NCBI GenBank assembly: GCA_007745835.1
Contig: CP036424.1
Location: forward strand, 3,521,968 to 3,585,967
Length of the DNA: 64,000 bases
Origin: Planctomycetes bacterium MalM25
Lineage (GTDB): Bacteria; Planctomycetota; Planctomycetia; Pirellulales; Lacipirellulaceae
Reading direction: 5' to 3'
Of this stretch, positions 1-64,000 are shown piece after piece. The number at the start of each line of letters is the position of its first letter. The stretch's first letter is position 1. The position numbers and the translations under genes were made by a program. Below the pieces are notes generated by a model that worked only from the letters and a program-made list of their open reading frames with translations, was not told where the DNA came from and did no database searches.

Positions 1-2316
1 GGTCGCCATGAGGACCTTTGCGCGGGCCTGCCCGGCGGTGCCCGCCTCCTCCTTCTCCTCCTCCATGAACGGCGTGAGATAGGCGACCGATTTCTTCATG
101 ACGCGGGCCGACTTCACGACCTGCGGCAGGAACATCTTGCCCGCGCCGAACAGGTCGCCGACGGTGCTCATGCCGTCCATCAGCGGGCCCTCGATGATGT
201 GCAGGCAACGGTCGTACTTCTGGCGGGCCTCCTCGGTGTCCTCGTCGATGTGCTTGACGATCCCCTTCAGCAGCGCGTGTTTAAGTCGTTCTTCGACCGT
301 CCCCTCGCGCCACGCGTCGTCCTCGACCGCCTTCTTGCCCCCCTGCCCTTTGACCGTTTCGGCGAAGTCAACAAGCCGCTCCGTGGCGTCCTCCCGCCGG
401 TTGAGCAGCACGTCCTCGACGCGCTCCTTCAGCTCGGCGGGGATCTCGTCGTAGACCTCGAGCTGGCCCGCGTTGACGATCCCCATGTCGAGGCCCGCGT
501 GAATCGCGTGGTACAGGAAAGCCGAGTGCATCGCCTCGCGGACGACGTTGTTGCCGCGGAAGCTGAACGAGATGTTCGACACGCCGCCGGAGACCTTCGC
601 GCCGGGGCATTCTTCCTTGATCCGCCGCGTGGCGTTGATGAAGTCGACCGCGTAGTTGTTGTGTTCCTCGATGCCCGTGGCGACCGTGAGGATGTTCGGG
701 TCGAAGATGATGTCGTTGGGCGGGAAGCCGGCGCCCCCTTCGGCCTCGCGCTTCACCAGCAGGTCGTACGCCCGCTTGCAGATGCGGACCTTGTTCTCCT
801 CGTCGGCGGCCTGGCCCTCCTCGTCGAACGCCATGACGACGGTCGCGGCGCCGTAGTCGCGGACGAGCCTCGCCCGGCGGAGGAACTCCTCCTCGCCGTC
901 CTTGAGGCTGATCGAGTTGACGATCGCCTTGCCCTGCACGGCCTGCAGGCCCGTCTCGATGACGGACCACTTGCTGCTGTCGATCATCACCGGCACAGCG
1001 GCGATGTCGCTCTCGCCGGCGATGAGGCGCAGGTACTTGGTCATCATGGCCTCGGAGTCCAAGAGACCCTCATCCATGTTGACGTCGATCACGTTCGCGC
1101 CCCCCTGCACCTGACCGCGGGCGATCTCGATCGCTTCCTCGAAGTTCTCCTCCTTGATCAGGCGGGCGAACTTCCTGCTGCCGGTGACGTTCGTCCGCTC
1201 GCCGATCATCAGGAAGTTGGCGTCGGGGCGCAGCTCCATCGGCTGGGTGCCCGAGAGGCGCAGACGCGGCGCGACGACCGTCCGCTGGTGCGGCCGCTCG
1301 TCTTTCACGCGGTCGGCCATCGCGGCGATGTGATCGGGGCCCGTGCCGCAGCACCCGCCGACGATGTTCACCCAGCCCTGCTCGGCGAAGTCGCCGACCA
1401 TCCGCGCCATGGCGGCGGGGCCGAGGTCGTACTGGCCCATCTCGTTGGGCTCGCCCGCGTTCGGGTAGCAACTGATCGGCAGGTTGGAGACCCGCTGCAG
1501 CTCTTCGAGGTGGGGCCGCATGATGTCCGGCCCGAGCGCACAGTTCATGCCCACGGTCAGCAACGGGAAGTGCGAGATCGCGTTCCAGAACGCCTCGACC
1601 GACTGTCCCGAGACGAACGTGCCGCCCCCCTTGTCGAACGTGCCGCTCACCATCACCGGCACGCGGACGCCCAGGTCGTCGAAGACCCGCTGGAAGGCGA
1701 ACAGGCACGCCTTCAGGTTGAGCGTGTCGATCACGGTCTCGGCGAGCAGGATATCGACGCCCGCCTCGACCATGGACTTCGCCTGCTCGTAGTAAGAGCT
1801 GACCATCGTGTTGAAGACCACGTCGCGGTGGCTCGGGTCCTCGACGCTCGTTGAGATCGCCATCTGCTTCGAAGTCGGCCCGATCGAGCCGGCGACGAAC
1901 CGCGGCTTGCTCGGGTCCTTCTCGGTGAACTCGGCGCACGCCTGCTTCGCGAGCCGGATGGCGGCCGTGTTGATCTCGCGTCCGAGCGCCAGGGCGTCGA
2001 TGCCGGCCTCCTCGAACTCGAAGTCGAGCATCCCCACCGGGCTCGCGCCGAACGAGTTGGTCTCGATGATGTCCGACCCGGAAGCCAGGTACGCCCGGTG
2101 GATGCCGAGGATCGCCTCGGGATTGGTCAGGCAGAGCAGGTCGCCAAAGTTTTTCAGGTCCTTGTGGTGATCGACGAAGCGCTCGCCGCGGACCTCGGCC
2201 TCGCCGATGCCGAGTTTTTGGATCTCGACCCCCATCGCCCCGTCGAGCAGCAGGATCCGCTCGGCGAGGAGCTCTTGGAGCTTGTCGGTTTGATCTTGGG
2301 CGAGGAGGGTCGGCAT
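1..2316 (-). CDS. metH: Cobalamin-dependent methionine synthase, 5' part (truncated by window edge)
   Basis: Transfers the methyl group of methyltetrahydrofolate to homocysteine through cobalamin, in the cytosol. The 772 codons visible begin [12 protein letters not shown] and show the homocysteine-binding domain (DGAMG near residue 26, GSIGPTSK near 145, zinc ligands in [13 protein letters not shown] near 322). The pterin-binding domain follows from GERTNVTGS near 370, and then the start of the cobalamin cap. The cobalamin-binding and reactivation domains lie beyond coordinate 1, as expected for a protein of about 1200 residues. ATG at 2316 is the first start before the conserved region; no clear Shine-Dalgarno is seen. 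I looked for a SAM or cobalamin riboswitch in the 284-bp leader and recognised none. Long ORFs on the opposite strand here are composition shadows. Very confident. Confidence 0.97.
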
Positions 2317-2600
2317 GACGGCTCGCGTCTCACAGCACGCGTGGGAGGGGAAATCGAGGGGAATCCAGCAGTATCGCCCAGCGGAAACCGCAGTCCTAGG
2401 CGTGAAAACACGCGTGGGGGCTGAAAGTTAGAGCCGCGGCCCCTCCTTCCGGTTCACCGCCACCTCGCTTGAGAGAGCAAACCGTGGGCCTAGCCGGGTT
2501 CAGCCGGGTTGGCAGCGGATCGGGGCCTCGATACCATGTGGGGCTACTAGTTGCGGGAGGGGGGTCGATTTAGCGCCCCCCCCGGCCGCGATCTGGCGCC

Positions 2601-2673
2601 GCCGACGTAGCTCAATTGGCAGAGCACAGCATTCGTAATGCTGAGGTTGTGGGTTCAAGTCCCACCGTCGGCT
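2601..2673 (+). tRNA. tRNA-Thr (anticodon CGT)
   Basis: A complete cloverleaf is readable. The acceptor stem is GCCGACG (2601-2607) pairing with CGTCGGC (2666-2672), with discriminator T2673. The anticodon stem CAGCA/TGCTG encloses loop TTCGTAA, giving anticodon CGT, which reads the ACG threonine codon. The T-arm has GGTTCAAGTCC. No CCA is encoded. Confidence 0.95.
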
Positions 2674-2697
2674 CTTTGGTGAGTGGGCAGCAGGCAG

Positions 2698-2720
2698 CTG
2701 ACAGAAGGCAGTTCTGTCAG
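2698..2720. terminator. Hairpin downstream of tRNA-Thr
   Basis: Perfect 9-bp inverted repeat CTGACAGAA / TTCTGTCAG with a 5-nt loop, 25 bp after the tRNA and 53 bp before the next CDS. Flanking GGGCAGCAGGCAG and CTGCCTCCTGCC can extend the pairing. There is no T-run, so it may be an RNA-processing hairpin or a dispersed repeat rather than a true terminator. Confidence 0.35.
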
Positions 2721-2773
2721 CACAGACCGATTGTCCACTTTTGCCCACTGCCTCCTGCCAACAGGCCCCCCCG

Positions 2774-4099
2774 ATGACGGCTCTCGAAACAGACATCAAG
2801 CAGGCGATCGTCTCGACCGCTGCGTTCGGTCCCCGCGAAATCGCGGACATCACCACCGGCATCGCCGCCAACTACGGCAAGTACGGCGAGCTGAAAGAGG
2901 CGGTCCAGGAGCTGGAAGCCCAGCCGAGCCGCACGCCGGCGACCTCGGCCAAGTTGGGCGTCTGCCTCTACTTGCTGGGACGCTACTCGGAGGCGATCGA
3001 GGTGCTCAGCAACGCCGACGGCGGCGCTCTGACGCACTTCTACCTCGGCAAGGCGAAGCTCGCCCTCGACGAGTACGCCACCGCCGCCGAAGCCTACGAT
3101 TCGGCCGGCAAGGCGGGCTACGACAAGGACGCCGTCTCGCTCGCCAAGGCCGAGGCGGTCCGTTACTCCGGCGACGCCGAGGGCGCCCTGCAGCTGCTCG
3201 ACGGCCTGTCCGGCGCGGTCGAGCAGACGGCCGAGTACCTCTACCAGCGTTCGGCGACGGTCCAGGCCCTGGCGGGCAACCCAGAAGAGGTGATCGCCCT
3301 GTTGGAACGCGCCGTCGCCGCGGACCCGGCCCACGCCGGCGCCCTGTTCGGCCTGGCGCTCGAGAACGACCGCCGCGGCAACGACGACTACGCCCGCAAC
3401 CTCTACGAGAAGGCTGCCCAGCAGTTCCCGACCCACGTCGGCACGCTGCTGAACCTCGGCATCCTGTTCGAGGACCTCGAGCAGTACGAGCGGGCCAAGG
3501 GCTGCTACCAGCGCATCCTCGACGTCTACCCGGCGCACGAGCGGGCGCGGCTGTTCTTCAAGGACGCCGACGGCAGCCGCGACATGTTCTACGACGAAGA
3601 GGCCCGCCGCCAGCAGGACCGCCTCTCGCAGGTGCTGTCGATTCCGGTCACCGACTTCGAGCTCTCCGTCCGCAGCCGCAACTGCCTCCAGCGGATGGGC
3701 GTCATGACGCTCGGCGACCTCACGGAGACCACCGAGCAGGAGCTCCTCGCCAGCAAGAACTTCGGCGAGACCTCGCTCATCGAGATCCGCGAGATGCTCA
3801 CCTCGAAGGGCCTCGAGCTGGGCCAGTTCGCCCATCAGAAGCGGGAGCAGGAGCTGCCGTACAACCCCGAGAACATGTCGGCCGACGAGCGGGCCCTCCT
3901 GGACCGCCCGATCTCCGACCTCAGCCTCTCGGTCCGGGCCCGCAAGTGCATGGTCCGCCTCGGCCTGACGACGATTGGCGAGCTCGTCCGCCGCACGCCG
4001 GACGACCTGCTGGAGTGCAAGAACTTCGGCGTCACGAGCCTCAACGAGGTCCGCGAGAAGCTCACCGCCCACGGCCTGAAGCTCCGCGGCGAAGCTTAA
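2774..4099 (+). CDS. TPR protein with two RNA polymerase alpha-CTD-like domains
   Basis: 441 residues. About residues 30-270 are helical TPR-like repeats (for example DYARNLYEKAAQQFP, EQYERAKGCYQRILDVYP). Residues about 287-352 and 375-441 are two copies of the helix-hairpin-helix fold seen in the C-terminal domain of RNA polymerase alpha: LSVRSRNCLQRMGVMTLGDL then KNFGETSLIEIREML, and LSVRARKCMVRLGLTTIGEL then KNFGVTSLNEVREKL. There is no alpha N-terminal domain, so this is not RpoA. The ATG at 2774 was chosen over an upstream alternative at 2741 because the conserved part begins MTALETDIKQAI. Proteins of this type occur in planctomycetes; a role in transcription (DNA UP-element or sigma/activator contact) is inference from the domain alone. 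Confidence 0.85.
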   Translation: MTALETDIKQAIVSTAAFGPREIADITTGIAANYGKYGELKEAVQELEAQPSRTPATSAKLGVCLYLLGRYSEAIEVLSNADGGALTHFYLGKAKLALDEYATAAEAYDSAGKAGYDKDAVSLAKAEAVRYSGDAEGALQLLDGLSGAVEQTAEYLYQRSATVQALAGNPEEVIALLERAVAADPAHAGALFGLALENDRRGNDDYARNLYEKAAQQFPTHVGTLLNLGILFEDLEQYERAKGCYQRILDVYPAHERARLFFKDADGSRDMFYDEEARRQQDRLSQVLSIPVTDFELSVRSRNCLQRMGVMTLGDLTETTEQELLASKNFGETSLIEIREMLTSKGLELGQFAHQKREQELPYNPENMSADERALLDRPISDLSLSVRARKCMVRLGLTTIGELVRRTPDDLLECKNFGVTSLNEVREKLTAHGLKLRGEA

Positions 4100-4230
4100 C
4101 CAAACCGGCCGCAGGACGACCCCGGGCCAGCCCCCAACGTGAGTCGGGGGACCGGTTCAGAGCACGATTCGGTGATTCCACCGACCACTGACGTGGCCGG
4201 CTCGCCGCCTGATTGCCGGTAGAGCTGCCG

Positions 4231-5343
4231 ATGCACGCCGTTCGCTACGAAACCCTCTCGGTCGATCCCTCCGGCGCCCGCCGGGGGCGGCTGCACACGC
4301 CGCACGGGACGGTCGAGCTGCCCACGTTCATGCCCGTGGGCACCGTGGGCGGGGTGAAGTGCGTCGACGTCGAGCGGCTCGAAGAGACCGGCGCCCAGAT
4401 GGTGCTGGGCAACACGTACCACCTCGCCCTCCGCCCCGGACCGGAGACCGTCGCCGAACTGGGCGGGCTGCACGCGATCTCCGGCTGGCGTGGCCCGATG
4501 CTCACCGACTCGGGCGGATTCCAAGTCTTCAGCCTTGCGGACAAGCGGAAGGTCGACGAGCGGGGCGCGACGTTCCAATCGCACGTAAACGGCGACACGA
4601 TCGACCTGACGCCCGAGCGCTCGGTCGAGATCCAGGAGGCGCTCGGCGCCGATGTGGCAATGCAGCTCGACGAGGTGATCGCGCTGCCCGCTGAAAGGGA
4701 CGCGGTCCAGCGGGCGATGGAGCGGAGCGTCCGCTGGGCGGAGCGCTGCCTCGCCGCGGCGACCCGCGACGACCAATCGCTCTTCGGCATCGTCCAAGGG
4801 GGCCTCGACGGCGAGCTGCGTCACCGCTCGGCCGAAGCCCTGGTCGCCCTCGACATGGCGGGCTACGCCATCGGCGGGCTGTCGGTCGGCGAGCCGGCCG
4901 AGGACATGTACCGCACGATCTCGCTGACCACTCCCCACCTGCCGGCGGACCGGCCCCGCTACCTGATGGGCGTCGGCACGCCGGACGACCTGCTGGAATC
5001 GATCGAGCGGGGCGTCGACATGTTCGACTGCGTGATGCCGACCCGCAACGGCCGCAACGGCCTCGCCTACACGGACGAGGGCCCGCTGCGGATGAAGAAC
5101 GCCTGCCACACGCTCGATGACCGCCCCCTCGAGGAGGATTGCCCCTGCCTCGCCTGCCGGCGGCACAGCCGGGGGTACCTGCGGCACCTGTTCAAGGCGG
5201 GCGAAACGCTCGGCCAGATGCTGGTCTCGGCCCACAACCTGACCTATTACCAACGCCTGATGCGGGGCGCCCGCGAGGCGATCGAGCAGGGCCGATTCGC
5301 GGACTTCAAACGGGAAAAACAGGCCGGCTGGGCCCGTCCCTAG
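4231..5343 (+). CDS. tgt: Queuine tRNA-ribosyltransferase (tRNA-guanine transglycosylase)
   Basis: Exchanges guanine-34 for preQ1 in GUN-anticodon tRNAs, the key step of queuosine modification. The 370-residue protein has the family signatures in order: [37 protein letters not shown] (substrate-base pocket), GGLSVGEP, the nucleophile region [14 protein letters not shown], and the zinc site [18 protein letters not shown] with a later histidine (SAHNLTYY). Length is normal for the bacterial enzyme. ATG 4231 starts [10 protein letters not shown]; a TTG six codons upstream is possible but less likely. It is followed by yajC and secDF, the common tgt-yajC-secD-secF order. Confidence 0.96.
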
Positions 5344-5583
5344 CTCGGTCACCGCGACCAATCGGCGCCGCCCGATCGGCTCCCTGACCGTCGGGGAAGG
5401 GCGGCGGTGCGTCCGCTCCTCAACCTACCCGGATTCTCATTCCGCCTTCCCCATTCGCACTTCCCGCTTCGGCTCCCCTTTCCCCTTTGGCCGTAAGGGT
5501 TTACTATCCGCGGTTTCCCTATCGACCCTCCCCTCAGGCAGGGCGCACGCGAGCCCCCCGGTCGCGGCGTCGTGAGGTGATTT

Positions 5584-6027
5584 GTGACGCCGTTGATCTC
5601 GACCCTCTACGCTCCGTTTCTCGCCGCGTCGCCAAACGACGCTGGCGGGCCGTTTCTCGCCGCGTCGCTCGCTGACGCTGGCGGGACGCTTCTGGCCGCG
5701 TCGCTCGCCGACGTCGGCCTGCCGCTGCTCGCCGAAGGCGAAGCGGGCGGGGTCAACCTGCTGAGCTTTCTGCCCCTCGTGGCGATGGCGATGCTGGCCT
5801 ACTTCCTGTTTGTCCTGCCGCAGAAGGCGAAGGACAAGAACTTCCAGGACATGATCAAGGGCCTCAAAGAGAACGACCGCGTCGTCACCACCGGCGGCCT
5901 GCACGGCGTGGTGACCAACGTCCAACGCGACGCGGGGCGGCTGACGCTCCGCATCGATGAATCCAACGGAACCAAGATCCGGGTCGCCCTGTGGGCGATC
6001 GACAGCGTCGTCACCGACGACAAATAG
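5584..6027 (+). CDS. yajC: Preprotein translocase subunit YajC
   Basis: Small single-span inner-membrane protein that associates with SecDF and helps Sec-dependent export. The YajC core is clear: a transmembrane segment PLVAMAMLAYFLFVLPQK near residues 60-77, then the cytosolic part QDMIKGLKENDRVVTTGGL...GVVTNV. GTG at 5584 is preferred because GAGGTGA sits at the right distance upstream. The N-terminal extension of about 45 residues before the membrane span consists of three degenerate 12-residue repeats (PFLAASPNDAGG, PFLAASLADAGG, TLLAASLADVGL), encoded by three 36-bp tandem units, which is unusual for YajC. It lies 240 bp after tgt and just ahead of secDF. Confidence 0.92.
   Translation: MTPLISTLYAPFLAASPNDAGGPFLAASLADAGGTLLAASLADVGLPLLAEGEAGGVNLLSFLPLVAMAMLAYFLFVLPQKAKDKNFQDMIKGLKENDRVVTTGGLHGVVTNVQRDAGRLTLRIDESNGTKIRVALWAIDSVVTDDK
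5614..5721. repeat. Three 36-bp tandem repeats inside yajC
   Basis: Units at 5614-5649, 5650-5685 and 5686-5721, each with TTTCTCGCCGCGTCG or a close variant. The unit length is a multiple of three, so the reading frame is kept. The first two units differ at only a few positions, suggesting a recent duplication. Confidence 0.85.
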
Positions 6028-6081
6028 CCCCTAACACAACGCGTGCCGCCACGCGGCGCGCGACCGCTTCCTCCCGACACG

Positions 6082-9000
6082 ATGGTCCCACGACCGATGC
6101 CGACTCTTATCGAAGCCACGAACGGACGGACCCGATCGCACGGCTGGCTGCTCGCCACGATGGCGGCGGCGCTGCTGTTCGCCTCGCCCGCGAGGTCTCA
6201 AGAGACCGCGGGCGAAGAAGCGGACGCCCCCACCACGACTGAGACGGCCCCCGCCGACGAGGCGGCCGCCCCCGAGGCGACAATCGAGGCCGTGTCGGAA
6301 GCGACCCTTGAGGCCGCCGAGGAACCCGCTGAGGAAGCGGCCACCGCGGAGGACGAACCCGCCGGTGACGAGGCCCCCCCCGCCGAGGAGGCCGAGGAGG
6401 GCGAAGCCGCGCCGGCCGCCGGGTCGGGCAGCCTGACCGGCGTGCTGAGCACGCTCGCCGTGATCATCCTGCCGATCGTCCTCGGCAACTGGCTCGCGAA
6501 GCGGTGGCGCCTGCCCGAGCAGGCGTGGCGAATCGCCACGATCCTCACCGCGCTGACGGTGGGCATCTTTTGCGTCGTGACCGGCCAATTCCGCTTCGGC
6601 CCCGACCTCGCCGGCGGAATCACCCTGGTCTACGAAGTCGCCGACGCCGACGGCTTGGCCCCGGTTGAGGGGAGTGAAGAGGGTGAGGCAACCGACGATC
6701 CACAGCAAACCGAAGGCCGCGGCAAAGTCGATCCGGAGAAGCTCGTCGAGGCGATCAAGCGGCGTATCGACCCGGCCGGCACCAAGGAGATCTCGATCCG
6801 CCGGTACGGCGACGCCATCGAGATCATCATCCCCAAAGCGGGCCCCGACGACCTGGCCTTCATCAAGCGTCGGATCACCGACATGGGCCAGCTCGAGTTC
6901 CGCATCCTGGCCGACCGCCGCTGGTCGGAGGACGTTCCCACCATCGAGAAGGCGTTGCAGAACAGCCCGAGCGAGAAGCTCGTGATGATCGGCGACAAGC
7001 CCCGCGCCGAGTGGGTCGCCTACGACGAGGACCAATTCGGCGCGAACGACGGCCGCCTCGTCCGCCGCACCGCCGGCAAGCGGAACGAGGCGCTCGTGCT
7101 CCTCGACCGCTGGAACGTAACCGGCAAGTACCTCTCGGATACGGGCAAGAGCTACGGCGACGTCGGCCAGCCGGTCGTGGTCTTCAACTTCAACCAGGTC
7201 GGCGCCGGGCGGTTCGGCAAGTTCACGGGCGAGAACCTCGCGAACCCGGCCACGCCAAACATCAAGCGTTACCTGGGCATCCTGCTCGATAAGCAGTTGC
7301 TGTCCGCCCCCGCGCTCAACGACCGGATCACGAACAGCGGTCAGATCACGATCGGCAGCGGCCCCAACGTCGAGCAAGAAGTCGACAGCATCGTCAGCAT
7401 CCTCAACGCGGGCAGCCTGCCCGCGGCGCTCAACAAGACCCCGATCAGCGAGGAGCAGGTCAGCCCGACCCTCGGCGCCGAGACGGTCGAGAAGGGCAAG
7501 TACGCGATCGGCGTGTCGTTGATCGCGGTGCTCGTCTTCATCCTGCTGTATTACCGCTTCGCGGGCCTGGTCGCCTGCTTGGCGCTCGCGGCCACGCTGG
7601 TGCTGGTGCTGGCGGCGATGATCATCATCCAGGGCGCCTTCACGCTGCCCGGCCTCGCCGGCCTGGTGCTGACCGTCGGCATGGCGGTCGACGCCAACGT
7701 GCTGATCTTCGAGCGGATCCGCGAGGAGCTGAAGAAGGGCGCCGGCCTGCGGATGGCCATCCGCAACGGCTTCGACAAAGCGACCACCACGATCGTCGAC
7801 GCCAACGTCACGACGCTCATCGCCGCCATCGTCCTCTACACCGTCGGCACCGGGCCGATCAAGGGCTTCGGCGTGACGCTCTTCCTCGGCATCGTGATGT
7901 CGATGTTCACCGCGATCTTCTGCAGCCGCACCGTGTTCGACATCGCGGAGCGGAAGCGTTGGATCAAGAGCCTCTCGTTCGGCTCGATCCTGGGCGAGAC
8001 CAACATCGACTTCCTCGGCAAACGTTGGGGCGCCGCGGTGCTGTCGCTCGCCGTTATCGGCGTCGGATTGCTCGGCGTGATGAACCGGGGCGAGAACCTG
8101 CTGAACATCGACTTCACGGGCGGCTCGAGCGTGACGATGGTGCTCGACCAGCCGGCCGAGTTCAGCGAGGTCCGCTCCGCCCTGGCCGACGCCGAGCTGG
8201 GTGAATCGCTCGGCGGCGGCAAGCTGGGCGACGCGAACCTGACGGTCGTCAAGCGTGGCGAGACGGGCACGCGCTACACGATCAACTGCAACGTCGACGA
8301 CGTCGGAGCGATCGAGGCGCTCATCGCGAAGACGTTCGACGGCAAGCTCAAGACCTACGACCTGGAGGCCGGCGAGCCGGAAGCCTTCGAGGAGTCGGGG
8401 GGGACGACCGGCACCCTGTTGCCGCTCACCTTCAACGACGGCGAGGGCTTCGGCGAGAACGACGGCGTCGCGCACGACGCCCTGCTCTCGCGGCTCCAAC
8501 GGATCGCGGCCGACCAGGGCCACGCCGGCCTGTTGCCGCAGCTCGAGAACGAGGCTTACAACCCCGGCAGCAGCCAGCGGTTCAAGGACTGGAAACTGCG
8601 GGTCGGCCTGCCCGCCGACGAAGCGGTCGCGATGGCGACCGCCCTCGACGAGGAGCTCTCCGACGAGCCCCTCTTCCCGCTCGCGAGCAAGATCGGCGGC
8701 CGGGTCGCGGGCGACATGCAGGTGAAGGCGATCAGCGCCATCCTGCTGAGCCTGTTGGGCATCGTCGCCTACCTCTGGTTCCGCTTCCAGAACCCGTGGT
8801 ACGGCCTCGCGGCCGTGGTCGCCCTGGTGCACGACGTGCTGGTCACGCTCGGCGCGCTCGCCCTCTCCGCTTGGGTCGTGTCGGCCGTGCCGCCGCTCGC
8901 CCAGGCGTTGCAGCTCGACTCGTTCCAGATCAGCCTGTCGATCCTGGCGGCTTTCATCACGATCATCGGTTACTCACTGAACGACACGATCGTCGTGTTC

Positions 9001-9303
9001 GACCGCATCCGCGAGGTGCGGGGCAAGAGCCCGAAGCTCACCGCCGAGATCATCAACAAGAGCATCAACCAGACGCTCAGCCGCACGTTGCTGACCTCGC
9101 TGACGACGCTCATCGTGGTGCTGATCCTGTACTTCTTCGGCGGGGCGGGCATCCACGCCTTCGCGTTCGCCTTGGTGATCGGCGTGATCGTCGGTACGTA
9201 CAGCTCGATCTTCGTCGCCTCGCCGGTGCTGCTGTGGATGGCCGGCAACCGGGACGACGACGGCGCCGCCGCCATGGCCGACCGCCGCGACCAGGCCGCC
9301 TGA
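6082..9303 (+). CDS. secDF: Protein translocase subunit SecDF (fused SecD and SecF)
   Basis: Proton-motive-force-driven export partner of SecYEG. Residues about 10-35 form a signal-like hydrophobic segment (WLLATMAAALLFASP), followed by an Ala/Glu/Pro-rich acidic stretch to about 115 and a membrane span (TLAVIILPIVLGNWL). The SecD domain begins at FGPDLAGGITLVYE near 172 and continues through the periplasmic P1 region to the six-span block (GLAGLVLTVGMAVDANVLIFERI). SecF starts near residue 640 (NIDFLGKRWG, then IDFTGGSSVTM) and ends with a second six-span block (GYSLNDTIVVFDRIRE). Fused SecDF is known in several phyla. The start is uncertain: ATG 6082, ATG 6097 and GTG 6043 are all in frame and none has a good Shine-Dalgarno. 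Probably one operon with yajC. Confidence 0.95.
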   Translation: MVPRPMPTLIEATNGRTRSHGWLLATMAAALLFASPARSQETAGEEADAPTTTETAPADEAAAPEATIEAVSEATLEAAEEPAEEAATAEDEPAGDEAPPAEEAEEGEAAPAAGSGSLTGVLSTLAVIILPIVLGNWLAKRWRLPEQAWRIATILTALTVGIFCVVTGQFRFGPDLAGGITLVYEVADADGLAPVEGSEEGEATDDPQQTEGRGKVDPEKLVEAIKRRIDPAGTKEISIRRYGDAIEIIIPKAGPDDLAFIKRRITDMGQLEFRILADRRWSEDVPTIEKALQNSPSEKLVMIGDKPRAEWVAYDEDQFGANDGRLVRRTAGKRNEALVLLDRWNVTGKYLSDTGKSYGDVGQPVVVFNFNQVGAGRFGKFTGENLANPATPNIKRYLGILLDKQLLSAPALNDRITNSGQITIGSGPNVEQEVDSIVSILNAGSLPAALNKTPISEEQVSPTLGAETVEKGKYAIGVSLIAVLVFILLYYRFAGLVACLALAATLVLVLAAMIIIQGAFTLPGLAGLVLTVGMAVDANVLIFERIREELKKGAGLRMAIRNGFDKATTTIVDANVTTLIAAIVLYTVGTGPIKGFGVTLFLGIVMSMFTAIFCSRTVFDIAERKRWIKSLSFGSILGETNIDFLGKRWGAAVLSLAVIGVGLLGVMNRGENLLNIDFTGGSSVTMVLDQPAEFSEVRSALADAELGESLGGGKLGDANLTVVKRGETGTRYTINCNVDDVGAIEALIAKTFDGKLKTYDLEAGEPEAFEESGGTTGTLLPLTFNDGEGFGENDGVAHDALLSRLQRIAADQGHAGLLPQLENEAYNPGSSQRFKDWKLRVGLPADEAVAMATALDEELSDEPLFPLASKIGGRVAGDMQVKAISAILLSLLGIVAYLWFRFQNPWYGLAAVVALVHDVLVTLGALALSAWVVSAVPPLAQALQLDSFQISLSILAAFITIIGYSLNDTIVVFDRIREVRGKSPKLTAEIINKSINQTLSRTLLTSLTTLIVVLILYFFGGAGIHAFAFALVIGVIVGTYSSIFVASPVLLWMAGNRDDDGAAAMADRRDQAA

Positions 9304-9329
9304 TCCGTCAGCGGCAACCTAAACGTCAC

Positions 9330-9373
9330 AGCCGGCGCCCCTTCCCACAGCGGAAAGGGCGCCGGCTTTTTCT
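9330..9373 (+). terminator. Intrinsic terminator after secDF
   Basis: Long GC-rich hairpin AGCCGGCGCCC / GGGCGCCGGCT followed by TTTTTCTT, 27 bp after the secDF stop. The remaining 300 bp to the LysM gene contain no convincing gene or repeat. Confidence 0.9.
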
Positions 9374-9670
9374 TGCGCCCGCTAGCAAGAACCACCGCGC
9401 ACCGGCGGCGTATCAGGGGGCGGAGCGGACGGGCGCACGCGCCCGCAGTCTTTCACTGACCGTTCCCGCCGGCCCGTTCTCACGCGTGCTGGCGACGCTG
9501 GCGCCCGCGGGTCGATCCCCGGGGGTACGGAGACCGAGGCGATCCAGACCGGATGTTGCCGGATCGTTATTGGTGTTCACGGACGAACCTTACTAGCACG
9601 CGACGCCGCGCCCTCAGCGCGTTCCCCCCGAGGAACGCGCCGGACCCGCGCGTCCGCTCAGAGGTACGCC

Positions 9671-10819
9671 GTGAACGAATTCAACAAGCTGCTGACTTCT
9701 CTCTTGCTGCTGGGCGCCGGCTTCTTCGCCGCCTCGTTCATCGGTCCGCCCGAGGTGGTGGATCGGCTCTCCTGGTACCTGAGCTCCCCCGCGAGCGAAG
9801 ACCCTCAGGGCCTGCGGCCGATGCCGTTCGGCACGCCGGTGACCGACGAAACGGGCTGGCCCGAGCGCCCCGCGCCCGAGGCGGTCGCTTCGGCGCCCCG
9901 CCCCGCCCCGCCGACGGAGCGCCCGTCACGCCCGACCGCGGCCGTGTCGGCGATGATCGCGCCGGCCTCCTGGCCGGGTGAGCGGGCGAACGACCCGGGC
10001 CCCGCCGCACCGGCTCAAGCCGGCTCGGTCGCCCCGCCCCCGCTCGACGACGACTGGCTGAACGCCTCGACCTTCGATCGCCAAGAGAGCCACTCGCCCG
10101 CAACGCTGCGTGCCGCTTCGCCCGCCGCGGCGGCGCCCGCCCGGCCGCTCACGCCGATCGAACGCACCCCGCACACGGTCGCCAAGGAGCCGACGGTCTG
10201 GCCCGAGCTGCGTTCGCCGCTCGCCGAGCCCGCGCCGTCCGCACCTGCGCCGTCCGCGCCCGCCTCGCTCGACAACAGCCCGTACGGCGCCCGCCCGAGT
10301 TTCGACGCGTCGGCCTCAACGAGTGCTTTCCCTCCCCTCACGCCGAATCGCGAAGCCGCCCCAGGTTCGTCGCTGGCGCCGGTCCAGCGGCAGCCGGTCG
10401 CCACCACCTACACGCAGCACGTGGTGACCGACGGCGACACGCTCCCCACGATCGCCGAGCGTTACTTGGGCGACAGCGCACGGGCGCAGGAGCTGTTCGA
10501 GCTAAACCGCGACCGGCTCGATCACCCGGACGTGCTGCCGATCGGCATGGTGCTCCGCGCCCCCGAACGCCGGGCAGCGCTTCCGGTCGAAGCGCCGGCG
10601 AGCCACGCCTTCCCGCCGCGCGAACCGGCGGGGGCGTTCACGACCGTAGCCGCTCACGAGGAGCCGGGCGCCTACGCCCGCCCCGCCACCCACGCCGTCG
10701 CCCGACCGGTGACCCCGCTCCACGCGGCCGAGGAGCCCCCGCTCACCGAGAGCCAACGCCTCGGCCCCGCGGACCCGCTCTATCACCACGAAGTGAGCTG
10801 GGACGAGAACCGCTGGTGA
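9671..10819 (+). CDS. Membrane-anchored LysM-domain protein
   Basis: 382 residues. The N-terminus has one hydrophobic segment (LLTSLLLLGAGFFAASFIG, residues about 7-25), acting as signal or anchor. It is followed by a long low-complexity Pro/Ala/Ser-rich linker (residues about 50-240). Residues about 246-295 are a LysM module (VVTDGDTLPTIAERYLGD, then LFELNRDRL and LPIGMVLRAP), expected to bind peptidoglycan or chitin-like glycans. GTG 9671 has GAGGTACGCC just upstream. Planctomycetes have peptidoglycan, so a cell-envelope role is plausible. It is convergent with the ABC permease; a palindrome sits between the two stops. Confidence 0.8.
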   Translation: MNEFNKLLTSLLLLGAGFFAASFIGPPEVVDRLSWYLSSPASEDPQGLRPMPFGTPVTDETGWPERPAPEAVASAPRPAPPTERPSRPTAAVSAMIAPASWPGERANDPGPAAPAQAGSVAPPPLDDDWLNASTFDRQESHSPATLRAASPAAAAPARPLTPIERTPHTVAKEPTVWPELRSPLAEPAPSAPAPSAPASLDNSPYGARPSFDASASTSAFPPLTPNREAAPGSSLAPVQRQPVATTYTQHVVTDGDTLPTIAERYLGDSARAQELFELNRDRLDHPDVLPIGMVLRAPERRAALPVEAPASHAFPPREPAGAFTTVAAHEEPGAYARPATHAVARPVTPLHAAEEPPLTESQRLGPADPLYHHEVSWDENRW

Positions 10820-10840
10820 ACTGCGGACAGGAGTCCACCT

Positions 10841-10862
10841 CTGTCGGAGGCGTCTCCGACAG
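10841..10862. repeat. Short copy of the GGAGGCGTCTCC palindromic repeat
   Basis: CTGTCGGAGGCGTCTCCGACAG is a near-perfect palindrome located between convergent stop codons at 10819 and 10868. It shares the core GGAGGCGTCTCC with the longer elements at 16953, 19024 and 21261. It may serve as a bidirectional terminator. Confidence 0.7.
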
Positions 10863-10867
10863 GACGG

Positions 10868-12667
10868 CTAGCCCGGCGAGGCGGACCAGTCGTTCTCGGT
10901 CGAACCGCGCCCGCAGACCCGGTCGAGTGTCGAGACGCTGCTCATCGTCACGGCGAAGCCGAGGAAGCCGTAGAACAGCAGGCCGGCGAAATAGGCCGCG
11001 AGCAACCACTCTCGCTCCGGACCGAGTCCGAATGCGATCGCGTTGATCGGGATCATGTACAGGAAGGGCACGCTCGGCGGCAGCACCAGCAGCATCACCG
11101 ACTCGGCGGGCGCCCCCGAAAGCGACACGAACGCGATCGCCAAAGGGGTGTAGAGCGCACCGATGCCCAACAGCAGCAGGACGGCGCCACCGACCGCCTT
11201 GATCGAGCTCTTCATCCTCAGCGAGAAGGCGATCCCGATCGCCGAGGCGGCCCACCCGGAGCAAGCGACCGTGGCGAGGGTCGCCAGGGCGGGGAACAGA
11301 GCGATCGGATCGAGCAGCACGCCGAGCAACGGGATCAGCACGACGCCCCCGATCGCCCAGCGGAAGGCGTAGAAGTTCCCCAGCACCTTGGCGTTGACGA
11401 TGTCGGCGGCGGTGAGGGGCGTGGTGAGCAGCGACAGCCAGGTGTCGCGTTCCCGCTCGTTGGTCACCAAGCCCGCCGCCCGTGCGCCCATCATCAGCAC
11501 CAGGATCGAACCGCAGGTGACCGTCATGGCGGACGCGACGCCCATGAAGCCGGTGAAGTCGACTTCGAAGGCGCCCAGGTAGGCTTGCCACAGCATCGTC
11601 AGGAGCGTGCCGAACACCGCCAGCAGCAGCAAGCCGACCCCGAGCCGCCTGGCCCAAACGGCGCGGAAGGTCTCCTTCTTCGCCACCGAGGCGGCGAACA
11701 TCTCCTTCCAGAGCATCGGCCGCCGCTCGTACGGCGAGCGTGTCGACGGCGCGCCGGACGCCTGCTCTTTCCGCTGGCCCGGCGTCGAGGCCGCGTTGAG
11801 ATGCACCCGGCGGACCATCACCACGCTCAGCAGCAAGAAGCCGGCCGCGACGAGCAGCTGATAGCCGATCATCTTGCCAATCGCCGTCGGGTCCATGTCC
11901 ACGCCGAGCACGGTCCCCCCAACGCCAACCGAACGGGTCAACGCCACGACCGGGTGGACCTGGGCCAGGAACGAGATCGCCGGCAGCAAGAGATGATCCC
12001 CGATCCAGGCCGCCCATCCGTAGCCCAGCCAGTCCAGGTAAGCCTGCAGGGCGAACAGGAGCGGCAGAGAGATCATCCACAGGAACACGGCGGCGATCGC
12101 CCGGCTCGCCGCGTCGCGGGCGCGCTGGCACCAGACGCCGACCGTCAGGGCGATCGCCGCGGTGAGTGTGGCGGTGCTGGCGAGCATCGCGAAGTGATAG
12201 AGCAAGAGCTTGCCCGGCACGCCGCCCAGCAGGCGGAAGATGGCCAATACCGGCAGCGTGGCGAGCACCATCTTGGCGACCACCAGCAGGCGTGCGAGCA
12301 GCTTGTCGAAGACGATCTCCGAGTTCGACAGGTCGGTCGCGAAGAGGTACTCGATTGTCCGCCGCTCGCGCTCGGTGGCGATCGCCCCCGCGGTGACCAC
12401 CGGCGTGATCAGCAGCACGCCGATCATCGTCGCCCAGGCGAACATGACGTAGAAGGTCGACGTGAGCCGCGCGACACCCGCGATCGACAGCTGCGAGCTG
12501 TCCCCGCCCGTGGTGTACCGCGCGATGCGGTTCGCTTCGCTGACAACCGTGTACCCGAGGGTCAGCAGGCCGAGCATCGCCAAGCCGACCAAGACAACCG
12601 CCCAGAAGTTCCGACGCTTCCGCCCGGCGGAGAGCATCTCGTGGCGGAAGACGGGACCGATGGGCAT
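10868..12667 (-). CDS. ABC-2 type transporter permease, two fused halves
   Basis: 599 residues. Two homologous membrane halves each begin with a cytosolic helix and contain about six spans. Half one has MPIGPVFRHEMLSAGRKRRN, TPVVTAGAIATERERRTIEY and DLSNSEIVFDKLLARL. Half two, from about residue 310, has MLWKEMFAAS, LVTNERERDTWLSLLTTPL and TAADIVNAKVLGNF. The E-R-E-R-xT motif in each half is typical of ABC-2 permeases (gliding or Na+ export type). No ATPase gene is adjacent, so its partner is encoded elsewhere. ATG 12667 is preferred over an upstream in-frame start because it gives the family-like N-terminus. Substrate unknown. Confidence 0.85.
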   Translation of the reverse strand: MPIGPVFRHEMLSAGRKRRNFWAVVLVGLAMLGLLTLGYTVVSEANRIARYTTGGDSSQLSIAGVARLTSTFYVMFAWATMIGVLLITPVVTAGAIATERERRTIEYLFATDLSNSEIVFDKLLARLLVVAKMVLATLPVLAIFRLLGGVPGKLLLYHFAMLASTATLTAAIALTVGVWCQRARDAASRAIAAVFLWMISLPLLFALQAYLDWLGYGWAAWIGDHLLLPAISFLAQVHPVVALTRSVGVGGTVLGVDMDPTAIGKMIGYQLLVAAGFLLLSVVMVRRVHLNAASTPGQRKEQASGAPSTRSPYERRPMLWKEMFAASVAKKETFRAVWARRLGVGLLLLAVFGTLLTMLWQAYLGAFEVDFTGFMGVASAMTVTCGSILVLMMGARAAGLVTNERERDTWLSLLTTPLTAADIVNAKVLGNFYAFRWAIGGVVLIPLLGVLLDPIALFPALATLATVACSGWAASAIGIAFSLRMKSSIKAVGGAVLLLLGIGALYTPLAIAFVSLSGAPAESVMLLVLPPSVPFLYMIPINAIAFGLGPEREWLLAAYFAGLLFYGFLGFAVTMSSVSTLDRVCGRGSTENDWSASPG

Positions 12668-12754
12668 GGCGTGGCGGCGGCTGTGGTTCCAGGAACGCCG
12701 CAGGTTACCACACTTGGAGGGGTTTCGCGCAGAGCCGCGGAGACGGCGGAGGAG

Positions 12755-12787
12755 CCTCACGCAAAGGCGCTAAGGCGCAAAGAAAAA
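12755..12787. repeat. Left arm of inverted repeat flanking the SUKH gene
   Basis: CCTCACGCAAAGGCGCTAAG plus GCGCAAAGAAAAA. Its reverse complement recurs at 13199-13238 with one extra 8-bp GCCTTTGC unit. Outside each arm the similarity continues weakly (GAGACGGCGGAGGAG versus CTTCTCCGAC). Confidence 0.85.
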
Positions 12788-12794
12788 GCCGACG

Positions 12795-13196
12795 CTACGC
12801 GTCAGTTAGATCACTGAAGTCATCCGCCACCAACTGACAATCGCCCGTCTCGTGGTCCCACCAGTAGACCGCGTGTTGTAAGTGCTCAAATTTGTCTTCC
12901 ACCCGAAGCATCACGAGTCGGTCGCCTGTTCCGTTAGACCCGATGGCGACCGCGGCGTCGGGCCAGTCGGGCCAGTCCGCGGCTTGCTTTGTCTCGCGGA
13001 CCACATCGTTGCAGGTCCGCTTCAATCGTTCGCGATCAGACTGATCAAAGACCGGGTAAAGATCGAAGCAATCATCGCCCACATCCACCGCCCCGCCATT
13101 GTTCCGACACAAACGAACGACGTACGAAGCTGGGAAACGACACCCGAGCTTCTCCTCCGCGGCACGCACCCACTGCACATCGACTGCGAAAGCCAT
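12795..13196 (-). CDS. SUKH/SMI1-KNR4 family protein
   Basis: 133 residues. The family pattern is readable: an N-terminal helix (VRAAEEKLGCRFPASYVVRL) followed by NNGGAVD, then AVAIGSNGTGDRLVMLR and an acidic C-terminus (YWWDHETGDCQLVADDFSDL). In bacteria this superfamily is mostly known as immunity proteins of polymorphic toxin systems, but some members are stand-alone. No toxin gene is next to it. The gene is framed by a 33-40 bp inverted repeat, with the right arm ending 2 bp before the start codon, so it may have arrived as a small unit. No Shine-Dalgarno is seen before ATG 13196. Confidence 0.8.
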   Translation of the reverse strand: MAFAVDVQWVRAAEEKLGCRFPASYVVRLCRNNGGAVDVGDDCFDLYPVFDQSDRERLKRTCNDVVRETKQAADWPDWPDAAVAIGSNGTGDRLVMLRVEDKFEHLQHAVYWWDHETGDCQLVADDFSDLTDA

Positions 13197-13198
13197 TG

Positions 13199-13238
13199 TT
13201 TTTCTTTGCGCCTTAGCGCCTTTGCGCCTTTGCGTGAG
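13199..13238. repeat. Right arm of inverted repeat flanking the SUKH gene
   Basis: Reverse complement of 12755-12787 plus an added GCCTTTGC unit (TTTGCGCC repeated). It sits between the SUKH start codon and epsC. Confidence 0.85.
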
Positions 13239-13295
13239 ACTTCTCCGACGACTCGCGTCGATGGCGCCTTTTCTCGGCTGTCTCGGCGATAAACC

Positions 13296-14246
13296 TCAAG
13301 CGGTGGCCGCTTTATCCTCGTTGCGGACGCGGAGCTTCGGCTTCTCGATCACGATCGTCGAGCTCGGATCGACGCTCTTCGTGAGCCAGACGCTCGAGCC
13401 GATCACCGAGTCGTGGCCGACGATCGTGTCGCCGCCCAGGATCGTGGCGTTGGCGTAGACGACCACGCGGTCCTCGATCGTCGGGTGCCGCTTCGTGTCG
13501 CGGACCAGCTCGCCGCTGTCGTCCTTCGGGAAGGAGAGTGCGCCGAGCGTGACGCCCTGGTAGAGCTTCACATGCGAGCCGATGACGCACGTCTCGCCGA
13601 TCACCACGCCCGTGCCGTGGTCGATGAAGAAGCACGGCCCGATCGTCGCGCCCGGGTGGATGTCGATGCCGGTGCGGCAGTGCGCCCACTCGGTCATCAT
13701 CCGCGGGATGAACGGGATGTTCAGCTCGTACAGCAGGTGCGCCAGGCGCTGGACGGTGACCGCTTCGAGCCCGGGGTAGCAGAAGATGACCTCGTCCGGC
13801 CCCTTGCACGCCGGGTCGCCGTCGTAGGCGGCCTGCACGTCGGTGGCGAGGGTCTCGCGCAGCTCGGGCAGCCGGTCGAGGAAGAGCATCGTCTTCGCTT
13901 GGCCGAGCGCCTCGTAATCCTCGGCCGACTCGCAGTCGCCGACGACGCCGTCCCGCACGGCCTCGTGCCGCAGCGCGCGGCCGATCTGCTTGGTCAGCTT
14001 GTCGTGCAGCCGGTCGAGCAGGTCGCCGACGTAGTACGCCACGTTCGCCCGGTGCAGCCCCTCCCGCTGGCGGTAGCCGGGGTAGAGGATCTCCATCAGG
14101 TCCTGCACCGCCGAGACGACGTCGCAGTACTTGGGCAGCGGGCAGTGGTCGAGGTGGTGCAGCGTGCTGACGCGGTCGTACGTGGCGACGAGGCGTTCGG
14201 TCAGGCGGGGCAGGTCGGCGTCTTTGACGCGGGGGTCGGTGGCCAT
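13296..14246 (-). CDS. epsC: Serine O-acetyltransferase, EpsC type
   Basis: Acetylates L-serine with acetyl-CoA, the first step of cysteine synthesis. 316 residues: an N-terminal helical domain ([27 protein letters not shown]), then the left-handed beta-helix hexapeptide repeats. The catalytic His/Asp motifs are [27 protein letters not shown] (read in two parts) and [13 protein letters not shown]. The length matches the EpsC subfamily rather than the shorter CysE. ATG 14246 is preceded by GGGAG at good spacing. No cysK is adjacent. Confidence 0.93.
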
Positions 14247-14768
14247 CGAGGGCTCCCGGGTGGGCCGTCCCGATCCGATTGATCAGACGGCGTGGCAAGC
14301 GTGGGCGGCGTGGCGGCCGCGTGCGCACAAGGTGGGCTGTCTCCCGCTACGGCTCTCTCAGAACCGGGCGGGCCGCATACAGAGGCAGCCGAGGGGGTCG
14401 AAGCGGTGCTTGCTCATAGCGCGAATCGTAGGCCGGAGGCGGTCGAGGATCAACTCGCTACAGCGGTTTTTCGGCTCCGGCGTGACCGGAGATTTAGCGG
14501 TTTCCCACGCGCCCGCCCGGTCGGTGCTAGCAGGGGGGCGTCTTGATGAGGCGAATTAAACACGAAGAAACGAAGGAACGACGGCCGCCAAGCACACCGA
14601 CCGGGACGGCTACGTGTTCAGAATCAAGGACCTTGGTGACGGTATTGAGTCGCGTCGATAGCTCCTCACCCCTGAAGCCAGATTCTTTCGTGTTCAGCCT
14701 TCCAACGCGACTCCACGAGGGCGGCCGTCGTTCCTTCCTTCCGCCGTGTTAACGAACCCGACAAACGG
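14247..14768. other. 522-bp gap without a supported gene; dispersed repeats
   Basis: No ORF here has coding character. It contains a hairpin CTCCGG-CGTGA-CCGGAG (14475-14491) and an inverted repeat about 30 bp long: 14560-14589 (ACACGAAGAAACGAAGGAAC then GACGGCCGCC) against 14720-14750 in reverse complement, with about 130 bp between. Purine-rich repeats of the CACGAAGAAACGAAGG type look like dispersed non-coding elements. Confidence 0.65.
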
Positions 14769-15317
14769 CTAATTCAGCGACGGGTCGCTCGGCAGGTCGT
14801 CCGGGTCGGAGCCGGGCATCAGCACGTCCAGGGCGATCCGGTTGGTCACCTCCTGCCACGCCTCGTCGGGCTCGGCGAAGACGTCGCCGGCGTGGGCGGG
14901 CGCCGAGAGCCAGCCCCCCTGCTTCAGCTCACCCTCGAGCTGGCCGCCCCCCCAGCCGCTGTTGCCGCTGTACAGCCGGAAAGGGTGCTCTTCTTGACGG
15001 ACCAGGTCGTCGACGTGCTCCTTCTGCATCGAGAGGAACAGCCCCGGCAGCACCGGCTTCTCGGAGAGCTCCTCGCAGGTGTGCAACGCGATCAGCGGCC
15101 CCGGCACCGGCCCGCCGAAGTTGATCGGCTGCTCGCAAACGCACGGCTCGAAGTCGACCGCGTCCCAGACCATCTCGACCGTCCGGTCGGACACCCGGTT
15201 CAACACAACGCCGAGCGCGCCGTCGTCGTTGTGCTCCAGCAAGAGCACCACGGTCTGGCGGAAGTTCGGGTCGCGCAGGCTCCGCGACGCGACGAGTAGT
15301 TGGCCGGATAGGAACAA
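14769..15317 (-). CDS. YqgE/AlgH family protein
   Basis: 182 residues of the UPF0301 family, of unknown biochemical function. Motifs in order: GQLLVASRSLRDPNFRQTVV near the N-terminus, ALGVVLNRVSD, then NFGGPVPGPLIALH and YSGNSGWGGGQLEGEL. The protein begins at TTG 15317 because no ATG or GTG precedes the conserved start; a CTG at 15350 is the only other in-frame option. It lies 71 bp after trpE on the same strand, separated by an AT-rich direct and inverted repeat tract. Confidence 0.9.
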   Translation of the reverse strand: MFLSGQLLVASRSLRDPNFRQTVVLLLEHNDDGALGVVLNRVSDRTVEMVWDAVDFEPCVCEQPINFGGPVPGPLIALHTCEELSEKPVLPGLFLSMQKEHVDDLVRQEEHPFRLYSGNSGWGGGQLEGELKQGGWLSAPAHAGDVFAEPDEAWQEVTNRIALDVLMPGSDPDDLPSDPSLN

Positions 15318-15320
15318 TTC

Positions 15321-15388
15321 AGATGACCGATGGCAGATGATAGGTCTCAGTATCGGTCATCCATCATCCGCCATCGATCATCCGCCAT
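15321..15388. repeat. ATCATC-type intergenic repeat tract, copy 1
   Basis: Short imperfect direct and inverted copies of CAGATGATAGG, CGGTCATC, ATCATCCGCCATC. The same words (GGCAGATG, ATCTATCATCTG, CCTATCATCTACC) occur before the PPK2 gene at 22160-22255, so this is a dispersed family. Confidence 0.6.
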
Positions 15389-16915
15389 CTATCCCCCTAG
15401 CCTCTGCTTCGTGATCTCGAGCGCCTTGAGCAGGCCGCGGGCCTTGTTGAGCGTCTCCTGGTACTCGGCGGTCGGCGAGCTGTCGGCAACGATGCCCGCC
15501 CCGGCCTGGACGTACGCCTTGCCGCCGCTGAGGACGACCGTCCGCAGGGCGATGCAGGTGTCCATATCGCCGGCGAAGTCGAGGTAGCCGACGGCGCCGG
15601 CGTAGGGGCCGCGGCGGTGGGGCTCCAGCTCGTCGATGATCTCCATCGCGCGGACCTTCGGGGCGCCGCTCACCGTCCCCGCGGGCAGGCAGGCGGCCAA
15701 CGCGTCGAAGGCGTCCTTGTCGTCGGTCAGTTGACCCGTCACGTTCGAGGTGATGTGCATCACGTGGCTGTACCGCTCGATGACCATCACGTCCGAGAGC
15801 TCCACGGAGCCGTACTGCGCGACGCGGCCGATGTCGTTGCGGCCCAGGTCGACCAGCATCACGTGCTCCGCCCGCTCCTTCGGGTCGGCGAGCAGCTCCT
15901 CGGCGAGGGCCTCGTCCTCCGCTTCGTCCTTGCCGCGTGGGCGCGTGCCGGCGAGGGGCCGGACAGTCGTGTGGCCGTCGGTGACGCGGACCATGATCTC
16001 GGGCGAGCTCCCCACCAGCGTGCAGCCGGGCATCTTCACGTGAAACATGAAGGGGCTCGGGTTCACCACGCGCAGCGTACGGTACAGCTCGAACGGCGCG
16101 GCTTCGTAGGCCGTCTCGAGGCGTTGGCTGAGGACCACCTGGAAGATGTCGCCGGCGCGGATGTACTCGACGCACTTCTTCACTGCCGATTCGAAGCCCG
16201 CTTGGGTGAAGTTCGATTCGAAGGGCAACGTGACGCCGCCCGACGTGTCGATGTCCGCGGGCGCCAACTCGTCCGCGGGGGTCGAGACGCGCCGGACCAG
16301 CTCATCGACGCGCCCGCACGCTTCGTTGTAAGCGGCCCGCACGTCGGCCCCCTCGCCGGTCTTCGCGAGGACGAGCACCGTCATGGTTTTATCGACGTTG
16401 TCGAAGACCAGCAGGTGATCAAAGAAACCGAACGCCAGGTCGGGCAGCTCGCGGTCATCGGTCGGCGCGTTGGGCAGCTTCTCGACGTACCGAACCGTGT
16501 CGTACCCCGCGTAGCCGATCGCGCCGCCGACAAATGGCGGGAGCCCCTCGGGCCGGGCGACTTGCACCTTGCCGACCTCGGCGCGGAGCGTTTCGAGCGG
16601 GTTCTCGACCTCCTGCTCGGACGACTCGGGCCCGCCCGCCTTAAACTCGGTCCGCGTGACTTGCGTGCCACGGGCTTCTAGCAGCAGGTAGGGGTCGGTG
16701 GCCAGGAAGCTGTAGCGTCCGACCTTCTCGCCGCCGATGACGCTCTCAAACAAGCATGAGACCGGGCTGTCGCCCGTGGCCTCCAGCCGGTGGTAAGCCG
16801 AGACGGGTGTCAGCGAATCGCTCACCAGCCGCCGCCACACGGGGGCGCGATCCGCCGTTTTCGCCAACCGGGCGAACTCCTCGAACGTAGGACGGTAAGG
16901 CGGCGTAGCGGACAC
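15389..16915 (-). CDS. trpE: Anthranilate synthase component I
   Basis: Converts chorismate to anthranilate using ammonia from the TrpG subunit; first step of tryptophan synthesis. 508 residues. N-terminal regulatory part with LLLEARG near residue 77. Catalytic chorismate-binding part from [13 protein letters not shown] near 255, then [44 protein letters not shown] and [14 protein letters not shown] 16915 is supported by GGAGAT upstream. No trpG or other trp gene is adjacent. PabB was considered, but the overall match is to TrpE. Confidence 0.94.
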
Positions 16916-16952
16916 GCGGGATCTCCGGTCGTCGTGCTTCGGTCGTCATGCC

Positions 16953-17040
16953 TGTGGGAGGCGTCTCCCGACGCCGATTGCGGAACGCGAGCCGGTTGGG
17001 CTAGCAGCGCGATATCGGCGTCTGGAGACGCCTCCTACAG
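16953..17040. repeat. Dispersed palindromic repeat, copy B, in a 365-bp gap
   Basis: Arms TGTGGGAGGCGTCTCCCGAC (then GCCGATTGCG) and GATATCGGCGTCTGGAGACG (then CCTCCTACAG) separated by about 30 bp. Same family as 19024-19109 and 21261-21346. It lies between the divergent trpE and mcsA genes; nothing else is evident in 16916-17280. Confidence 0.85.
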
Positions 17041-17280
17041 AACCCCTCGATTGGGCTCCCCAGGGACAAGCGGGACGCCCCCGGGTTCGCGACCACTCTA
17101 ACGGTGCCGACGGGCCCTCACAACGCTGCCCAAGCGACCCTATCCCGAATCAGTCGAACAACTTGCGCCTCGCCCCACGGCGGCCGATCGCCTTGCCCGC
17201 ATTTCCTAGCAGCGATAGACTCGCGACACCCCCTGCTCGCCCACCGTTCCCACCCCCTCCTCCGACACGCCGCCCCGCCG

Positions 17281-17787
17281 ATGCAGTGCCAGAAGTGCGA
17301 CAAGCCGGCCACGTTCCACATCACCGACCTGGTCGATGGGGAGCCGAAGGAGGTCCACCTGTGCGAGGTCTGCGCCAAGGATTTCCTGTCGCCCCTCGCC
17401 GAGGAGGCCGACCAGGTCGTCCCCGAGATGGCCGGCTTGCTCGCCCAGCAGCTGGCGATCGGCCAGACCGCCGAGGAGCTGGCGGAGCTCGACCAACGGG
17501 TCTGCCCCGTCTGCGGGATCAGCTTCCTCGAGTTCCGCAAGCAGGGCCGCCTCGGCTGCCCACACGACTACGTCCACTTCGCCAAGGAACTGGAACCTTT
17601 GCTGGTGAACATCCACGGCGAGACGCAGCACGTCGGCAAAACCCCGGCCCGCGGCGGCGGCAACGCCGAACAGCAGACTCAGCTGATCCGCCTCCGCCGC
17701 GAGATGAAGGAGGCGGTCGCGAAGGAAGAGTACGAACGGGCCTCCGAGCTGCGCGACGAGATTAAGGAGATCGAAGGCGCGAGTTAG
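17281..17787 (+). CDS. mcsA: McsA-like zinc-finger, UVR-domain activator of protein arginine kinase
   Basis: 168 residues. Cys pairs C3/C6, C28/C31, C75/C78 plus C93 form the zinc-binding modules typical of McsA. The C-terminus (residues about 130-165, RLRREMKEAVAKEEYERASE then LRDEIKEIE) is a UVR motif. In Firmicutes McsA activates the arginine kinase McsB and links it to ClpC. Here mcsB follows 83 bp downstream, which supports the assignment. ATG 17281 (MQCQKCDKPA) was chosen over an upstream in-frame start because the zinc module begins there. No ctsR or clpC is in the window. Confidence 0.88.
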   Translation: MQCQKCDKPATFHITDLVDGEPKEVHLCEVCAKDFLSPLAEEADQVVPEMAGLLAQQLAIGQTAEELAELDQRVCPVCGISFLEFRKQGRLGCPHDYVHFAKELEPLLVNIHGETQHVGKTPARGGGNAEQQTQLIRLRREMKEAVAKEEYERASELRDEIKEIEGAS

Positions 17788-17870
17788 AAGGCGCTAGATA
17801 ACGCGCCACTTCACCCAACGGCTATCCATTCCAACAACTCGCGCCTCGCGACTCCCAACTCAAGACTCTC

Positions 17871-18977
17871 ATGCCTCTCGACCTCGAATCGATGGCCAAC
17901 CACTGCGGGGAATGGCTCCGCGCTTCGGGCCCCGAGTCGGACATCGTCATCAGCAGCCGGGTGCGGCTCGCGCGCAACCTGACCGACTTCCCCTTCATCG
18001 CCCGCACCACCGAGGCGGACCGGGAGCAGATCGAGCAGATCCTGCACGCGCGGATCGACGCGCTGCGCGCCGCGGGCAAGCTCCCCTCGGCGAAGCCAGA
18101 GAACGAGCTGCACTACGTCGACGTGGGCGGCCTGGAGGAGGTCGATCGGCAGTTCCTGGTTGAGCGCCAGCTCATCAGCCGCGAGCACGCCGACGCCGAC
18201 GGCGCCCGAGCGGTCGTCATCGACGGGGGCGAGCGGTTCAGCGTGATGATCAACGAGGAGGACCACCTCCGCATCCAAGTGATGCACTCGGGCCTCGACC
18301 TCGAAGCGGCCTGGAAAGAGATCAACGAGATCGACGACCTGCTCGAGGAGCAAGTCACCTACGCCTGGAACGACCGCCTCGGGTACCTGACCGCCTGCCC
18401 GACGAACGTCGGCACCGGCATCCGCGTGAGCGTCATGCTCCACCTGCCGGCGCTGGTCATCACCCGCCAGATCGACAAGGTCTTCCGCAGCCTGCAGAAG
18501 ATCAACCTCGCCGTCCGCGGCCTGTACGGCGAGGGCTCGCAGGCGATGGGCGACTTCTATCAGATCTCGAACCAGGTCACCCTCGGCATGACCGAGGAGG
18601 AGCTGCTGGCGAAGGTCGCTGATGTCGTCCCCGTGCTGCTGGAGTACGAACGCCAGGCTCGCGACTTCCTGATCAAGGAGAGCCAGGAGACGCTACACGA
18701 CCGCGTGAGCCGCGCCTTCGGCATCCTCCGCACCGCCCAGACGATCAGCAGCGAGGAGACCCTCCACCTGCTCTCCAGCGTCCGCATGGGCGTGAACCTC
18801 GGCCTCATCGGCGACGTCGAGATCCCGACGGTCAACAAGCTGTTCGTCCACACCCAGCCCGCCCACCTGCAGAAGCTGGCCGGCATGGAACTCGACCAGT
18901 CCGACCGCAACATCGAACGGGCGAGCTACCTGCGGCGGCACCTGAACGCGGGCAAGGCGGAGCCGGGCGACAACTGA
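17871..18977 (+). CDS. mcsB: Protein arginine kinase McsB (ATP:guanido phosphotransferase family)
   Basis: 368 residues, phosphorylates arginine residues of proteins and so marks them for Clp degradation in characterised bacteria. Family motifs: ISSRVRLARNL near residue 27, INEEDHLRIQVMHSG near 125 and LTACPTNVGTGIRVSVMLHL near 170, which carries the active-site Cys. The C-terminal McsB-specific region is present (LLSSVRMGVNLGLI). Partner of mcsA just upstream. Confidence 0.93.
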   Translation: MPLDLESMANHCGEWLRASGPESDIVISSRVRLARNLTDFPFIARTTEADREQIEQILHARIDALRAAGKLPSAKPENELHYVDVGGLEEVDRQFLVERQLISREHADADGARAVVIDGGERFSVMINEEDHLRIQVMHSGLDLEAAWKEINEIDDLLEEQVTYAWNDRLGYLTACPTNVGTGIRVSVMLHLPALVITRQIDKVFRSLQKINLAVRGLYGEGSQAMGDFYQISNQVTLGMTEEELLAKVADVVPVLLEYERQARDFLIKESQETLHDRVSRAFGILRTAQTISSEETLHLLSSVRMGVNLGLIGDVEIPTVNKLFVHTQPAHLQKLAGMELDQSDRNIERASYLRRHLNAGKAEPGDN

Positions 18978-19023
18978 GCGAAGCGTTACGCCCCCAAGCC
19001 GCAACGGTCAGGTAACCACCACG

Positions 19024-19109
19024 GTAGGAGGCGTCTCCCGACGCCGATTACGGTACGCCAGTGATAATCTGCTGACTGCGCGTAATCGGCGTCGGGAGAC
19101 GCCTCCCAC
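19024..19109. repeat. Dispersed palindromic repeat, copy C
   Basis: Arms 19024-19052 (GTAGGAGGCGTCTCCCGACG then CCGATTACG) and 19081-19109 (its near-perfect reverse complement), with 28 bp between. Located 47 bp after mcsB. Confidence 0.9.
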
Positions 19110-19156
19110 AGCCAGCTCAGTTCTCTGTGCAGACACCCCGGCAACTCATCCAACCG

Positions 19157-19753
19157 GTGACGAACCCCACGATCCTCACCGTCGGCTACTCAACCCACGA
19201 GTGGCCCGAGTTCCTCGCCCTGCTGCGCGGCGCGAGCGTCACGGCGATCGCCGATGTCCGCTCGCACCCGCAGGCGCGGCTGCCACAGTACCGGCGGGAG
19301 CATCTCGAGCCGGCGCTCAAGCGAGAAGGGATCGCCTACGTCTTCCTGGGCGACTACCTCGGCGCCCGGCGTGTTGAAAGCGAATGCTACCTCGACGACC
19401 GAGCGGATTACGGGCTGGTCGCCAAGCTGCCGGCGTTCCGTGAAGGGATCGAACGGCTCGAGAAGGGGGCGGCCGAGTACCGCATCGCCCTCCTGTGCGC
19501 CGAGAAGGAGCCGCTCGACTGCCACCGGGGCGTGCTCATCTGCCGGACGCTCCTCGAGGAGGGCTGGGAGGTCGGTCACCTGCTCGCCGACGGCGCCATC
19601 GAACCGCACGCCGAGACCGAGGACCGGATGATCGACTGGATGGGCGTCGACCCGCTGCTCGACGCGGCGACGCCGCGCGAGGAGCTACTCAAACGGGCGT
19701 ATCATGAACGCGGGCTCGAAGTCTCCTACCATCGCCCTGCTTCTGATGAATGA
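19157..19753 (+). CDS. DUF488 family protein
   Basis: About 198 residues. The DUF488 pattern is clear: TILTVGYSTHEWPEFLALL at the start, IADVRSHPQARLPQY, LGDYLGARR, and the conserved IALLCAEKEPLDCHR. The function of the family is unknown. GTG 19157 gives a typical start; GTG 19127 would add ten residues. Its end overlaps the next gene by 8 bp, so the two are probably co-transcribed. Confidence 0.85.
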   Translation: MTNPTILTVGYSTHEWPEFLALLRGASVTAIADVRSHPQARLPQYRREHLEPALKREGIAYVFLGDYLGARRVESECYLDDRADYGLVAKLPAFREGIERLEKGAAEYRIALLCAEKEPLDCHRGVLICRTLLEEGWEVGHLLADGAIEPHAETEDRMIDWMGVDPLLDAATPREELLKRAYHERGLEVSYHRPASDE

Positions 19754-20516
19754 AAATGACGTCGCCGCCGAGAAGCTGCCCCCGTTCGTATCACGCGATG
19801 GGGAGAGCTACCGTCTGGACCACCGGCAGGCGTGGGCCTATGCGATCGTCATCCCATTCGTGATGTGGGGCTGCGGCTTCTTACTCCTCGGGGCGGTGCT
19901 TCGTTTCGTGATGAGATACAACCTCAACTCTGAGTGGTGGACCAGCAGCCTTTTCAACTTCGGGATGATGACTTGCTTATCCCTAGGCCTATCGATCGCA
20001 GGAGTCTTGAAGCAAAAGCGAGCTATCAAGCGAGGGGTCGCTAGGCTGCCCTGGCACCAGCTATCGCTGCTCGAAATGCTTGTCATCACAACCGCGATCG
20101 CGGGTAGCGTCGCGATCGCCTCCGCTCAACAGAGAGCGATGTGGGATCGCTTCACGCCGATCGAGCAGCAAGCGATTACTTTGCGGAGGCAGACAAGCGA
20201 GTTGCTCGGCCCCGACGGGGGTGTTGGCGCGAAAGGCGATGCCCTTGTGGTATGGATCCAAGACGGCACGTTCGACGATCGCCGCTTGGCCGAGTTCACC
20301 GATCTGGCCGAAGAAGAAGAGCTCCTCGACAAGATCGAAGAACTACATTTTATGCCTTGGGCCAGCCGCCCCATCGGCACAACGACTTGGCGACAGATCA
20401 CGAACGCCTCGACCGACACACTCGATCGCTGGACTTCTCTCAGACTGCTGGAAGCGAGGAGAACGTCTCTCCCCATGGCTTATCAGGCCGGATTTGAGAG
20501 CGATACGAATTGGTAG
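19746..20516 (+). CDS. Hypothetical membrane protein
   Basis: 256 residues, not recognised. Three hydrophobic segments are visible (AYAIVIPFVMWGCGFLLLGA, SLFNFGMMTCLSLGLSIAGV and LLEMLVITTAIAGSVAIASA), followed by a soluble part of about 120 residues. The phrase LPWHQLSLLEMLVITT resembles the start of membrane spans in many planctomycete hypothetical proteins. ATG 19746 overlaps the end of the DUF488 gene; ATG 19704 would give a longer overlap. Confidence 0.65.
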   Translation: MNENDVAAEKLPPFVSRDGESYRLDHRQAWAYAIVIPFVMWGCGFLLLGAVLRFVMRYNLNSEWWTSSLFNFGMMTCLSLGLSIAGVLKQKRAIKRGVARLPWHQLSLLEMLVITTAIAGSVAIASAQQRAMWDRFTPIEQQAITLRRQTSELLGPDGGVGAKGDALVVWIQDGTFDDRRLAEFTDLAEEEELLDKIEELHFMPWASRPIGTTTWRQITNASTDTLDRWTSLRLLEARRTSLPMAYQAGFESDTNW

Positions 20517-20525
20517 CCGCAACGG

Positions 20526-21251
20526 TTACCACACGCCCCCCTCGGCCAGCTGCCGGGTCGCCGCCTCCGCCCAGCCGCGGTTGGCGGCGGGGCTGGCGGG
20601 GCTGGGGTGCAGGACAGTGGTGACGCTCGTCTCGATGCCCGCAGCATCGACGACGCGGTTCAGGCATTTCTCGGCGTACTTGCCGACGCCCACCGCCCAT
20701 TCGGGCCGGGTGATCCGCAGCAGCTCCGCCAGGTGCGCGTCGCACGCGGCGTCGAGCGGCTCGCGCTCGGCGGCGGGGAGCTTGTCCGGAGTGAAGTTCT
20801 TGCCGGTCTCGGTCATGAAGACCAGCGGGCAGTAGTTCGCCACGAAGTGCTCCGCGAAGAAGGCGTCGGCCGTGCCGAAGCGCTCGGCGAACAGCCCCCA
20901 CAGCCGCCGGCCCGAGACCTCGCTCCGGCCGCACGCAAAGCCCTCGATGGGGCGTTTGGGGTGCTCGTCTGCGGGGTGTTTCACGGGCTCCTCGATCCCG
21001 ATCCAGTCGCGCGCGGCCGCCACCTCGCCGAACGGCACGCCCGTCTGCGCCATGCCCCACGGCCCCGGGTTCATGCCCAGGAAGAGGACGCGAACGCCCT
21101 CAGGATTAAGCCGCTCCAGGTACGCCCGGTGCGGCTTCCAAGCGTAGGCGAGCGGATTGTAGACGTGCGTCACCGGCTCGGCGAACGCGAGGGCGTCGAC
21201 CGCCTTCGCCAGCTTCTTTGCGGCTGCGCTAGCCTTGGTTGCGAGTGACAA
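20526..21251 (-). CDS. SMUG1-type uracil-DNA glycosylase
   Basis: Removes uracil and oxidised pyrimidines from DNA (base excision repair). 241 residues. Active-site motif LGMNPGPWGMAQTGVPFGEV near residue 57, and the second motif VLHPSPASPAANRGW near 215. TTG 21251 is preferred over the ORF start at 21290 because AGGAAG sits 6-7 bp upstream and because the earlier codons lie inside the palindromic repeat at 21261-21346. Confidence 0.9.
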   Translation of the reverse strand: MSLATKASAAAKKLAKAVDALAFAEPVTHVYNPLAYAWKPHRAYLERLNPEGVRVLFLGMNPGPWGMAQTGVPFGEVAAARDWIGIEEPVKHPADEHPKRPIEGFACGRSEVSGRRLWGLFAERFGTADAFFAEHFVANYCPLVFMTETGKNFTPDKLPAAEREPLDAACDAHLAELLRITRPEWAVGVGKYAEKCLNRVVDAAGIETSVTTVLHPSPASPAANRGWAEAATRQLAEGGVW

Positions 21252-21260
21252 AGCGACTTC

Positions 21261-21346
21261 CTGTAGGAGGCGTCTCCGACGCCGATTCAAGACTCGTAGC
21301 GGGGTCGGCTGACCAACCGTAATCGGCGTCGGAGACGCCTCCTACA
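21261..21346. repeat. Dispersed palindromic repeat, copy D
   Basis: Perfect inverted arms CTGTAGGAGGCGTCTCCGAC (then GCCGATT) at 21261-21287 and the reverse complement at 21320-21346. It separates the SMUG1 gene from PPK2; both read leftward. Confidence 0.92.
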
Positions 21347-21352
21347 GACCGA

Positions 21353-22156
21353 TTACTCAACGACGATGCCATCCAGCCCCGCTTCGCACTCGGGGATCTG
21401 AGGGTCCATCTCCTCGAGCGTCGACTTGACGAGCGAGCTCACCACGAGGTTGCGGTACCACTTGCGGTCCGACGGGATGATGTGCCACGGCGCGTGCTTC
21501 GTGTTGCAGCGGTTGAGCGCCGTCTCGTAGGCGTCCTGGTAGTCGTCCCAGAGCTTCCGCTCGGAGAGGTCCGCCTTGCTGAACTTCCAACGCTTGTCCG
21601 GGTTGTCGAGCCGCGCTTGCAAACGCTCGCGTTGCTCCTCCTTGCTGACGTGGAGGAAGCACTTCACGATCTTCACGTTCGCTTCGGTCAGTAGCTCCTC
21701 GAAGTCGTTGATCCGCTGGTAGCGGGTCTCCCACTCCGACTTTGGCACCAAGTCGTGGACCCGCACGACCAACACGTCCTCGTAGTGGCTCCGGTTGAAG
21801 ATCCCGATGTTCCCCCGTCGCGGCACGGCGCGGTGGACACGCCATAGGAAACCGTGGTCGAGTTCCTCGTTGCTCGGCTGCTTGAATGGCGTGATCTGGA
21901 AGCTCTGCGGGTTGATGCCGGTCATCACGGTGCGGATCGTGCCGTCCTTGCCCGCGGTGTCCATGCCCTGTAGCACCAGTAAGAGCGCCCGCTTGTTTTC
22001 CGCGTACAGCCGATAGGCGAGCTCGCGGGAGCTTTCGGTGTTCTTCGCGATCTGCTCGTAGGCGGACTCCTTGTCCCAGTCGCCGCGGACCTCACGCGGA
22101 TCGACGTCCTTGAGCTTGATCTTCTTATCGTGATCGAAGGTGACGGGCTTGGGCAT
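21353..22156 (-). CDS. ppk2: Polyphosphate:nucleotide phosphotransferase, PPK2 family
   Basis: 267 residues. Walker A QGMDTAGKDGTIRTV near residue 66, lid region PRRGNIGIFNRSHYEDVLVV near 125, and the conserved WKFSKADLSERKLWDDYQDA near 195 and IIPSDRKWYRNL near 232. These are typical of the single-domain PPK2 enzymes that use polyphosphate to phosphorylate nucleoside mono- or diphosphates. ATG 22156 (MPKPVTFDHDKK) gives the usual length; ORF codons upstream of it read through an intergenic repeat tract. Confidence 0.92.
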   Translation of the reverse strand: MPKPVTFDHDKKIKLKDVDPREVRGDWDKESAYEQIAKNTESSRELAYRLYAENKRALLLVLQGMDTAGKDGTIRTVMTGINPQSFQITPFKQPSNEELDHGFLWRVHRAVPRRGNIGIFNRSHYEDVLVVRVHDLVPKSEWETRYQRINDFEELLTEANVKIVKCFLHVSKEEQRERLQARLDNPDKRWKFSKADLSERKLWDDYQDAYETALNRCNTKHAPWHIIPSDRKWYRNLVVSSLVKSTLEEMDPQIPECEAGLDGIVVE

Positions 22157-22159
22157 CGT

Positions 22160-22255
22160 GAAGAGATGGTAGAGGGCAGATGGTAGATGGCAGAAAACAT
22201 AGCGGCCGCCTTGCCGATTCCTATCATCTATCATCTGACACCTATCATCTACCTC
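22160..22255. repeat. ATCATC-type intergenic repeat tract, copy 2
   Basis: Short units AGATGGTAGA, GGCAGATGGTAGATGGCAG and ATCATCTATCATCTGACACC then TATCATCTACC, forming an imperfect inverted repeat upstream of PPK2. Related to 15321-15388. Confidence 0.6.
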
Positions 22256-22258
22256 CCG

Positions 22259-22441
22259 TCACTCCAATTCGCCCCAGGCGCGGGCGTCGCCATCCGGGTC
22301 GATCTCGACGCGGATTACGTTCGGCCGGCAGCAAACGGGGCAGTCCTCGACGTACTCCTGCTCCGCGCCGGCGGTCAGGTCGATCGGCACGACGATCTCC
22401 TCGCCGCACTCGCCGCAGAGGTAGCTCGCTTCGTTCTCCAT
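22259..22441 (-). CDS. CPXCG-motif cysteine-rich small protein
   Basis: 60 residues, MENEASYLCGECGEEIVVPI through CPVCCRPNV. Two Cys pairs (C-G-E-C and C-P-V-C) form a predicted zinc ribbon as in the Cys-rich CPXCG family. Function unknown. ATG 22441 gives the family length; an in-frame start 19 codons upstream is less likely. Confidence 0.8.
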   Translation of the reverse strand: MENEASYLCGECGEEIVVPIDLTAGAEQEYVEDCPVCCRPNVIRVEIDPDGDARAWGELE

Positions 22442-22563
22442 GAGAGGATTGTAGCGTTCGCGAGGCCTAAACCCGCACAAGCGGGTCTGTGAGGTCATGG
22501 ATATGCGCGTGCCCGGCCGCGTAACGGGCAGAACGTCCTATCTATAGAGCAACCCCATGCCCA

Positions 22564-23697
22564 ATGCTCGGACGGTTTAGGCGGACCGCACCGGTAATCG
22601 GGCCGAACGACTCGATGGAATCCCAGCCCCTGCCCCTGATGAACAACGACCCCCCCGCCGAACGCGGCAGCACCGCCGAGATCGCCTCGTTTGTCGCCGA
22701 CCTGAGCGGCGCCATGACCGCCGCGATCAGTGAGATCAACGACATCAACGCGAACACCCAACTGCTGGCGCTCAACGCCCGTATCGAAGCGGCCCGCGCC
22801 GGCCAGAGCGGAGCGGCCTTCAGCATCGTCGCCGAAGAGATGCAGTCGCTCGGAGCCAAGACCAGCGTCGTGGCGAACGACATGGCGAGCAAGACGAGCC
22901 GCTCGATCGACGAACTGCTCGAGGTCATCGGGTCGAGCGTCCGCGGCACCCGGCTCTCCGACCTGGCGCTCACGAACATCGACTTGGTCGATCGGAACCT
23001 CTACGAACGGACGTGCGACGTCCGCTGGTGGGCGACCGACAGCAGCCTGGTCGAGGCGCTCGAATCCCCCACGCCCGAGAACCTCGAGTACGCCTCGCAG
23101 CGGATGGGCGTGATCCTCGGGGCTTACACGGTCTACTTCGATCTGGTCCTGTGCGACCGCGACGGCCAGATCGTCGCCAACGGGCGGCCCGACCTGTACG
23201 ACTCGGTCGGGGAATCGGCGGCCCACTCGGATTGGTTCCGTCGGGCGCGCGACAGCCGCTCGGGCGATGACTACGGCTTCGAGACCGCCCATCGCTCGTC
23301 CCTCGTCAATGATCAGAGCGTGCTGGTCTACTCTTGCGGCGTCCGCCGTGGTGGCGAGTCGGACGGCGCGGTGCTCGGCGCCCTGGGCATCCTTTTCGAT
23401 TGGGAGGGGCTAGCACAGACTATCGTCGAGAACGTGCCGGTCGCCCCGAGCGAGCGTGAGGCGACGCGCTGCGTCTTCTGCGACGACGAAGGCCGCGTCC
23501 TCGCGGACTCGTGGGGCAAGCAGCTCGAGGACCAGATCGCCCTGCCGGAACAGAGCAGGCTCTTCGCCGACCCGAAGGGCTTTGAGATGATCGAGCTGGA
23601 CGGCGAACGCCACTGTGTCGCCCACGCCCAAGCGCCCGGGTTCGAGACTTACAGCACCGGCTGGCACTCCCTGCTGATCCAAGCGGTCAGCGATTGA
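22564..23697 (+). CDS. Soluble chemoreceptor-like protein: MCP signalling tip followed by a Cache-like domain
   Basis: 377 residues with no membrane span. Residues about 40-115 match the hairpin tip of methyl-accepting chemotaxis proteins (NTQLLALNARIEAARAGQSG, then AAFSIVAEEMQSLGA). The rest looks like a double Cache/PDC sensor fold (FDLVLCDRDGQIVANGRPDL, SDWFRRARDSRSGDDYGFE, VLVYSCGVRRGG, CVFCDDEGRVLADS). In normal receptors the sensor comes first and is extracytoplasmic; here the order is reversed and the protein appears cytosolic. No methylation helices are obvious. No che genes are adjacent. The start could also be ATG 22615 or 22639. Confidence 0.75.
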   Translation: MLGRFRRTAPVIGPNDSMESQPLPLMNNDPPAERGSTAEIASFVADLSGAMTAAISEINDINANTQLLALNARIEAARAGQSGAAFSIVAEEMQSLGAKTSVVANDMASKTSRSIDELLEVIGSSVRGTRLSDLALTNIDLVDRNLYERTCDVRWWATDSSLVEALESPTPENLEYASQRMGVILGAYTVYFDLVLCDRDGQIVANGRPDLYDSVGESAAHSDWFRRARDSRSGDDYGFETAHRSSLVNDQSVLVYSCGVRRGGESDGAVLGALGILFDWEGLAQTIVENVPVAPSEREATRCVFCDDEGRVLADSWGKQLEDQIALPEQSRLFADPKGFEMIELDGERHCVAHAQAPGFETYSTGWHSLLIQAVSD

Positions 23698-23769
23698 GAC
23701 ACGAGGCCCGAAGGGGGGAGGGTTGGCTTCGGCTGCCCAACCACCACCCTCCCCCCTGGCCTCGTGGCC

Positions 23770-25209
23770 TCAATCCTCCGGCTTGCTGCCGTCTCCGCAC
23801 ATGCGGACGACGCGCGGGTGGAACGCGGCGAGCACGTCGACCAGGTCGGACTGGGCGCCCATCACGGCGTGGATGTCCTTGTAGACGCCGGGCACCTCAT
23901 CGGCGCCGGCGGCCAGGACCTCGATGCCCTGCCCCGCCAGACGCTGCTGCTCCGCGTTGAAGCGGAACGTGTCGCGCGCCTGCCGGCGGCTCATGCGGCG
24001 TCCCGCGCCGTGCGAAGCCGAGCCGAGGCTCGACGCCACGCCGCGCCCGCGCACCACGAAGGCGGGCGAAGCCATCGAACCGGGGATCACGCCCAGCTCG
24101 CCCGCGGCGGCGGGCGTAGCGCCCTTGCGGTGGACGACCACCTCGCGCTCGCCCTTCCCGTCCGGGTCGTGCCGCTCCTTCCAGGCGAAGTTGTGGTGGT
24201 TCTCGACGCCGCTGATCACGTGGGCGCCCAGTTTCTTGGTCACCAGGCGGTGGATCACCGCGTGGTTCGCCGAAGCGTACTCGCCCATCAGATTCATCGC
24301 CGCCCAGTACGCCTGCCCCTCCTCGCTGTCGAGCGACAGCCAAGCCAAACGGCCCAGCTCGGAGCAGTCCTTCGGCAGCATCCGCTGGGCGATCTGGCTG
24401 TACGTGCTGCACACCGCCGCGCCGGCGCCCCGGCTGCCGCTGTGACTCAGCAGCGCGACGTAACTCCCCGCGTCGAGGCCCAGGTCGTCCGAGCGCTCGC
24501 CGAGCACGAGCTCGCCGAACTCGACGAAGTGGTTGCCCGAGCCGCTCGTGCCGAGCTGGTTCCACGCGGTGTCCTTCTTCTGACGCGTCACGCGCGTGAC
24601 GTTCCAGTCGCGGTCCATCACGTCGTGCTGCTGGCGGGGCGAGTGCTGCACGCCGACGCCGAAACGCGTGCCGCCCAGGAGCGCCTCGCGGTAGGCGTTG
24701 CGGCGGCCGTCGATCGTGTCGACCGGCAGGTCGAGCACCGACAGCTTCATGCGGCACGCGATGTCGACGCCCACCGCGTACGGGATCACGGCGTTGTCGC
24801 AAGCGAGCACCCCGCCGATCGGCAGGCCGTAACCGACGTGCGCGTCGGGCATCAGCGCAGCGCCGACCGCCGACGGAACGCGGCACGCCTGGCGCATCTG
24901 CGCGTGCGCGGCCGGATCGATCCGGTCTTCTTCGGTTTGACACTCCCAGGCGTCGTAGGCGATTGGCTCGGCGAGCGGCTCGATCGTGCGTGACTGCGCC
25001 CGCTGGGTGAGCTTCATGGCGAACTCGCCCCAGACCGGATCGGCGTGGAACGCCTCCGCATCGACGAGCACGGCGGCGACGCCTTCCTTCGCGCGCTTGC
25101 CCTTCAACCCGAAGCCGGTCCCCTGCTCCGCCGCGGTCGACAGGCAACGGATCGCCGCCGGCACGCAGGTCGGCGGGACGCCCAGTTTTTCGAGTTGGCG
25201 GCGGTTCAT
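23770..25209 (-). CDS. rtcB: RNA-splicing ligase RtcB
   Basis: Joins 2',3'-cyclic phosphate (or 3'-phosphate) and 5'-OH RNA ends using GTP and Mn2+. 479 residues. Metal-site Cys in VGVDIACRMKLSV near residue 150, GTSGSGNHFVEFG near 225, LLSHSGSRGAG, and the guanylylated histidine in GSASHGAGRRMSRRQA near 398. PGSMASPAFVVRG is also present. ATG 25209 (MNRRQLEKLGVP) gives the family start. No rtcA or archease is next to it. The left end of the mobile island lies 178 bp upstream. Confidence 0.94.
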   Translation of the reverse strand: MNRRQLEKLGVPPTCVPAAIRCLSTAAEQGTGFGLKGKRAKEGVAAVLVDAEAFHADPVWGEFAMKLTQRAQSRTIEPLAEPIAYDAWECQTEEDRIDPAAHAQMRQACRVPSAVGAALMPDAHVGYGLPIGGVLACDNAVIPYAVGVDIACRMKLSVLDLPVDTIDGRRNAYREALLGGTRFGVGVQHSPRQQHDVMDRDWNVTRVTRQKKDTAWNQLGTSGSGNHFVEFGELVLGERSDDLGLDAGSYVALLSHSGSRGAGAAVCSTYSQIAQRMLPKDCSELGRLAWLSLDSEEGQAYWAAMNLMGEYASANHAVIHRLVTKKLGAHVISGVENHHNFAWKERHDPDGKGEREVVVHRKGATPAAAGELGVIPGSMASPAFVVRGRGVASSLGSASHGAGRRMSRRQARDTFRFNAEQQRLAGQGIEVLAAGADEVPGVYKDIHAVMGAQSDLVDVLAAFHPRVVRMCGDGSKPED

Positions 25210-25386
25210 CGCGTTCGCTCCATCAACGGTTCTGTCCGGCCCGTGCCGGTTCGTGGAGACACCGACCCACGCGGGCGGCCGCGGGTTCGCCCCCATCGGA
25301 CTCCCCCGCCTAACCCCTCGAGGCGGCGCCTGAGGCGACAGCACCGCCCGAAACGATAGCGAACCCGCCATCCACGATTTGGGTCA

Positions 25387-25416
25387 ATTCCTGCTAAGAA
25401 CCGGCGAAACCGCGGG
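25387..25416. repeat. Left attachment site (attL) of the island
   Basis: 30-bp sequence beginning ATTCCTGCTAAGAACCGGCG and ending AAACCGCGGG, identical to 49942-49971. It lies 8 bp from the integrase stop codon. Confidence 0.9.
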
Positions 25417-25424
25417 GAACCCCT

Positions 25425-26558
25425 TTATTTGCAGGGTTTCCGTCCATCGTCCCTTCCCGGCTGCACCTGATTTGCACCAGCTTCCCACCCGAGGGTCTTC
25501 GCCAGGGAGGTCGCGTCGTGGCGGATGTAGTGCTTGCGGGTCGTGATTGGGTTCGCGTGGCGGGCGACCTTCGCGAGTATCGCTTCGTTGGTCGTCTCGG
25601 AGAGTCTCGACAGGAACGTGGCCCGGATGTCGTGTGGTGACGCGGTGCGACCTGTCTCGGTGTGGACGACCACGCCAGCCTGCTTGCCGTACTTGCGGAC
25701 CAGTGCCGCCAAGCTGCTGCACAACATCCGACTGCCTTTCCAACCGGGGACCGAGAACACCGGCCCGCTACGGGGGTAGCCCGGCTGGTAGACGAGCTGC
25801 CAGAACTCCGGCGGGCCGGGTAGGTAATCCACCTTCTTGTTCTTCTGTTTGCGGAAGGCGATCAGGGGCAGATCCCCCTCGACCACACAGATGTCGCCGG
25901 AGGGGCTCCACGTAAGGCGGTAGAGCTCACTGATGCGGAGACCGGAGTGCCACAGCCCCCACAGGAATCGGGCCACCTCGGCCCCCCTGGCGGGCCGTTG
26001 AAGGGCGAGGGACACCATCCGCTCAAACTCTTCTAGCGTGATGGACCGGTTCCGCATCTCGGGGGTGGATGGTGACCCCCCTCGTCGCCGGGGCATCCGC
26101 ACCGCGTCGTGCATGCCGACTGACGCCCCCCAGTTGATGCCGGACAGAATCACCCTGGCGTACGTGTCCGCTGTACCCGGCGATAGGGTCTTGCGCAGCT
26201 CGCCACGGAACCTGCTGATGGTGGCCGCATCGATCTCCGCAACGTACCTCGGCCGGACCACCTCCTCGAACTTTGCCTTGGCGGACCGCCAGTTCTTCCG
26301 GTAGTTGAGCGACATATCCGCGAGGTACTCGTCCTCGTACCGCTGGCGATACTCCTTCCACGTCAGAGCGGGGGCTGCGGGGGCGTCGGGGCGATACCCC
26401 TTGGCTAGATCATCCTCTAGCCGCCACGCCCGCCGCAGCGCCTCCCGCTCATCGTGGGTTCCGCTGGTAACCTCACCGGACCGGTTACCTACTCGCCAGC
26501 GGAGCCCGAAGGGGCGGTCTTGGTACTTGTGGAGGCGGACTGTTGTTCTGCTATCCAT
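25425..26558 (-). CDS. Tyrosine recombinase / integrase
   Basis: 377 residues. An N-terminal SAM-like/core-binding region (residues about 70-165: LTWKEYRQRYEDEYLADMSL, SPGTADTYARVILSGINWG) precedes the catalytic domain. Catalytic residues are visible: Arg in LWHSGLRISELYRLTW, His-x-x-Arg in SPHDIRATFLSRL, and RHANPITTRKHYI with the nucleophilic Tyr near residue 348. Start ATG 26558. It reads toward attL, the usual place for the enzyme that integrates and excises its own element. The last codons contain the 20-bp word repeated near the other end of the island. Confidence 0.93.
   Translation of the reverse strand: MDSRTTVRLHKYQDRPFGLRWRVGNRSGEVTSGTHDEREALRRAWRLEDDLAKGYRPDAPAAPALTWKEYRQRYEDEYLADMSLNYRKNWRSAKAKFEEVVRPRYVAEIDAATISRFRGELRKTLSPGTADTYARVILSGINWGASVGMHDAVRMPRRRGGSPSTPEMRNRSITLEEFERMVSLALQRPARGAEVARFLWGLWHSGLRISELYRLTWSPSGDICVVEGDLPLIAFRKQKNKKVDYLPGPPEFWQLVYQPGYPRSGPVFSVPGWKGSRMLCSSLAALVRKYGKQAGVVVHTETGRTASPHDIRATFLSRLSETTNEAILAKVARHANPITTRKHYIRHDATSLAKTLGWEAGANQVQPGRDDGRKPCK
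25461..25480. repeat. 20-bp repeat near left island end (possible arm site)
   Basis: CTGCACCTGATTTGCACCAG, identical to 49841-49860. It lies 44 bp inside attL, within the integrase 3' coding region. Confidence 0.7.
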
Positions 26559-26624
26559 ACGACTCCTGGGGTAGTGAAGAGTAAAAATAGGGGCATACCA
26601 TTCTCCTGGTGAGGCAAGCCTCGC

Positions 26625-26831
26625 TTGGCCAAAGCGGGCCCCTTCGACGGCCTCGAAGGTGGCTTCAACAGCGACGGCCTAATCGACGACGAGTACAACG
26701 CCTGGCGTGACGCCGAAGAGGCGCTTGGCATAACCCCTAGGTCGCTAGAGACGCGGACAGAGACTGTGATGTTGACGCGGACAACTACTCCGAATCGAGC
26801 AGGCAGCATGGCGAGTGGCTGGCCGATCTAG
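26625..26831 (+). pseudogene. Possible dockerin relic in a 375-bp gap
   Basis: Read from 26625 the frame gives GGFNSDGLIDDEYNAWRDAE, which matches the type I dockerin repeat seen intact elsewhere in the island (DFNGDGLVNAADYSVWRD). About 25 codons later a second repeat-like string, DVDADNYSESSRQHGEWLAD, appears in another frame. This suggests a frameshifted remnant of a dockerin-bearing gene. No signal peptide, LEPR motif or credible start accompanies it. Nothing else was recognised in 26559-26933. Confidence 0.4.
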
Positions 26832-26933
26832 GCGATGACCGTTCGACTGTCGTCTCTGAGCTCACCACCACCACGCTGCTGATCCACACGGCGTGGTTAG
26901 GGCGGGGTGTAGCGTCGCTGTTAAGCTCTTGGC

Positions 26934-27551
26934 ATGTGCCACCACTACCTAGCCGCCCAATCCCTCGCCGAAGACTTCGGGTTCGAGTTCAGCCTCAGCG
27001 GAGCGTCACGGGCCGCTGTGGACCGCCTCACCGCCGAGCTGACGAACGCCGGGGCGTGGCCGCTCAAGACCGTGCCGGCCTTGAGGATCGATGACAGCGG
27101 CGATTTGGTGGCCTTTGGGGCGGAGTGGGGCTTGCTGCCTCGCTGGTGGAAGCCGAGCGACAAGGTGCCGAAGCGCTCGACGTTCCAGCGTAAGACGATC
27201 AACGCCAGGTCGGAGACGGCCGCCACGAAGCCGGCGTTCCGGGACGCGTGGAAGCATCGTCGCTGCCTACTGCCGGTCAGCGAGTTCATGGAACGCGATC
27301 ACTACTTCGGCATCGGCGAGCCGGTTGCGTTCGCCGGGCTGTGGGAGTCGTGGATAGGCGAGGACGGCGACGTGCTCACGACCACGCTGCTGACGACCAA
27401 GCCGAACGCGGAAGTCCAGCATGTTGGACACCACCGCATGCCGGTCTTGCTGACGACGCCTGAGGACCGCCGGGATTGGTTGGCGGGCAGTGCTGACGAG
27501 CGGTTGGTGGTGCCGTTGGCGGATGGGGCGTTGGCTGTGCGGGGGAAGTAG
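26934..27551 (+). CDS. SRAP-family (YedK/HMCES-like) abasic-site-processing protein
   Basis: 205 residues. The family's catalytic Cys2 is exposed after Met removal (MCHHY, usually MCGRY). Other family elements: WGLLPRWWKP, NARSETAATKPAFRDAWKHR followed by RCLLPVSEFME, and the conserved HHRMPVLLTTPEDRRDWL. Characterised relatives crosslink to abasic sites in single-stranded DNA and shield them. Such genes are common on phages and mobile elements. It is the first cargo gene after the integrase. GTG/TTG alternatives were not needed. Confidence 0.9.
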   Translation: MCHHYLAAQSLAEDFGFEFSLSGASRAAVDRLTAELTNAGAWPLKTVPALRIDDSGDLVAFGAEWGLLPRWWKPSDKVPKRSTFQRKTINARSETAATKPAFRDAWKHRRCLLPVSEFMERDHYFGIGEPVAFAGLWESWIGEDGDVLTTTLLTTKPNAEVQHVGHHRMPVLLTTPEDRRDWLAGSADERLVVPLADGALAVRGK

Positions 27552-27560
27552 CTGTTGTGG

Positions 27561-27679
27561 CTCAGGACGACGCCTCATTTGCACTTAGCGACGCGGCAGG
27601 CCCACCTACAAGTCGCCCTCGAACCGGCCGGCAGAGCCACACTGAAGTCGCCGAGGTTGAGCTGACCGACGCGAGTTAC
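27561..27679 (+). repeat. Island repeat copy R1 (full-length, forward) within a 571-bp gap
   Basis: 119-bp unit from CTCAGGACGACGCCTCATTT (then GCACTTAGCGACG) to GAAGTCGCCGAGGTTGAGCT (then GACCGACGCGAGTTAC). The same unit occurs in reverse at 45302-45411 plus 46961-46965. No gene was recognised in the rest of 27552-28122. Confidence 0.85.
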
Positions 27680-28122
27680 CGGCGAGCCGATCTGCGGACG
27701 GATGGTCCATCCGCTGCACTTGGACTGCGTCGCAGCGTGCACGCTACCCGACTGCGATCGACTCGCCGTAGCGCGGGTCCAGCAGTGCGGCCTGGTATCG
27801 TGTGTGCGGACGGCTAGGGGAAGCGAGCAGCGGCCACTCCCGAGAGTTCGTGCGGTTCGATCGACCCCGTGGCAATCTAGTACGGCGGGCGATGTCGAAA
27901 TAATCGATCGTTCGGCGTGCGAACTGGGGTTTGAGAACGTCGGCTGGAGATGATCTGGGGCCCAGGACACGCGATTTGGCTACCGGATTGGCACGAGTCG
28001 GAGAAAGAAACGACTAAACCGAATCTCGGCTGGCGTCACTCACGACACGGAACGGCCCTACCGAATGTCCCTGCGAGAACGCTTGCGGTGGTCTTCGGGC
28101 TCTAGTCGAGAAGAGGTACGCA

Positions 28123-31100
28123 ATGCCGCGTCGCCACCGAGGGGGAACGCGCCGATCTGCCGCGTCGGTGTTGTTACGGTCCGAGTCACTTGAGCCTCGC
28201 TTGCTGCTCGCAGGCGACACGCTACAAGGCGACTTCAACGGGGATGGGCTGGTCAACGCCGCCGACTACTCCGTTTGGCGCGATACGCTCGGCGCCCAGG
28301 TCGTTCCCCTGTCGGGAGCCGACCACAGCGGTGACGGAAGGGTCGGATCGGAAGACTACGAGGCGTGGCGAGACAACTATGGGGCGCAGGCGAGCCACTC
28401 GCATGCGACGCACAGCCTCAGCCACCAAGCGGAAATCGATGCCGCGTTGTCGCTTGTGCCGGTCGGCGATGCGACGCATACGGTGGTTGCGTCGGGAAAC
28501 TGGAGAGACGATAGCGTCTGGTTAGGCGGCGTGAAGCCGACCGCTGGTGCGCGTGTTGTGGTCCCGTCGGGACTCACACTGACGGTGGACTCGGTCATCG
28601 CCGAGGATATCTTCTCACTCCGTCTTGATGGCACGCTCACCTTCGCCACAGACATCGATACGCAGCTCCGCGTCGAGACGCTCGTCAGCACCGCGGCGAG
28701 CCGGCTTGTGATGGGGACCAAGTACAGCCCTATCGAGCCACAGGTCACCGCGAGCATCGTCATCACCGACAACGGAGCGATTGACCGCGCGTACGACCCG
28801 ACGGCGCTGAGTCGTGGTCTGATTTTGATGGGCTCCACGGAGATTCATGGAGCGGTGAAAACGTCTTGGAGTGCTGTTCGTGCAGTCGATGCGCCGCGAG
28901 CCGGCGACACCACGCTCACGCTCGACGGGGCCCCAACCGGGTGGCGCGTCGGCGATCAGCTCGCCATCGCCGGGACAAAATACGAGGTAACCGACAACCC
29001 GTTCGACGAAGGCGAATCAGAGCTGGTGCTTCCCACGGGGGAGGAGACCGCGGTTATCTCCTTAATCAGCGGCAACACGGTAGTACTCACCGAGCCCCTC
29101 CAGTACGACCACACTCCCCCGGCAAGCGATCTAGCGATCCACGTCGCGAACACCACCCGCAACGCCTTCATCCGGTCTGAGGGCGAGGCGGTGGACCGCC
29201 GCGGCCACCTCATGCTCATGCACAACCGAGATGCGCACCTGGCGTACGCGGGCTTCTACCAGCTGGGCCGGACCGACAAATCAGTATTGCCCGACCCGGC
29301 TCAGCTCGACGACCAAGGACGCCTTATTCCCGGCACGGGGACGAACGTTCAGGGCCGCTACAGCGTGCATTTCCACAAGCACGGCGTCGCCGCCCGGCCG
29401 GCCGCGTCAACGGTCACTGGCAGCGCTCTGATCGGCACTCCCGGCTGGGGCTACGTGAACCACTCCAGCCACGTCGACTTCGTCGACAACGTCAGCTTCG
29501 ATGTATTCGGAGCCGGCTTCTATACAGAGGCTGGCGACGAGATCGGCTCTTTTGTCGATAACCTTGCGATCAAGTCCCACGGAACCGGCCTGGCGCCCAA
29601 CGCCTTCGAGGGAGAAGACTTCGGACACTCCGGAGATGGGTTCTGGTTCCAGGGCGCCAGCGGCCTGACGATCCGTGGCAACGTGGCCAGCGGAGCGACT
29701 GGATCAGGCATCATCATCTATGGGGTCGAATTCCCGGTAGATGACGAGCAGTCGGAAATCCCGTTCCTTGCGGAAAACCTACCTGACCCGTCGCTCGCCA
29801 ACGGCGCTGAGCAACTGCCGGTAGGTGTGACATGGCTGACCGAGGTGCGTGACAATGTCGCGTACTCATCAGGCACCGGTTTTCAGGTCTGGTATCACCG
29901 CACGCCCCTCACGACTGACTTCGCCACAATGCCCGAACAGCTCATCCATTTCGGGTGGGATCTGCCGAGCAGCGTGATCGAGAACACGACGGTTTGGAAC
30001 TCCGACACCGGCGTGAAGGCGCTCTACAACCTGGATGTACACTACAGGAATGTCCGTGTCGTTAACGACTCCAGCCTCGTAGGCAAGACCGGGTTCGACG
30101 CCAGCAACGTGTACAACCTGAGCAGTCATATTTACGAGAACCTCGACATCGAGGGATTTCAAGTGGGTGTCAACCCTTCGCCCAACGGCAGGGTCACGAT
30201 CGATGGAGGCCGGTTTGCCAACCGAACCGACATCTACCTAGGAGTTCCGAGGCAGGACCATCGACGCCTCGACATAATCGGAGATGTCCGCTTCGACAGA
30301 TTGGTGTCCGGCTCCCCCCTGTCCGTGGGCAGGCAGAACCTCGTTGCGTCGAACGACACACGGATATTCGAAGACTCGTCGCCCCACTTTTTCCTCTACT
30401 ACGACCAGATCATCCTGAATTACGGCGAGTACACCGGCCAACAGCTCTATCGAGAGGAGCAACAAGCGAGTGTCGTACCGATACCCCAGCAACCGGAGGT
30501 GGTCTTTCCAGAGGGCGCAAACAATCTGATCCCAAGCGAGTACATCGGACTGACGAACGCTCAGTTGCAATCGATCTACGGAGCGTCGTTTGGCGGTGTG
30601 GTTCCCCCGGACGGCGCGAACGACGCCGCGGCGGATGGGATCGTCGGACTCGTCGGTTCCCAATCGGTAGGGCCAACCGCGCTCCTTCCACAGATCTTGT
30701 TGGGTTCGGACGCAATCATCGCCGAGACGCTCGCCGGGGTCCGCAACGCCACGCCCTTTGCCACCAACTCGATCCCCGATCTGATGGCAACGACACGTGG
30801 TGAGGAGCAAAGACTCTCGGCTCACGCCGATCTCCGTAGCGTGTTTGTCGATGTCGATCACTCGACAGCTGAGTTGGCCTTCACTGCCGAAAGCAGCGAC
30901 CCATCGGTCGTCATGCCGCTCATCAATCCAGACGGCACAATTGACCTGTCGATTCCCTCGAACGCTTCCGGCGTTGCCGAGGTGCGGGTGGTCGCGATCG
31001 ACCCGGATGAATCGGAAGCGACAACGCGTTTCACGGTCCGCGTCGAGTCAATGGCGGCGCCGCACGCTCAGGCGCCAGCGACTCGCGTCGCTTTTTCACA

Positions 31101-31347
31101 GTTCAAAGGTGCGGAGGCTAGAGCTGCGCACGCGCCTTCGCGCAGAGAAGAGATAGCGTCTGCCTCCCGCTCACGCGAAGCAGACCTACTCCTGCTCGCT
31201 GCGATGAGCGAGAATACGCTGACGAGACATGGACATCTGGGAACCGCGGACGTCAGTGACGGTCGAGCGCCGGACCTCGATGCAACCGATGTGGCGATAG
31301 AACTCTTAGACACCACTGAGGGCTCGTTCCTGAGATATGCTTTCTGA
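28123..31347 (+). CDS. Secreted G8-domain / beta-helix protein with LEPR-XLL and dockerin
   Basis: 1074 residues. The LEPR-XLL export-type N-terminus (SLEPRLLLAG, residues about 22-31) is followed by a type I dockerin pair (DFNGDGLVNAADYSVWRDTL near 37 and HSGDGRVGSEDYEAWRDNYG near 68). A G8-like domain follows (GNWRDDSVWLGGVKPTAGAR, VVVPSGLTLTVDS near 125). Residues about 370-700 are a right-handed beta-helix region with RYSVHFHKHGVAA and SHVDFVDNVSFDVFGAGFYT, reminiscent of animal CEMIP/TMEM2 and other G8 proteins. Near residue 917 is a cadherin-like segment (AELAFTAESSDPSVVMPLIN). A carbohydrate-related surface role is inference. It is the only cargo gene between the island repeats that reads rightward. 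Confidence 0.75.
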   Translation: MPRRHRGGTRRSAASVLLRSESLEPRLLLAGDTLQGDFNGDGLVNAADYSVWRDTLGAQVVPLSGADHSGDGRVGSEDYEAWRDNYGAQASHSHATHSLSHQAEIDAALSLVPVGDATHTVVASGNWRDDSVWLGGVKPTAGARVVVPSGLTLTVDSVIAEDIFSLRLDGTLTFATDIDTQLRVETLVSTAASRLVMGTKYSPIEPQVTASIVITDNGAIDRAYDPTALSRGLILMGSTEIHGAVKTSWSAVRAVDAPRAGDTTLTLDGAPTGWRVGDQLAIAGTKYEVTDNPFDEGESELVLPTGEETAVISLISGNTVVLTEPLQYDHTPPASDLAIHVANTTRNAFIRSEGEAVDRRGHLMLMHNRDAHLAYAGFYQLGRTDKSVLPDPAQLDDQGRLIPGTGTNVQGRYSVHFHKHGVAARPAASTVTGSALIGTPGWGYVNHSSHVDFVDNVSFDVFGAGFYTEAGDEIGSFVDNLAIKSHGTGLAPNAFEGEDFGHSGDGFWFQGASGLTIRGNVASGATGSGIIIYGVEFPVDDEQSEIPFLAENLPDPSLANGAEQLPVGVTWLTEVRDNVAYSSGTGFQVWYHRTPLTTDFATMPEQLIHFGWDLPSSVIENTTVWNSDTGVKALYNLDVHYRNVRVVNDSSLVGKTGFDASNVYNLSSHIYENLDIEGFQVGVNPSPNGRVTIDGGRFANRTDIYLGVPRQDHRRLDIIGDVRFDRLVSGSPLSVGRQNLVASNDTRIFEDSSPHFFLYYDQIILNYGEYTGQQLYREEQQASVVPIPQQPEVVFPEGANNLIPSEYIGLTNAQLQSIYGASFGGVVPPDGANDAAADGIVGLVGSQSVGPTALLPQILLGSDAIIAETLAGVRNATPFATNSIPDLMATTRGEEQRLSAHADLRSVFVDVDHSTAELAFTAESSDPSVVMPLINPDGTIDLSIPSNASGVAEVRVVAIDPDESEATTRFTVRVESMAAPHAQAPATRVAFSQFKGAEARAAHAPSRREEIASASRSREADLLLLAAMSENTLTRHGHLGTADVSDGRAPDLDATDVAIELLDTTEGSFLRYAF

Positions 31348-31534
31348 GGCGGCCGAGACCGTAGTTCGCTTGTTTGCCAGAACGTGTCGTTGGCATTGGC
31401 TACCAAAAAGGTAGAGAGCGACAAACCTCCCTGTGAAGTCGAGCCGGGCTTGGCTCGTGGTGCTGCGAGCCGCCCAAACGGCTGTCGGATGGATTGACTT
31501 TGGTCGTCTGCTGTTTCCATTAACTCGCGTCGGA

Positions 31535-31643
31535 TGCCTCACCCGTTTGCAGATCGCGGTTCCGCGAACTCGCAGCGGTGCCTCAGCTCGGCCAAGACCT
31601 CTGCGCGTGCGGCACCTGGCGAACTGAGCGGTGCTGGTCCAAC
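31535..31643. repeat. Island repeat copy R2 (109 bp) in a 347-bp gap
   Basis: Runs from TGCCTCACCCGTTTGCAGAT to GCGGTGCTGGTCCAAC and is 107/109 identical to 32522-32630. It contains pairs such as GGTGCC/GGCACC and CTCAG/CTGAG that can form a hairpin. Preceded by TTAACTCGCGTCGG, a word shared with other island repeats. No gene in 31348-31694. Confidence 0.92.
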
Positions 31644-31694
31644 TTCGGCGAGTTACGAGCAGTAAGTCGGCTGCTCGACTGCCTTGTACGGGGC

Positions 31695-32267
31695 CTACAA
31701 GCGTCTACCCCGTACCATCAGGGCGCCGAGTAGCAGCAAGGCCGCCGCGCCCGGCTCGGGGACAATAGTGAAGGTTGCCTCATTATCAAGAAATGAGTGG
31801 GAGTAGTTGCCTGGGTTAAAGCCCAGAGATTCTGCGGTCGCGTTGTTCCATGTTGCCGTGGCGAATACGGATTCAGATGATTGATAGCCCGCTGGAACAG
31901 CGAAGAAGTCCCCGCGGGGGTTCTGGCCCGAGAAGCCGATGGTATCTCCTGTAATCGAGTCGGGGTCTAAAAACGTACTACCAAACGCTGGTAGCGGGTT
32001 AGAACCTTGCGCCCCGATGGTGTAAACCACAGCGTTTCCGCGAATGCCATCACCAATAGCAGCTCGATGGCTGGGATGATTAAATCCGCCGGAGATGCTG
32101 GAGTCGTTCGATAAAAAGTTGAAACCATTCAGATCGACGGAGCCAGAAATCGTCATGACGAAATCAGGACCCGACTGCTCACCGACAAAAGTAAGCGTGT
32201 CCGCCTGGGTGATTGAAGCGCCGGCAATTGAGATGGCGAACGCTAGTGTGATGCGAATTGTAGACAT
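31695..32267 (-). CDS. PEP-CTERM sorted secreted protein
   Basis: 190 residues. Signal peptide at residues 1-22 (ITLAFAISIAGASITQAD) and a C-terminal PEP-CTERM tripartite signal (VPEPGAAALLLLGALMVRGR): Pro-Glu-Pro, membrane span, Arg cluster. The middle is beta-rich (GPDFVMTISGSVDLNG) and not recognised. The tail directs export and processing by an exosortase, which is not in this window. ATG 32267 has AGGA upstream. It is bounded by the two 109-bp repeats R2 and R2b. Confidence 0.85.
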   Translation of the reverse strand: MSTIRITLAFAISIAGASITQADTLTFVGEQSGPDFVMTISGSVDLNGFNFLSNDSSISGGFNHPSHRAAIGDGIRGNAVVYTIGAQGSNPLPAFGSTFLDPDSITGDTIGFSGQNPRGDFFAVPAGYQSSESVFATATWNNATAESLGFNPGNYSHSFLDNEATFTIVPEPGAAALLLLGALMVRGRRL

Positions 32268-32521
32268 TTCTGATCCTGTTGTATGATTAGCACTACTCTT
32301 CTAGTTCAAGGAAGCGCGCGGATCTATCCGCGAATGACATATTGATTCCACGCTCGACGTGCCGCTCCATCTGGAAACGCCCCATGTCGAGATTCCAGAC
32401 CGGAAACCCGGTACTCACCTCATTATAGTCTGCACGAGTGGACAGCGTAACCTACAGTGGGTAGAGCCCGCGAGAGAAATGGCGTTCAAATCCGTGAAGG
32501 AGGGGCGTGACCCGCTGAGGT

Positions 32522-32630
32522 TGCCTCATCCGTTTGCAGATCGCGGTTCCGCGAACTCGCAGCGGTGCCTCAGCTCGGCCAAGACCTCTGCGCGTGCGGC
32601 ACCTGGCGAACTGAGCAGTGCTGGTCCAAC
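32522..32630. repeat. Island repeat copy R2b (109 bp) in a 416-bp gap
   Basis: Direct repeat of 31535-31643 differing at two positions (a C/T near the start and a G/A near the end). Located between the two PEP-CTERM genes. No gene in 32268-32683. Confidence 0.92.
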
Positions 32631-32683
32631 CGACGGGATCGAGCGGCGTACGCTTGCAGACGGGAGGGCTAGGCTTTGAGGCG

Positions 32684-33406
32684 CTAGCAAGCGGCCCTGT
32701 GCCGGCGTTCAAGAACGGCCGTTTGCGACGGAAGAGTTCTTCGGCTGCGCCGCTGCAAACTGAGCAGCCCGGCCAAGCCTAACAGTATCAGGCTAGTCGG
32801 CTCGGGGATCGCGGTGACTGTGAAGATGCCATTCGCATCGTCGGCCCCGAGCAGTCGCAGCGTGGCGGACGTGGTGTTCGGGGCATTGAAGTCCTGAGCG
32901 TCGAAGATCGGCAGGTCAAATGTCAGCGAGAGGCCGAAGAACTCGGTGGGTTCGATCCTGGGATTGAAGCCCAAACCGTAGGACGCTAGGCGTCCGTTGG
33001 AGGAGATCATTTGCCCGCCGACAAAGTCGGCTGGGCGTGCCGTGCCCCCGTTCGCATCGCTGATGAAGCCCTCCGTGAAAAAGCTCTGCGCCGATCCACC
33101 CGGGTTTAAGCCCGTACCCAGCCGGATGCCGACACCGAACCCGTCCAAGTTCGAATGCACCAGCGATACGTCTCCGGCAAAACGGATATTCACGCTCAGG
33201 CGGCTTCCATCATAGGGGACTCCGACTAGTTCGGGGATCGGGATTTGAGCGAACGAGTAAACATCCCCCGGGTCCCCGACATCAACCGTCAGATCGTAAT
33301 CGGTCTGCCCTACCGCCTTGGAGGTGAAGGCTGCCACGAGTGCCAGTACGGCTAACGCAAAGGCGTGGCTGGCGACGTTCTTGTTCTCGTTCCAACGACG
33401 GATCAT
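32684..33406 (-). CDS. PEP-CTERM sorted secreted protein
   Basis: 240 residues. Signal segment VASHAFALAVLALVAAFTSK, a beta-rich body (LSVNIRFAGDVSLVHSNLDG, LTFDLPIFDAQDFNAPNTTS), and the PEP-CTERM tail IPEPTSLILLGLAGLLSLQR. The tail has an unusual extension of about 20 residues after the Arg cluster, suggesting the original stop was lost or the end was altered by a junction. ATG 33406 is supported by GAGGAG upstream. Function unknown beyond sorting. Confidence 0.82.
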   Translation of the reverse strand: MIRRWNENKNVASHAFALAVLALVAAFTSKAVGQTDYDLTVDVGDPGDVYSFAQIPIPELVGVPYDGSRLSVNIRFAGDVSLVHSNLDGFGVGIRLGTGLNPGGSAQSFFTEGFISDANGGTARPADFVGGQMISSNGRLASYGLGFNPRIEPTEFFGLSLTFDLPIFDAQDFNAPNTTSATLRLLGADDANGIFTVTAIPEPTSLILLGLAGLLSLQRRSRRTLPSQTAVLERRHRAAC

Positions 33407-33562
33407 GGAGCAGCTCCTCGGATGCATAGGGTCTCGTCAATGGCCCAACAAGATAAACGTAGCGCAGAGCGGAATTGGGCACGCTAGAGCCTGGATTGTA
33501 GTCGCCTAGCTGGAGACCGCAACCAAACAGAGGTTGCCTCAGCCGACGCGGATTACGGCCTT

Positions 33563-33687
33563 GCCTAACTCGCGTCGGTGCCCGTCACCTCGGCAGATCG
33601 ACTCTGCGCGAAAGCGTGACCGACTCATCGTCCAGCGTGCGATTCCGAGTGCCTCAGAAGTCGCCGCGGTTGAGCTGACTTCTGCCG
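33563..33687. repeat. Island repeat copy R3 (partial units in both orientations) in a 302-bp gap
   Basis: GCCTAACTCGCGTCGGTGCC then CGTCACCTCGGCAG resembles the end of the unit in reverse; GAAGTCGCCGCGGTTGAGCT then GAC at 33658-33680 matches the unit end forward. The two half-units are about 75 bp apart and inverted. No gene in 33407-33708. Confidence 0.75.
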
Positions 33688-33708
33688 ATACGAAGACTCG
33701 ATGCCCCG

Positions 33709-35658
33709 TTACAAGTACGCTGGGGCAAACATCCAGACGACAACGAATCCGTAGGCCAGTATGCGACTACGCCAGGTAAGGCGGCGACAATACAGAGCGG
33801 CTAAGAGCGATACGAGCAAGCCGTAAGAGCCCGCGACCCATACTCCATCAGCGAGCGTGTCGATTCTTGCGTTAGCCTCGCCGAGCATCACTAGCGTCGC
33901 AACGAAGAGTGCCAAAACCAGCACACCCATGACGACCATGAACTCAAAGTAGGCCGGTGTCCACCACTTCGGTCGTTCATCACGGAGCTTGCTCGCAAAA
34001 GTCGTCCCGGCGAGGCATGGTGTCACGCACAGCACCACCGACATAAGCACGCCGACGAGCATGCCGCGGGGGATCTGGTATATGCCATCGTAGTAGATGC
34101 GGTAGGCCAGCGTATTCGCCAACTTATCGCGGGGCAGCGTTTCGACGCCTGGATATTCTCTCGTTAGTGCTTGCCGAGCCTCTTCGGCACGCTCAGGTTC
34201 GCCGAATGCCGCGTCGGCGAGCACCGTGATGGCGTCCCGCGCGTCGTTGTGCGAGTCGGCGACCGCCTCAAAGCCGAGATTGAACGCGAAGAAGCAGAAC
34301 GCCATAAATAACGACGCGACCAGCCCGAAAGAGAACGCTTCGCTGCCGGGCTTCGCGCGGGTCGTGACAGCGACCAGCAAGCCGGTGAGCATGATGATTA
34401 CTGGTATCAAGAGAACCGAAACGAGGCGTACCTCATCGGCGCTAAGCCCTTCGTTCATAAAAACAAACGATCGCCCTGCTGGCACCGGCGACGGCAAGGA
34501 TTCGTAGATGCTTAGCGGTGGGTTCTCGCGGATGTCTCCTTGAGTGTGGATCTTGCTCATGCACCATGCGAAGGCGATGCCAGCAACGATTCCAGTCAGA
34601 GCTGCGCCGACGGCGGATCGGAGATTAGCTTGCAGCACCTGCGTGACGGCCAAACCGACGGATGGCGAGCGTACCGAGACAGGTTCGCCACGCCGCCATC
34701 GCTCGAGGTCGTCGGCAAGAGCGGCAGCCGACGCATAGCGTTGGCTCGGGTCGCATTCGAGACATTTGAGGCACACCCGTTCGAGGGTGCGATCGACGCG
34801 GCGATTGTGTTCTCGTGGAGCAACGACCTCGCCCTTTAGGGCGCTAAGCAGCGTCTTGACCGGGGTCTCGGCCTGGTGTGGCGGCCTGCCCGTAAGCCCT
34901 TCGTACAGGATGGCGCCAATCGAATAGATGTCAGCCGCGGTGGTGATTTCCTTCCCGCCGGCGGCTTGTTCGGGCGGCATGTAGGCTGGCGTGCCCACGG
35001 CTGTACCGGTGTTGGTCAGGTCGCTGTCCAAAGCGATCTGTTTCGCGAGCCCCAGGTCGGAGACGAGCGGATGCCCCTCGTTGTCGAGCAGGATGTTGGC
35101 AGGCTTGAGGTCGCGGTGCAGCACACCACGTTGGTGAGCGTGGTGGATCGACCCGGCGATCGCCGCAACGACTCCGGCGAGATCGTTAGGGCGGTCGCCT
35201 AGCTCCGCTAGTTTGCCGGCTAGCGAACCCCCTTCGATGAGCTTCATTGAGAAGAAGTGGTGGCCATCATGGCTTCCGACTTCGTAGATCGGCACAATGC
35301 CAGGGTGGTCGAGCTTCGCGGCTGCTTCGGCTTCCAGATAAAACCGCTTGACGTCGCTCTCCGAGGCGAACTGTCCACTGAGGATCATCTTCAGCGCGAC
35401 CAGACGATTTAAGCTCTTCTGTCGGGCTTGGTAGACAACTCCCATCCCCCCACGAGCGATCTCGTCGAGGATTTCATAATCGCCAAACCCACCGGTCAGC
35501 CGGTACTCCCCTGAGAGCGGAACGTCCTGCTGGCTGCTCGACAGATCAACCGTGGGCTGACCGTCGCTGTTCGCTTTAGCTTGCGACCGACCTGTCTTGC
35601 CAGACCTGTCTGGGTTCGGCGATGAGGGAAGAAGCGCTGTTGGATCGGTGTCGCCCAT
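33709..35658 (-). CDS. Hanks-type Ser/Thr protein kinase with polytopic membrane C-terminus
   Basis: 649 residues. Kinase domain about residues 60-325 with glycine loop IARGGMGVVYQA, catalytic Lys in VALKMI, loop VLHRDLKPANILLDNEG, VSDLGLAK (DLG instead of DFG, common in bacterial kinases), and GTPAYMPPEQ. From about 346 there are seven or so membrane spans (VGAALTGIVAGIAFAWCM, LVSVLLIPVIIMLTGLLVAV, LVASLFMAFCFFAFNLGF, and others) with an extracytoplasmic loop between the first two. No PASTA or WD repeats. ATG 35658 (MGDTDPTALLPSS) is preferred to the ORF start at 35796, which reads through non-coding sequence. Substrate unknown. Confidence 0.92.
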   Translation of the reverse strand: MGDTDPTALLPSSPNPDRSGKTGRSQAKANSDGQPTVDLSSSQQDVPLSGEYRLTGGFGDYEILDEIARGGMGVVYQARQKSLNRLVALKMILSGQFASESDVKRFYLEAEAAAKLDHPGIVPIYEVGSHDGHHFFSMKLIEGGSLAGKLAELGDRPNDLAGVVAAIAGSIHHAHQRGVLHRDLKPANILLDNEGHPLVSDLGLAKQIALDSDLTNTGTAVGTPAYMPPEQAAGGKEITTAADIYSIGAILYEGLTGRPPHQAETPVKTLLSALKGEVVAPREHNRRVDRTLERVCLKCLECDPSQRYASAAALADDLERWRRGEPVSVRSPSVGLAVTQVLQANLRSAVGAALTGIVAGIAFAWCMSKIHTQGDIRENPPLSIYESLPSPVPAGRSFVFMNEGLSADEVRLVSVLLIPVIIMLTGLLVAVTTRAKPGSEAFSFGLVASLFMAFCFFAFNLGFEAVADSHNDARDAITVLADAAFGEPERAEEARQALTREYPGVETLPRDKLANTLAYRIYYDGIYQIPRGMLVGVLMSVVLCVTPCLAGTTFASKLRDERPKWWTPAYFEFMVVMGVLVLALFVATLVMLGEANARIDTLADGVWVAGSYGLLVSLLAALYCRRLTWRSRILAYGFVVVWMFAPAYL

Positions 35659-35822
35659 TGGCTGATTGTAGCAGGCCAAACCAGTCGCCACTGTAGGAAG
35701 ACAAGTTGCCCCAGACTGGCGACAGCTTGAAGAGCCTGCTGTCGGTTGCGACGCCCGTTCGACACAACGGTTGCCAACAAGCCGCCGCGGTTGCATCCCC
35801 GAGGCGGCTTTCGGCTAGGCCG

Positions 35823-35987
35823 AAGTCGCGTCGGTGCCCGTCACCTCGGCAGGTTAGCTCGTGCGCGAATCCGCCTGCCGGCTGTCGCTTCTACGCAGTC
35901 GATACGGTCGTCGCTAAGTGCAAAGGTGTGACCCGCCGGAGCAGCTTAGCCAACTCTCCCCGGACGACGCCTCCTTATGCACTTGAG
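35823..35987. repeat. Island repeat copy R4 (reverse unit plus start of a forward unit) in a 332-bp gap
   Basis: AAGTCGCGTCGGTGCCCGTC to GCTAAGTGCAAAGGTGTGAC forms a reverse unit of about 110 bp with internal CGGCAGG/CCTGCCG pairing. CGGACGACGCCTCCTTATGC then ACTTGAG at 35961-35987 is the start of a forward unit. Nothing else in 35659-35990. Confidence 0.78.
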
Positions 35988-35990
35988 CAA

Positions 35991-36332
35991 TCAGAATACG
36001 GCGTTTCTTCCGGCCTCAATTGACCAAAGAGCAATGATCACATGGCAGGCTACGAGCAAAGCAAGAATTACTGATCTCTTCGACATACCACGGACGGCAA
36101 GGGTCGCGATAGCTAGTGACGCGCAGATGCTCACTGGCAATGGGCCCAAGAGAAACAGTACTATCGATACGAAGGTTAGGCTCTCAACGTCAACCGGCTC
36201 CGGGTACTGGAGATACGCCCCGTATTGCCCAAAGCAAAATGATGTCGCGGGCAAGCAAGCACACAAGGCCAGTGCGAAGTACTTCCAAGTACGGCTGGCT
36301 ACTTCTGTGTGTTGTTGTGTGTGAGATCCCAT
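35991..36332 (-). CDS. Small hypothetical membrane protein
   Basis: 113 residues, not recognised. Three hydrophobic segments (YFALALCACLPATSFCFG, FVSIVLFLLGPLPVSICASL, VILALLVACHVIIALWSIEA). It is boxed in by island repeats R4 and R4'. Its coding reality rests on the membrane pattern and on its position between repeats; a spurious ORF is possible. Confidence 0.5.
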   Translation of the reverse strand: MGSHTQQHTEVASRTWKYFALALCACLPATSFCFGQYGAYLQYPEPVDVESLTFVSIVLFLLGPLPVSICASLAIATLAVRGMSKRSVILALLVACHVIIALWSIEAGRNAVF

Positions 36333-36398
36333 GCAAATGCTTTGCTTGGTGCCGAGTGGGGTGAGCCATGTCTCGCTTGCATGTACCTTACAGCATCC

Positions 36399-36439
36399 CG
36401 TCGCCTCAACGCGACCTTGCTAAGTACAAATGAGTGACC
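36399..36439. repeat. Island repeat fragment R4'
   Basis: CGTCGCCTCAACGCGACCTT then GCTAAGTACAAATGAGTGACC, matching the reverse-unit end (GCTAAGTGCAAATGAGGCGTC in R1 reverse). Confidence 0.65.
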
Positions 36440-36456
36440 CTCCGTGACTTGCTAGC

Positions 36457-39400
36457 TTAAAGAAGCGGCCGATCCGCTGAGAACGAGGACTCGATTCCAT
36501 CGGCTGACTCGTCTACAGGCTCTACATCGATTGGTTCAGTATCTGAAATGGGTTGTCGCTTCCATACGGGAGAGTTTGCGAGCGAACTCTCCGAGCCGAG
36601 CAGCAGCAACGCGAATGCTCTGTCGAGATCCGCCACTTCAGAGGCGTTTCTGGGGATCGGTAATGAGCGACGTCTCATCAGATCGCTCTCAGGCATGTGA
36701 GGGATCGCCGTCGAGAAGGCAATCGTTGCTGCCTGAGGTTCGTTGGCGGCGTTCCCGATCGATTCGGACGGACTACTCACCAGAGGATTCGGCGGTATCG
36801 TCCCCTCTTCCTGCAAGGCGGACGCATCACGCCAAACGGTGTAGTCGGCTGCGTCGATGCGGCCATCGCCGTTTCCGTCGGCTCCGGAATTGGGCGCCAC
36901 CGTCGCGCCGTAGGCGGATAGCCAAGCAGCGTGGTCTTCACGATCGACCAGGCCGTCGAGGTTGTAGTCGCCGGTTTGTCGGTCGAAAGCCAGCGCGAGC
37001 GCGACGGAACGATGCGAGCCGCTGAGCCGCAAGTAATGCGTCTGGCCCGCTGGAGCAATCCATGACGCTGCGTCCTCCGTAGCTATATTCGGATCGATAA
37101 GACGCATCCGGTCGTCGTAGAGCTCGACCTGGGCATCGCCGGCGCCGGCGTCGTAGCCGAGCCAGGCGGTGACCTCGGGCATCTCGGGCGAGAGCTCGAG
37201 CCATTGGTCGGTAACGCTTAGATCGACGCCCTCCCATACGTCGCCCGGCGTCGACGCGAGGTACATCGAGCGTCCGATATACCACGGCAGGAGGCCGCGT
37301 TCCGCGAACAGGTAGTCGACGGCCGAATCGTCGGCAGCCATCGCCAGCTCGAACTGATTATCGGCGACGGACTCTGCTCCGAGCGATCCGACCGTCTCTT
37401 GTCCACCGAAGTAGAGTGTCGGCTGGACCTTAACGACGGTGTAGGTCCCTGCGGCAAGGTCGGTAAAACGCCACTGGCCATCGCCGTCTGAGAAGGTTGT
37501 CGCGACCAGCCCGCCGTCGCGGTAAAGCTCGATCTGCACACCGAGCAGCCTGAGCTCGGTCTCCTCGATCTGGCCGTTGTTGTTGACGTCGACGTAGCTG
37601 ACGCCGCGGATCTCACCGCCGTCCGTTGGGACGACGACGGTTGTGGCCGTCTCGGCGAAGGGCGTCTTGGCTTCGCGGAAGCCGATCGCGTCCGACGCGA
37701 CGGTCGAGAACGCGTAGGTCTTGCCGACTTCGCCGGTGAACTGCGTGGTGGTGTCGGTCGTGTCGTCCAGCAGCAGCTCGAAGTCTCCGCCGTCAGTCGA
37801 GACGAAGACGTCGAACGATTCAACGCCGGAGCCGGCGCCGTCGTCGCCCGCCCAGCTGACGGCGAACGTGGTGTCGGTTCGTGTCGGCGCCAGGACAGCC
37901 GGTCCGCTGATGGGTGCCGACTCGTCGATGGTGTGCACCGTCGTGTTAGTGATCAGTGGCGCGTTCGTGTCGAAGACGATCTCGGCGCTGTTGGTCACCT
38001 GCGTGCCCGTGACGAGGCCCTCGGGCGTTGCGACGCGGTAGCTCACCGACCCCTCGCCGCGGCGTGTGGCGTCGTTCACCAGCAAGAAGCCGGCCAACGC
38101 GTCGAGCGTCGGCAGACCGGTATCCAGATCGATCGAGTCGAACGACCAGGTCACGGTGCGCGTCGCGAAGTCGAGCTCTGCCTCGACGCTCACCACCAGG
38201 TCGATACCGGCGATCGCAAGCGACTCGGTCACGCTGTAGGCGAAGCGGCCCGCGGGCACCTTGATCTGCACGTCGCCAACGAAGATGTCGCCCAGTTCGA
38301 AGGTCGAAAGGTCGAGGTCCTCGTCAAGCGTGTCGGTGATGGTCACCGTCTGGGCAGGCAGCGTCGCTTTATCGGGATCGTTCTCGAAGAAGACCGTGAA
38401 CGCGAGGTCATCGCCCGAGCGGACGAAGCCCCCTGCAACGCCGCCGGGGCCGACCTTCTCGTTGGGGTCGAACGAGTTTCGCACGTCGCCCCGGAACTCA
38501 AAGACCGGCTCGAAGGCGAGCAGTTGGCCTTCGGTCTGGCCGACGAGGGAGTCGTCCTTGTCGGAGCCATCTTCCTTGTTCGGCTTCTTCGCCTTGAAGC
38601 TCAAGCCAGCGACAGGTTCGTCGGCGCGATCGCCCGCGTCGATGACTGGGATTGTGACCGCGGCGCGACTAGCCGCCCGCGCGCCTCGTTTGCGAGCCTG
38701 CTCATCGACTAAAGAAAGCCCCTCCGCCTTAAAGAAGGTGTCTTGAACATGAACGCTAAGTGAATCAACTTGGTTCCCTGTGCTATCGGTCGGCCAGGCG
38801 TAGTTGTTTCCCTTTGTAGCGTCGACGAAGCCCTGGATCGCTTCCTGCCCGCTGCGAGACGCCCCATTTAGGTAGTTCGCCACATACGCATCCGCTGCCT
38901 TTTGCGAAGCTTCTACGAGTCCGATACCGTTCGGGTTCTTCTTTAATTCTGCTTGCAGGAATCTGCCGAAGGACGGGTCGTCCGCAACCGGGCGGGTTCG
39001 TGCCGACCCGATTCGAACGTCTGCGTCAATTTGAGAGAGCACCTCGCCCGAGTAGCAGGTGTCGGCGATAAATGCCGTCCTGCCCCGCACGCCAGAGATA
39101 ACCTCATTGATCTGTGCGGGGTCGACGCGAGATTCGTCGTTGCCTCCCAGGCGAAAGTAGACGTCACTAGGCCGATAAATTCCGCGTTCTGCGTCAACAA
39201 CGGTTGTCTCGTTGTTGTCGAACCTGCAATGCCCGTGACTCGCCCAGTACACAAAAAGGGTGTCGTCTTCATCAACGTTTGCGGCGGCGTCCCGGATTGC
39301 GTTTAGCGCGTTCTCCGGGGTCGAGTCGCGACCATCCACAAGCACTGGCTTCGGACCGGCGTAGTTGGCCCCCGTCCTTACAAGTCGAGCAAAGCTCTGT

Positions 39401-42400
39401 GCATCGTCATTGGCGCCGGGGAGGCCGGCGTCAAAATCAGGTCCGATGACCACCGTATGCACCTCGGCGATCCCGTCGCCGCCTGACGTGGCGAAGGCGA
39501 TTGGGACTCCACCAACGTCGATGGGACCAATCATTGCGGCCGTTTCGCTCTCGGGCGCGATTGTTGACAGCTGAACCCCGGGCTCCTCGCCATCTTCCGC
39601 GCCACGGAGGGTCGGCGGGTTCGTCGGCCGCGAGACGCTCTCGAAGTAGACCCGCCCGTCGTAGAAGAGCACTTCTTCGTAGCCCGCTGCGACGAGTTCC
39701 TGCACCTCGGCGACCGCGAAGTCGTGCAGGTTGGCGTACGTCTCGCCGTATTGAGCGCGGTTGCGGGCTACCAGCGCGTCCCACGCCGCTTCGTCCGCGC
39801 CGGCCGGACGTTGCAGGTTGCTGATCAGATCCCAGTTGATCGACTGGTTCGCAAAGAGCGGGTCGTCGATGCTCGACGCGTGCAGATCGAACTCGATCTC
39901 GGCGGGGTCGCTCGGCGAACGGTAGTAGAGGTCGATCCGGCCTGACGCGCCCGGCGGTAGCACCGTAAGCCCAGGCGTCGGGCCGTTCGCGAGCACCGTG
40001 ATCGCCCCGTCTCCGTAGACGTCGCTGCTGTCGAAGCTCCTGTGAATCGTGCCGTCGCTCGCCGCCAGGGTGAGCCACGGCAGCGCCGCGGTACGCGAGC
40101 CCTCGTTGTGGTAGTGGATTGAAATCTCCGACAGGCGGTCGTTTCGCATCACCTCGGGGATATCAAGCCAGTACCGCAGTTCCGGCGGCCCGGCAGCAGG
40201 CGCCGGCGAGACGAGTGTCACGCCGCCCGGCAACCGGTCGGCCTCCACCCCGCCGTCGAGCACGACGAGGTCGTAGCTGCCGATGGGCAGGCTGCTCATG
40301 TCGAACGTTGCGAACGTTCGCTGAGCATTGTTCACGATCACCGACAAGCTGTCCGCCGCCGCTCCGCTGCCCGTGGCGACCAGTCGATAGCTAAGGTCGT
40401 CGCTGAGGTTCGTCCCGCGGACATCCAAGACCTGCCGGCTGCTGCGTGTGACGGTGGAGGTAGCAACCTCGGTCAGGCTCGGCGCAGCACGCTCGGCCGC
40501 GATCTGTACCGGTGTGCCGTCGGCGGGCAGGTCATTCGGGAAGACCGTGACGTACCAGACCGTGGCCGGCGCGCTGGGTATGTCGCTCTCGACAAGCGGG
40601 GCAACCGCCGACACATCCGCTGCGCCCAGCTGGCGGTGACGATGGGTGTAATCGAACCGCGTCGGCAAGAAACCGGCGCCCAAGTACAGCTCGGTTACGC
40701 CGGCGGTCAACAGGTCGGCCGTGACTTCGATGTCTCGATCTTGCGTGCCATCGAGCCGGAACCACAGCGGCTCGGCTTCGGTCGCGAACGTTGCGTCGAT
40801 CGTCGGGCCGTCGATCGTGAGCACCGGCACGTCGAGCGTTACCGGCTGATCGCTGAGCGCGGCGTTCAGCTCGGGGTCTTCCGACTCTTCGACTAGATCT
40901 AGCCGCGCGTTGGTCTGCACTCGCCAAGAGTACTCGCCCAGCTCACGCGCCGGGACACGTACCGTGGCGGAGAAGGTGCGTGACTCACCGGGCGCCAGCG
41001 GGGCGCCGTCGCCGACCAGCACATCTTCGATCAGCAAGCTGTCTTCCACTACGACGTCGACCACCGTGGAGCCGTCCAGCGGATTAGCGGCCGGATCGCT
41101 GACTTGTTCGACCGTGACGCCGGTGAGCGAGATGGCGTCGCGCCAGGAGCCGCTTGCCGCGACGGAACCGGCGTTGGTCACGGTCCACTCGATAGTCGCT
41201 TCGTCGCCCGCGGTGACTGTCGTGGGGCCGGTGACGGCCGACACCACCAGATCGGGCGAGCCGACCGGCGCGTCGCCGACGGTGACCACGACGGCGCCGT
41301 CGGTATGGCGAGAGGTTAGGCCGTCGGGCGTTGTGATCGACCCGAACTCGGTGCCGCCTCGCGACGCGAAGCTCACGGTCGTGAATTGGTCGGCGGCGAC
41401 CGGCGTAAATCCCGCGCCGGTCGAGACGATGAGCTCACCGGCAAGCGTTGCTTCGCCGACGATCTCGAGCCGGCCCGACGCCATATCGGTGGGCCGACCG
41501 GCAAGCTCGACGCGTGTCTTAGCTTCGGCCACCTGAGTGAACGCACCGCTGACCGTCAGGTTGCTCCCGGCGGCCAGGTCGATCTCGCCGAACACGCCCC
41601 GCTCGGGCGTTGAGAACCGCCACAGCCGTTTCTCTCTGTTGAGCACCCAGACGTCGCCCGTGGCGTTATCACGGGCGATGCCGGAGAAGTTGTTGACCGT
41701 ATTGCGGGCGCGCGGACCGAGGTGTTCTAGGTCGTAATCAGCGACCCACTCGCCGGTGGGCGTCAGCTCGCGGATGATCGATTCGCGATCGACAACCACC
41801 AGCAGGTTGCCATTCGTCTCGTTGACTTCGACGCCGCCAACTACGAACGATGAGATCGGCGAGGGCGCCCCGGCCCCGCTAAGGCCGAAGGAGGTCACCA
41901 ACGAGCCGTCCGATGGATCGACTTCGTATAGCCGATTGTCGGACGACATGATGAACAGCGTGTCGCGGATCGGGTGGTGTGCGAGGCCGGGTTGGCCACG
42001 CGGCAGGTCGTCAAAGGAAACGCTCGCCAGCTCGGCGCCGGTGGCGCGGTCGAGCGCGAGGACTTGCGGCGGGGCGTCGTCGCCGTAGGTCATTAGCAGC
42101 GTGCCGGCGGGCACGGTGACGCCACCGATCGAGACGGGCGCCGACACCACGTCGAGCGCCGTTAACGCCGAGATGCCCGAGCCGCTGGTCGGCTCGGTCG
42201 GACGCGGGATCGTTCGCACCGTGCGGCCGTCGGCGTCGATCTCACGGATGATCGACTCGTCGCGTGACAGCAGCAGAACGTTCCCCGTTGTTGGGTCGAC
42301 GGCGATGCCTAGCTGGTCGTTCAAACCGGAGACCAGGGCGTTCTGCATCTCGGCGTTGACGCGATCGACGCCGTTGGTCAGGTCGCCGATGGTCGTGAAG

Positions 42401-43677
42401 TCGCGTCCGCCTTCCAGGCGGATCACCCCCGCGTTGGCGGCCAGCGTGTCGATGCCCGGCATCGCCGCGTTGGGGCCTTCCAGCACGATCGTGGCAAAGT
42501 TGTTGACGATGTTCCGGTCAGGATCGAGCAGCAGCGTTGCGTTGTCGGCGACGCGGTACGTCCCGTCGTGGAGAAAGTCTCCCTGGAACGGCTGACGCTC
42601 GATCTGCAGCGTGTTGATGTCCAGGCTCAACGTGCCCGAGCGAACGTCGGCCGTGCCCGTGTTGTTTAGGAAGGTGCTGGCGCGATCGGAGAAGATTTGG
42701 CTCGTGCCGTCGCCACCGCTTTTGCGAATCGTGCCCAGGTTATGAAAAATCGTTGTGAACACTGCCGACGTCCCGGGCGACAGGATGAACTCGCCGTTGT
42801 CTCGGAAGTCGTACGTGCCGCGGTTGATAAACTCTTGATGCCGCGTCAGCGTGACGGTTGACGCGCTCTCGTGAACGAAGGAGCCGTTATTCGTCACCGC
42901 ACCGTTTATGGAAAGCGACGCGTCGGTGTCGATCTGCACGAAGCCATCGTTGATCAGGTCGCCTGCCGTACCGCTCACCCAGTGCAACAGGCCCTCGGCG
43001 AAGTCGAGCGAACCACGGTTTCGCGGGTCCGCGCTATCGAGCGATCCAGTCCACTCGACCCGGCCGGCCCCCACGCCGACGCTGTCGCCTCTGAAGTCGT
43101 GGTCCCCCGACAGTTGCAGAACGCCCCCTGACGCAACCTCGAAACGCGCTGCGTCATGGTCGCCGCTAACGAGAGTCAATCGACCGGCATCGACATCGAT
43201 TACAGCGTTGGCCTCGCCGGTGTAATCGAGGGAGAGCGTCGCGTCAGCTAGCGACCGCAGCACGCCCCGGTTTTCGACGGCGCCGCTGCCGCTCAGATCA
43301 CCCGCCAACGCCAGCGTGCCCGTGACATCGATCACTCCGCTGTAAGTCGATGTGCCACCAACCGACAACTGGCCCGCTCCACCGAGCACACGCAAGTTCT
43401 CGGCGCCCGCGATCGTCCCCACTTGTCGCGCGTCACGGACGGTGACGGTCACCAAGCCCGACACGTTCAGGGTGACGTCATCATCAACCGTTGGAACCTG
43501 CCCGGTCGACCAGTTGGTCGGATCGTCCCAGAAACCGTCACCGCCAACCCAGGAACTGGCGGCTAGCGCCAACCGCGGCTCGAGCACTTCGGCCGGATGA
43601 AGCTTTGGTCGGCGACGTGACGCACGCTTAAGACGACCTACGCCGCGGCTTTGCGGCTTCGCATAGCGGAAATACAT
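36457..43677 (-). CDS. Giant secreted protein with embedded caspase-like domain, LEPR-XLL and dockerin
   Basis: 2406 residues. N-terminal EVLEPRLALAA (residues about 30-40) is a LEPR-XLL export motif. It is followed by a WVGGDGFWDDPTNWSTGQVP element and beta-rich repeats to about 450. Residues 470-700 look like an NHL/propeller region (VLLLSRDESIIREIDADG repeated in variants). A CARDB-like segment follows near 820-960 (TVTAGDEATIEWTVTNAGSV). Residues about 1400-1630 form a caspase (C14-like) fold: LPGANDDAQSFARLV, catalytic His1481 in VYWASHGH, Cys1541 in FIADTCYSG. Downstream are SFDPNEKVGPGG (near 1735), an Fn3-like segment (near 1920), an SdrD-B-like segment (IRGVSYVDVNNNGQIEETEL near 2020) and a C-terminal dockerin pair (DYNLDGLVDREDHAAW, GNGDGRIDAADYTVWRD near 2240-2290). 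Start ATG 43677; no clear Shine-Dalgarno. Confidence 0.85.
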   Translation of the reverse strand: MYFRYAKPQSRGVGRLKRASRRRPKLHPAEVLEPRLALAASSWVGGDGFWDDPTNWSTGQVPTVDDDVTLNVSGLVTVTVRDARQVGTIAGAENLRVLGGAGQLSVGGTSTYSGVIDVTGTLALAGDLSGSGAVENRGVLRSLADATLSLDYTGEANAVIDVDAGRLTLVSGDHDAARFEVASGGVLQLSGDHDFRGDSVGVGAGRVEWTGSLDSADPRNRGSLDFAEGLLHWVSGTAGDLINDGFVQIDTDASLSINGAVTNNGSFVHESASTVTLTRHQEFINRGTYDFRDNGEFILSPGTSAVFTTIFHNLGTIRKSGGDGTSQIFSDRASTFLNNTGTADVRSGTLSLDINTLQIERQPFQGDFLHDGTYRVADNATLLLDPDRNIVNNFATIVLEGPNAAMPGIDTLAANAGVIRLEGGRDFTTIGDLTNGVDRVNAEMQNALVSGLNDQLGIAVDPTTGNVLLLSRDESIIREIDADGRTVRTIPRPTEPTSGSGISALTALDVVSAPVSIGGVTVPAGTLLMTYGDDAPPQVLALDRATGAELASVSFDDLPRGQPGLAHHPIRDTLFIMSSDNRLYEVDPSDGSLVTSFGLSGAGAPSPISSFVVGGVEVNETNGNLLVVVDRESIIRELTPTGEWVADYDLEHLGPRARNTVNNFSGIARDNATGDVWVLNREKRLWRFSTPERGVFGEIDLAAGSNLTVSGAFTQVAEAKTRVELAGRPTDMASGRLEIVGEATLAGELIVSTGAGFTPVAADQFTTVSFASRGGTEFGSITTPDGLTSRHTDGAVVVTVGDAPVGSPDLVVSAVTGPTTVTAGDEATIEWTVTNAGSVAASGSWRDAISLTGVTVEQVSDPAANPLDGSTVVDVVVEDSLLIEDVLVGDGAPLAPGESRTFSATVRVPARELGEYSWRVQTNARLDLVEESEDPELNAALSDQPVTLDVPVLTIDGPTIDATFATEAEPLWFRLDGTQDRDIEVTADLLTAGVTELYLGAGFLPTRFDYTHRHRQLGAADVSAVAPLVESDIPSAPATVWYVTVFPNDLPADGTPVQIAAERAAPSLTEVATSTVTRSSRQVLDVRGTNLSDDLSYRLVATGSGAAADSLSVIVNNAQRTFATFDMSSLPIGSYDLVVLDGGVEADRLPGGVTLVSPAPAAGPPELRYWLDIPEVMRNDRLSEISIHYHNEGSRTAALPWLTLAASDGTIHRSFDSSDVYGDGAITVLANGPTPGLTVLPPGASGRIDLYYRSPSDPAEIEFDLHASSIDDPLFANQSINWDLISNLQRPAGADEAAWDALVARNRAQYGETYANLHDFAVAEVQELVAAGYEEVLFYDGRVYFESVSRPTNPPTLRGAEDGEEPGVQLSTIAPESETAAMIGPIDVGGVPIAFATSGGDGIAEVHTVVIGPDFDAGLPGANDDAQSFARLVRTGANYAGPKPVLVDGRDSTPENALNAIRDAAANVDEDDTLFVYWASHGHCRFDNNETTVVDAERGIYRPSDVYFRLGGNDESRVDPAQINEVISGVRGRTAFIADTCYSGEVLSQIDADVRIGSARTRPVADDPSFGRFLQAELKKNPNGIGLVEASQKAADAYVANYLNGASRSGQEAIQGFVDATKGNNYAWPTDSTGNQVDSLSVHVQDTFFKAEGLSLVDEQARKRGARAASRAAVTIPVIDAGDRADEPVAGLSFKAKKPNKEDGSDKDDSLVGQTEGQLLAFEPVFEFRGDVRNSFDPNEKVGPGGVAGGFVRSGDDLAFTVFFENDPDKATLPAQTVTITDTLDEDLDLSTFELGDIFVGDVQIKVPAGRFAYSVTESLAIAGIDLVVSVEAELDFATRTVTWSFDSIDLDTGLPTLDALAGFLLVNDATRRGEGSVSYRVATPEGLVTGTQVTNSAEIVFDTNAPLITNTTVHTIDESAPISGPAVLAPTRTDTTFAVSWAGDDGAGSGVESFDVFVSTDGGDFELLLDDTTDTTTQFTGEVGKTYAFSTVASDAIGFREAKTPFAETATTVVVPTDGGEIRGVSYVDVNNNGQIEETELRLLGVQIELYRDGGLVATTFSDGDGQWRFTDLAAGTYTVVKVQPTLYFGGQETVGSLGAESVADNQFELAMAADDSAVDYLFAERGLLPWYIGRSMYLASTPGDVWEGVDLSVTDQWLELSPEMPEVTAWLGYDAGAGDAQVELYDDRMRLIDPNIATEDAASWIAPAGQTHYLRLSGSHRSVALALAFDRQTGDYNLDGLVDREDHAAWLSAYGATVAPNSGADGNGDGRIDAADYTVWRDASALQEEGTIPPNPLVSSPSESIGNAANEPQAATIAFSTAIPHMPESDLMRRRSLPIPRNASEVADLDRAFALLLLGSESSLANSPVWKRQPISDTEPIDVEPVDESADGIESSFSADRPLL

Positions 43678-43819
43678 CTCAACTAGTCACTAGAGCGTAT
43701 CGGACAACTTGCCCCGTGACGCCAAGAGCCCCGCGAAGCAAACGAACACCCACTATAATTCCGGGCATTCGCGAGTCACGCTCATACAGCGAGCTGAAAA
43801 TTCAGCTGTTTTTCGCCCC

Positions 43820-44977
43820 TCAGTAGGTACGTATCAGCCCAAGGTTGATGCCCTGCAGCCAAACCGTCGACCCGGGCGATTGAAACGCCGGGTCGGTGGC
43901 GCCCGCCGGAGGCGGACCGGGATCTAGCAGTCGCCCATCGACACGACGATCGATCAGCACGCCGGTCCGCAAGGCGTCGGTCAGGTAGAGAAGCGTGTAG
44001 CCGACGCGTACTTCCGTGCTCGCACCAATTCGTCTCCGTATATCGACACGCAATTCGGGCAGCAGCGCGAAGCGGTTGTCCCGGCGCTTGCCCGCATTGG
44101 TCGTTTGGGTCAGGAGCCCACCCACTTCGACAAACGGCGCGATTGTCGGGACGGTCGTCGTCGTCGATCCGGCAATCAGCGACTCCCGGCGATTGCCGCC
44201 TACAGCGACCTTGCCGGTCACCGTCACCCCCCACGGACCGCGGCTGTCTTCGAGCACTAACCCGAGGTCCAAACCGTGGAACTCGTTCGTAGCACCAAGC
44301 GAGTCCCGCACGTCGAAGGTCGTTCCCTGCGCGACCGCTCCCCCGGTCGATTGAACGACCGATTGCGTCGAAACATTCAACGACTCTTCGAACCGGAAGA
44401 AACGATACCCGATCAACCCCGCCACGCCACTTCCACACTCGCCTAGGAGATCGACGCGGCATGCTAGCGATGCCGAGTAAATATCGTAGTCAAGGTCGAT
44501 CGCGACTGACCCATCGACAACATCTCCCAGAGTTGGATCGTCGAACGCAATCAGCTCGGCGTCCTCACCAAGACTGGCGGGATCGGTGTTGAGGAACGGA
44601 CGCATAAGGCCTGGATTGCCGTCGGACGACGCCGCGTAGTCGTCATCGATGCCTACCCAGAAAAACTCGCTCGAAAGCGAGACGTATTCTCCGAGGCGTC
44701 GAGATAATCCCAAACGCATGCCAGAGCCGTTCGCCGACTCCGCCGCCGACCCACCGAACAGAGATGTCGTCGACGGCTCGCCAAGCACTCCGGCCTGTGG
44801 CCGGCTTGTCCCGGCGGGGCTACTAGTGAGCAGCGTGGGCGAGGGGCCACCGCCGACCCACCACTGCAGGTAGTCAGCGGACACGCCCCAAGTCGGATCG
44901 CAACACGACGCGGATGGACCGTCGGCCCAAGCGCCGCCCGCTGCAACAGCTATCACTGCGATCGAGAGACCTCGCAT
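43820..44977 (-). CDS. BBP7-type outer-membrane beta-barrel protein
   Basis: 385 residues. Signal peptide MRGLSIAVIAVAAGGAWAD. The mature start WGVSADYLQWWVGGGPSPTL and the repeated aromatic-ended strands (SSEFFWVGIDDDY, FFRFEESLNVSTQS, FHGLDLGLVLEDSRGPWGV, EVRVGYTLLYLTDALR) match the putative beta-barrel porin-7 family found in planctomycetes. ATG 44977 has GGGAAGCAG upstream; a TTG eight codons earlier is possible. Likely a surface pore or autotransporter-like barrel; function not known. It follows the giant protein gene by position (143 bp) on the same strand. Confidence 0.82.
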   Translation of the reverse strand: MRGLSIAVIAVAAGGAWADGPSASCCDPTWGVSADYLQWWVGGGPSPTLLTSSPAGTSRPQAGVLGEPSTTSLFGGSAAESANGSGMRLGLSRRLGEYVSLSSEFFWVGIDDDYAASSDGNPGLMRPFLNTDPASLGEDAELIAFDDPTLGDVVDGSVAIDLDYDIYSASLACRVDLLGECGSGVAGLIGYRFFRFEESLNVSTQSVVQSTGGAVAQGTTFDVRDSLGATNEFHGLDLGLVLEDSRGPWGVTVTGKVAVGGNRRESLIAGSTTTTVPTIAPFVEVGGLLTQTTNAGKRRDNRFALLPELRVDIRRRIGASTEVRVGYTLLYLTDALRTGVLIDRRVDGRLLDPGPPPAGATDPAFQSPGSTVWLQGINLGLIRTY

Positions 44978-45301
44978 CTGCTTCCCTGCCCCTTCTCGCA
45001 ACTATCCGTGCGACTCCTCGAGTCGTTGCAGTCCCTGCAAACAACTAGAGGAGGGTTCGTCCAAACAGGTGCAGCAAAGACGTTGTTATCGGCAGAAGTA
45101 CTTCTACAACAGTGGCGAAGCCTGGCGGGGATGCGTCGAGTTTGCGGGGCGATAGCGCCTGACGGTATTGGACTTTGGTCGTTAAGGGCTGCGGGCAACC
45201 GTGGGCATCAAAGAAGCTCGCCGGATATTCATCTGCTGTTGTCTCGTCCGCTTGAATTGCGTCGGTTGGACCAGTTTCGGCGACTTAGCGACCCGCTCAA
45301 T

Positions 45302-45411
45302 CCGCGTCGGTCAGCTCAACCTCGGCGACTTCGGGACGGCCCGGCGTACCCGTTCGAGGGCAACTTGCAGGCGACTCGCCCGAACGCTTTCGTGCGTAAG
45401 GTGGCGTCGTC
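45302..45411 (-). repeat. Island repeat copy R5 (full-length, reverse), interrupted by IS; 410-bp gap
   Basis: Reverse complement of unit R1: CCGCGTCGGTCAGCTCAACC then TCGGCGACTTC to GGTGGCGTCGTC. The missing last five bases (CTGAG) are at 46961-46965 beyond the IS. A further related word, TTTCGGCGACTTAGCGACC, lies at 45274-45292. No gene in 45002-45411. Confidence 0.85.
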
Positions 45412-46949
45412 GAATGGCACGTAGATCTACGCAAGTCGTTTAGCCATTTGACGTTTGAGCACGTTCCTTGGTTTGCACATGGGGACGTGTTTCTTGGGTC
45501 TTCGCTTTCGCTGGCGTGGTTCGAAGCGGTCGGGTCGGTCGCCGACACGGTGGGTGGCAATGGCGTCGAGCAGGTGGTCGTAGAGGGTTCGTCGGAAGAC
45601 GGCTCCGCGATGCGATAGCAACTCGATCACCGGATGGAACGCTTCGAGCGTTTGAACGGCGCCCTTGAAGCTGATCGAGCGGGGCTCGATCGAATGCTTG
45701 TGGGCCGCTTGGGCCATCACGGTGCGGATCAGGTTGTAGGCGAGCAGGTGGGCCCAGATCTCCTTGCGCACCAGTTCGGGCGTCTTGCAACGCAGGATGT
45801 CCATCGGCAGGGTCTCTTTGAGCGACCGCAGGTCGAGTTCGCAGTTCCAACGAGCGCGATACAACTCGGCGAGGTCTTGCTTGGTGTACTCCTCGGAATC
45901 CAACAAGGTCGAGACGACAATCAGGCTCCGGCTGCGGAAGCCATCTTGCTCAACGAGGACGCGCGTCTCACGAACCGTGATCTGGCCGGGCAGCTTCTTC
46001 CAGTTGCCCCACTTCATCGAGCGGATAGCGGGCTTGGTCCACTCAACGAGGTGATCGCCTTTCGCCAAGCGTATCCCACGCCGGAAGTCGGCCTTCCGGC
46101 AGTGGTGCAACCGCGTGACCATATCGACGCCGCGTTGCTTCAAGAGATGGATCTCTTTCCACGCACACAGGTACCGATCGGCAAGCAGGATATCCCCCGC
46201 AAGCAGCCGTCCCCACATCTTGCGGAGCATGCCCAACTCGCTGTGCCCCTTGCCCGAGTTGCTGCAGATGTCCAAGTCGAGCACGGCTCCGCAAGAGAGC
46301 GAGAAGAACGCCGCGATCCGCGCGATCGGGAAGCCGATCCCCGGGGCCTGCTGCGGGGGCTGCGGATAAGCGTGCTGGTTCTCCGGCGTGTCGGGCATCG
46401 ACACGGTCGAGCCGTCGTAGATCAGCACGCGACGCCGCTTCCACAACCACTCGGGCTTCACGCCCTTGTCCAACGCGGCGGCCGTTGCGCGGGCCGTGGT
46501 CGCGAAGAACTCCTCGGGCAATCGCTTCCTCGCTTGGCAGTAAGCGCTCGTCTGGGCGGAGCAAGGCTTCAAGCCCTGCGACACCCGGTGGGCGATCAGC
46601 CGGGCGACCGCCGCTCGGCACGAGTGGTCGGCGCTGAGCACCTGCCACAAGAAGACCCGCAGCGTCATCAGCGGCGTGTAGATCCGATCGAGCCAGTCGT
46701 GCTGGATCGTGTCGAGTGCTCGCGTGAGCGTCTCGTTCGTGAGCACTTCACCGAAGGGCAACCCCTCCGACTGCAAGAACTGCTGGCGCAGAAAGCTGAT
46801 CTGGCTCCGAACGCGTCCGTTGTTAATACTTCGCACCGCGAGGGCCTCCTTGCCAACGATGGGGATGTGACAACTCCCATCTAGGCGAGCGAGGCCCTTC
46901 TTCGTAGGTCAATTCGCAACAACGACTTGCGGAGATCTACGTGCCATTC
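45412..46949 (-). mobile_element. IS4-family insertion sequence, intact
   Basis: 1538 bp. Terminal inverted repeats GAATGGCACGTAGATCTACG then CAAGTCGTT (left) and the same with one mismatch (right), 28 of 29 matching. Flanked by an 11-bp target duplication GTGGCGTCGTC at 45401-45411 and 46950-46960. One transposase ORF fills it. Confidence 0.93.
45427..46836 (-). CDS. IS4-family transposase
   Basis: 469 residues, full length. DDE residues: first Asp in RRVLIYDGSTVSMPDTPEN near residue 140, second in LLAGDILLADRYLCAWKE near 218, and the C1 signature Y-(2)-R-(3)-E-(6)-K in YRARWNCELDLRSLKETLPM near 330, which defines the IS4 family. The stop codon lies inside the left inverted repeat. No frameshift or internal stop, so it may still be active. 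Confidence 0.93.
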   Translation of the reverse strand: MRSINNGRVRSQISFLRQQFLQSEGLPFGEVLTNETLTRALDTIQHDWLDRIYTPLMTLRVFLWQVLSADHSCRAAVARLIAHRVSQGLKPCSAQTSAYCQARKRLPEEFFATTARATAAALDKGVKPEWLWKRRRVLIYDGSTVSMPDTPENQHAYPQPPQQAPGIGFPIARIAAFFSLSCGAVLDLDICSNSGKGHSELGMLRKMWGRLLAGDILLADRYLCAWKEIHLLKQRGVDMVTRLHHCRKADFRRGIRLAKGDHLVEWTKPAIRSMKWGNWKKLPGQITVRETRVLVEQDGFRSRSLIVVSTLLDSEEYTKQDLAELYRARWNCELDLRSLKETLPMDILRCKTPELVRKEIWAHLLAYNLIRTVMAQAAHKHSIEPRSISFKGAVQTLEAFHPVIELLSHRGAVFRRTLYDHLLDAIATHRVGDRPDRFEPRQRKRRPKKHVPMCKPRNVLKRQMAKRLA

Positions 46950-47274
46950 GTGGCGTCGTCCTGAGCACGCTAGCCCACCTCACGCCCCGGCCCGGCTCGC
47001 AACACCAGACCGGGGCCAAACGCCCATATTTTCAAAGAACACCCGGCCTCGGGCCGGATCGATGATCCCGAAGCTGCTTGCCACGCGGGGTGACTGGGCG
47101 TGTCGCAATCCAATCAAGGGCCGTCGGTTGATGCTTGGCCGCCGCGTCGCTGGACTCGCCAGTCAGCCCAGTAACAAAAATGCCAAAAAGTGGCTGTTCG
47201 GGGCGGCAAGACGAAGCCTTAATCGGCCAGGGAGAACCTGAGAAATCGCCAGGGGCCTGTTCGGCCTAGCCGCC
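46950..47274. other. 325-bp gap with GC-rich hairpins, no supported gene
   Basis: Contains the IS target copy, the tail of repeat R5 and small inverted repeats such as CCCGGCC/GGCCGG. A 104-codon ORF spans it from inside the IS, but its composition is not convincing. Confidence 0.55.
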
Positions 47275-47358
47275 GGTGTAGACGGTGTAGACCCTTCCGG
47301 TTGTTTTCCAATAGAGCTCCTTATGAGAACAACCAGTTAGGTCTACACCGTCTACACC
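47275..47358. repeat. Iteron-like inverted palindrome next to primase gene (candidate origin)
   Basis: Two direct copies of GGTGTAGAC (47275-47283, 47284-47292) face two copies of GTCTACACC (47341-47349, 47350-47358). An inner pair GGTTGTT (47299-47305) / AACAACC (47328-47334) is also inverted. The whole is symmetrical and ends 4 bp before the primase stop codon. It could be a replication origin, an operator or a bidirectional terminator. Confidence 0.6.
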
Positions 47359-47362
47359 CTCC

Positions 47363-49561
47363 TCAAGAAAGCGGGTCGATCTCCTCTACGACTGGCGACG
47401 CCAACCACAAGCCGACGTACCGAGTGGCGTCGCTACCACGCTTCTTCTCAAAGCCCGCCGCCGTCATCCGCTTGGCGAACTCGTTCTGGCTGACCGCGGC
47501 ATCGCCCCGGGCCTTCAGGTAGTCGTTGAAGCTCTGCAGCAGCTCGGACGCCTTGCTCCGCCCCTCGGTTGCCCGTTCGCAGTGAGCATCGAGCCAGGCG
47601 TAGAGCGGGTCGGCTGTCCCCCGGTACGCCCTCGTGGCGGCCTGCACGGCCTCCGGCTCGTCGGTGAGCTCACGCCGCTGGAACGCTAGGCAGCCTTCTA
47701 CAAGCCACCGCAGGATGGCAGGGGCTTCGGCCTTCAGCTTGGCCGGCAGTTCCGCATCGCGCTGCTCTGGCGGGATAAAGGCGTTGAACGGGATGAGCTT
47801 CAGTCGCCGCCAGATGCCTTCGTCCTGGCCACGAACGCCCGGCCGATGGTTGGTGACCATGACCGCCGTGTGGGACGGCTCGAACTCCCAGAAGTCCTGC
47901 CGCATCTTGCGGGCCTTGATCGTGTCGCCCCCGGTGATGCCCTTCACGAAGGCCTCGTCTAGCGAGTCGCCCCCCTCGCTCTCGTTCAGCACAACCAGCC
48001 GACGACCGTACAGGTCCGCTAGCCCGGTCGGGTGACCGTCGTGGCTCTTGCGGACGAACAGCTTCGGGGCGGCCGTCGTGGCGTAGTCCCCCAGGGCGTG
48101 CTGCAGGGCCCCAACGAACACCGATTTCCCGTTGGCCCCGTCTCCGTGGAGGATCGGGAAGACGTGAACCGTCTGCTCGCCGATGAGGGCGTAGCCGAAC
48201 AGCCGCTGCACGTACGCGGTCATCTCGGTGTCGTCCTTGAAGATCTCGCCAAGGAACCTCGTCCAGGTCGGAGCGGACCACGCGTCGCCGCTGGCGTACC
48301 CCGTGCGGGTAGACATCGTCAGCAGGTCGCCCGGGTCGTGCGGTCGCAACGTGCCCGTCGCGAGGTCAATCGTGCCGTCCTCGGTGTTGAGGAGCATGGG
48401 GTCGTCGTCGAACGAACCGGGCGTAGAAGGGAACGGCTTCTCGGATCGGGCCAGCACCTCGACGGCCTCGATCCTGGCTTTGCTCTCGGACGTCTTGGCG
48501 TGCTTTGCCAGCTTCGCCCTCGCTTCGTCGTCCTCCTTCTCCGCCGCCTCTCCATAGATACCGCGGACGACCGACTTGATCCGCTGCATCGTCTCCCCGG
48601 TGACGTCCTTGGCCCACCGTCGGCCGTCCCAGTAGAGCCATCGCTTCCACTCGGCGACATACCTCAGCTCGCCGCCGAACTGGGAGGCCAACCGCTCGGC
48701 GTTGCCCATGTCGGTGAGGTTGTGGCTGCGATCAAGCGACTCCAAGGAGGCCTCGGTGAGTGCCTGCAAAGCAGCCGCCCGTTCTCCCAAGACCGCCTTG
48801 CAGCCCTCGTTGAGCTTCCTGCGCAAGTCGTACCCACTCCACGTCGGCTGGCACCTCGCCATGTTGTAGTGCTGGAGGACTTCTAACGAGTCCTCCTCGT
48901 TCAGCCCCATCCGCTTCACCTCGCAGGAGGCGTGGAAGAGAGCGTCGTGACCACGGTGGCCCTCGATTGACTCGGACAGTTGTTTAACCTGCTCGAAGTA
49001 GGGTGTAAGGTCATCGACACTTGGCATATCGGGCCACTCAGCGACGTCCGCCTTGGCGGTACCCGTCGTGCCGCAACCGCCCGCCAGGGTGTGAGCGTGG
49101 TGCAGGGCGTCGTCAGACTGGTTCACCTCGGCAGGAGCCCCTGGCAGCTTGTTGCCGGTCACGGTGAAGTACCTACCAGCCCCGTAGACCTCGATTGATC
49201 CGCCATCCGGATGCGATCCGTTCTTCCCGGAGAGCTGCAGGTCGGTCTTCAAGAAGATCTTCACACCATTGCCCGAGGGGCTCACCTCGGCGTATGAGTC
49301 GAGCTGCTCAACGAGCTGCTCAGCCCAGGGCAGCAGCTCACCGTCGACAATCACATTGTCCAGGTCGACGCCGGCCCAACCGTCCCCGAGAGCGAACCCG
49401 AGGCGTCCGCCGTCGGCTGTTGTGACGGCTTCGTAGGGTGACCAGGTGGACGGGTTGGTTGAGGAAGCGAGGCTTCCGTTTGATTGGTAGGGCACTTTGG
49501 TTGGCTTGCTGCCTCCGCGGTCCACGGGCTTCCATTGCATCCATCGGTTGGTCTCCTTCAT
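47363..49561 (-). CDS. Primase-polymerase / D5-type SF3 helicase (P4-family)
   Basis: 732 residues. N-terminal PrimPol-like part: NRWMQWKPVDRGGSKPTKVP, GDGWAGVDLDNVIVDGEL and YAEVSPSGNGVKIFLK carry the acidic and basic pocket residues. Middle D5_N-type linker (GNAERLASQFGGELRYVAEW). C-terminal SF3 helicase with Walker A HGDGANGKSVFVGALQHALG near residue 485, Walker B-like LVVLNESEGGDS and sensor VMVTNHRPGVRG. This set is typical of phage, satellite and plasmid replication proteins. ATG 49561 (MKETNRWMQW) is preferred to the ORF start at 49846. It supplies a likely replication module for the island. Confidence 0.9.
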   Translation of the reverse strand: MKETNRWMQWKPVDRGGSKPTKVPYQSNGSLASSTNPSTWSPYEAVTTADGGRLGFALGDGWAGVDLDNVIVDGELLPWAEQLVEQLDSYAEVSPSGNGVKIFLKTDLQLSGKNGSHPDGGSIEVYGAGRYFTVTGNKLPGAPAEVNQSDDALHHAHTLAGGCGTTGTAKADVAEWPDMPSVDDLTPYFEQVKQLSESIEGHRGHDALFHASCEVKRMGLNEEDSLEVLQHYNMARCQPTWSGYDLRRKLNEGCKAVLGERAAALQALTEASLESLDRSHNLTDMGNAERLASQFGGELRYVAEWKRWLYWDGRRWAKDVTGETMQRIKSVVRGIYGEAAEKEDDEARAKLAKHAKTSESKARIEAVEVLARSEKPFPSTPGSFDDDPMLLNTEDGTIDLATGTLRPHDPGDLLTMSTRTGYASGDAWSAPTWTRFLGEIFKDDTEMTAYVQRLFGYALIGEQTVHVFPILHGDGANGKSVFVGALQHALGDYATTAAPKLFVRKSHDGHPTGLADLYGRRLVVLNESEGGDSLDEAFVKGITGGDTIKARKMRQDFWEFEPSHTAVMVTNHRPGVRGQDEGIWRRLKLIPFNAFIPPEQRDAELPAKLKAEAPAILRWLVEGCLAFQRRELTDEPEAVQAATRAYRGTADPLYAWLDAHCERATEGRSKASELLQSFNDYLKARGDAAVSQNEFAKRMTAAGFEKKRGSDATRYVGLWLASPVVEEIDPLS

Positions 49562-49833
49562 GGCGTCGGGGATTCGGTTGAGTGTTTGCTGTCCTGCTAC
49601 TTTCTCGCTCCGTTCTGTTGGGGGTGCCGGTCGAAACGCGGCCAACTTTACGAGCCACCCCAAAAGCCCCCGATCCGTGCCAAACGGCTTCGGGCCCGGC
49701 CGACCCCGGCCGACCCCGACCGCCCCTGACCGGGCCCGAAAGAAATCCCAAAAAGGCAAACAGGACACCTCTTCGAGCGGGAATCCAGCCGTTTCTACCC
49801 GCTTGTTTGCCGTCACTGCTATCGGCCAACAGA

Positions 49834-49873
49834 AAGGCCCCTGCACCTGATTTGCACCAGATGCAGGGGCCTT
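49834..49873. terminator. Strong hairpin near right island end
   Basis: Perfect 12-bp stem AAGGCCCCTGCA / TGCAGGGGCCTT. Its left arm overlaps the copy of the 20-bp repeat (49841-49860) shared with the integrase end. On the minus strand it is followed by TTTCTGTT. It may be a terminator or part of a recombination arm. Confidence 0.6.
49841..49860. repeat. 20-bp repeat near right island end (possible arm site)
   Basis: CTGCACCTGATTTGCACCAG, identical and in the same orientation as 25461-25480; 81 bp inside attR. Confidence 0.7.
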
Positions 49874-49895
49874 GTTAACAGTGGTGGTCCTAGAA

Positions 49896-49915
49896 AACCC
49901 GGCGTACGCCGGGTT
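49896..49915. promoter_or_regulatory. 20-bp perfect palindrome near attR
   Basis: AACCCGGCGTACGCCGGGTT reads the same on both strands. It lies 26 bp inside attR; it could be an operator or an accessory recombination site. Confidence 0.5.
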
Positions 49916-49941
49916 ACAGGGGGTGACCGCCGGGTATTCGG

Positions 49942-49971
49942 ATTCCTGCTAAGAACCGGCGAAACCGCGGG
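49942..49971. repeat. Right attachment site (attR) of the island
   Basis: Identical 30-bp copy of attL (25387-25416). Beyond it the core genome resumes, with a TACAAT -10-like box at 50006-50011. Confidence 0.9.
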
Positions 49972-50109
49972 ATATTTCGCTGCTGCGAGGTTCCCGAGCG
50001 CCGACTACAATAGATGGAGTCGAGGTCGTGCTAACGCGGCGCGACGGACGAATCGGTCCTGCGGGGGTGTCTCTGGCATTCACGCCCCGCTCGGCCAAAC
50101 TCTAAAACT

Positions 50110-50209
50110 GAAGGAGGTGGTACCTTGACCGACTGTTGTACCCTTAGCCAGCCCGGTGGTCTGGCCTAACGACGACCGGCGGGTCGCCGTGGCGACCACC
50201 ACCTGCTTC
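50110..50209 (+). promoter_or_regulatory. Possible Shine-Dalgarno-sequestering leader RNA
   Basis: A strong Shine-Dalgarno (GAAGGAGGTGGT, 50110-50121) could pair with ACCACCTGCTTC (50198-50209) over 12 positions with one mismatch. A local hairpin GGTCGCC-GT-GGCGACC (50182-50197) abuts the second strand. The promoter may be TACAAT at 50006. Pairing is judged by eye only. Confidence 0.45.
50125..50169 (+). CDS. Short leader ORF, 14 codons
   Basis: TTG start 7 nt after GGAGG, encoding MTDCCTLSQPGGLA and then TAA. The ribosome-binding site is the strongest I see in the window, which is why I list it despite its size. The peptide has two adjacent Cys. It is followed about 100 bp later by an intrinsic terminator and then by an unrelated gene. 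It may be a regulatory leader, a real small protein or a coincidence. Confidence 0.4.
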   Translation: MTDCCTLSQPGGLA

Positions 50210-50266
50210 GATCCACTTGGTTGCTTGATCAACTTCTCGGGTGGAATCAAAGCATGACTAACGACC

Positions 50267-50301
50267 CCCGGCCCCGTCGTCTGACGGGGCCGGGATTTTT
50301 T
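50267..50301 (+). terminator. Intrinsic terminator
   Basis: Perfect 12-bp stem CCCGGCCCCGTC / GACGGGGCCGGG with loop GTCT, followed by ATTTTTT. It ends the leader-RNA region; the next gene starts 132 bp later. The whole gap 49562-50432 holds the island end, attR, leader RNA and this terminator. Confidence 0.92.
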
Positions 50302-50432
50302 ATGCGCGGCGCGTTGCTGGGCGGTCTCAGCTTGGCGAAGCCAAGACCTTCCACGCTTCGATTCGTCCGGACGTCGCAAGACCCGCTAGGGCTCCCTAGC
50401 GGCGGCGTCAGGCTTCGATTCTTATCGTGGGC

Positions 50433-50855
50433 ATGTCCGATCCCGAAACCGATGACGAGCTGTTCGCCGCGCATCAGCTGCTGGTCGAATCCTCGCTGCC
50501 GCTGGTCTTCGCGACCTACGACGAGGCCGTTGAAGAAGAGGTCGCCTCGCCGATGATCGTGCTCATCGACTGCGAGGACGAGCTCGGCGGGCAGATCGCC
50601 CGCGGCTGGCTCGGCGACGAGGTCATCGACGACGCGATCGCCGCCGAGGACCCCGGCGAGGACCCGGACGCGGTGCAGACGACCGTCTTCGCCCGGGCGC
50701 TCGCCTGGGACGAGGCCTTACCCGATCTGGTCGAGGCTTTCCCTTACCTCGCCCCCGCCCTCGAAGCGGGGCCCCCCGAAGACGGGGTCTTCCTCGTGGG
50801 CGTCACCGGCGGCGGCGCCGCGGCGTTCACGGCGCCCTGGGACGCCCGCCCCTAG
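50433..50855 (+). CDS. Hypothetical acidic protein
   Basis: 140 residues, not recognised. Acidic and soluble, no signal peptide; contains ASPMIVLIDCEDELGGQIAR and DGVFLVGVTGGGAAAFTAPW. Codon use is like that of the core genes (third-position GC), supporting a real gene. ATG 50433; GTG 50427 is an alternative. Confidence 0.65.
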   Translation: MSDPETDDELFAAHQLLVESSLPLVFATYDEAVEEEVASPMIVLIDCEDELGGQIARGWLGDEVIDDAIAAEDPGEDPDAVQTTVFARALAWDEALPDLVEAFPYLAPALEAGPPEDGVFLVGVTGGGAAAFTAPWDARP

Positions 50856-51005
50856 TTTCCTCTCCGGCGGGGGCGCAAATCCGCGAACTCTTCTCGCGAA
50901 TCTCGTCCCGAGAGTTTGGGGTCGCACGGCCTCTGCCGTTACAGTGGGGAGCTGACGCCGGGCCACGATCGGTCCCTTTCGCCCGGTGACGGAACGGAGC
51001 ACCCG

Positions 51006-53840
51006 ATGCCCTCGCATCGCCGAAAAGAGTACGTCCTCATCTCCACGGCGTGGCTTTGCGCGCTGCTCTTGATGTCGCCGGCTGCGGCGCAGCAGTTCAG
51101 CGCGAGCCCGGGTGGGCCGAATGTGGTGGTCCAGCGTTCGGGGCGTCCGAAACCGGCCAACGCGAAGCCGTCGAATAACAAGGCCAACGACTCCAAGAAG
51201 CAGGAAGAGGCGAAGGGCGAGAAGCCGGACGATAAAGAGAAGAAGGAGGGCGGCTCAGAAGACGAGGAGAAGAAGCCCGACGACGGGCCGACCCAACGCC
51301 CCAACAAGCCCCCCACGCCACCCGACCCTCGCGAGCTCGAAGCGAAGCCCGACTCGGCCGGGCGGGTGACCTTCTCTTTCCACGGCCAGGCGTGGGGCGA
51401 CGTGCTGCAATGGCTGGCGAACGTCAGCGAGCTGTCGCTCGATTGGCGCGAACTGCCCGGCGACTACCTGAACCTCACCACGCAGCGCGCCTACTCGCTC
51501 CCCGAGGCGCGCGACCTCATCAACCGCCACCTCCAGGCGCGCGGCTACACGCTGCTGCTCTCCGGCGAGGTGCTCAGCGTCTTCAAGCTCGACCAGCTCG
51601 ACCCGAGCCTCGTGCCACGGGCGACCGAAGAGGAGCTGTACGACCGCCTGCCGCACGACGTGGTGAAGGTCTCGCTCGCCGTCCCCGAGGGATACGACGC
51701 GAAGCAGACGCTCGAGGACGTGAAGCAGGCGCTCAGCCCCCACGCGAAAGCGATGCCGCTGACCGCCACCAAGCGGCTGTTGCTGATCGACACGGTCGCC
51801 AACCTGCGGATGGTCAGCGCGCTGCTGAACGAAGAGCGTCTCGCCGTCGAAGGCCGCGCGGCGCCTCGTGAGTTCGTGCTGGAGCACGTGCAGGCTTCGG
51901 AGGTGATCGACATCGTCTACGTGGTGCTCGGCCTCGACCCGAACAGCCGGCCGAGCCAGATGGAGCTGCAGATGCAGCAACAGAAGATGCAGCTCATGAA
52001 CCAGCTAGCGCAGCGTGGCAAGGACGTCATGAAGCTGCTGCAGAAGGACGGCCCGCCCGTCTACCTGGCGTACAACCGGCAGCGCAACAGCGTGCTCGCC
52101 AACGCCCCGCCCGAGCAGATGCGGATCATCGCCCGCACGATCGAGGCGCTGGATGTCCCGACCTCCGAAGGGGGCGCCGACGTGGCTTCGGCCGGGGAGC
52201 GGCGTCTGGAGCAGTACCGGCTGAAAACGATCTCCCCCACCGCGGTGATCTCGGCCCTCGAAGAGATCGGCGGTCTGAGCCCCCGGGCCGAGCTGCGAGG
52301 CGACAAAGACAGCAAGACGCTCTTCGCCCGCGCGTCGGCGCGCGACCACGAGAAGATCACGTCGCTGATCGATCAGCTCGACGGCGCTGAGACGGTCGTC
52401 GAGGTCTTCTGGCTACGCCGGCTCCCCGCCGAGGCGGTCGCCGGTTCGATCCAGTCGCTGATCATCAACAAGCCGAAGAAGAAAAAGAAGGACAACGATT
52501 ACCCGTTCTTCTTCAGCTACCGACGCAACAACGACGACGACGACGAGCCCGAGACCCTGCTCCGCGTCGATGCGGACATCGAGAACAACCGCCTGATCGT
52601 CCGCGGCACGCCCCAGCAGCTCGAAGAGGTCCGCGACCTCCTCGTGAAACTGGGCGAACCGATCGGCGACCGCGCCGACGAACGCCGCGTGCGGGTGCTC
52701 GACACGCTCGACCCGGACAAGACCGAGCAACTGCTCCGTCAGCTCAAGGCCGCATGGCCCTCGGTCGGCGGCGAGACCGAGCTGATCCTGCCCGCCGAAG
52801 AGCAAGAGGATCCGGCCGAGTCGGAAGTAAACCCCACCGAAGCCCGCACCGCCCAGGGAACGGTGGGTGGCTCGCGTTTCCGCTTGCTCTCGGACCACGG
52901 CGAAGACGAGAAGTCAGCCCCATCGGCGACCAAGCCCCCCGTGGCGATCCGCGTCGACCCGCGCGGCCGCCTCGTGATCAGTTCGGACGACACGGCGGCG
53001 CTCGGGCGGCTCGAGGAGCTGATCGCCGAGCTCATCCCCGAGCCCGACCGGTACAAGGTCTTCCCGGTGAAGGTCCGCAACCCGGATGACCTCGTCGACA
53101 GCCTGCGGGTCTACTTCGAGGAGTTCCTCGCCGAAGACGACGAGCAGGTGCTCGACTGGTGGGGACGCGTCCGTGGCGTGAAGTCGGAGGAGGACGAGCC
53201 CGTGCGGCTCTCGCGCCGGCGGCCGCTGCGGTTCCTGGCCGATGACCGGAGCAGCACGATCCTGGTCGCCAACGCCACGTCCGCCCAGCTCACCGAGATC
53301 GGCAAGCTGATCGAGACCTGGGACCGCAAGCCCTCGACCGACCGGATCTACAACCGCCGCACCGTGACGATGAAGCTGCGCTACGCGCAGGCGTCGAACG
53401 TGGTGGCGGCGCTCAAGGAGGTCTACCGCGACCTGCTCAGCCGGGGCGACAAGGAGTTCGACACCGAGGAGAAGAAGGCGGCGGGGTCAATCTATTCGTA
53501 CCTCACCAAGATCCACTACGGCGAAGGGGAGTCGACCGACCCCGCGTTCATCGGGTTCGACGGCCTGCTCTCACTCGGCGCCGACGACGAGGCGAACGTC
53601 ATCATCGTGTCGGCCCGCGAGGAGGTCTTCGGCAGCGTGGTCGACGCGATCCGCCAGCTCGATGAGCAGTCGCGGCCGACCCAGTCGGTGCAGGTCCTGT
53701 CGCTAGCGAACTCGGGCGCCACCGAGGACATCCGCCGCGCCCTGCTGCGGGCAATAGGAGAGAGCCGAGACGGTTCCGACCGTGACCGTTCTCGCGATCG
53801 TGATCGAGGCGATGACCGACGGCGTTCGCGCGGGCGCTAG
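51006..53840 (+). CDS. Secretin N-domain protein without channel domain
   Basis: 944 residues. Signal peptide (YVLISTAWLCALLLMSPAAA), then a charged Lys/Glu/Asp/Pro linker (residues about 45-110). After that comes a chain of secretin N-type (NolW/N0-N2) modules: FHGQAWGDVLQWLANVSELS, FVLEHVQASEVIDIVYVVLG, YRLKTISPTAVISALEEIGG, VFWLRRLPAEAVAGSIQSLI, VRVLDTLDPDKTEQLLRQLK, FPVKVRNPDDLVDSLRVYFE, MKLRYAQASNVVAALKEVYR. The conserved C-terminal secretin pore domain is absent, and the protein ends in an Arg/Asp-rich tail. Such proteins are common in planctomycetes; a periplasmic scaffold is inference. ATG 51006 is supported by the signal peptide. Its stop overlaps the next, convergent gene. Confidence 0.8.
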   Translation: MPSHRRKEYVLISTAWLCALLLMSPAAAQQFSASPGGPNVVVQRSGRPKPANAKPSNNKANDSKKQEEAKGEKPDDKEKKEGGSEDEEKKPDDGPTQRPNKPPTPPDPRELEAKPDSAGRVTFSFHGQAWGDVLQWLANVSELSLDWRELPGDYLNLTTQRAYSLPEARDLINRHLQARGYTLLLSGEVLSVFKLDQLDPSLVPRATEEELYDRLPHDVVKVSLAVPEGYDAKQTLEDVKQALSPHAKAMPLTATKRLLLIDTVANLRMVSALLNEERLAVEGRAAPREFVLEHVQASEVIDIVYVVLGLDPNSRPSQMELQMQQQKMQLMNQLAQRGKDVMKLLQKDGPPVYLAYNRQRNSVLANAPPEQMRIIARTIEALDVPTSEGGADVASAGERRLEQYRLKTISPTAVISALEEIGGLSPRAELRGDKDSKTLFARASARDHEKITSLIDQLDGAETVVEVFWLRRLPAEAVAGSIQSLIINKPKKKKKDNDYPFFFSYRRNNDDDDEPETLLRVDADIENNRLIVRGTPQQLEEVRDLLVKLGEPIGDRADERRVRVLDTLDPDKTEQLLRQLKAAWPSVGGETELILPAEEQEDPAESEVNPTEARTAQGTVGGSRFRLLSDHGEDEKSAPSATKPPVAIRVDPRGRLVISSDDTAALGRLEELIAELIPEPDRYKVFPVKVRNPDDLVDSLRVYFEEFLAEDDEQVLDWWGRVRGVKSEEDEPVRLSRRRPLRFLADDRSSTILVANATSAQLTEIGKLIETWDRKPSTDRIYNRRTVTMKLRYAQASNVVAALKEVYRDLLSRGDKEFDTEEKKAAGSIYSYLTKIHYGEGESTDPAFIGFDGLLSLGADDEANVIIVSAREEVFGSVVDAIRQLDEQSRPTQSVQVLSLANSGATEDIRRALLRAIGESRDGSDRDRSRDRDRGDDRRRSRGR

Positions 53841-54319
53841 CGGCTGACCGCGGCGTTCAGCGATCGGGCCACCTCGGCGCGCTGGCTCAACGAAACGGGC
53901 CCTGTGGCGCCGGCTGCGCCGAGGCTCGCGTTGAGCCGTTCCAAGTCGGTCCGCAGACGGGCCAGCTCGCGCTGATCGGCGCCCTGCGTCTGGATGGCGA
54001 TCACCTTGAGCTGCAGCTCGGTCACACGCTGAGCGAGCCGCCGTTCGAGGTCGGAGACCGTAGCGCCCACTTGCTCGATGCGGGCGGCGATCTTCTCGCC
54101 GTCTTCGCTGGTGAACCGCGAACGGGTCCGTTCGTTCACGGCCTCCATCAGGGCGTCCATCCGGTCGCGCACGTTGTCGTGCTGCGCCTGCAGGCCGTCG
54201 AACTTCTGGTTGAAGCCCGCCAGCTCGCCCGAGTGTTGGAACGTGGTCTGGGCGACCCAGAGGATGAGCGCGCCGAGCACGACGTTCACCAAGCCGCTGC
54301 CTAGCTTGTCGGCTTCCAT
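53837..54319 (-). CDS. Hypothetical single-span coiled-coil protein
   Basis: 160 residues, not recognised. One N-terminal hydrophobic segment (LVNVVLGALILWVAQTTF) followed by predicted coiled coil (DNVRDRMDALMEAVNE, ERRLAQRVTELQLKVIAIQT, RLRTDLERLNASL). ATG 54319 has GGAGCAAC upstream. Convergent with the secretin N-domain gene; the stop codons overlap by 3 bp. Confidence 0.7.
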   Translation of the reverse strand: MEADKLGSGLVNVVLGALILWVAQTTFQHSGELAGFNQKFDGLQAQHDNVRDRMDALMEAVNERTRSRFTSEDGEKIAARIEQVGATVSDLERRLAQRVTELQLKVIAIQTQGADQRELARLRTDLERLNASLGAAGATGPVSLSQRAEVARSLNAAVSR

Positions 54320-54478
54320 GCCGTTGCTCCAGATCGCGAACGCCCCGCGAGGCGAGAGGACACGGGGCCGCGCCTAGCGGGCCCACTCTGGCGGCATCGA
54401 CCGACGCAGGCCGCAAACTTTAGCTAACCCGACGGGCGGGGGCGTGGCGCCTTGCTAGCAGGAGCCCCGTTTGATCGA

Positions 54479-56053
54479 TCAGTCCGGCAGCTCGAAGCTG
54501 ACCGCCTCGGCTTTGTAGAGCGGCAGGTAGCGGTAGTAGACCTCGAGCGTCATCGTGGCCATGGCGGTCGTGTACAGGCGCCCGCCGCGTTGGGTGTGGC
54601 CCCCCTTCACGTACCAACTGCCCCGCTCGTGGCCGCGGGTCGATTGCTGCTCGACGAGCATCTCGCGGGTGGCCTCGTTCCACTTCCGCCACACCGCGCC
54701 GACGCCCCCGGTCTGATGGAAGATCGCCTGGGCGGCGTAGTAGTTGTGGTAGAAGTTGCCGGAGATCGGCCCGCGATCCGAGAGGCGTTTGACCCCCTTC
54801 GCGAGACGCGCATCGCTCTGGTCCCAGCCGAGGTACATGCGGCAGAGCAACCCGACCGCCGAGGTCGTCGGTCGGCCGCCGACCGGCTTGGCGACCTTCT
54901 CCTCGTCGTCCTCCCCTTCCTCGTAATTGATCACGTAGCCGTACTGCGACCCGCCCGCGGCGCTGAGGGCGTCGAGGAACTTGCTCGCCCGGTTCACCAC
55001 GCGACGGGGCGTCTTGAGTTCGGCCAGCATCCCGCTCTTCAGGCCCATGATCTGCCAGCCGGTGACCGAGGTGTCACCCTCCTGCTGCGCCCGGTATCGC
55101 CAACCGCCCCCCTTCGGGTCCTGGGCGTAGGCGAGGTAGTCGAGCGCGGCCTGCGCCGGGGCTCGCAACGACGGGTCGCCCGTGATGCCGTACGCCTCGC
55201 ACAGGCAAATGGTGCTGATGCCGTGGGCGTAGAGGTTGCCGCTATCGGCCCAGCTGAGGCCCGGGTTGTCTTTGTCTTTCTTGCCCTGCCGGATCAACGC
55301 GTCGAGGCCCGCGGCGACAACCTTGCGGTGCCGCCCCGATTGGTGCGTCTCGCCCGCGCCGAGGAACGGCAGCAACGCCAGGCCGGTCGCGCTGGCGGTC
55401 GTGTTCTCGATGAGCTTGCCATCCTTGTTCGACGCGGGATTCCCGCAGCGTCCGCGGCAAGCCCCGGCCGCGTGGTTCAAGCTCCAGCTGCCGTCCGGGT
55501 TCTGGTGCTGCGAGATCCACTTCAGGCCGCGGGCGACGGCCGCCTCGCTCGCGGGCGAGCCCCCCTTGGCAGCGACCAGGGCCGCCTTGCCGACGGCCGA
55601 GCGGCCGTCGGTTCCCGAACCGGAGACGACGGCCGCCGCCGAGTCGGTCGGGGTGGCGATCGCCGAGGTCGAGAGCAGCGACGACAGGTCGAGAGCCGGA
55701 GCCGGGGCGACGGCCAAAGCGTCGGGGGTCGGGGGCGCCATCGGGGCGTCCATCGCCGACTCGAGCGGCTGGTTCAGGTCGTCGGTGCTGAGATCGAACA
55801 GGGTCTCCTCGAGCGAGATCGCGTCGTCGATCTGCTCATTGGGCGGCGCGTCGCCCAGCAGATTGAAGCTGTCCCCAAGCGGGATCGGCGGCAGCGTCAG
55901 CAGGGCCAGCAAGACGAGCGCCACGGCGTGAACCCCGAAACTCGCCAGCCAGCCGTACGTATCCCGCGCGCTGCGCAGCGCCACCTCCTCTTGCTGAGGC
56001 GGCTCGGTCGGCAACGGCTCAGCGGCCTTCGACACAGAGGCGTTTTCGGACAA
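54479..56053 (-). CDS. Membrane-anchored prenyltransferase/squalene-cyclase-repeat (toroid) protein
   Basis: 524 residues. One N-terminal span (GVHAVALVLLALLTLPPI), a low-complexity linker, then alpha/alpha-toroid repeats with the QNPDGSWS motif (WISQHQNPDGSWSLN), QDPKGGGWRYRAQQEGD, ISGNFYHNYYAAQAIFHQTG and RGGRLYTTAMATMTLEVYYR. There is no catalytic DDTA or DxDD motif, so enzyme activity as a terpene cyclase is unlikely. Common in planctomycetes. TTG 56053 is the only start before the membrane segment apart from GTG 56035; no Shine-Dalgarno is clear. Confidence 0.75.
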   Translation of the reverse strand: MSENASVSKAAEPLPTEPPQQEEVALRSARDTYGWLASFGVHAVALVLLALLTLPPIPLGDSFNLLGDAPPNEQIDDAISLEETLFDLSTDDLNQPLESAMDAPMAPPTPDALAVAPAPALDLSSLLSTSAIATPTDSAAAVVSGSGTDGRSAVGKAALVAAKGGSPASEAAVARGLKWISQHQNPDGSWSLNHAAGACRGRCGNPASNKDGKLIENTTASATGLALLPFLGAGETHQSGRHRKVVAAGLDALIRQGKKDKDNPGLSWADSGNLYAHGISTICLCEAYGITGDPSLRAPAQAALDYLAYAQDPKGGGWRYRAQQEGDTSVTGWQIMGLKSGMLAELKTPRRVVNRASKFLDALSAAGGSQYGYVINYEEGEDDEEKVAKPVGGRPTTSAVGLLCRMYLGWDQSDARLAKGVKRLSDRGPISGNFYHNYYAAQAIFHQTGGVGAVWRKWNEATREMLVEQQSTRGHERGSWYVKGGHTQRGGRLYTTAMATMTLEVYYRYLPLYKAEAVSFELPD

Positions 56054-56284
56054 GGCGGACGCAGATGAGGGACAAGGTCGTTAGACGCGGGGCGAATAAC
56101 CGGTTCGTCCAGAGCTACCCCGGTTTATGCAGACTACTAGCTCGCTCACGATTTGGCCACATCTCCGCCCCACCACGCCAACCGACCTCCCCCCGCGAAC
56201 CGTATCGCGGCGGTATAATCCGTACGGTTGGGCCCACTGCGCCCGGCCTTCCGCAACCGGCGCCCCCAGGCGTCGAACGAATCT

Positions 56285-58675
56285 ATGACCGGCTCACACC
56301 ACCATCACGACGGCCGCCTCGCCTGGCTCGCAGCCGCCCTCCTGGGAACGCTCGCGGCGGCGCCCGAGGCGTACGCCCAAGAACCGGCGCCCCCGGCCCA
56401 GGCCGAAACGGCTCCGCGCCGGGCGGTCGCCCTCGTGCGGATCGCCCTGCCGCTCACCGGCACGGCCGACGCCATCGCCAAGGCGCGGCTGCAGCGGGCG
56501 GTCGATCGCCTCCTCGCGGAACCCGCCGAAAAGGACCGCCGGCCGCTGCTCGTGATCGAACTGCAGCCCGAACCGGACGGTGGCGAAAGCGAGTTCGAGC
56601 GGGCGCTCAGCCTCGCGCGGTTCCTCGTCGACGACGAGATGGCGCGAGTCAAGACGCTCGCCTACCTGCCCGACACGGTCGAGGGGCACGCCGTGCTCGT
56701 CGCGTTGGCTTGCGAGGAGATCGCGATGGCGCCCGAGGCGCAGCTCGGCCGTGCCGCCGCGGGCGAGGACGCCTCGCGCCCGATCGGGGCGGGCATCCGC
56801 GGTTCCTACCAACAGATCGCCGAGACACGCCGCACCGCGCCGCCCGCCATCGCGACGGCGATGGTCGATCGCTCGGCGGAGCTGATTCGGGTCGAGAGCG
56901 ACCGGGGCGTGGAGTACGCGCTGCGAGACGAGGTCGAAACGCTGCGGAACGACCGCGCGATCATCTCGGAGGAGGTGATCGCCCCCGCCGGTACGCTCGC
57001 CGTGTTCACCGGCCGCGAGGCCCGCGAGGAGGGGCTCGCCAAGTACCTCGTTTCCGACCGCGACGCGCTCGCCCGCGCGCTCGCCGTCCCCGGCGCCGCG
57101 TTGCTGGAGGACGAGGCGCTCGCGGGCGACTGGCGGCCCGTGATGGTCGACCTGGGTGGCCCCCTCACCACCCGCGCCGCCAAGCGGATCGAGAACCTGC
57201 TCGGCGATCAGCTCGAACGCCACGAGGTGAACTGGATCGGCCTCCGGATCGACTCCTCCACAGGCGACCTGAACGCCGCGTTGCGGCTCGCGCAGACGCT
57301 CGCGGAGCTGGGTGACGGCGAGGCCCGCACCGTCGCCTACGTGCCGAAACGCGCCGAGGGCCCGGCGGCGTTAGTGGCGCTGGCCTGCGATCAGCTCGTC
57401 ATGCAAACCGGCGCCGTGCTGCGTGGCGCCAAACCGGAAGGCGCTCAAGACGAAGCGGCCGAGATCGAAGACCCCGAACCGGACGACCCCGTACCGGACG
57501 ATCAAGATGAGCCCATCGGCGAAGAGAATGCCGAAGCGCCGGAGGCCGCCGACGAGGAGCAAGCCCCTCTCGATGTGGTCGGCCGCCGTGTGGGCGAAGC
57601 GCTGGAACGCCTGGCCAACGACGGAGACGACCCGCTCGCGGCGGCCCGCGCCACGATCCGCGACAACCTCGCTCCCGCGTGCGGGCGGAGCTGGTCGGTC
57701 CTGATGGCCGCGATCGACCCGGCGATCGAGCTGTCAACCTACACCAACCGCAGCACCGGCGCGGAACGCCTCTACAGCCCCGAGGAGATCGAGGCCCTGC
57801 CGGACGGCCCCGACTGGCGTCGCGGCGCCGCGCTGAAGCCTGCCGACAAAGCGCTGTCGCTCACCGCCGAGCGGGCTTCGGAGTTTGGCGTGGCGTGGCG
57901 TCAGGTCGAGCAGTTCGACGACCTGCAAGCGCTCTACGGCTTCGACGACCCGCCCCCGACGGCCGAGCCGAATTGGGCGCTCGAGTTGGTCGAGGCGCTC
58001 GCCTCGCCCGGGCTGGCGGCCCTGCTGCTGGTGATCGGCGTCGTCGGCATGTACCTCGAACTCAACACGCCCGGCCTCGGCCTCGGCGGTTTCATCGCGA
58101 CCGTCGCGCTCGGCCTGTTCTTCTGGAGCAAATTCCTCGACGGCACCGCCGACTGGCTGGAGGTGCTGCTCTTCGTGATGGGCTTGGTGTTCGTGCTGAT
58201 CGAGCTGATCGTGCTGCCCGGCTTCGGTGTGTTCGGCCTGGGGGGCGCGCTGCTGATCGTCGCCTCGCTCGTGCTAGCCAGCCAGACGTTCATCCTGCCG
58301 CAGACCGAGTCGCAGCTCGCCGAGCTCCGCAACTCGCTGGCGACCGTCGCCGGCGCCGGCGTCATCGTGATGCTCGGGTTCCTGCTGCTGCGGCAGTACC
58401 TGCCCCAATCGCCCCTCTTCCGCCACGCCATGCTCGGCCCGCTCGACGAGGCGGACCGCATCGAGCTCGATCGCCGCGAACAGCTGGCCGATTACGGGCA
58501 CCTGGTCGGCAAGCGGGGCGTCGCGACGACCGACCTGCTGCCCGCCGGTCGGGCCGAGATCGACGGCGAGCCGGTCGACGTCCTCAGCCAGGGCGAGCCG
58601 ATCGAGCGCGGCGACGCGATCGAGGTGCTCGAAGCGCACGCGAACCGCGTCGTCGTCCGCCGCGTCAACGCCTAG
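56285..58675 (+). CDS. NfeD-family membrane protein with two degenerate ClpP-like domains
   Basis: 796 residues. Signal peptide (LAWLAAALLGTLAAAPEAYA), two tandem ClpP/crotonase-like segments (VKTLAYLPDTVEGHAVLVAL then CEEIAMAP; RTVAYVPKRAEGPAALVALA then CDQLVMQTG), then an Asp/Glu/Pro-rich stretch. Several spans follow (LLLVIGVVGMYLELNTPGLG, FIATVALGLFFW, LIELIVLPGFGVFGLGGALL), and a C-terminal OB-fold NfeD domain (LVGKRGVATTDLLPAGRAEI). The catalytic Ser of NfeD proteases (normally in an SAG-type motif) is not evident in either segment. Followed by a short nfeD gene in the same operon. Confidence 0.82.
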   Translation: MTGSHHHHDGRLAWLAAALLGTLAAAPEAYAQEPAPPAQAETAPRRAVALVRIALPLTGTADAIAKARLQRAVDRLLAEPAEKDRRPLLVIELQPEPDGGESEFERALSLARFLVDDEMARVKTLAYLPDTVEGHAVLVALACEEIAMAPEAQLGRAAAGEDASRPIGAGIRGSYQQIAETRRTAPPAIATAMVDRSAELIRVESDRGVEYALRDEVETLRNDRAIISEEVIAPAGTLAVFTGREAREEGLAKYLVSDRDALARALAVPGAALLEDEALAGDWRPVMVDLGGPLTTRAAKRIENLLGDQLERHEVNWIGLRIDSSTGDLNAALRLAQTLAELGDGEARTVAYVPKRAEGPAALVALACDQLVMQTGAVLRGAKPEGAQDEAAEIEDPEPDDPVPDDQDEPIGEENAEAPEAADEEQAPLDVVGRRVGEALERLANDGDDPLAAARATIRDNLAPACGRSWSVLMAAIDPAIELSTYTNRSTGAERLYSPEEIEALPDGPDWRRGAALKPADKALSLTAERASEFGVAWRQVEQFDDLQALYGFDDPPPTAEPNWALELVEALASPGLAALLLVIGVVGMYLELNTPGLGLGGFIATVALGLFFWSKFLDGTADWLEVLLFVMGLVFVLIELIVLPGFGVFGLGGALLIVASLVLASQTFILPQTESQLAELRNSLATVAGAGVIVMLGFLLLRQYLPQSPLFRHAMLGPLDEADRIELDRREQLADYGHLVGKRGVATTDLLPAGRAEIDGEPVDVLSQGEPIERGDAIEVLEAHANRVVVRRVNA

Positions 58676-58715
58676 ACTCTCCCTACGATTCGCCAATTCA
58701 CTCCAGGGACGCGCC

Positions 58716-59306
58716 TTGAACGCCCTCGACGGACTCTCGATCGCGATCCTGCTGGCGGTCATCGGCAGCCTGCTGGTGGTCGCGGAGGTCTTCTTCCCCT
58801 CGGGCGGGCTGCTCGGTTTCCTGTCGGCGGCCGCCTTCATCGGGGCCGTCTACAGCGCGTACACGTCGGGCGGGTTGCTCACCGGCCTGACCTTCGCCGC
58901 CGTGGAGGTCGTCCTCGCGCCGCTCCTGATCTTCATCACGTTCGCGTACCTGCCAAAGACCCCTATGGGGCGGGTGCTGATCGGGGCTGCGCCGACCGAT
59001 AAAGAAGTCCGCCCCGATGACACACACGAGTCGCTGGTCGGGCGCGTCGGCGTGGCGCGGACGAAGATGCTGCCCGCCGGCTCGATCGAGATCGACGGCC
59101 GCATGCTCGACGCGGTCAGCCAAGGCCAGGCGATTGACCCGGGCGAGTACGTGAAGATCGTCGAATCGAGCGGCAACCACGTTGCCGTCCGCCGCGCCGC
59201 CCCCAACGAACGCCCCGACCAGGGTTCAACGCCGGCGGAGAACCCCCTCCATCGGCCCGCGGAGGAGCTGGGGCTGGAGTCGTTTGAGTTCGATAAAGAC
59301 GCGTAG
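58716..59306 (+). CDS. Short NfeD-like membrane protein
   Basis: 196 residues. Membrane spans (LSIAILLAVIGSLLVVAEVF, GLLGFLSAAAFIGAVYSAYT, VVLAPLLIFITFAYL) followed by an OB-fold NfeD domain (LVGRVGVARTKMLPAGSIEI). TTG 58716 with AGGGAC upstream. It follows the long nfeD gene by 40 bp. In many bacteria nfeD neighbours a flotillin-like gene (floA); none is seen here. Confidence 0.82.
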   Translation: MNALDGLSIAILLAVIGSLLVVAEVFFPSGGLLGFLSAAAFIGAVYSAYTSGGLLTGLTFAAVEVVLAPLLIFITFAYLPKTPMGRVLIGAAPTDKEVRPDDTHESLVGRVGVARTKMLPAGSIEIDGRMLDAVSQGQAIDPGEYVKIVESSGNHVAVRRAAPNERPDQGSTPAENPLHRPAEELGLESFEFDKDA

Positions 59307-59492
59307 GCGATGCATCTCACAGGACATCAGCGAGGACGGCTTGCAACCCAGGACGCCACTTCGATTCTCGTTAGCAGGGGGTCGAGTCCGAGATTGTGGT
59401 GGGAGAGTACGTTGCTAGTCAGTTCGCGACATTGCCTACCGTGTTCTCGTTTTTGAGATCCGATCCGCCAGCGGTCCCATAGAGAAACCGCC

Positions 59493-60263
59493 ATGGCCGA
59501 AATGGAAGTGCTGCACGGGAGCGACATCGCACTGGAGGGGCCGAAGAGACCGCCACCTTTCAGGCCGCGAATCGCTCACTACTTGCTCTTTTCCCTGGTC
59601 TGCGCCGCAGTCGCGGCCACCCGCGCTAATTGGGCAACTGGCAGTGGCGGTCCTAGTGAAACCACTCTGCTGACAACTACCTACGCGGGGCTCTGCTCCC
59701 TATTTGACAGCATCGCTTTTACCGGACTGCTCATCCTTCTTGGCCGGTGGTGGCAATACGATCAGACGCCACTACGGCACCCGGGCCATTGGCTGCTAAC
59801 GCTTATGGCGTTCAGCGCAACGGTGTCGTGGCTGTTTGCCACCGTGATGGAAATGGGCCGATTCTACGGCGATTCGCCTTCGGCTGCCTTTCACACCTGG
59901 AACATGAACAAGCTCGTGATGTGCTCCACGGTTGGGGTGGTAGCGGGGCTCTTTGCTTGGGCAATTCGCGGCAATCGTTGGTGGAAAGCCATGTTCTTCC
60001 TCTTGAGCACGGTGCTAATCGCGTTGGTTCCGCAGCATGTCTTGGTGCTGCTTGGAATCTATCGTCCGTGGTTCGGGGCCGCCCACAACTACGCGTGCCT
60101 TGGTGTCAGCGTCTGCTCGCTACCACTATTGTTCTTAGCATGCTGGAGTGACTTCTATCGATCCGTTGATCGGGACTGGCTCCACTGGACCGGTGTCGTT
60201 ATCACCGCGATCACAGCTGCGGTAGAGGGCTGCTACGCCGCATACTGGATACTCTGGGGGTAG
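59493..60263 (+). CDS. Hypothetical polytopic membrane protein
   Basis: 256 residues, not recognised. About seven membrane spans (YLLFSLVCAAVAATRA, LLTLMAFSATVSWLFATVME, AMFFLLSTVLIALVPQHVLV, VVITAITAAVEGCYAAYWIL). Convergent with the ATP-grasp gene; 14 bp between stops. Confidence 0.65.
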   Translation: MAEMEVLHGSDIALEGPKRPPPFRPRIAHYLLFSLVCAAVAATRANWATGSGGPSETTLLTTTYAGLCSLFDSIAFTGLLILLGRWWQYDQTPLRHPGHWLLTLMAFSATVSWLFATVMEMGRFYGDSPSAAFHTWNMNKLVMCSTVGVVAGLFAWAIRGNRWWKAMFFLLSTVLIALVPQHVLVLLGIYRPWFGAAHNYACLGVSVCSLPLLFLACWSDFYRSVDRDWLHWTGVVITAITAAVEGCYAAYWILWG

Positions 60264-60277
60264 TCCCCCCGGCAGCT

Positions 60278-61336
60278 TCATCGCCCGGCGCCCATCGCCG
60301 TATGAGATAGCAAATCGCTTGCCGTTTCGTAGTCCGATCCCTTCGCGAACCACGTGCAGACCGGCGCACCCGCCGAGATCACTTCTCCCAACCGTGGTCG
60401 ATCCGCCAATCGCCCGGTGGCTTGCTCTTCGGCCATCCAGGCGTCGAGTTCCGGCGTGATCGTTAACGGCTCCTTGGCGTAGACGACTCGCTTGCCGTGG
60501 AGAGTCTGACCGAAGCTCCACGGCCCAGCAGTCGCTTCGTCTAAGCAACTCAACGCCGACCGCCCCGCCGCTCGCTCCAGCACCTCGACCGACGCGGTGT
60601 AACGCGGGTTGATCTCGATCAGGTGGAGCACGCCGGCGTGGTCGATCAGATCGACGCCGACGAGGCCACGCAATCCAAGGGCCTCGTGCAGCAGCCACCC
60701 GAGTCGCGTTAGCTGCTCGCTCGGTTTAGCGGTGGGCTGCACCGGGCCGATCGACCCGCGGTAGCCCCAGCCTTCACCAAGGAGCTGACGCGTCAGGCCG
60801 AGCAACCTCGGCCGTGTCTCGGTCAACGCGTAGATGGCCGCGAGCGACTCGCCCTCGACCAATCGTTGGGCGTAGGCGCCGGCGTGTTCGTTCTCCTCGA
60901 GCCGGCAAACGCCTGCCCCGTTACTGTGGCAGTAGGTCTTCGCCAGCCAGCCATCAGGCGACGCCGGCGTGTCGCCGGGCGGGAGCGTCTCCGGGAAGGC
61001 GACCCCCGCCTCGCGGCATACCTCCTGCAGCGCAAGCGGATCGCGGCAACGCCGCAGCGCCGCGCCGCTCACTCCCCACAGCGGGGCGATCGCCGCCATG
61101 CGGTCGACCAGCTCGGGATAGTTCTCTAGCGCCCCCGTATACATCCATGCGTCGATCTCCTGAGCTGCGAGCCAATCGACGAGGCCGTCGGGGTAGTCGT
61201 CGACCTTCGCGATAGGGCAGACACCATCGAGATCGGCGTCGGCGAACAGGTCGGCGCCGACGACCTCAAAGCCCGCCCGCAGAGCCGATTGCGCCGCCGC
61301 GCGAACGCTCGCCCCGACGATGGCCAATCGTGTCAT
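60278..61336 (-). CDS. ATP-grasp family ligase
   Basis: 352 residues. N-terminal Rossmann-like part (LAIVGASVRAAAQSALRAGF then EVVGADLF), lysine-bearing LAKTYCHSNGAGVC, and the metal/ATP acid cluster VGVDLIDHAGVLHLIEINPR of ATP-grasp enzymes. Carboxylate-amine ligase chemistry is expected; the substrate is not evident. Planctomycetes and methylotrophs carry related ATP-grasp genes with tetrahydromethanopterin genes, but none of those are here. ATG 61336. Preceded by a small membrane protein gene with a 5-bp gap. Confidence 0.78.
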   Translation of the reverse strand: MTRLAIVGASVRAAAQSALRAGFEVVGADLFADADLDGVCPIAKVDDYPDGLVDWLAAQEIDAWMYTGALENYPELVDRMAAIAPLWGVSGAALRRCRDPLALQEVCREAGVAFPETLPPGDTPASPDGWLAKTYCHSNGAGVCRLEENEHAGAYAQRLVEGESLAAIYALTETRPRLLGLTRQLLGEGWGYRGSIGPVQPTAKPSEQLTRLGWLLHEALGLRGLVGVDLIDHAGVLHLIEINPRYTASVEVLERAAGRSALSCLDEATAGPWSFGQTLHGKRVVYAKEPLTITPELDAWMAEEQATGRLADRPRLGEVISAGAPVCTWFAKGSDYETASDLLSHTAMGAGR

Positions 61337-61341
61337 GGCGG

Positions 61342-61929
61342 CTACCAATACCCGGTGTCCTGTAGCACGACGCCTGCTTCCTTGTCGAAGAAGTAAGTCG
61401 CTCCACCTCCGTCGGCTTCCGTCGGGCTATACAAGATTATTGCGTTCGACAGCGAATCACAGCCGAGCAGTGAGCAGATCCGTTGCATCTCTTCGCGAGT
61501 TGCCGTTCCACCTTCACGACCCATCTCACCCCGTGCAACCGCAGAGTACACGCCATACTCGTCCCACAATATATCGAGGTAAGCGTGGAATCCTGCTTCG
61601 GTGATCAAATAGCGCGCAACGTAGCCATTCCCGCCTTGCCGTTTATGCATCTGTATCTCTCTCGCGGCCGTAGGCAGATAGCGCTCAGCGCGAAGATCGT
61701 TGATGTCATCGAAAGTCGCGTACTCGAAGTAACCGAACCGAATCTGAGCCAGTGCATACCAGACACCGGTGCACGAGGGCACGAATGCCAACAAAGCGAG
61801 TAAGATCGAAATCCCGAACGCCCTCGATCGCCTCCACTTCAGCTTCGGCGCCCACCCCGTTATCAGGAGGACGATGAGCCCTAGCACGGCACAGGTAATC
61901 TGGAACGGCAGAACGAGAGGCCACAACAT
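61342..61929 (-). CDS. Hypothetical membrane-anchored protein
   Basis: 195 residues, not recognised. Two N-terminal spans (ITCAVLGLIVLLITGWAP, FGISILLALLAFVPSCTGVW) and a soluble domain (YLPTAAREIQMHKRQGGNGY, LLGCDSLSNAIILYSPTEAD). Same strand and 5 bp from the ATP-grasp gene, so probably co-transcribed with it. Confidence 0.65.
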   Translation of the reverse strand: MLWPLVLPFQITCAVLGLIVLLITGWAPKLKWRRSRAFGISILLALLAFVPSCTGVWYALAQIRFGYFEYATFDDINDLRAERYLPTAAREIQMHKRQGGNGYVARYLITEAGFHAYLDILWDEYGVYSAVARGEMGREGGTATREEMQRICSLLGCDSLSNAIILYSPTEADGGGATYFFDKEAGVVLQDTGYW

Positions 61930-61947
61930 GCTACTCCCCCAAAGAGA

Positions 61948-62349
61948 CTACTCGGGCCGCTCGTAGCTCGGCTTCCCCCGAAAAACCTCCGCCGGGTACT
62001 TCTCATGGTTGCGCAGCATCTTCGCCCGCACGGTCTGCGACAGGTCGAGGCCGAGCGCGCCGGCCATCGCGAAGCAGTAGCCGACCACGTCGGCCAGCTC
62101 CTCGCCCGCGACGGCGCGCTTCTCCGGGTCGTCGGCGACGGCGCGCGACGCCTCGGCGTCGATCCACTGGAAGTGCTCCATGAGCTCGGCCGCCTCGATG
62201 GCGATCGACATCGCCAGGTTCTTCGGCGAGTGGTAGCAGGACCAGTCGCGCTCGGCGACGAACTCCTCGACCAGGCCGCGCAGCTCGGCGACGGTCGTCT
62301 GATCGTCGCCGGGGCCTTGGGAGGGAGGGGCGGGTTCGGGGGTGGGCAT
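61948..62349 (-). CDS. MazG-like / dCTPase-like nucleotide pyrophosphohydrolase
   Basis: 133 residues. All-alpha NTP pyrophosphatase motif: ERDWSCYHSPKNLAMSIAIE followed by AAELMEHFQWIDAE, and EELADVVGYCFAMAGALGLD. The E-x-x-E and E-x-x-D metal ligands are present, as in house-cleaning dCTP/dNTP pyrophosphatases. Its ATG overlaps the stop of the pseudo-receiver gene (TGATG), a sign of translational coupling. Confidence 0.88.
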   Translation of the reverse strand: MPTPEPAPPSQGPGDDQTTVAELRGLVEEFVAERDWSCYHSPKNLAMSIAIEAAELMEHFQWIDAEASRAVADDPEKRAVAGEELADVVGYCFAMAGALGLDLSQTVRAKMLRNHEKYPAEVFRGKPSYERPE

Positions 62350-63239
62350 CAAGCGGCTCGGGCGGGGGGCGGATCGGCGACGGCGTCGGCCATCGTGGGG
62401 ACCGCCTCAACATACTGCCGCCGGTAAGCCTCGGCCAAGTGAACGATCGCTTCGAGCAGCAGCCGATCGGCGTTCGCGCGGACGACCCGCACCGCCTTCG
62501 GCCCGAGCCCCTCCAGGGCGGAGCTCACTTCGGACAGGTGCAACTCGAAGAGCCGCGGCCCGGTCGTCCCCTCCGCCGCGAGGCGGTCGGCGACCTGCGC
62601 GACCGCGGCGGTCGTGGCGCCCGATTCGGTGAGCCCCTTGCGCAGCAAGCCAATGTACTCCACCTCTGCGGGTCGCGCCGCGGTGAGGGGGATCGATTGA
62701 GACGCTGTGTTGGCCGGTTGTTCGGTCTCTTGCAGTGCGGTGAGCAGCCGGCGTTGCTCGCTCAGCAGACGCTGGGCCTCGGCGTGCTCGCTCGCGAGAC
62801 GCTGCTGGTCAGCGACCAGCACGCGGCGGGCTTCGCGCAACCGCTGCCGGGCGTCGATCGCGCGACGGAGCCGACCGGCGAGCTGTTCGGCGGTGATGTC
62901 CGACAGGCAGGCGTACTCGTCGGCGCCAGCGTCCCAGGCGGCCGACTCGGCGTCGATCGCCCGCGCCGTGCCGAGCACGGCAACCGGGGTCTCGTCACCC
63001 GCGCCGCGCAAGGCGCGCGACAGCACCAACGCGTCGAGGTCGGAGGGGTCGTGCAGAGCGATCAGCGCGTCAAACGACTCGCTGCGCAGGAGCGTCAACG
63101 CGTCGGCGATCGAACCGACTAAGCGCGGCGACTCAGCGCCCAGCTCGGCGGCGATCGAGCGCGCGAGGGGCGCGGCCCGATCGGGATCGGCGGCGACCGC
63201 GACGAGGCGGAGTGGCGGTTGGTCGGCGAGCGTCGGCAT
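62349..63239 (-). CDS. Pseudo-receiver and coiled-coil protein
   Basis: 296 residues. N-terminal part (residues about 10-125) resembles a response-regulator receiver (LRLVAVAADPDRAAPLARSI, FDALIALHDPSDLDALVLSR, AWDAGADEYACL), but the phospho-acceptor Asp position appears to hold Leu/His and the conserved Lys is missing. Coiled coil follows (residues about 128-170), then a helical C-terminus. It likely binds a partner without phosphorylation; this is inference. ATG 63239. Coupled to the MazG-like gene. Confidence 0.65.
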   Translation of the reverse strand: MPTLADQPPLRLVAVAADPDRAAPLARSIAAELGAESPRLVGSIADALTLLRSESFDALIALHDPSDLDALVLSRALRGAGDETPVAVLGTARAIDAESAAWDAGADEYACLSDITAEQLAGRLRRAIDARQRLREARRVLVADQQRLASEHAEAQRLLSEQRRLLTALQETEQPANTASQSIPLTAARPAEVEYIGLLRKGLTESGATTAAVAQVADRLAAEGTTGPRLFELHLSEVSSALEGLGPKAVRVVRANADRLLLEAIVHLAEAYRRQYVEAVPTMADAVADPPPARAA

Positions 63240-63366
63240 ACTGGCGGGGGGTAACGGATCGGGCGCCGCGCGGACGGTACGTCATCCGCGGGACCGCCGT
63301 CAATCCGAAGCACGCCGAAGTGCTGTCGCCGCAGGCGCCGCCCCGGGGCTCACTGCCAAGGCTGCC

Positions 63367-64000
63367 TTACTTCCAAGGTTGTACCGCGCTGCCCCAGGTG
63401 ACGCCCTGCGTGCGGTGGTAGCGGACCGGCCGGGCGCGGGCCTTGGCGACGACTCGCGGATCGGCGATCACCGGTCGCGCCGTGCCGCCCGACGCCTCGG
63501 CGATCGACTTGAGGATCTGGCCGTGCTGCAGCGTCCGCGCGCCCATGCCGAGCGTGTGGATCGGGAAGCCCCACGCGTCGGGCGCCGTCATCCGCTCGAT
63601 CGTCCGCGGGCTGCGGATGTCGCCGTCGGTCAGCAGGAAGACGACGTCCGGCTCCATCGCGGCGGCGTATTCCATCGCGTCGAGCAGCCGTCCGCCGAGG
63701 CACATCTCGACCGTGCGGAGCCACTTCGACAGCGCCCGCTTATTCTCCTGAGTCGCCTGCAAGGGCTGATCGACCGACTCCGGGAAGAACATCGGGTACG
63801 CTTGATCGCTGAAGAAGACGACGTAGAACTCTTGGCTCGTCGAGAGCCGGCGGACCGCGGCGCCCAGCTCGAGCAGCGTCGTCTGCAGGCGCCCGTGCTG
63901 CATGCTGCCCGAGTTGTCGACGACGAACACCACCCGGTTGGCGTGCGACTTGGCGCCGAAGAAACTGACCACCCCCGGCTTGCCCGCGGGCTTGCTGGCG
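63367..64000 (-). CDS. VWA-domain protein, 3' part (truncated by window edge)
   Basis: A von Willebrand A domain starts within the visible part: MIDAS motif VVFVVDNSGSMQHGR, FLLTDGDIRSPRT as the second metal loop, and LGMGARTLQHGQI. It continues without a stop to the window edge at 64000, so an N-terminal part is missing. The GTG at about 63972 is not the true start, because the open frame (KPAGKPG) continues upstream. Surface or metal-dependent adhesion-like role only by family. Confidence 0.82.
   Translation of the reverse strand, partial: ASKPAGKPGVVSFFGAKSHANRVVFVVDNSGSMQHGRLQTTLLELGAAVRRLSTSQEFYVVFFSDQAYPMFFPESVDQPLQATQENKRALSKWLRTVEMCLGGRLLDAMEYAAAMEPDVVFLLTDGDIRSPRTIERMTAPDAWGFPIHTLGMGARTLQHGQILKSIAEASGGTARPVIADPRVVAKARARPVRYHRTQGVTWGSAVQPWK

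Follow-up and report, generated by a model that had tools for sequence, protein, structure and literature searches.

Integrons are the standard system for the shuffling of single-gene cassettes. In mobile insertion cassettes, such as MIC231, passenger genes lie between transposon-like ends without a transposase, and in engineered recombinase-mediated cassette exchange, two heterospecific sites are placed in inverted orientation; their arms are related but their spacers differ, which would prevent inversion while permitting exchange. The title of the MIC231 report is cited in the available text of PMC2266710 and of PMC6542083. Plasmids of Acinetobacter carry dif modules, which are described in the available part of PMC13141974 as gene units lying between inversely oriented pdif (XerC/XerD) sites and forming arrays, and pdif sites are targeted by insertion sequences of the IS1202 family, going by the part of PMC10132070 available to us. 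Here, we studied a stretch of 64,000 nucleotides (hereafter the window; G000:C1:3521968-3585967) from a planctomycete genome, G000, of 4.72 Mb in one contig, in which the cargo genes of an integrative island are separated by repeats. We consider it highly probable that these repeats are the two end types, A and C, of a mobile gene-cassette family.

A first-pass annotation had described the gaps between the cargo genes as holding pieces of one or two related, island-specific repeats. A sequence search of the window recovered repeat sequence in the gaps that it named, along with the two 20-mers that it quoted: GACGACGCCTCATTTGCACT has one exact occurrence in the window, at 27566, and GTCGCCGAGGTTGAGCTGAC occurs at 27647, at 33660 (with 1 mismatch) and, in reverse, at 45310. 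The two ends of the array carry inverted copies, as had been stated (approximately 27557-27712 versus 45260-45411, with 83% identity over 69 nt). Instead of one or two related repeats, however, alignment of the window and same-chromosome copies distinguished three kinds: A, with copies at about 27557 and, inverted, at 45260; B, with copies at about 31521 and 32513 that are 94% alike; and C, with copies at about 33527, 35779, and 36400. Nor is any of them peculiar to the island, as there were 11 genome-wide matches to the A query, six to the B query, and 10 to the C query, and relatives carry copies too. A similar density of the repeat across the core genome, which the annotation had named as evidence against its own reading, was not what we found: with nhmmer models of A, B, and C, 12 control stretches from the same genome (20 kb each, 240 kb in total) yielded no match at E<0.05, so the repeats are far from chance and unevenly spread. 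Rfam returned nothing relevant to these sequences. The idea that the inner parts of the repeats form a chain of palindromes was rejected, because in five window copies palindromic units with a 7-nt core were no commoner than in shuffles.

The A and C ends have in common an inner motif, roughly CTAAGTRCAAAKGW, and each type has a fixed core of 7 nt that is its own, GGCGTCG in A and GTGACCC in C. Outside the core lies a loosely conserved stretch of about 8 nt (WCCTGRGC), followed mostly by background, and inward the conservation reaches 110-165 bp in many copies, with L113 and L114 as exceptions. Six C ends, which turned up as partners of A ends, have a variant inner arm. Tn7-like transposons have TnsA/B/C genes, TGT..ACA ends, and a 5-bp duplication; no TGT..ACA was evident at conserved A/C ends. 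The arms showed no covariation within copies when 31 C sites and 17 A sites were compared; the A alignment was out of register by one base in this test, and a shift-tolerant version agreed. A hairpin at the outer site, striking in one copy (L130), was dropped as a candidate because there was no covariation over the 48 sites.

The case for reading these repeats as ends draws on their pairing and orientation. With a position-weight model applied to 61 loci, neighboring A and C ends faced outward in 31 of 32 pairs, a result for which the chance expectation is one in four, and the sole A/C pair that does not face outward is in L161. These loci hold 51 C and 40 A ends that score above 15, a threshold to be compared with a maximum score of 7.6 in the 240 kb of control sequence. 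Of the 91 ends above threshold, 62 belong to outward pairs, and 29 are lone or lie within arrays; a few ends are tallied twice, because loci L133 and L167 share sequence. The lone ends include L121, L122, L129, L132, L139, L157, L158, L162, and L169, as well as L226, L228-L232, and the window A end at 45403, and some are near contig ends (L135). A looser threshold added six further pairs in relatives (G002, G018, G020 with two, G040, and G047), which we kept outside the main counts. Training of the end model began with pattern-derived ends and was repeated once the six partner C ends had been added, and the loci other than controls were mostly fetched because they bore hits; this training and choice of loci inflate the counts and favor no orientation.

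Copies of the C motif were traced at several scales. Among 84,980 species genomes, from which the window's own genome is possibly absent, the exact motif was found in eight stretches, all from Botrimarina, Aeoliella, and Adhaeretor, which are genera of the Lacipirellulaceae. With up to two mismatches it was found in 12 of 43 genomes of the family, where a reversed control pattern occurred twice in all, and the C repeat was present in seven of 39 genomes searched, the window's own included. The A motif is less specific: with two mismatches it was found in 34 of the 43 genomes, but with many control matches. Viral contigs gave 0 and 1 matches, the one being L149.

What the ends enclose was examined in 34 elements from eight genomes, of which 30 were found by the model outside the window and four, with weaker or variant ends, were added by hand (L038, L133, L151, and L154). 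The median element length is 1.14 kb, with enclosed cargo spanning 0.5-12 kb, and 24 of the 34 elements are shorter than 1.6 kb and contain mostly one complete ORF (L160 has several). On average the longest complete ORF takes up 0.76 of these small elements, versus 0.53 in random windows, with unremarkable ORF coverage in several single elements. GC content is below that of the flanks in every one of the 24 small elements (mean 0.548 vs. 0.652) and in 31 of the 34 overall, the exceptions being L035, L123, and L128. In an earlier set of 27 elements, the largest ORF runs from C to A in 19 and in the opposite direction in eight. The small elements are mostly without a recombinase and the passenger genes mostly without a transposase; the transposase-bearing exceptions, L128 and L154, likely reflect inserted insertion sequences. 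Units of a single gene between repeats, which had been proposed for every gene of several kinds in the window, are borne out mainly elsewhere, and in the window the cassette at 35965-36440 is the sole clean A/C unit with one gene.

The functions carried are mixed. A family search identified a GNAT acetyltransferase in L113 and another between two C ends in the L125 array; the other assigned cargo includes a HEAT repeat protein in L114, PEP-CTERM proteins of the FGE-sulfatase type in L034 and the VWA type in L039, an immunity-like Imm35 protein in L160, and GH43 and PKD/dockerin proteins in L166. Judged by eye only, there is a TPR-like ORF in L155, a phosphatase-like ORF in L133, copper-efflux-like genes in L030, and a sigma factor with a kinase in L038. 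The cargo is therefore not confined to surface and secreted proteins, as the acetyltransferases and the Imm35-type protein show, together with the copper-efflux genes and the sigma factor recognized by eye. Many of the searched cargo proteins had no Pfam match, and blastp among 18 proteins from small cassettes found no mutual match at 1e-3. Proteins of the DUF1559 type appear repeatedly, both within cassettes (L035, L152, and L159) and outside them, so the cargo is not wholly unrelated.

The island in the window is bounded by a 30-bp exact direct repeat, one copy of which is adjoined by a tyrosine recombinase and the other by a D5-type primase gene (Table 1). The outer core of the left A end lies at 27568-27574 and reads CGACGCC on the + strand. 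On our reading, the C end with its core at 35928-35934 is the outward partner of this A end, and the first A/C unit (27568-35934) encloses the G8 gene, the two PEP-CTERM genes, and the kinase gene, among which lie two B joints and one truncated C end. Beside this truncated end, the sequence at 33647-33700 gives a weak reverse match to the inner part of an A end (nhmmer E 0.0022). The small cassette that follows has an ORF of 113 aa (35991-36332, - strand) with no family, and its A end has a variant inner arm and does not reach the score threshold of 15. Next come the giant gene and its neighbor, up to the lone A end at 45403; no C partner was found for that A end, in the core of which an IS4-family element has produced a 10-bp duplication, TGGCGTCGTC, at 45402-45411 and 46951-46960. 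A locus of a congener, L123, has the same plan, in the order A, gene, B, gene, C, and B therefore looks like a joint between cargo units. A separate family of 93-bp repeats occupies 16949-21353 of the window.

Table 1. Coordinates of the island, its array of repeats and its cargo genes in the window
Feature	Coordinates	Strand	Evidence
30-bp exact direct repeat, island left end	25387..25416	+	repeat search
Tyrosine recombinase of the surrounding island	25425..26558	-	Pfam PF00589
A-type end, array left boundary	27553..27714	-	nhmmer E 5.2e-44; PWM 43.2
Cargo, G8/CEMIP beta-helix secreted protein	28123..31347	+	Pfam
B-type joint between cargo genes	31519..31655	+	nhmmer; own-genome copies
Cargo, PEP-CTERM-like protein	31695..32267	-	NCBIfam matches below curated cut-offs; no Pfam match
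B-type joint, second copy	32507..32639	+	nhmmer; alignment
Cargo, PEP-CTERM protein	32684..33427	-	Pfam PF07589
Truncated C-type end	33528..33616	+	nhmmer E 1.6e-18
Cargo, Ser/Thr protein kinase	33709..35796	-	Pfam PF00069
C-type end, core GTGACCC 35928-35934	35782..35949	+	nhmmer; position-weight model
Small A/C cassette, as read	35965..36440	.	A core 35965-35971, C core 36434-36440
Cargo, giant 2406-aa protein (DUF7619, SdrD-B, CARDB, dockerin-like)	36457..43677	-	Pfam
Cargo, unassigned ORF	43820..45001	-	no NCBIfam match
A-type end, right boundary, core GGCGTCG 45403-45409	45260..45411	+	nhmmer E 8.3e-38
IS4-family insertion sequence, transposase 45427-46836, in A core	45412..46950	-	ends + duplication
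30-bp exact direct repeat, island right end	49942..49971	+	repeat search

The first-pass annotation had suggested a mechanism of gene capture or shuffling, and this part of it is well supported by the outward pairs of ends around foreign-looking genes and by one empty site in relatives. On one side of the cassette in question, L114, a desaturase-like gene stops 12 nt away, and on the other side a convergent gene stops at a distance of 20 nt. Homologues of these flanking genes (55-78% identity) adjoin convergently in G001, G002, G003, and G007, where the aligned ends are about 30-90 nt apart; in G026, a member of another family, they are likewise convergent, at a distance of about 220 nt. None of the equivalent sites in these relatives (G001, G002, G003, G007, and G026) has an A/C-like score, which suggests either insertion in the lineage of the window's genome or loss in the others, and insertion is the simpler of the two. 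L114 is the one locus that provides empty-site evidence; at a second locus, the right neighbor is not conserved.

The repeats sit 3' of genes, and the elements are found mostly between convergent genes: by crude ORF calls, 16 of 26 elements have convergent flanking genes and three have divergent ones. Complementarity between the left and right outer flanks, as in the idea of insertion into terminators, reached a best z of 3.2 in 180 settings, and z was -0.2 in a shift-tolerant version. The 27 pairs inspected showed no target-site duplication (the highest z at any offset was 2.9), nor did we see an excision product.

A standard element has an A-type end and an inverted C-type end with one or a few genes between them, and we propose that this cassette would move as a unit, mobilized in trans by an enzyme encoded elsewhere. 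Such mobilization in trans is likely. The mover would more probably be a site-specific recombinase of the tyrosine type, acting at the core, than a DDE transposase: a fixed core of the same length at both ends, inner arms, a weak outer arm, and the absence of a duplication fit a site-specific recombinase better. The naming of a tyrosine-type enzyme is itself tentative, and we give it somewhat less than an even chance. Arrays like that in the window would be built by neighboring insertions, some of whose ends were later lost or recombined, and the B-type repeat would be a joint left by such events; under the cassette reading, the window's array requires extra steps, namely the B joints, the truncated end, and the lone A end. 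As an overall explanation of the repeats, the A/C cassette family is one that we hold with considerable confidence. A more specific version would be a natural form of cassette exchange, in which a single recombinase would serve the whole chromosome, acting on two heterospecific, inverted sites with common arms and a differing 7-nt core, so that an A-gene-C unit could be swapped or inserted without inversion and single foreign genes could spread through the family with the enzyme kept off the cassette. In this detail the proposal is conjectural, and we think it unlikely.

Among the top 25 protein clusters within 6 kb of ends, no enzyme could be clearly linked with the cassettes. A tyrosine recombinase came up at just two loci, the window and L114; at the latter, a homologue of the window's recombinase lies 3.5 kb from the cassette. 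Homologues of the recombinase at 25425-26558 were found at E<=1e-20 in 18 of 39 genomes, that is, in six of seven holders of the C repeat (G007 being the one without) compared with 12 of the 32 other genomes, the window's own genome included, and the window recombinase is at most 39% identical to those of relatives. Because there are too many paralogues, we do not call a link between this recombinase and the cassettes; the association between the enzyme and the repeats is a lead. A trio of genes that recurs near ends in three genomes, considered as a recombinase operon, turned out to encode DUF6268 and unassigned proteins.

Of the other explanations, the one that survives best is that a DDE transposase mobilizes passenger-gene elements with unlike ends. 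The two unlike ends and the passenger genes mostly without a transposase would be expected of such elements, the common inner motif behaves like a terminal inverted repeat, and DDE transposases of two insertion sequence types turn up repeatedly within 6 kb of ends, the first at four loci of G013 (L128, L129, L130, and L163) and the second, of IS4 type, at L130, L154, and L158. The absence of target-site duplication from the 27 pairs speaks against this mechanism, however, and the IS4 type, which comes with ends and a duplication of its own, is best taken for an insertion into cassettes. We regard DDE transposition as unlikely. Single-strand (HUH/Y1) transposition, with the pairs as oversized REPIN-like units moved by a Y1 transposase, seems to us quite improbable. 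It would account for the lack of target duplication and for the preference for convergent-gene regions, as is the case for REPs in the available text of PMC3733652; moreover, there are six Y1 matches in the window's genome, one of them flanked by ends of the separate 93-bp family (16949-21353), and the only match in G003 (C2:656773) is about 2 kb from a C end (C2:659084). However, no A/C end scored above 13 at any of the six Y1 loci in the window's genome, and there was neither excess folding in seven of eight tests nor covariation of the arms.

A very improbable reading is that these are degenerate integron cassettes scattered by an IntI enzyme; the first-pass annotation had proposed a scan with an attC model, and the repeats are not attC-like. 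The cargo of single low-GC ORFs is like that of integron cassettes, and IntI passes the cut-off (TIGR02249) in nine of 43 family genomes, including the cassette holders G003, G007, and G020; in G003, an IntI fragment under the cut-off (C7:55937-56314) and a C end (C7:59617) are separated by about 3.3 kb, and the IntI regions L190, L191, L194, and L195 contain short stretches that resemble the A, B, and C repeats in their inner parts. Against this, no IntI over the cut-off was found in G000 (the window's genome), G002, or G013, all of which hold cassettes, and 14 regions around IntI or IntI-like matches were without A/C ends (best score 12.2). The repeats beside IntI in L191, which we take to be attC-like (TAAC..GTTA), differ from the A/C ends. 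In single-stranded DNA, the folds were no more stable than those of shuffles in seven of eight tests (z -0.4 to +1.7), one strand of a B copy being weakly better (-1.9), which, with the lack of arm covariation and the comparison with IntI regions, led us to reject attC. That the repeats are passive regulatory or terminator sequences of the REP/BIME kind, accumulated beside foreign genes, would agree with their location 3' of genes and in convergent gaps and is scarcely credible given the 31 of 32 outward pairs with one or a few genes enclosed and, at the L114 locus, the entire unit missing from the same place in relatives.

The reading of the repeats as cassette ends has to be set beside the systems already described. 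Among open-access titles on planctomycetes together with REPs or integrons/attC and on gene cassettes, none describes such a system, and the A/C ends point to an undescribed way of moving genes. If this is true, the Planctomycetota would have a second, chromosome-dispersed cassette system with unlike ends and no onboard enzyme, amounting to a new route of gene capture, and part of the foreign gene load of the Lacipirellulaceae would be explained. Because the ends are fixed, the search for the enzyme is directly testable.

The A/C ends resemble REPINs in their inverted repeat pairs. They are also intergenic and 3' of genes, as REP and BIME elements are in the available part of PMC3733652, but unlike REP, BIME, or REPIN sequences with their RAYT, they enclose 0.5-12 kb of cargo, and the six Y1 loci of the window's genome are without A/C ends. 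With integron gene cassettes they share mostly single, low-GC ORFs of mixed functions and the formation of arrays; they differ in having two unlike ends rather than one attC, in giving no hairpin signal, and in the lack of an IntI over the cut-off in the window's genome. Mobile insertion cassettes likewise carry a passenger gene without a transposase between transposon-like ends, whereas here target duplication is absent and the two ends are distinct; no resident insertion sequence with A/C ends was found in the loci examined. Unlike the sites of engineered cassette exchange, the A/C ends are natural and chromosomal, and exchange between them is putative. As far as the available text on dif modules goes, the likeness extends to discrete gene units, inverted site pairs (31 of 32 here), two arms with a short spacer, arrays, and an insertion sequence within a site, which in the window is the IS4-family element in the A core. 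The differences, on the same basis and by eye, are that in pdif sites a 6-bp spacer separates XerC and XerD arms, whereas the A/C ends have a 7-nt core and other arms, and that A and C each keep their own fixed core, are conserved for 110-165 bp inward in many copies, and are chromosomal. The dif module, as described in that text, is therefore the closest working analogue of the A/C cassettes, and the two are not of the same class because their arms and spacer differ.

The 93-bp intergenic repeat of the window constitutes a family separate from the A-, B- and C-type repeats, and matches to its ends bracket a gene for a Y1 (HUH/Y1-type) transposase situated at 637 kb in the same genome (fetched locus L118, 1567-1606 and 2113-2141). 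Because these end matches flank the gene, the repeat is probably a miniature element of that Y1 transposase. At L115, another Y1 locus, one copy of the ~109-bp intergenic repeat adjoins; copies of this family are frequently found near A/C elements.

Features located in the window and in fetched loci
Feature	Location	Remark
Integrative island	window 25387-49971	30-bp direct repeats, exact
Inverted repeat, 34 nt, loop 16 nt	window 47275-47358	immediately downstream of primase gene
IS4-family element	window 45412-46950	insertion within A core
93-bp intergenic repeat	window 16949-17041, 19024-19114, 21260-21353	family separate from A/B/C
Another intergenic repeat family, ~109 bp	L028:7398, L032:9604, L034:11908, L036:6573, L038:8144, L039:11758	
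Repeats, two kinds	L191:12052-17224	region around IntI gene, G007

One end of the integrative island is occupied by a tyrosine recombinase, the other by a D5-type primase gene. Across 266 nt, the start of the SRAP gene (window 26933-27198) shares 91% identity with L035:3263-3520, a stretch that lies about 4 kb away from another cassette. Elements whose ends are like those of the window IS4 element adjoin TGGWCCA motifs of A/B/C-type repeats at three further loci (L130, L158 and L190), and at L154 an IS with the ends of the window element occupies a different target.

One viral contig contains an exact A-end motif (L149:3084-3102). In three genomes, DUF6268 genes lie within a few kilobases of A/C ends (L154, L157 and L161), and this neighbourhood may be a hot spot common to the three loci.

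At the empty site of the L114 cassette (L206 and L208), the gap between the convergent genes in genomes G001 and G007 contains, by eye, other long inverted repeats. Both kinds of repeat in the region around an integron integrase (IntI) gene of G007 resemble attC, the integron cassette site.
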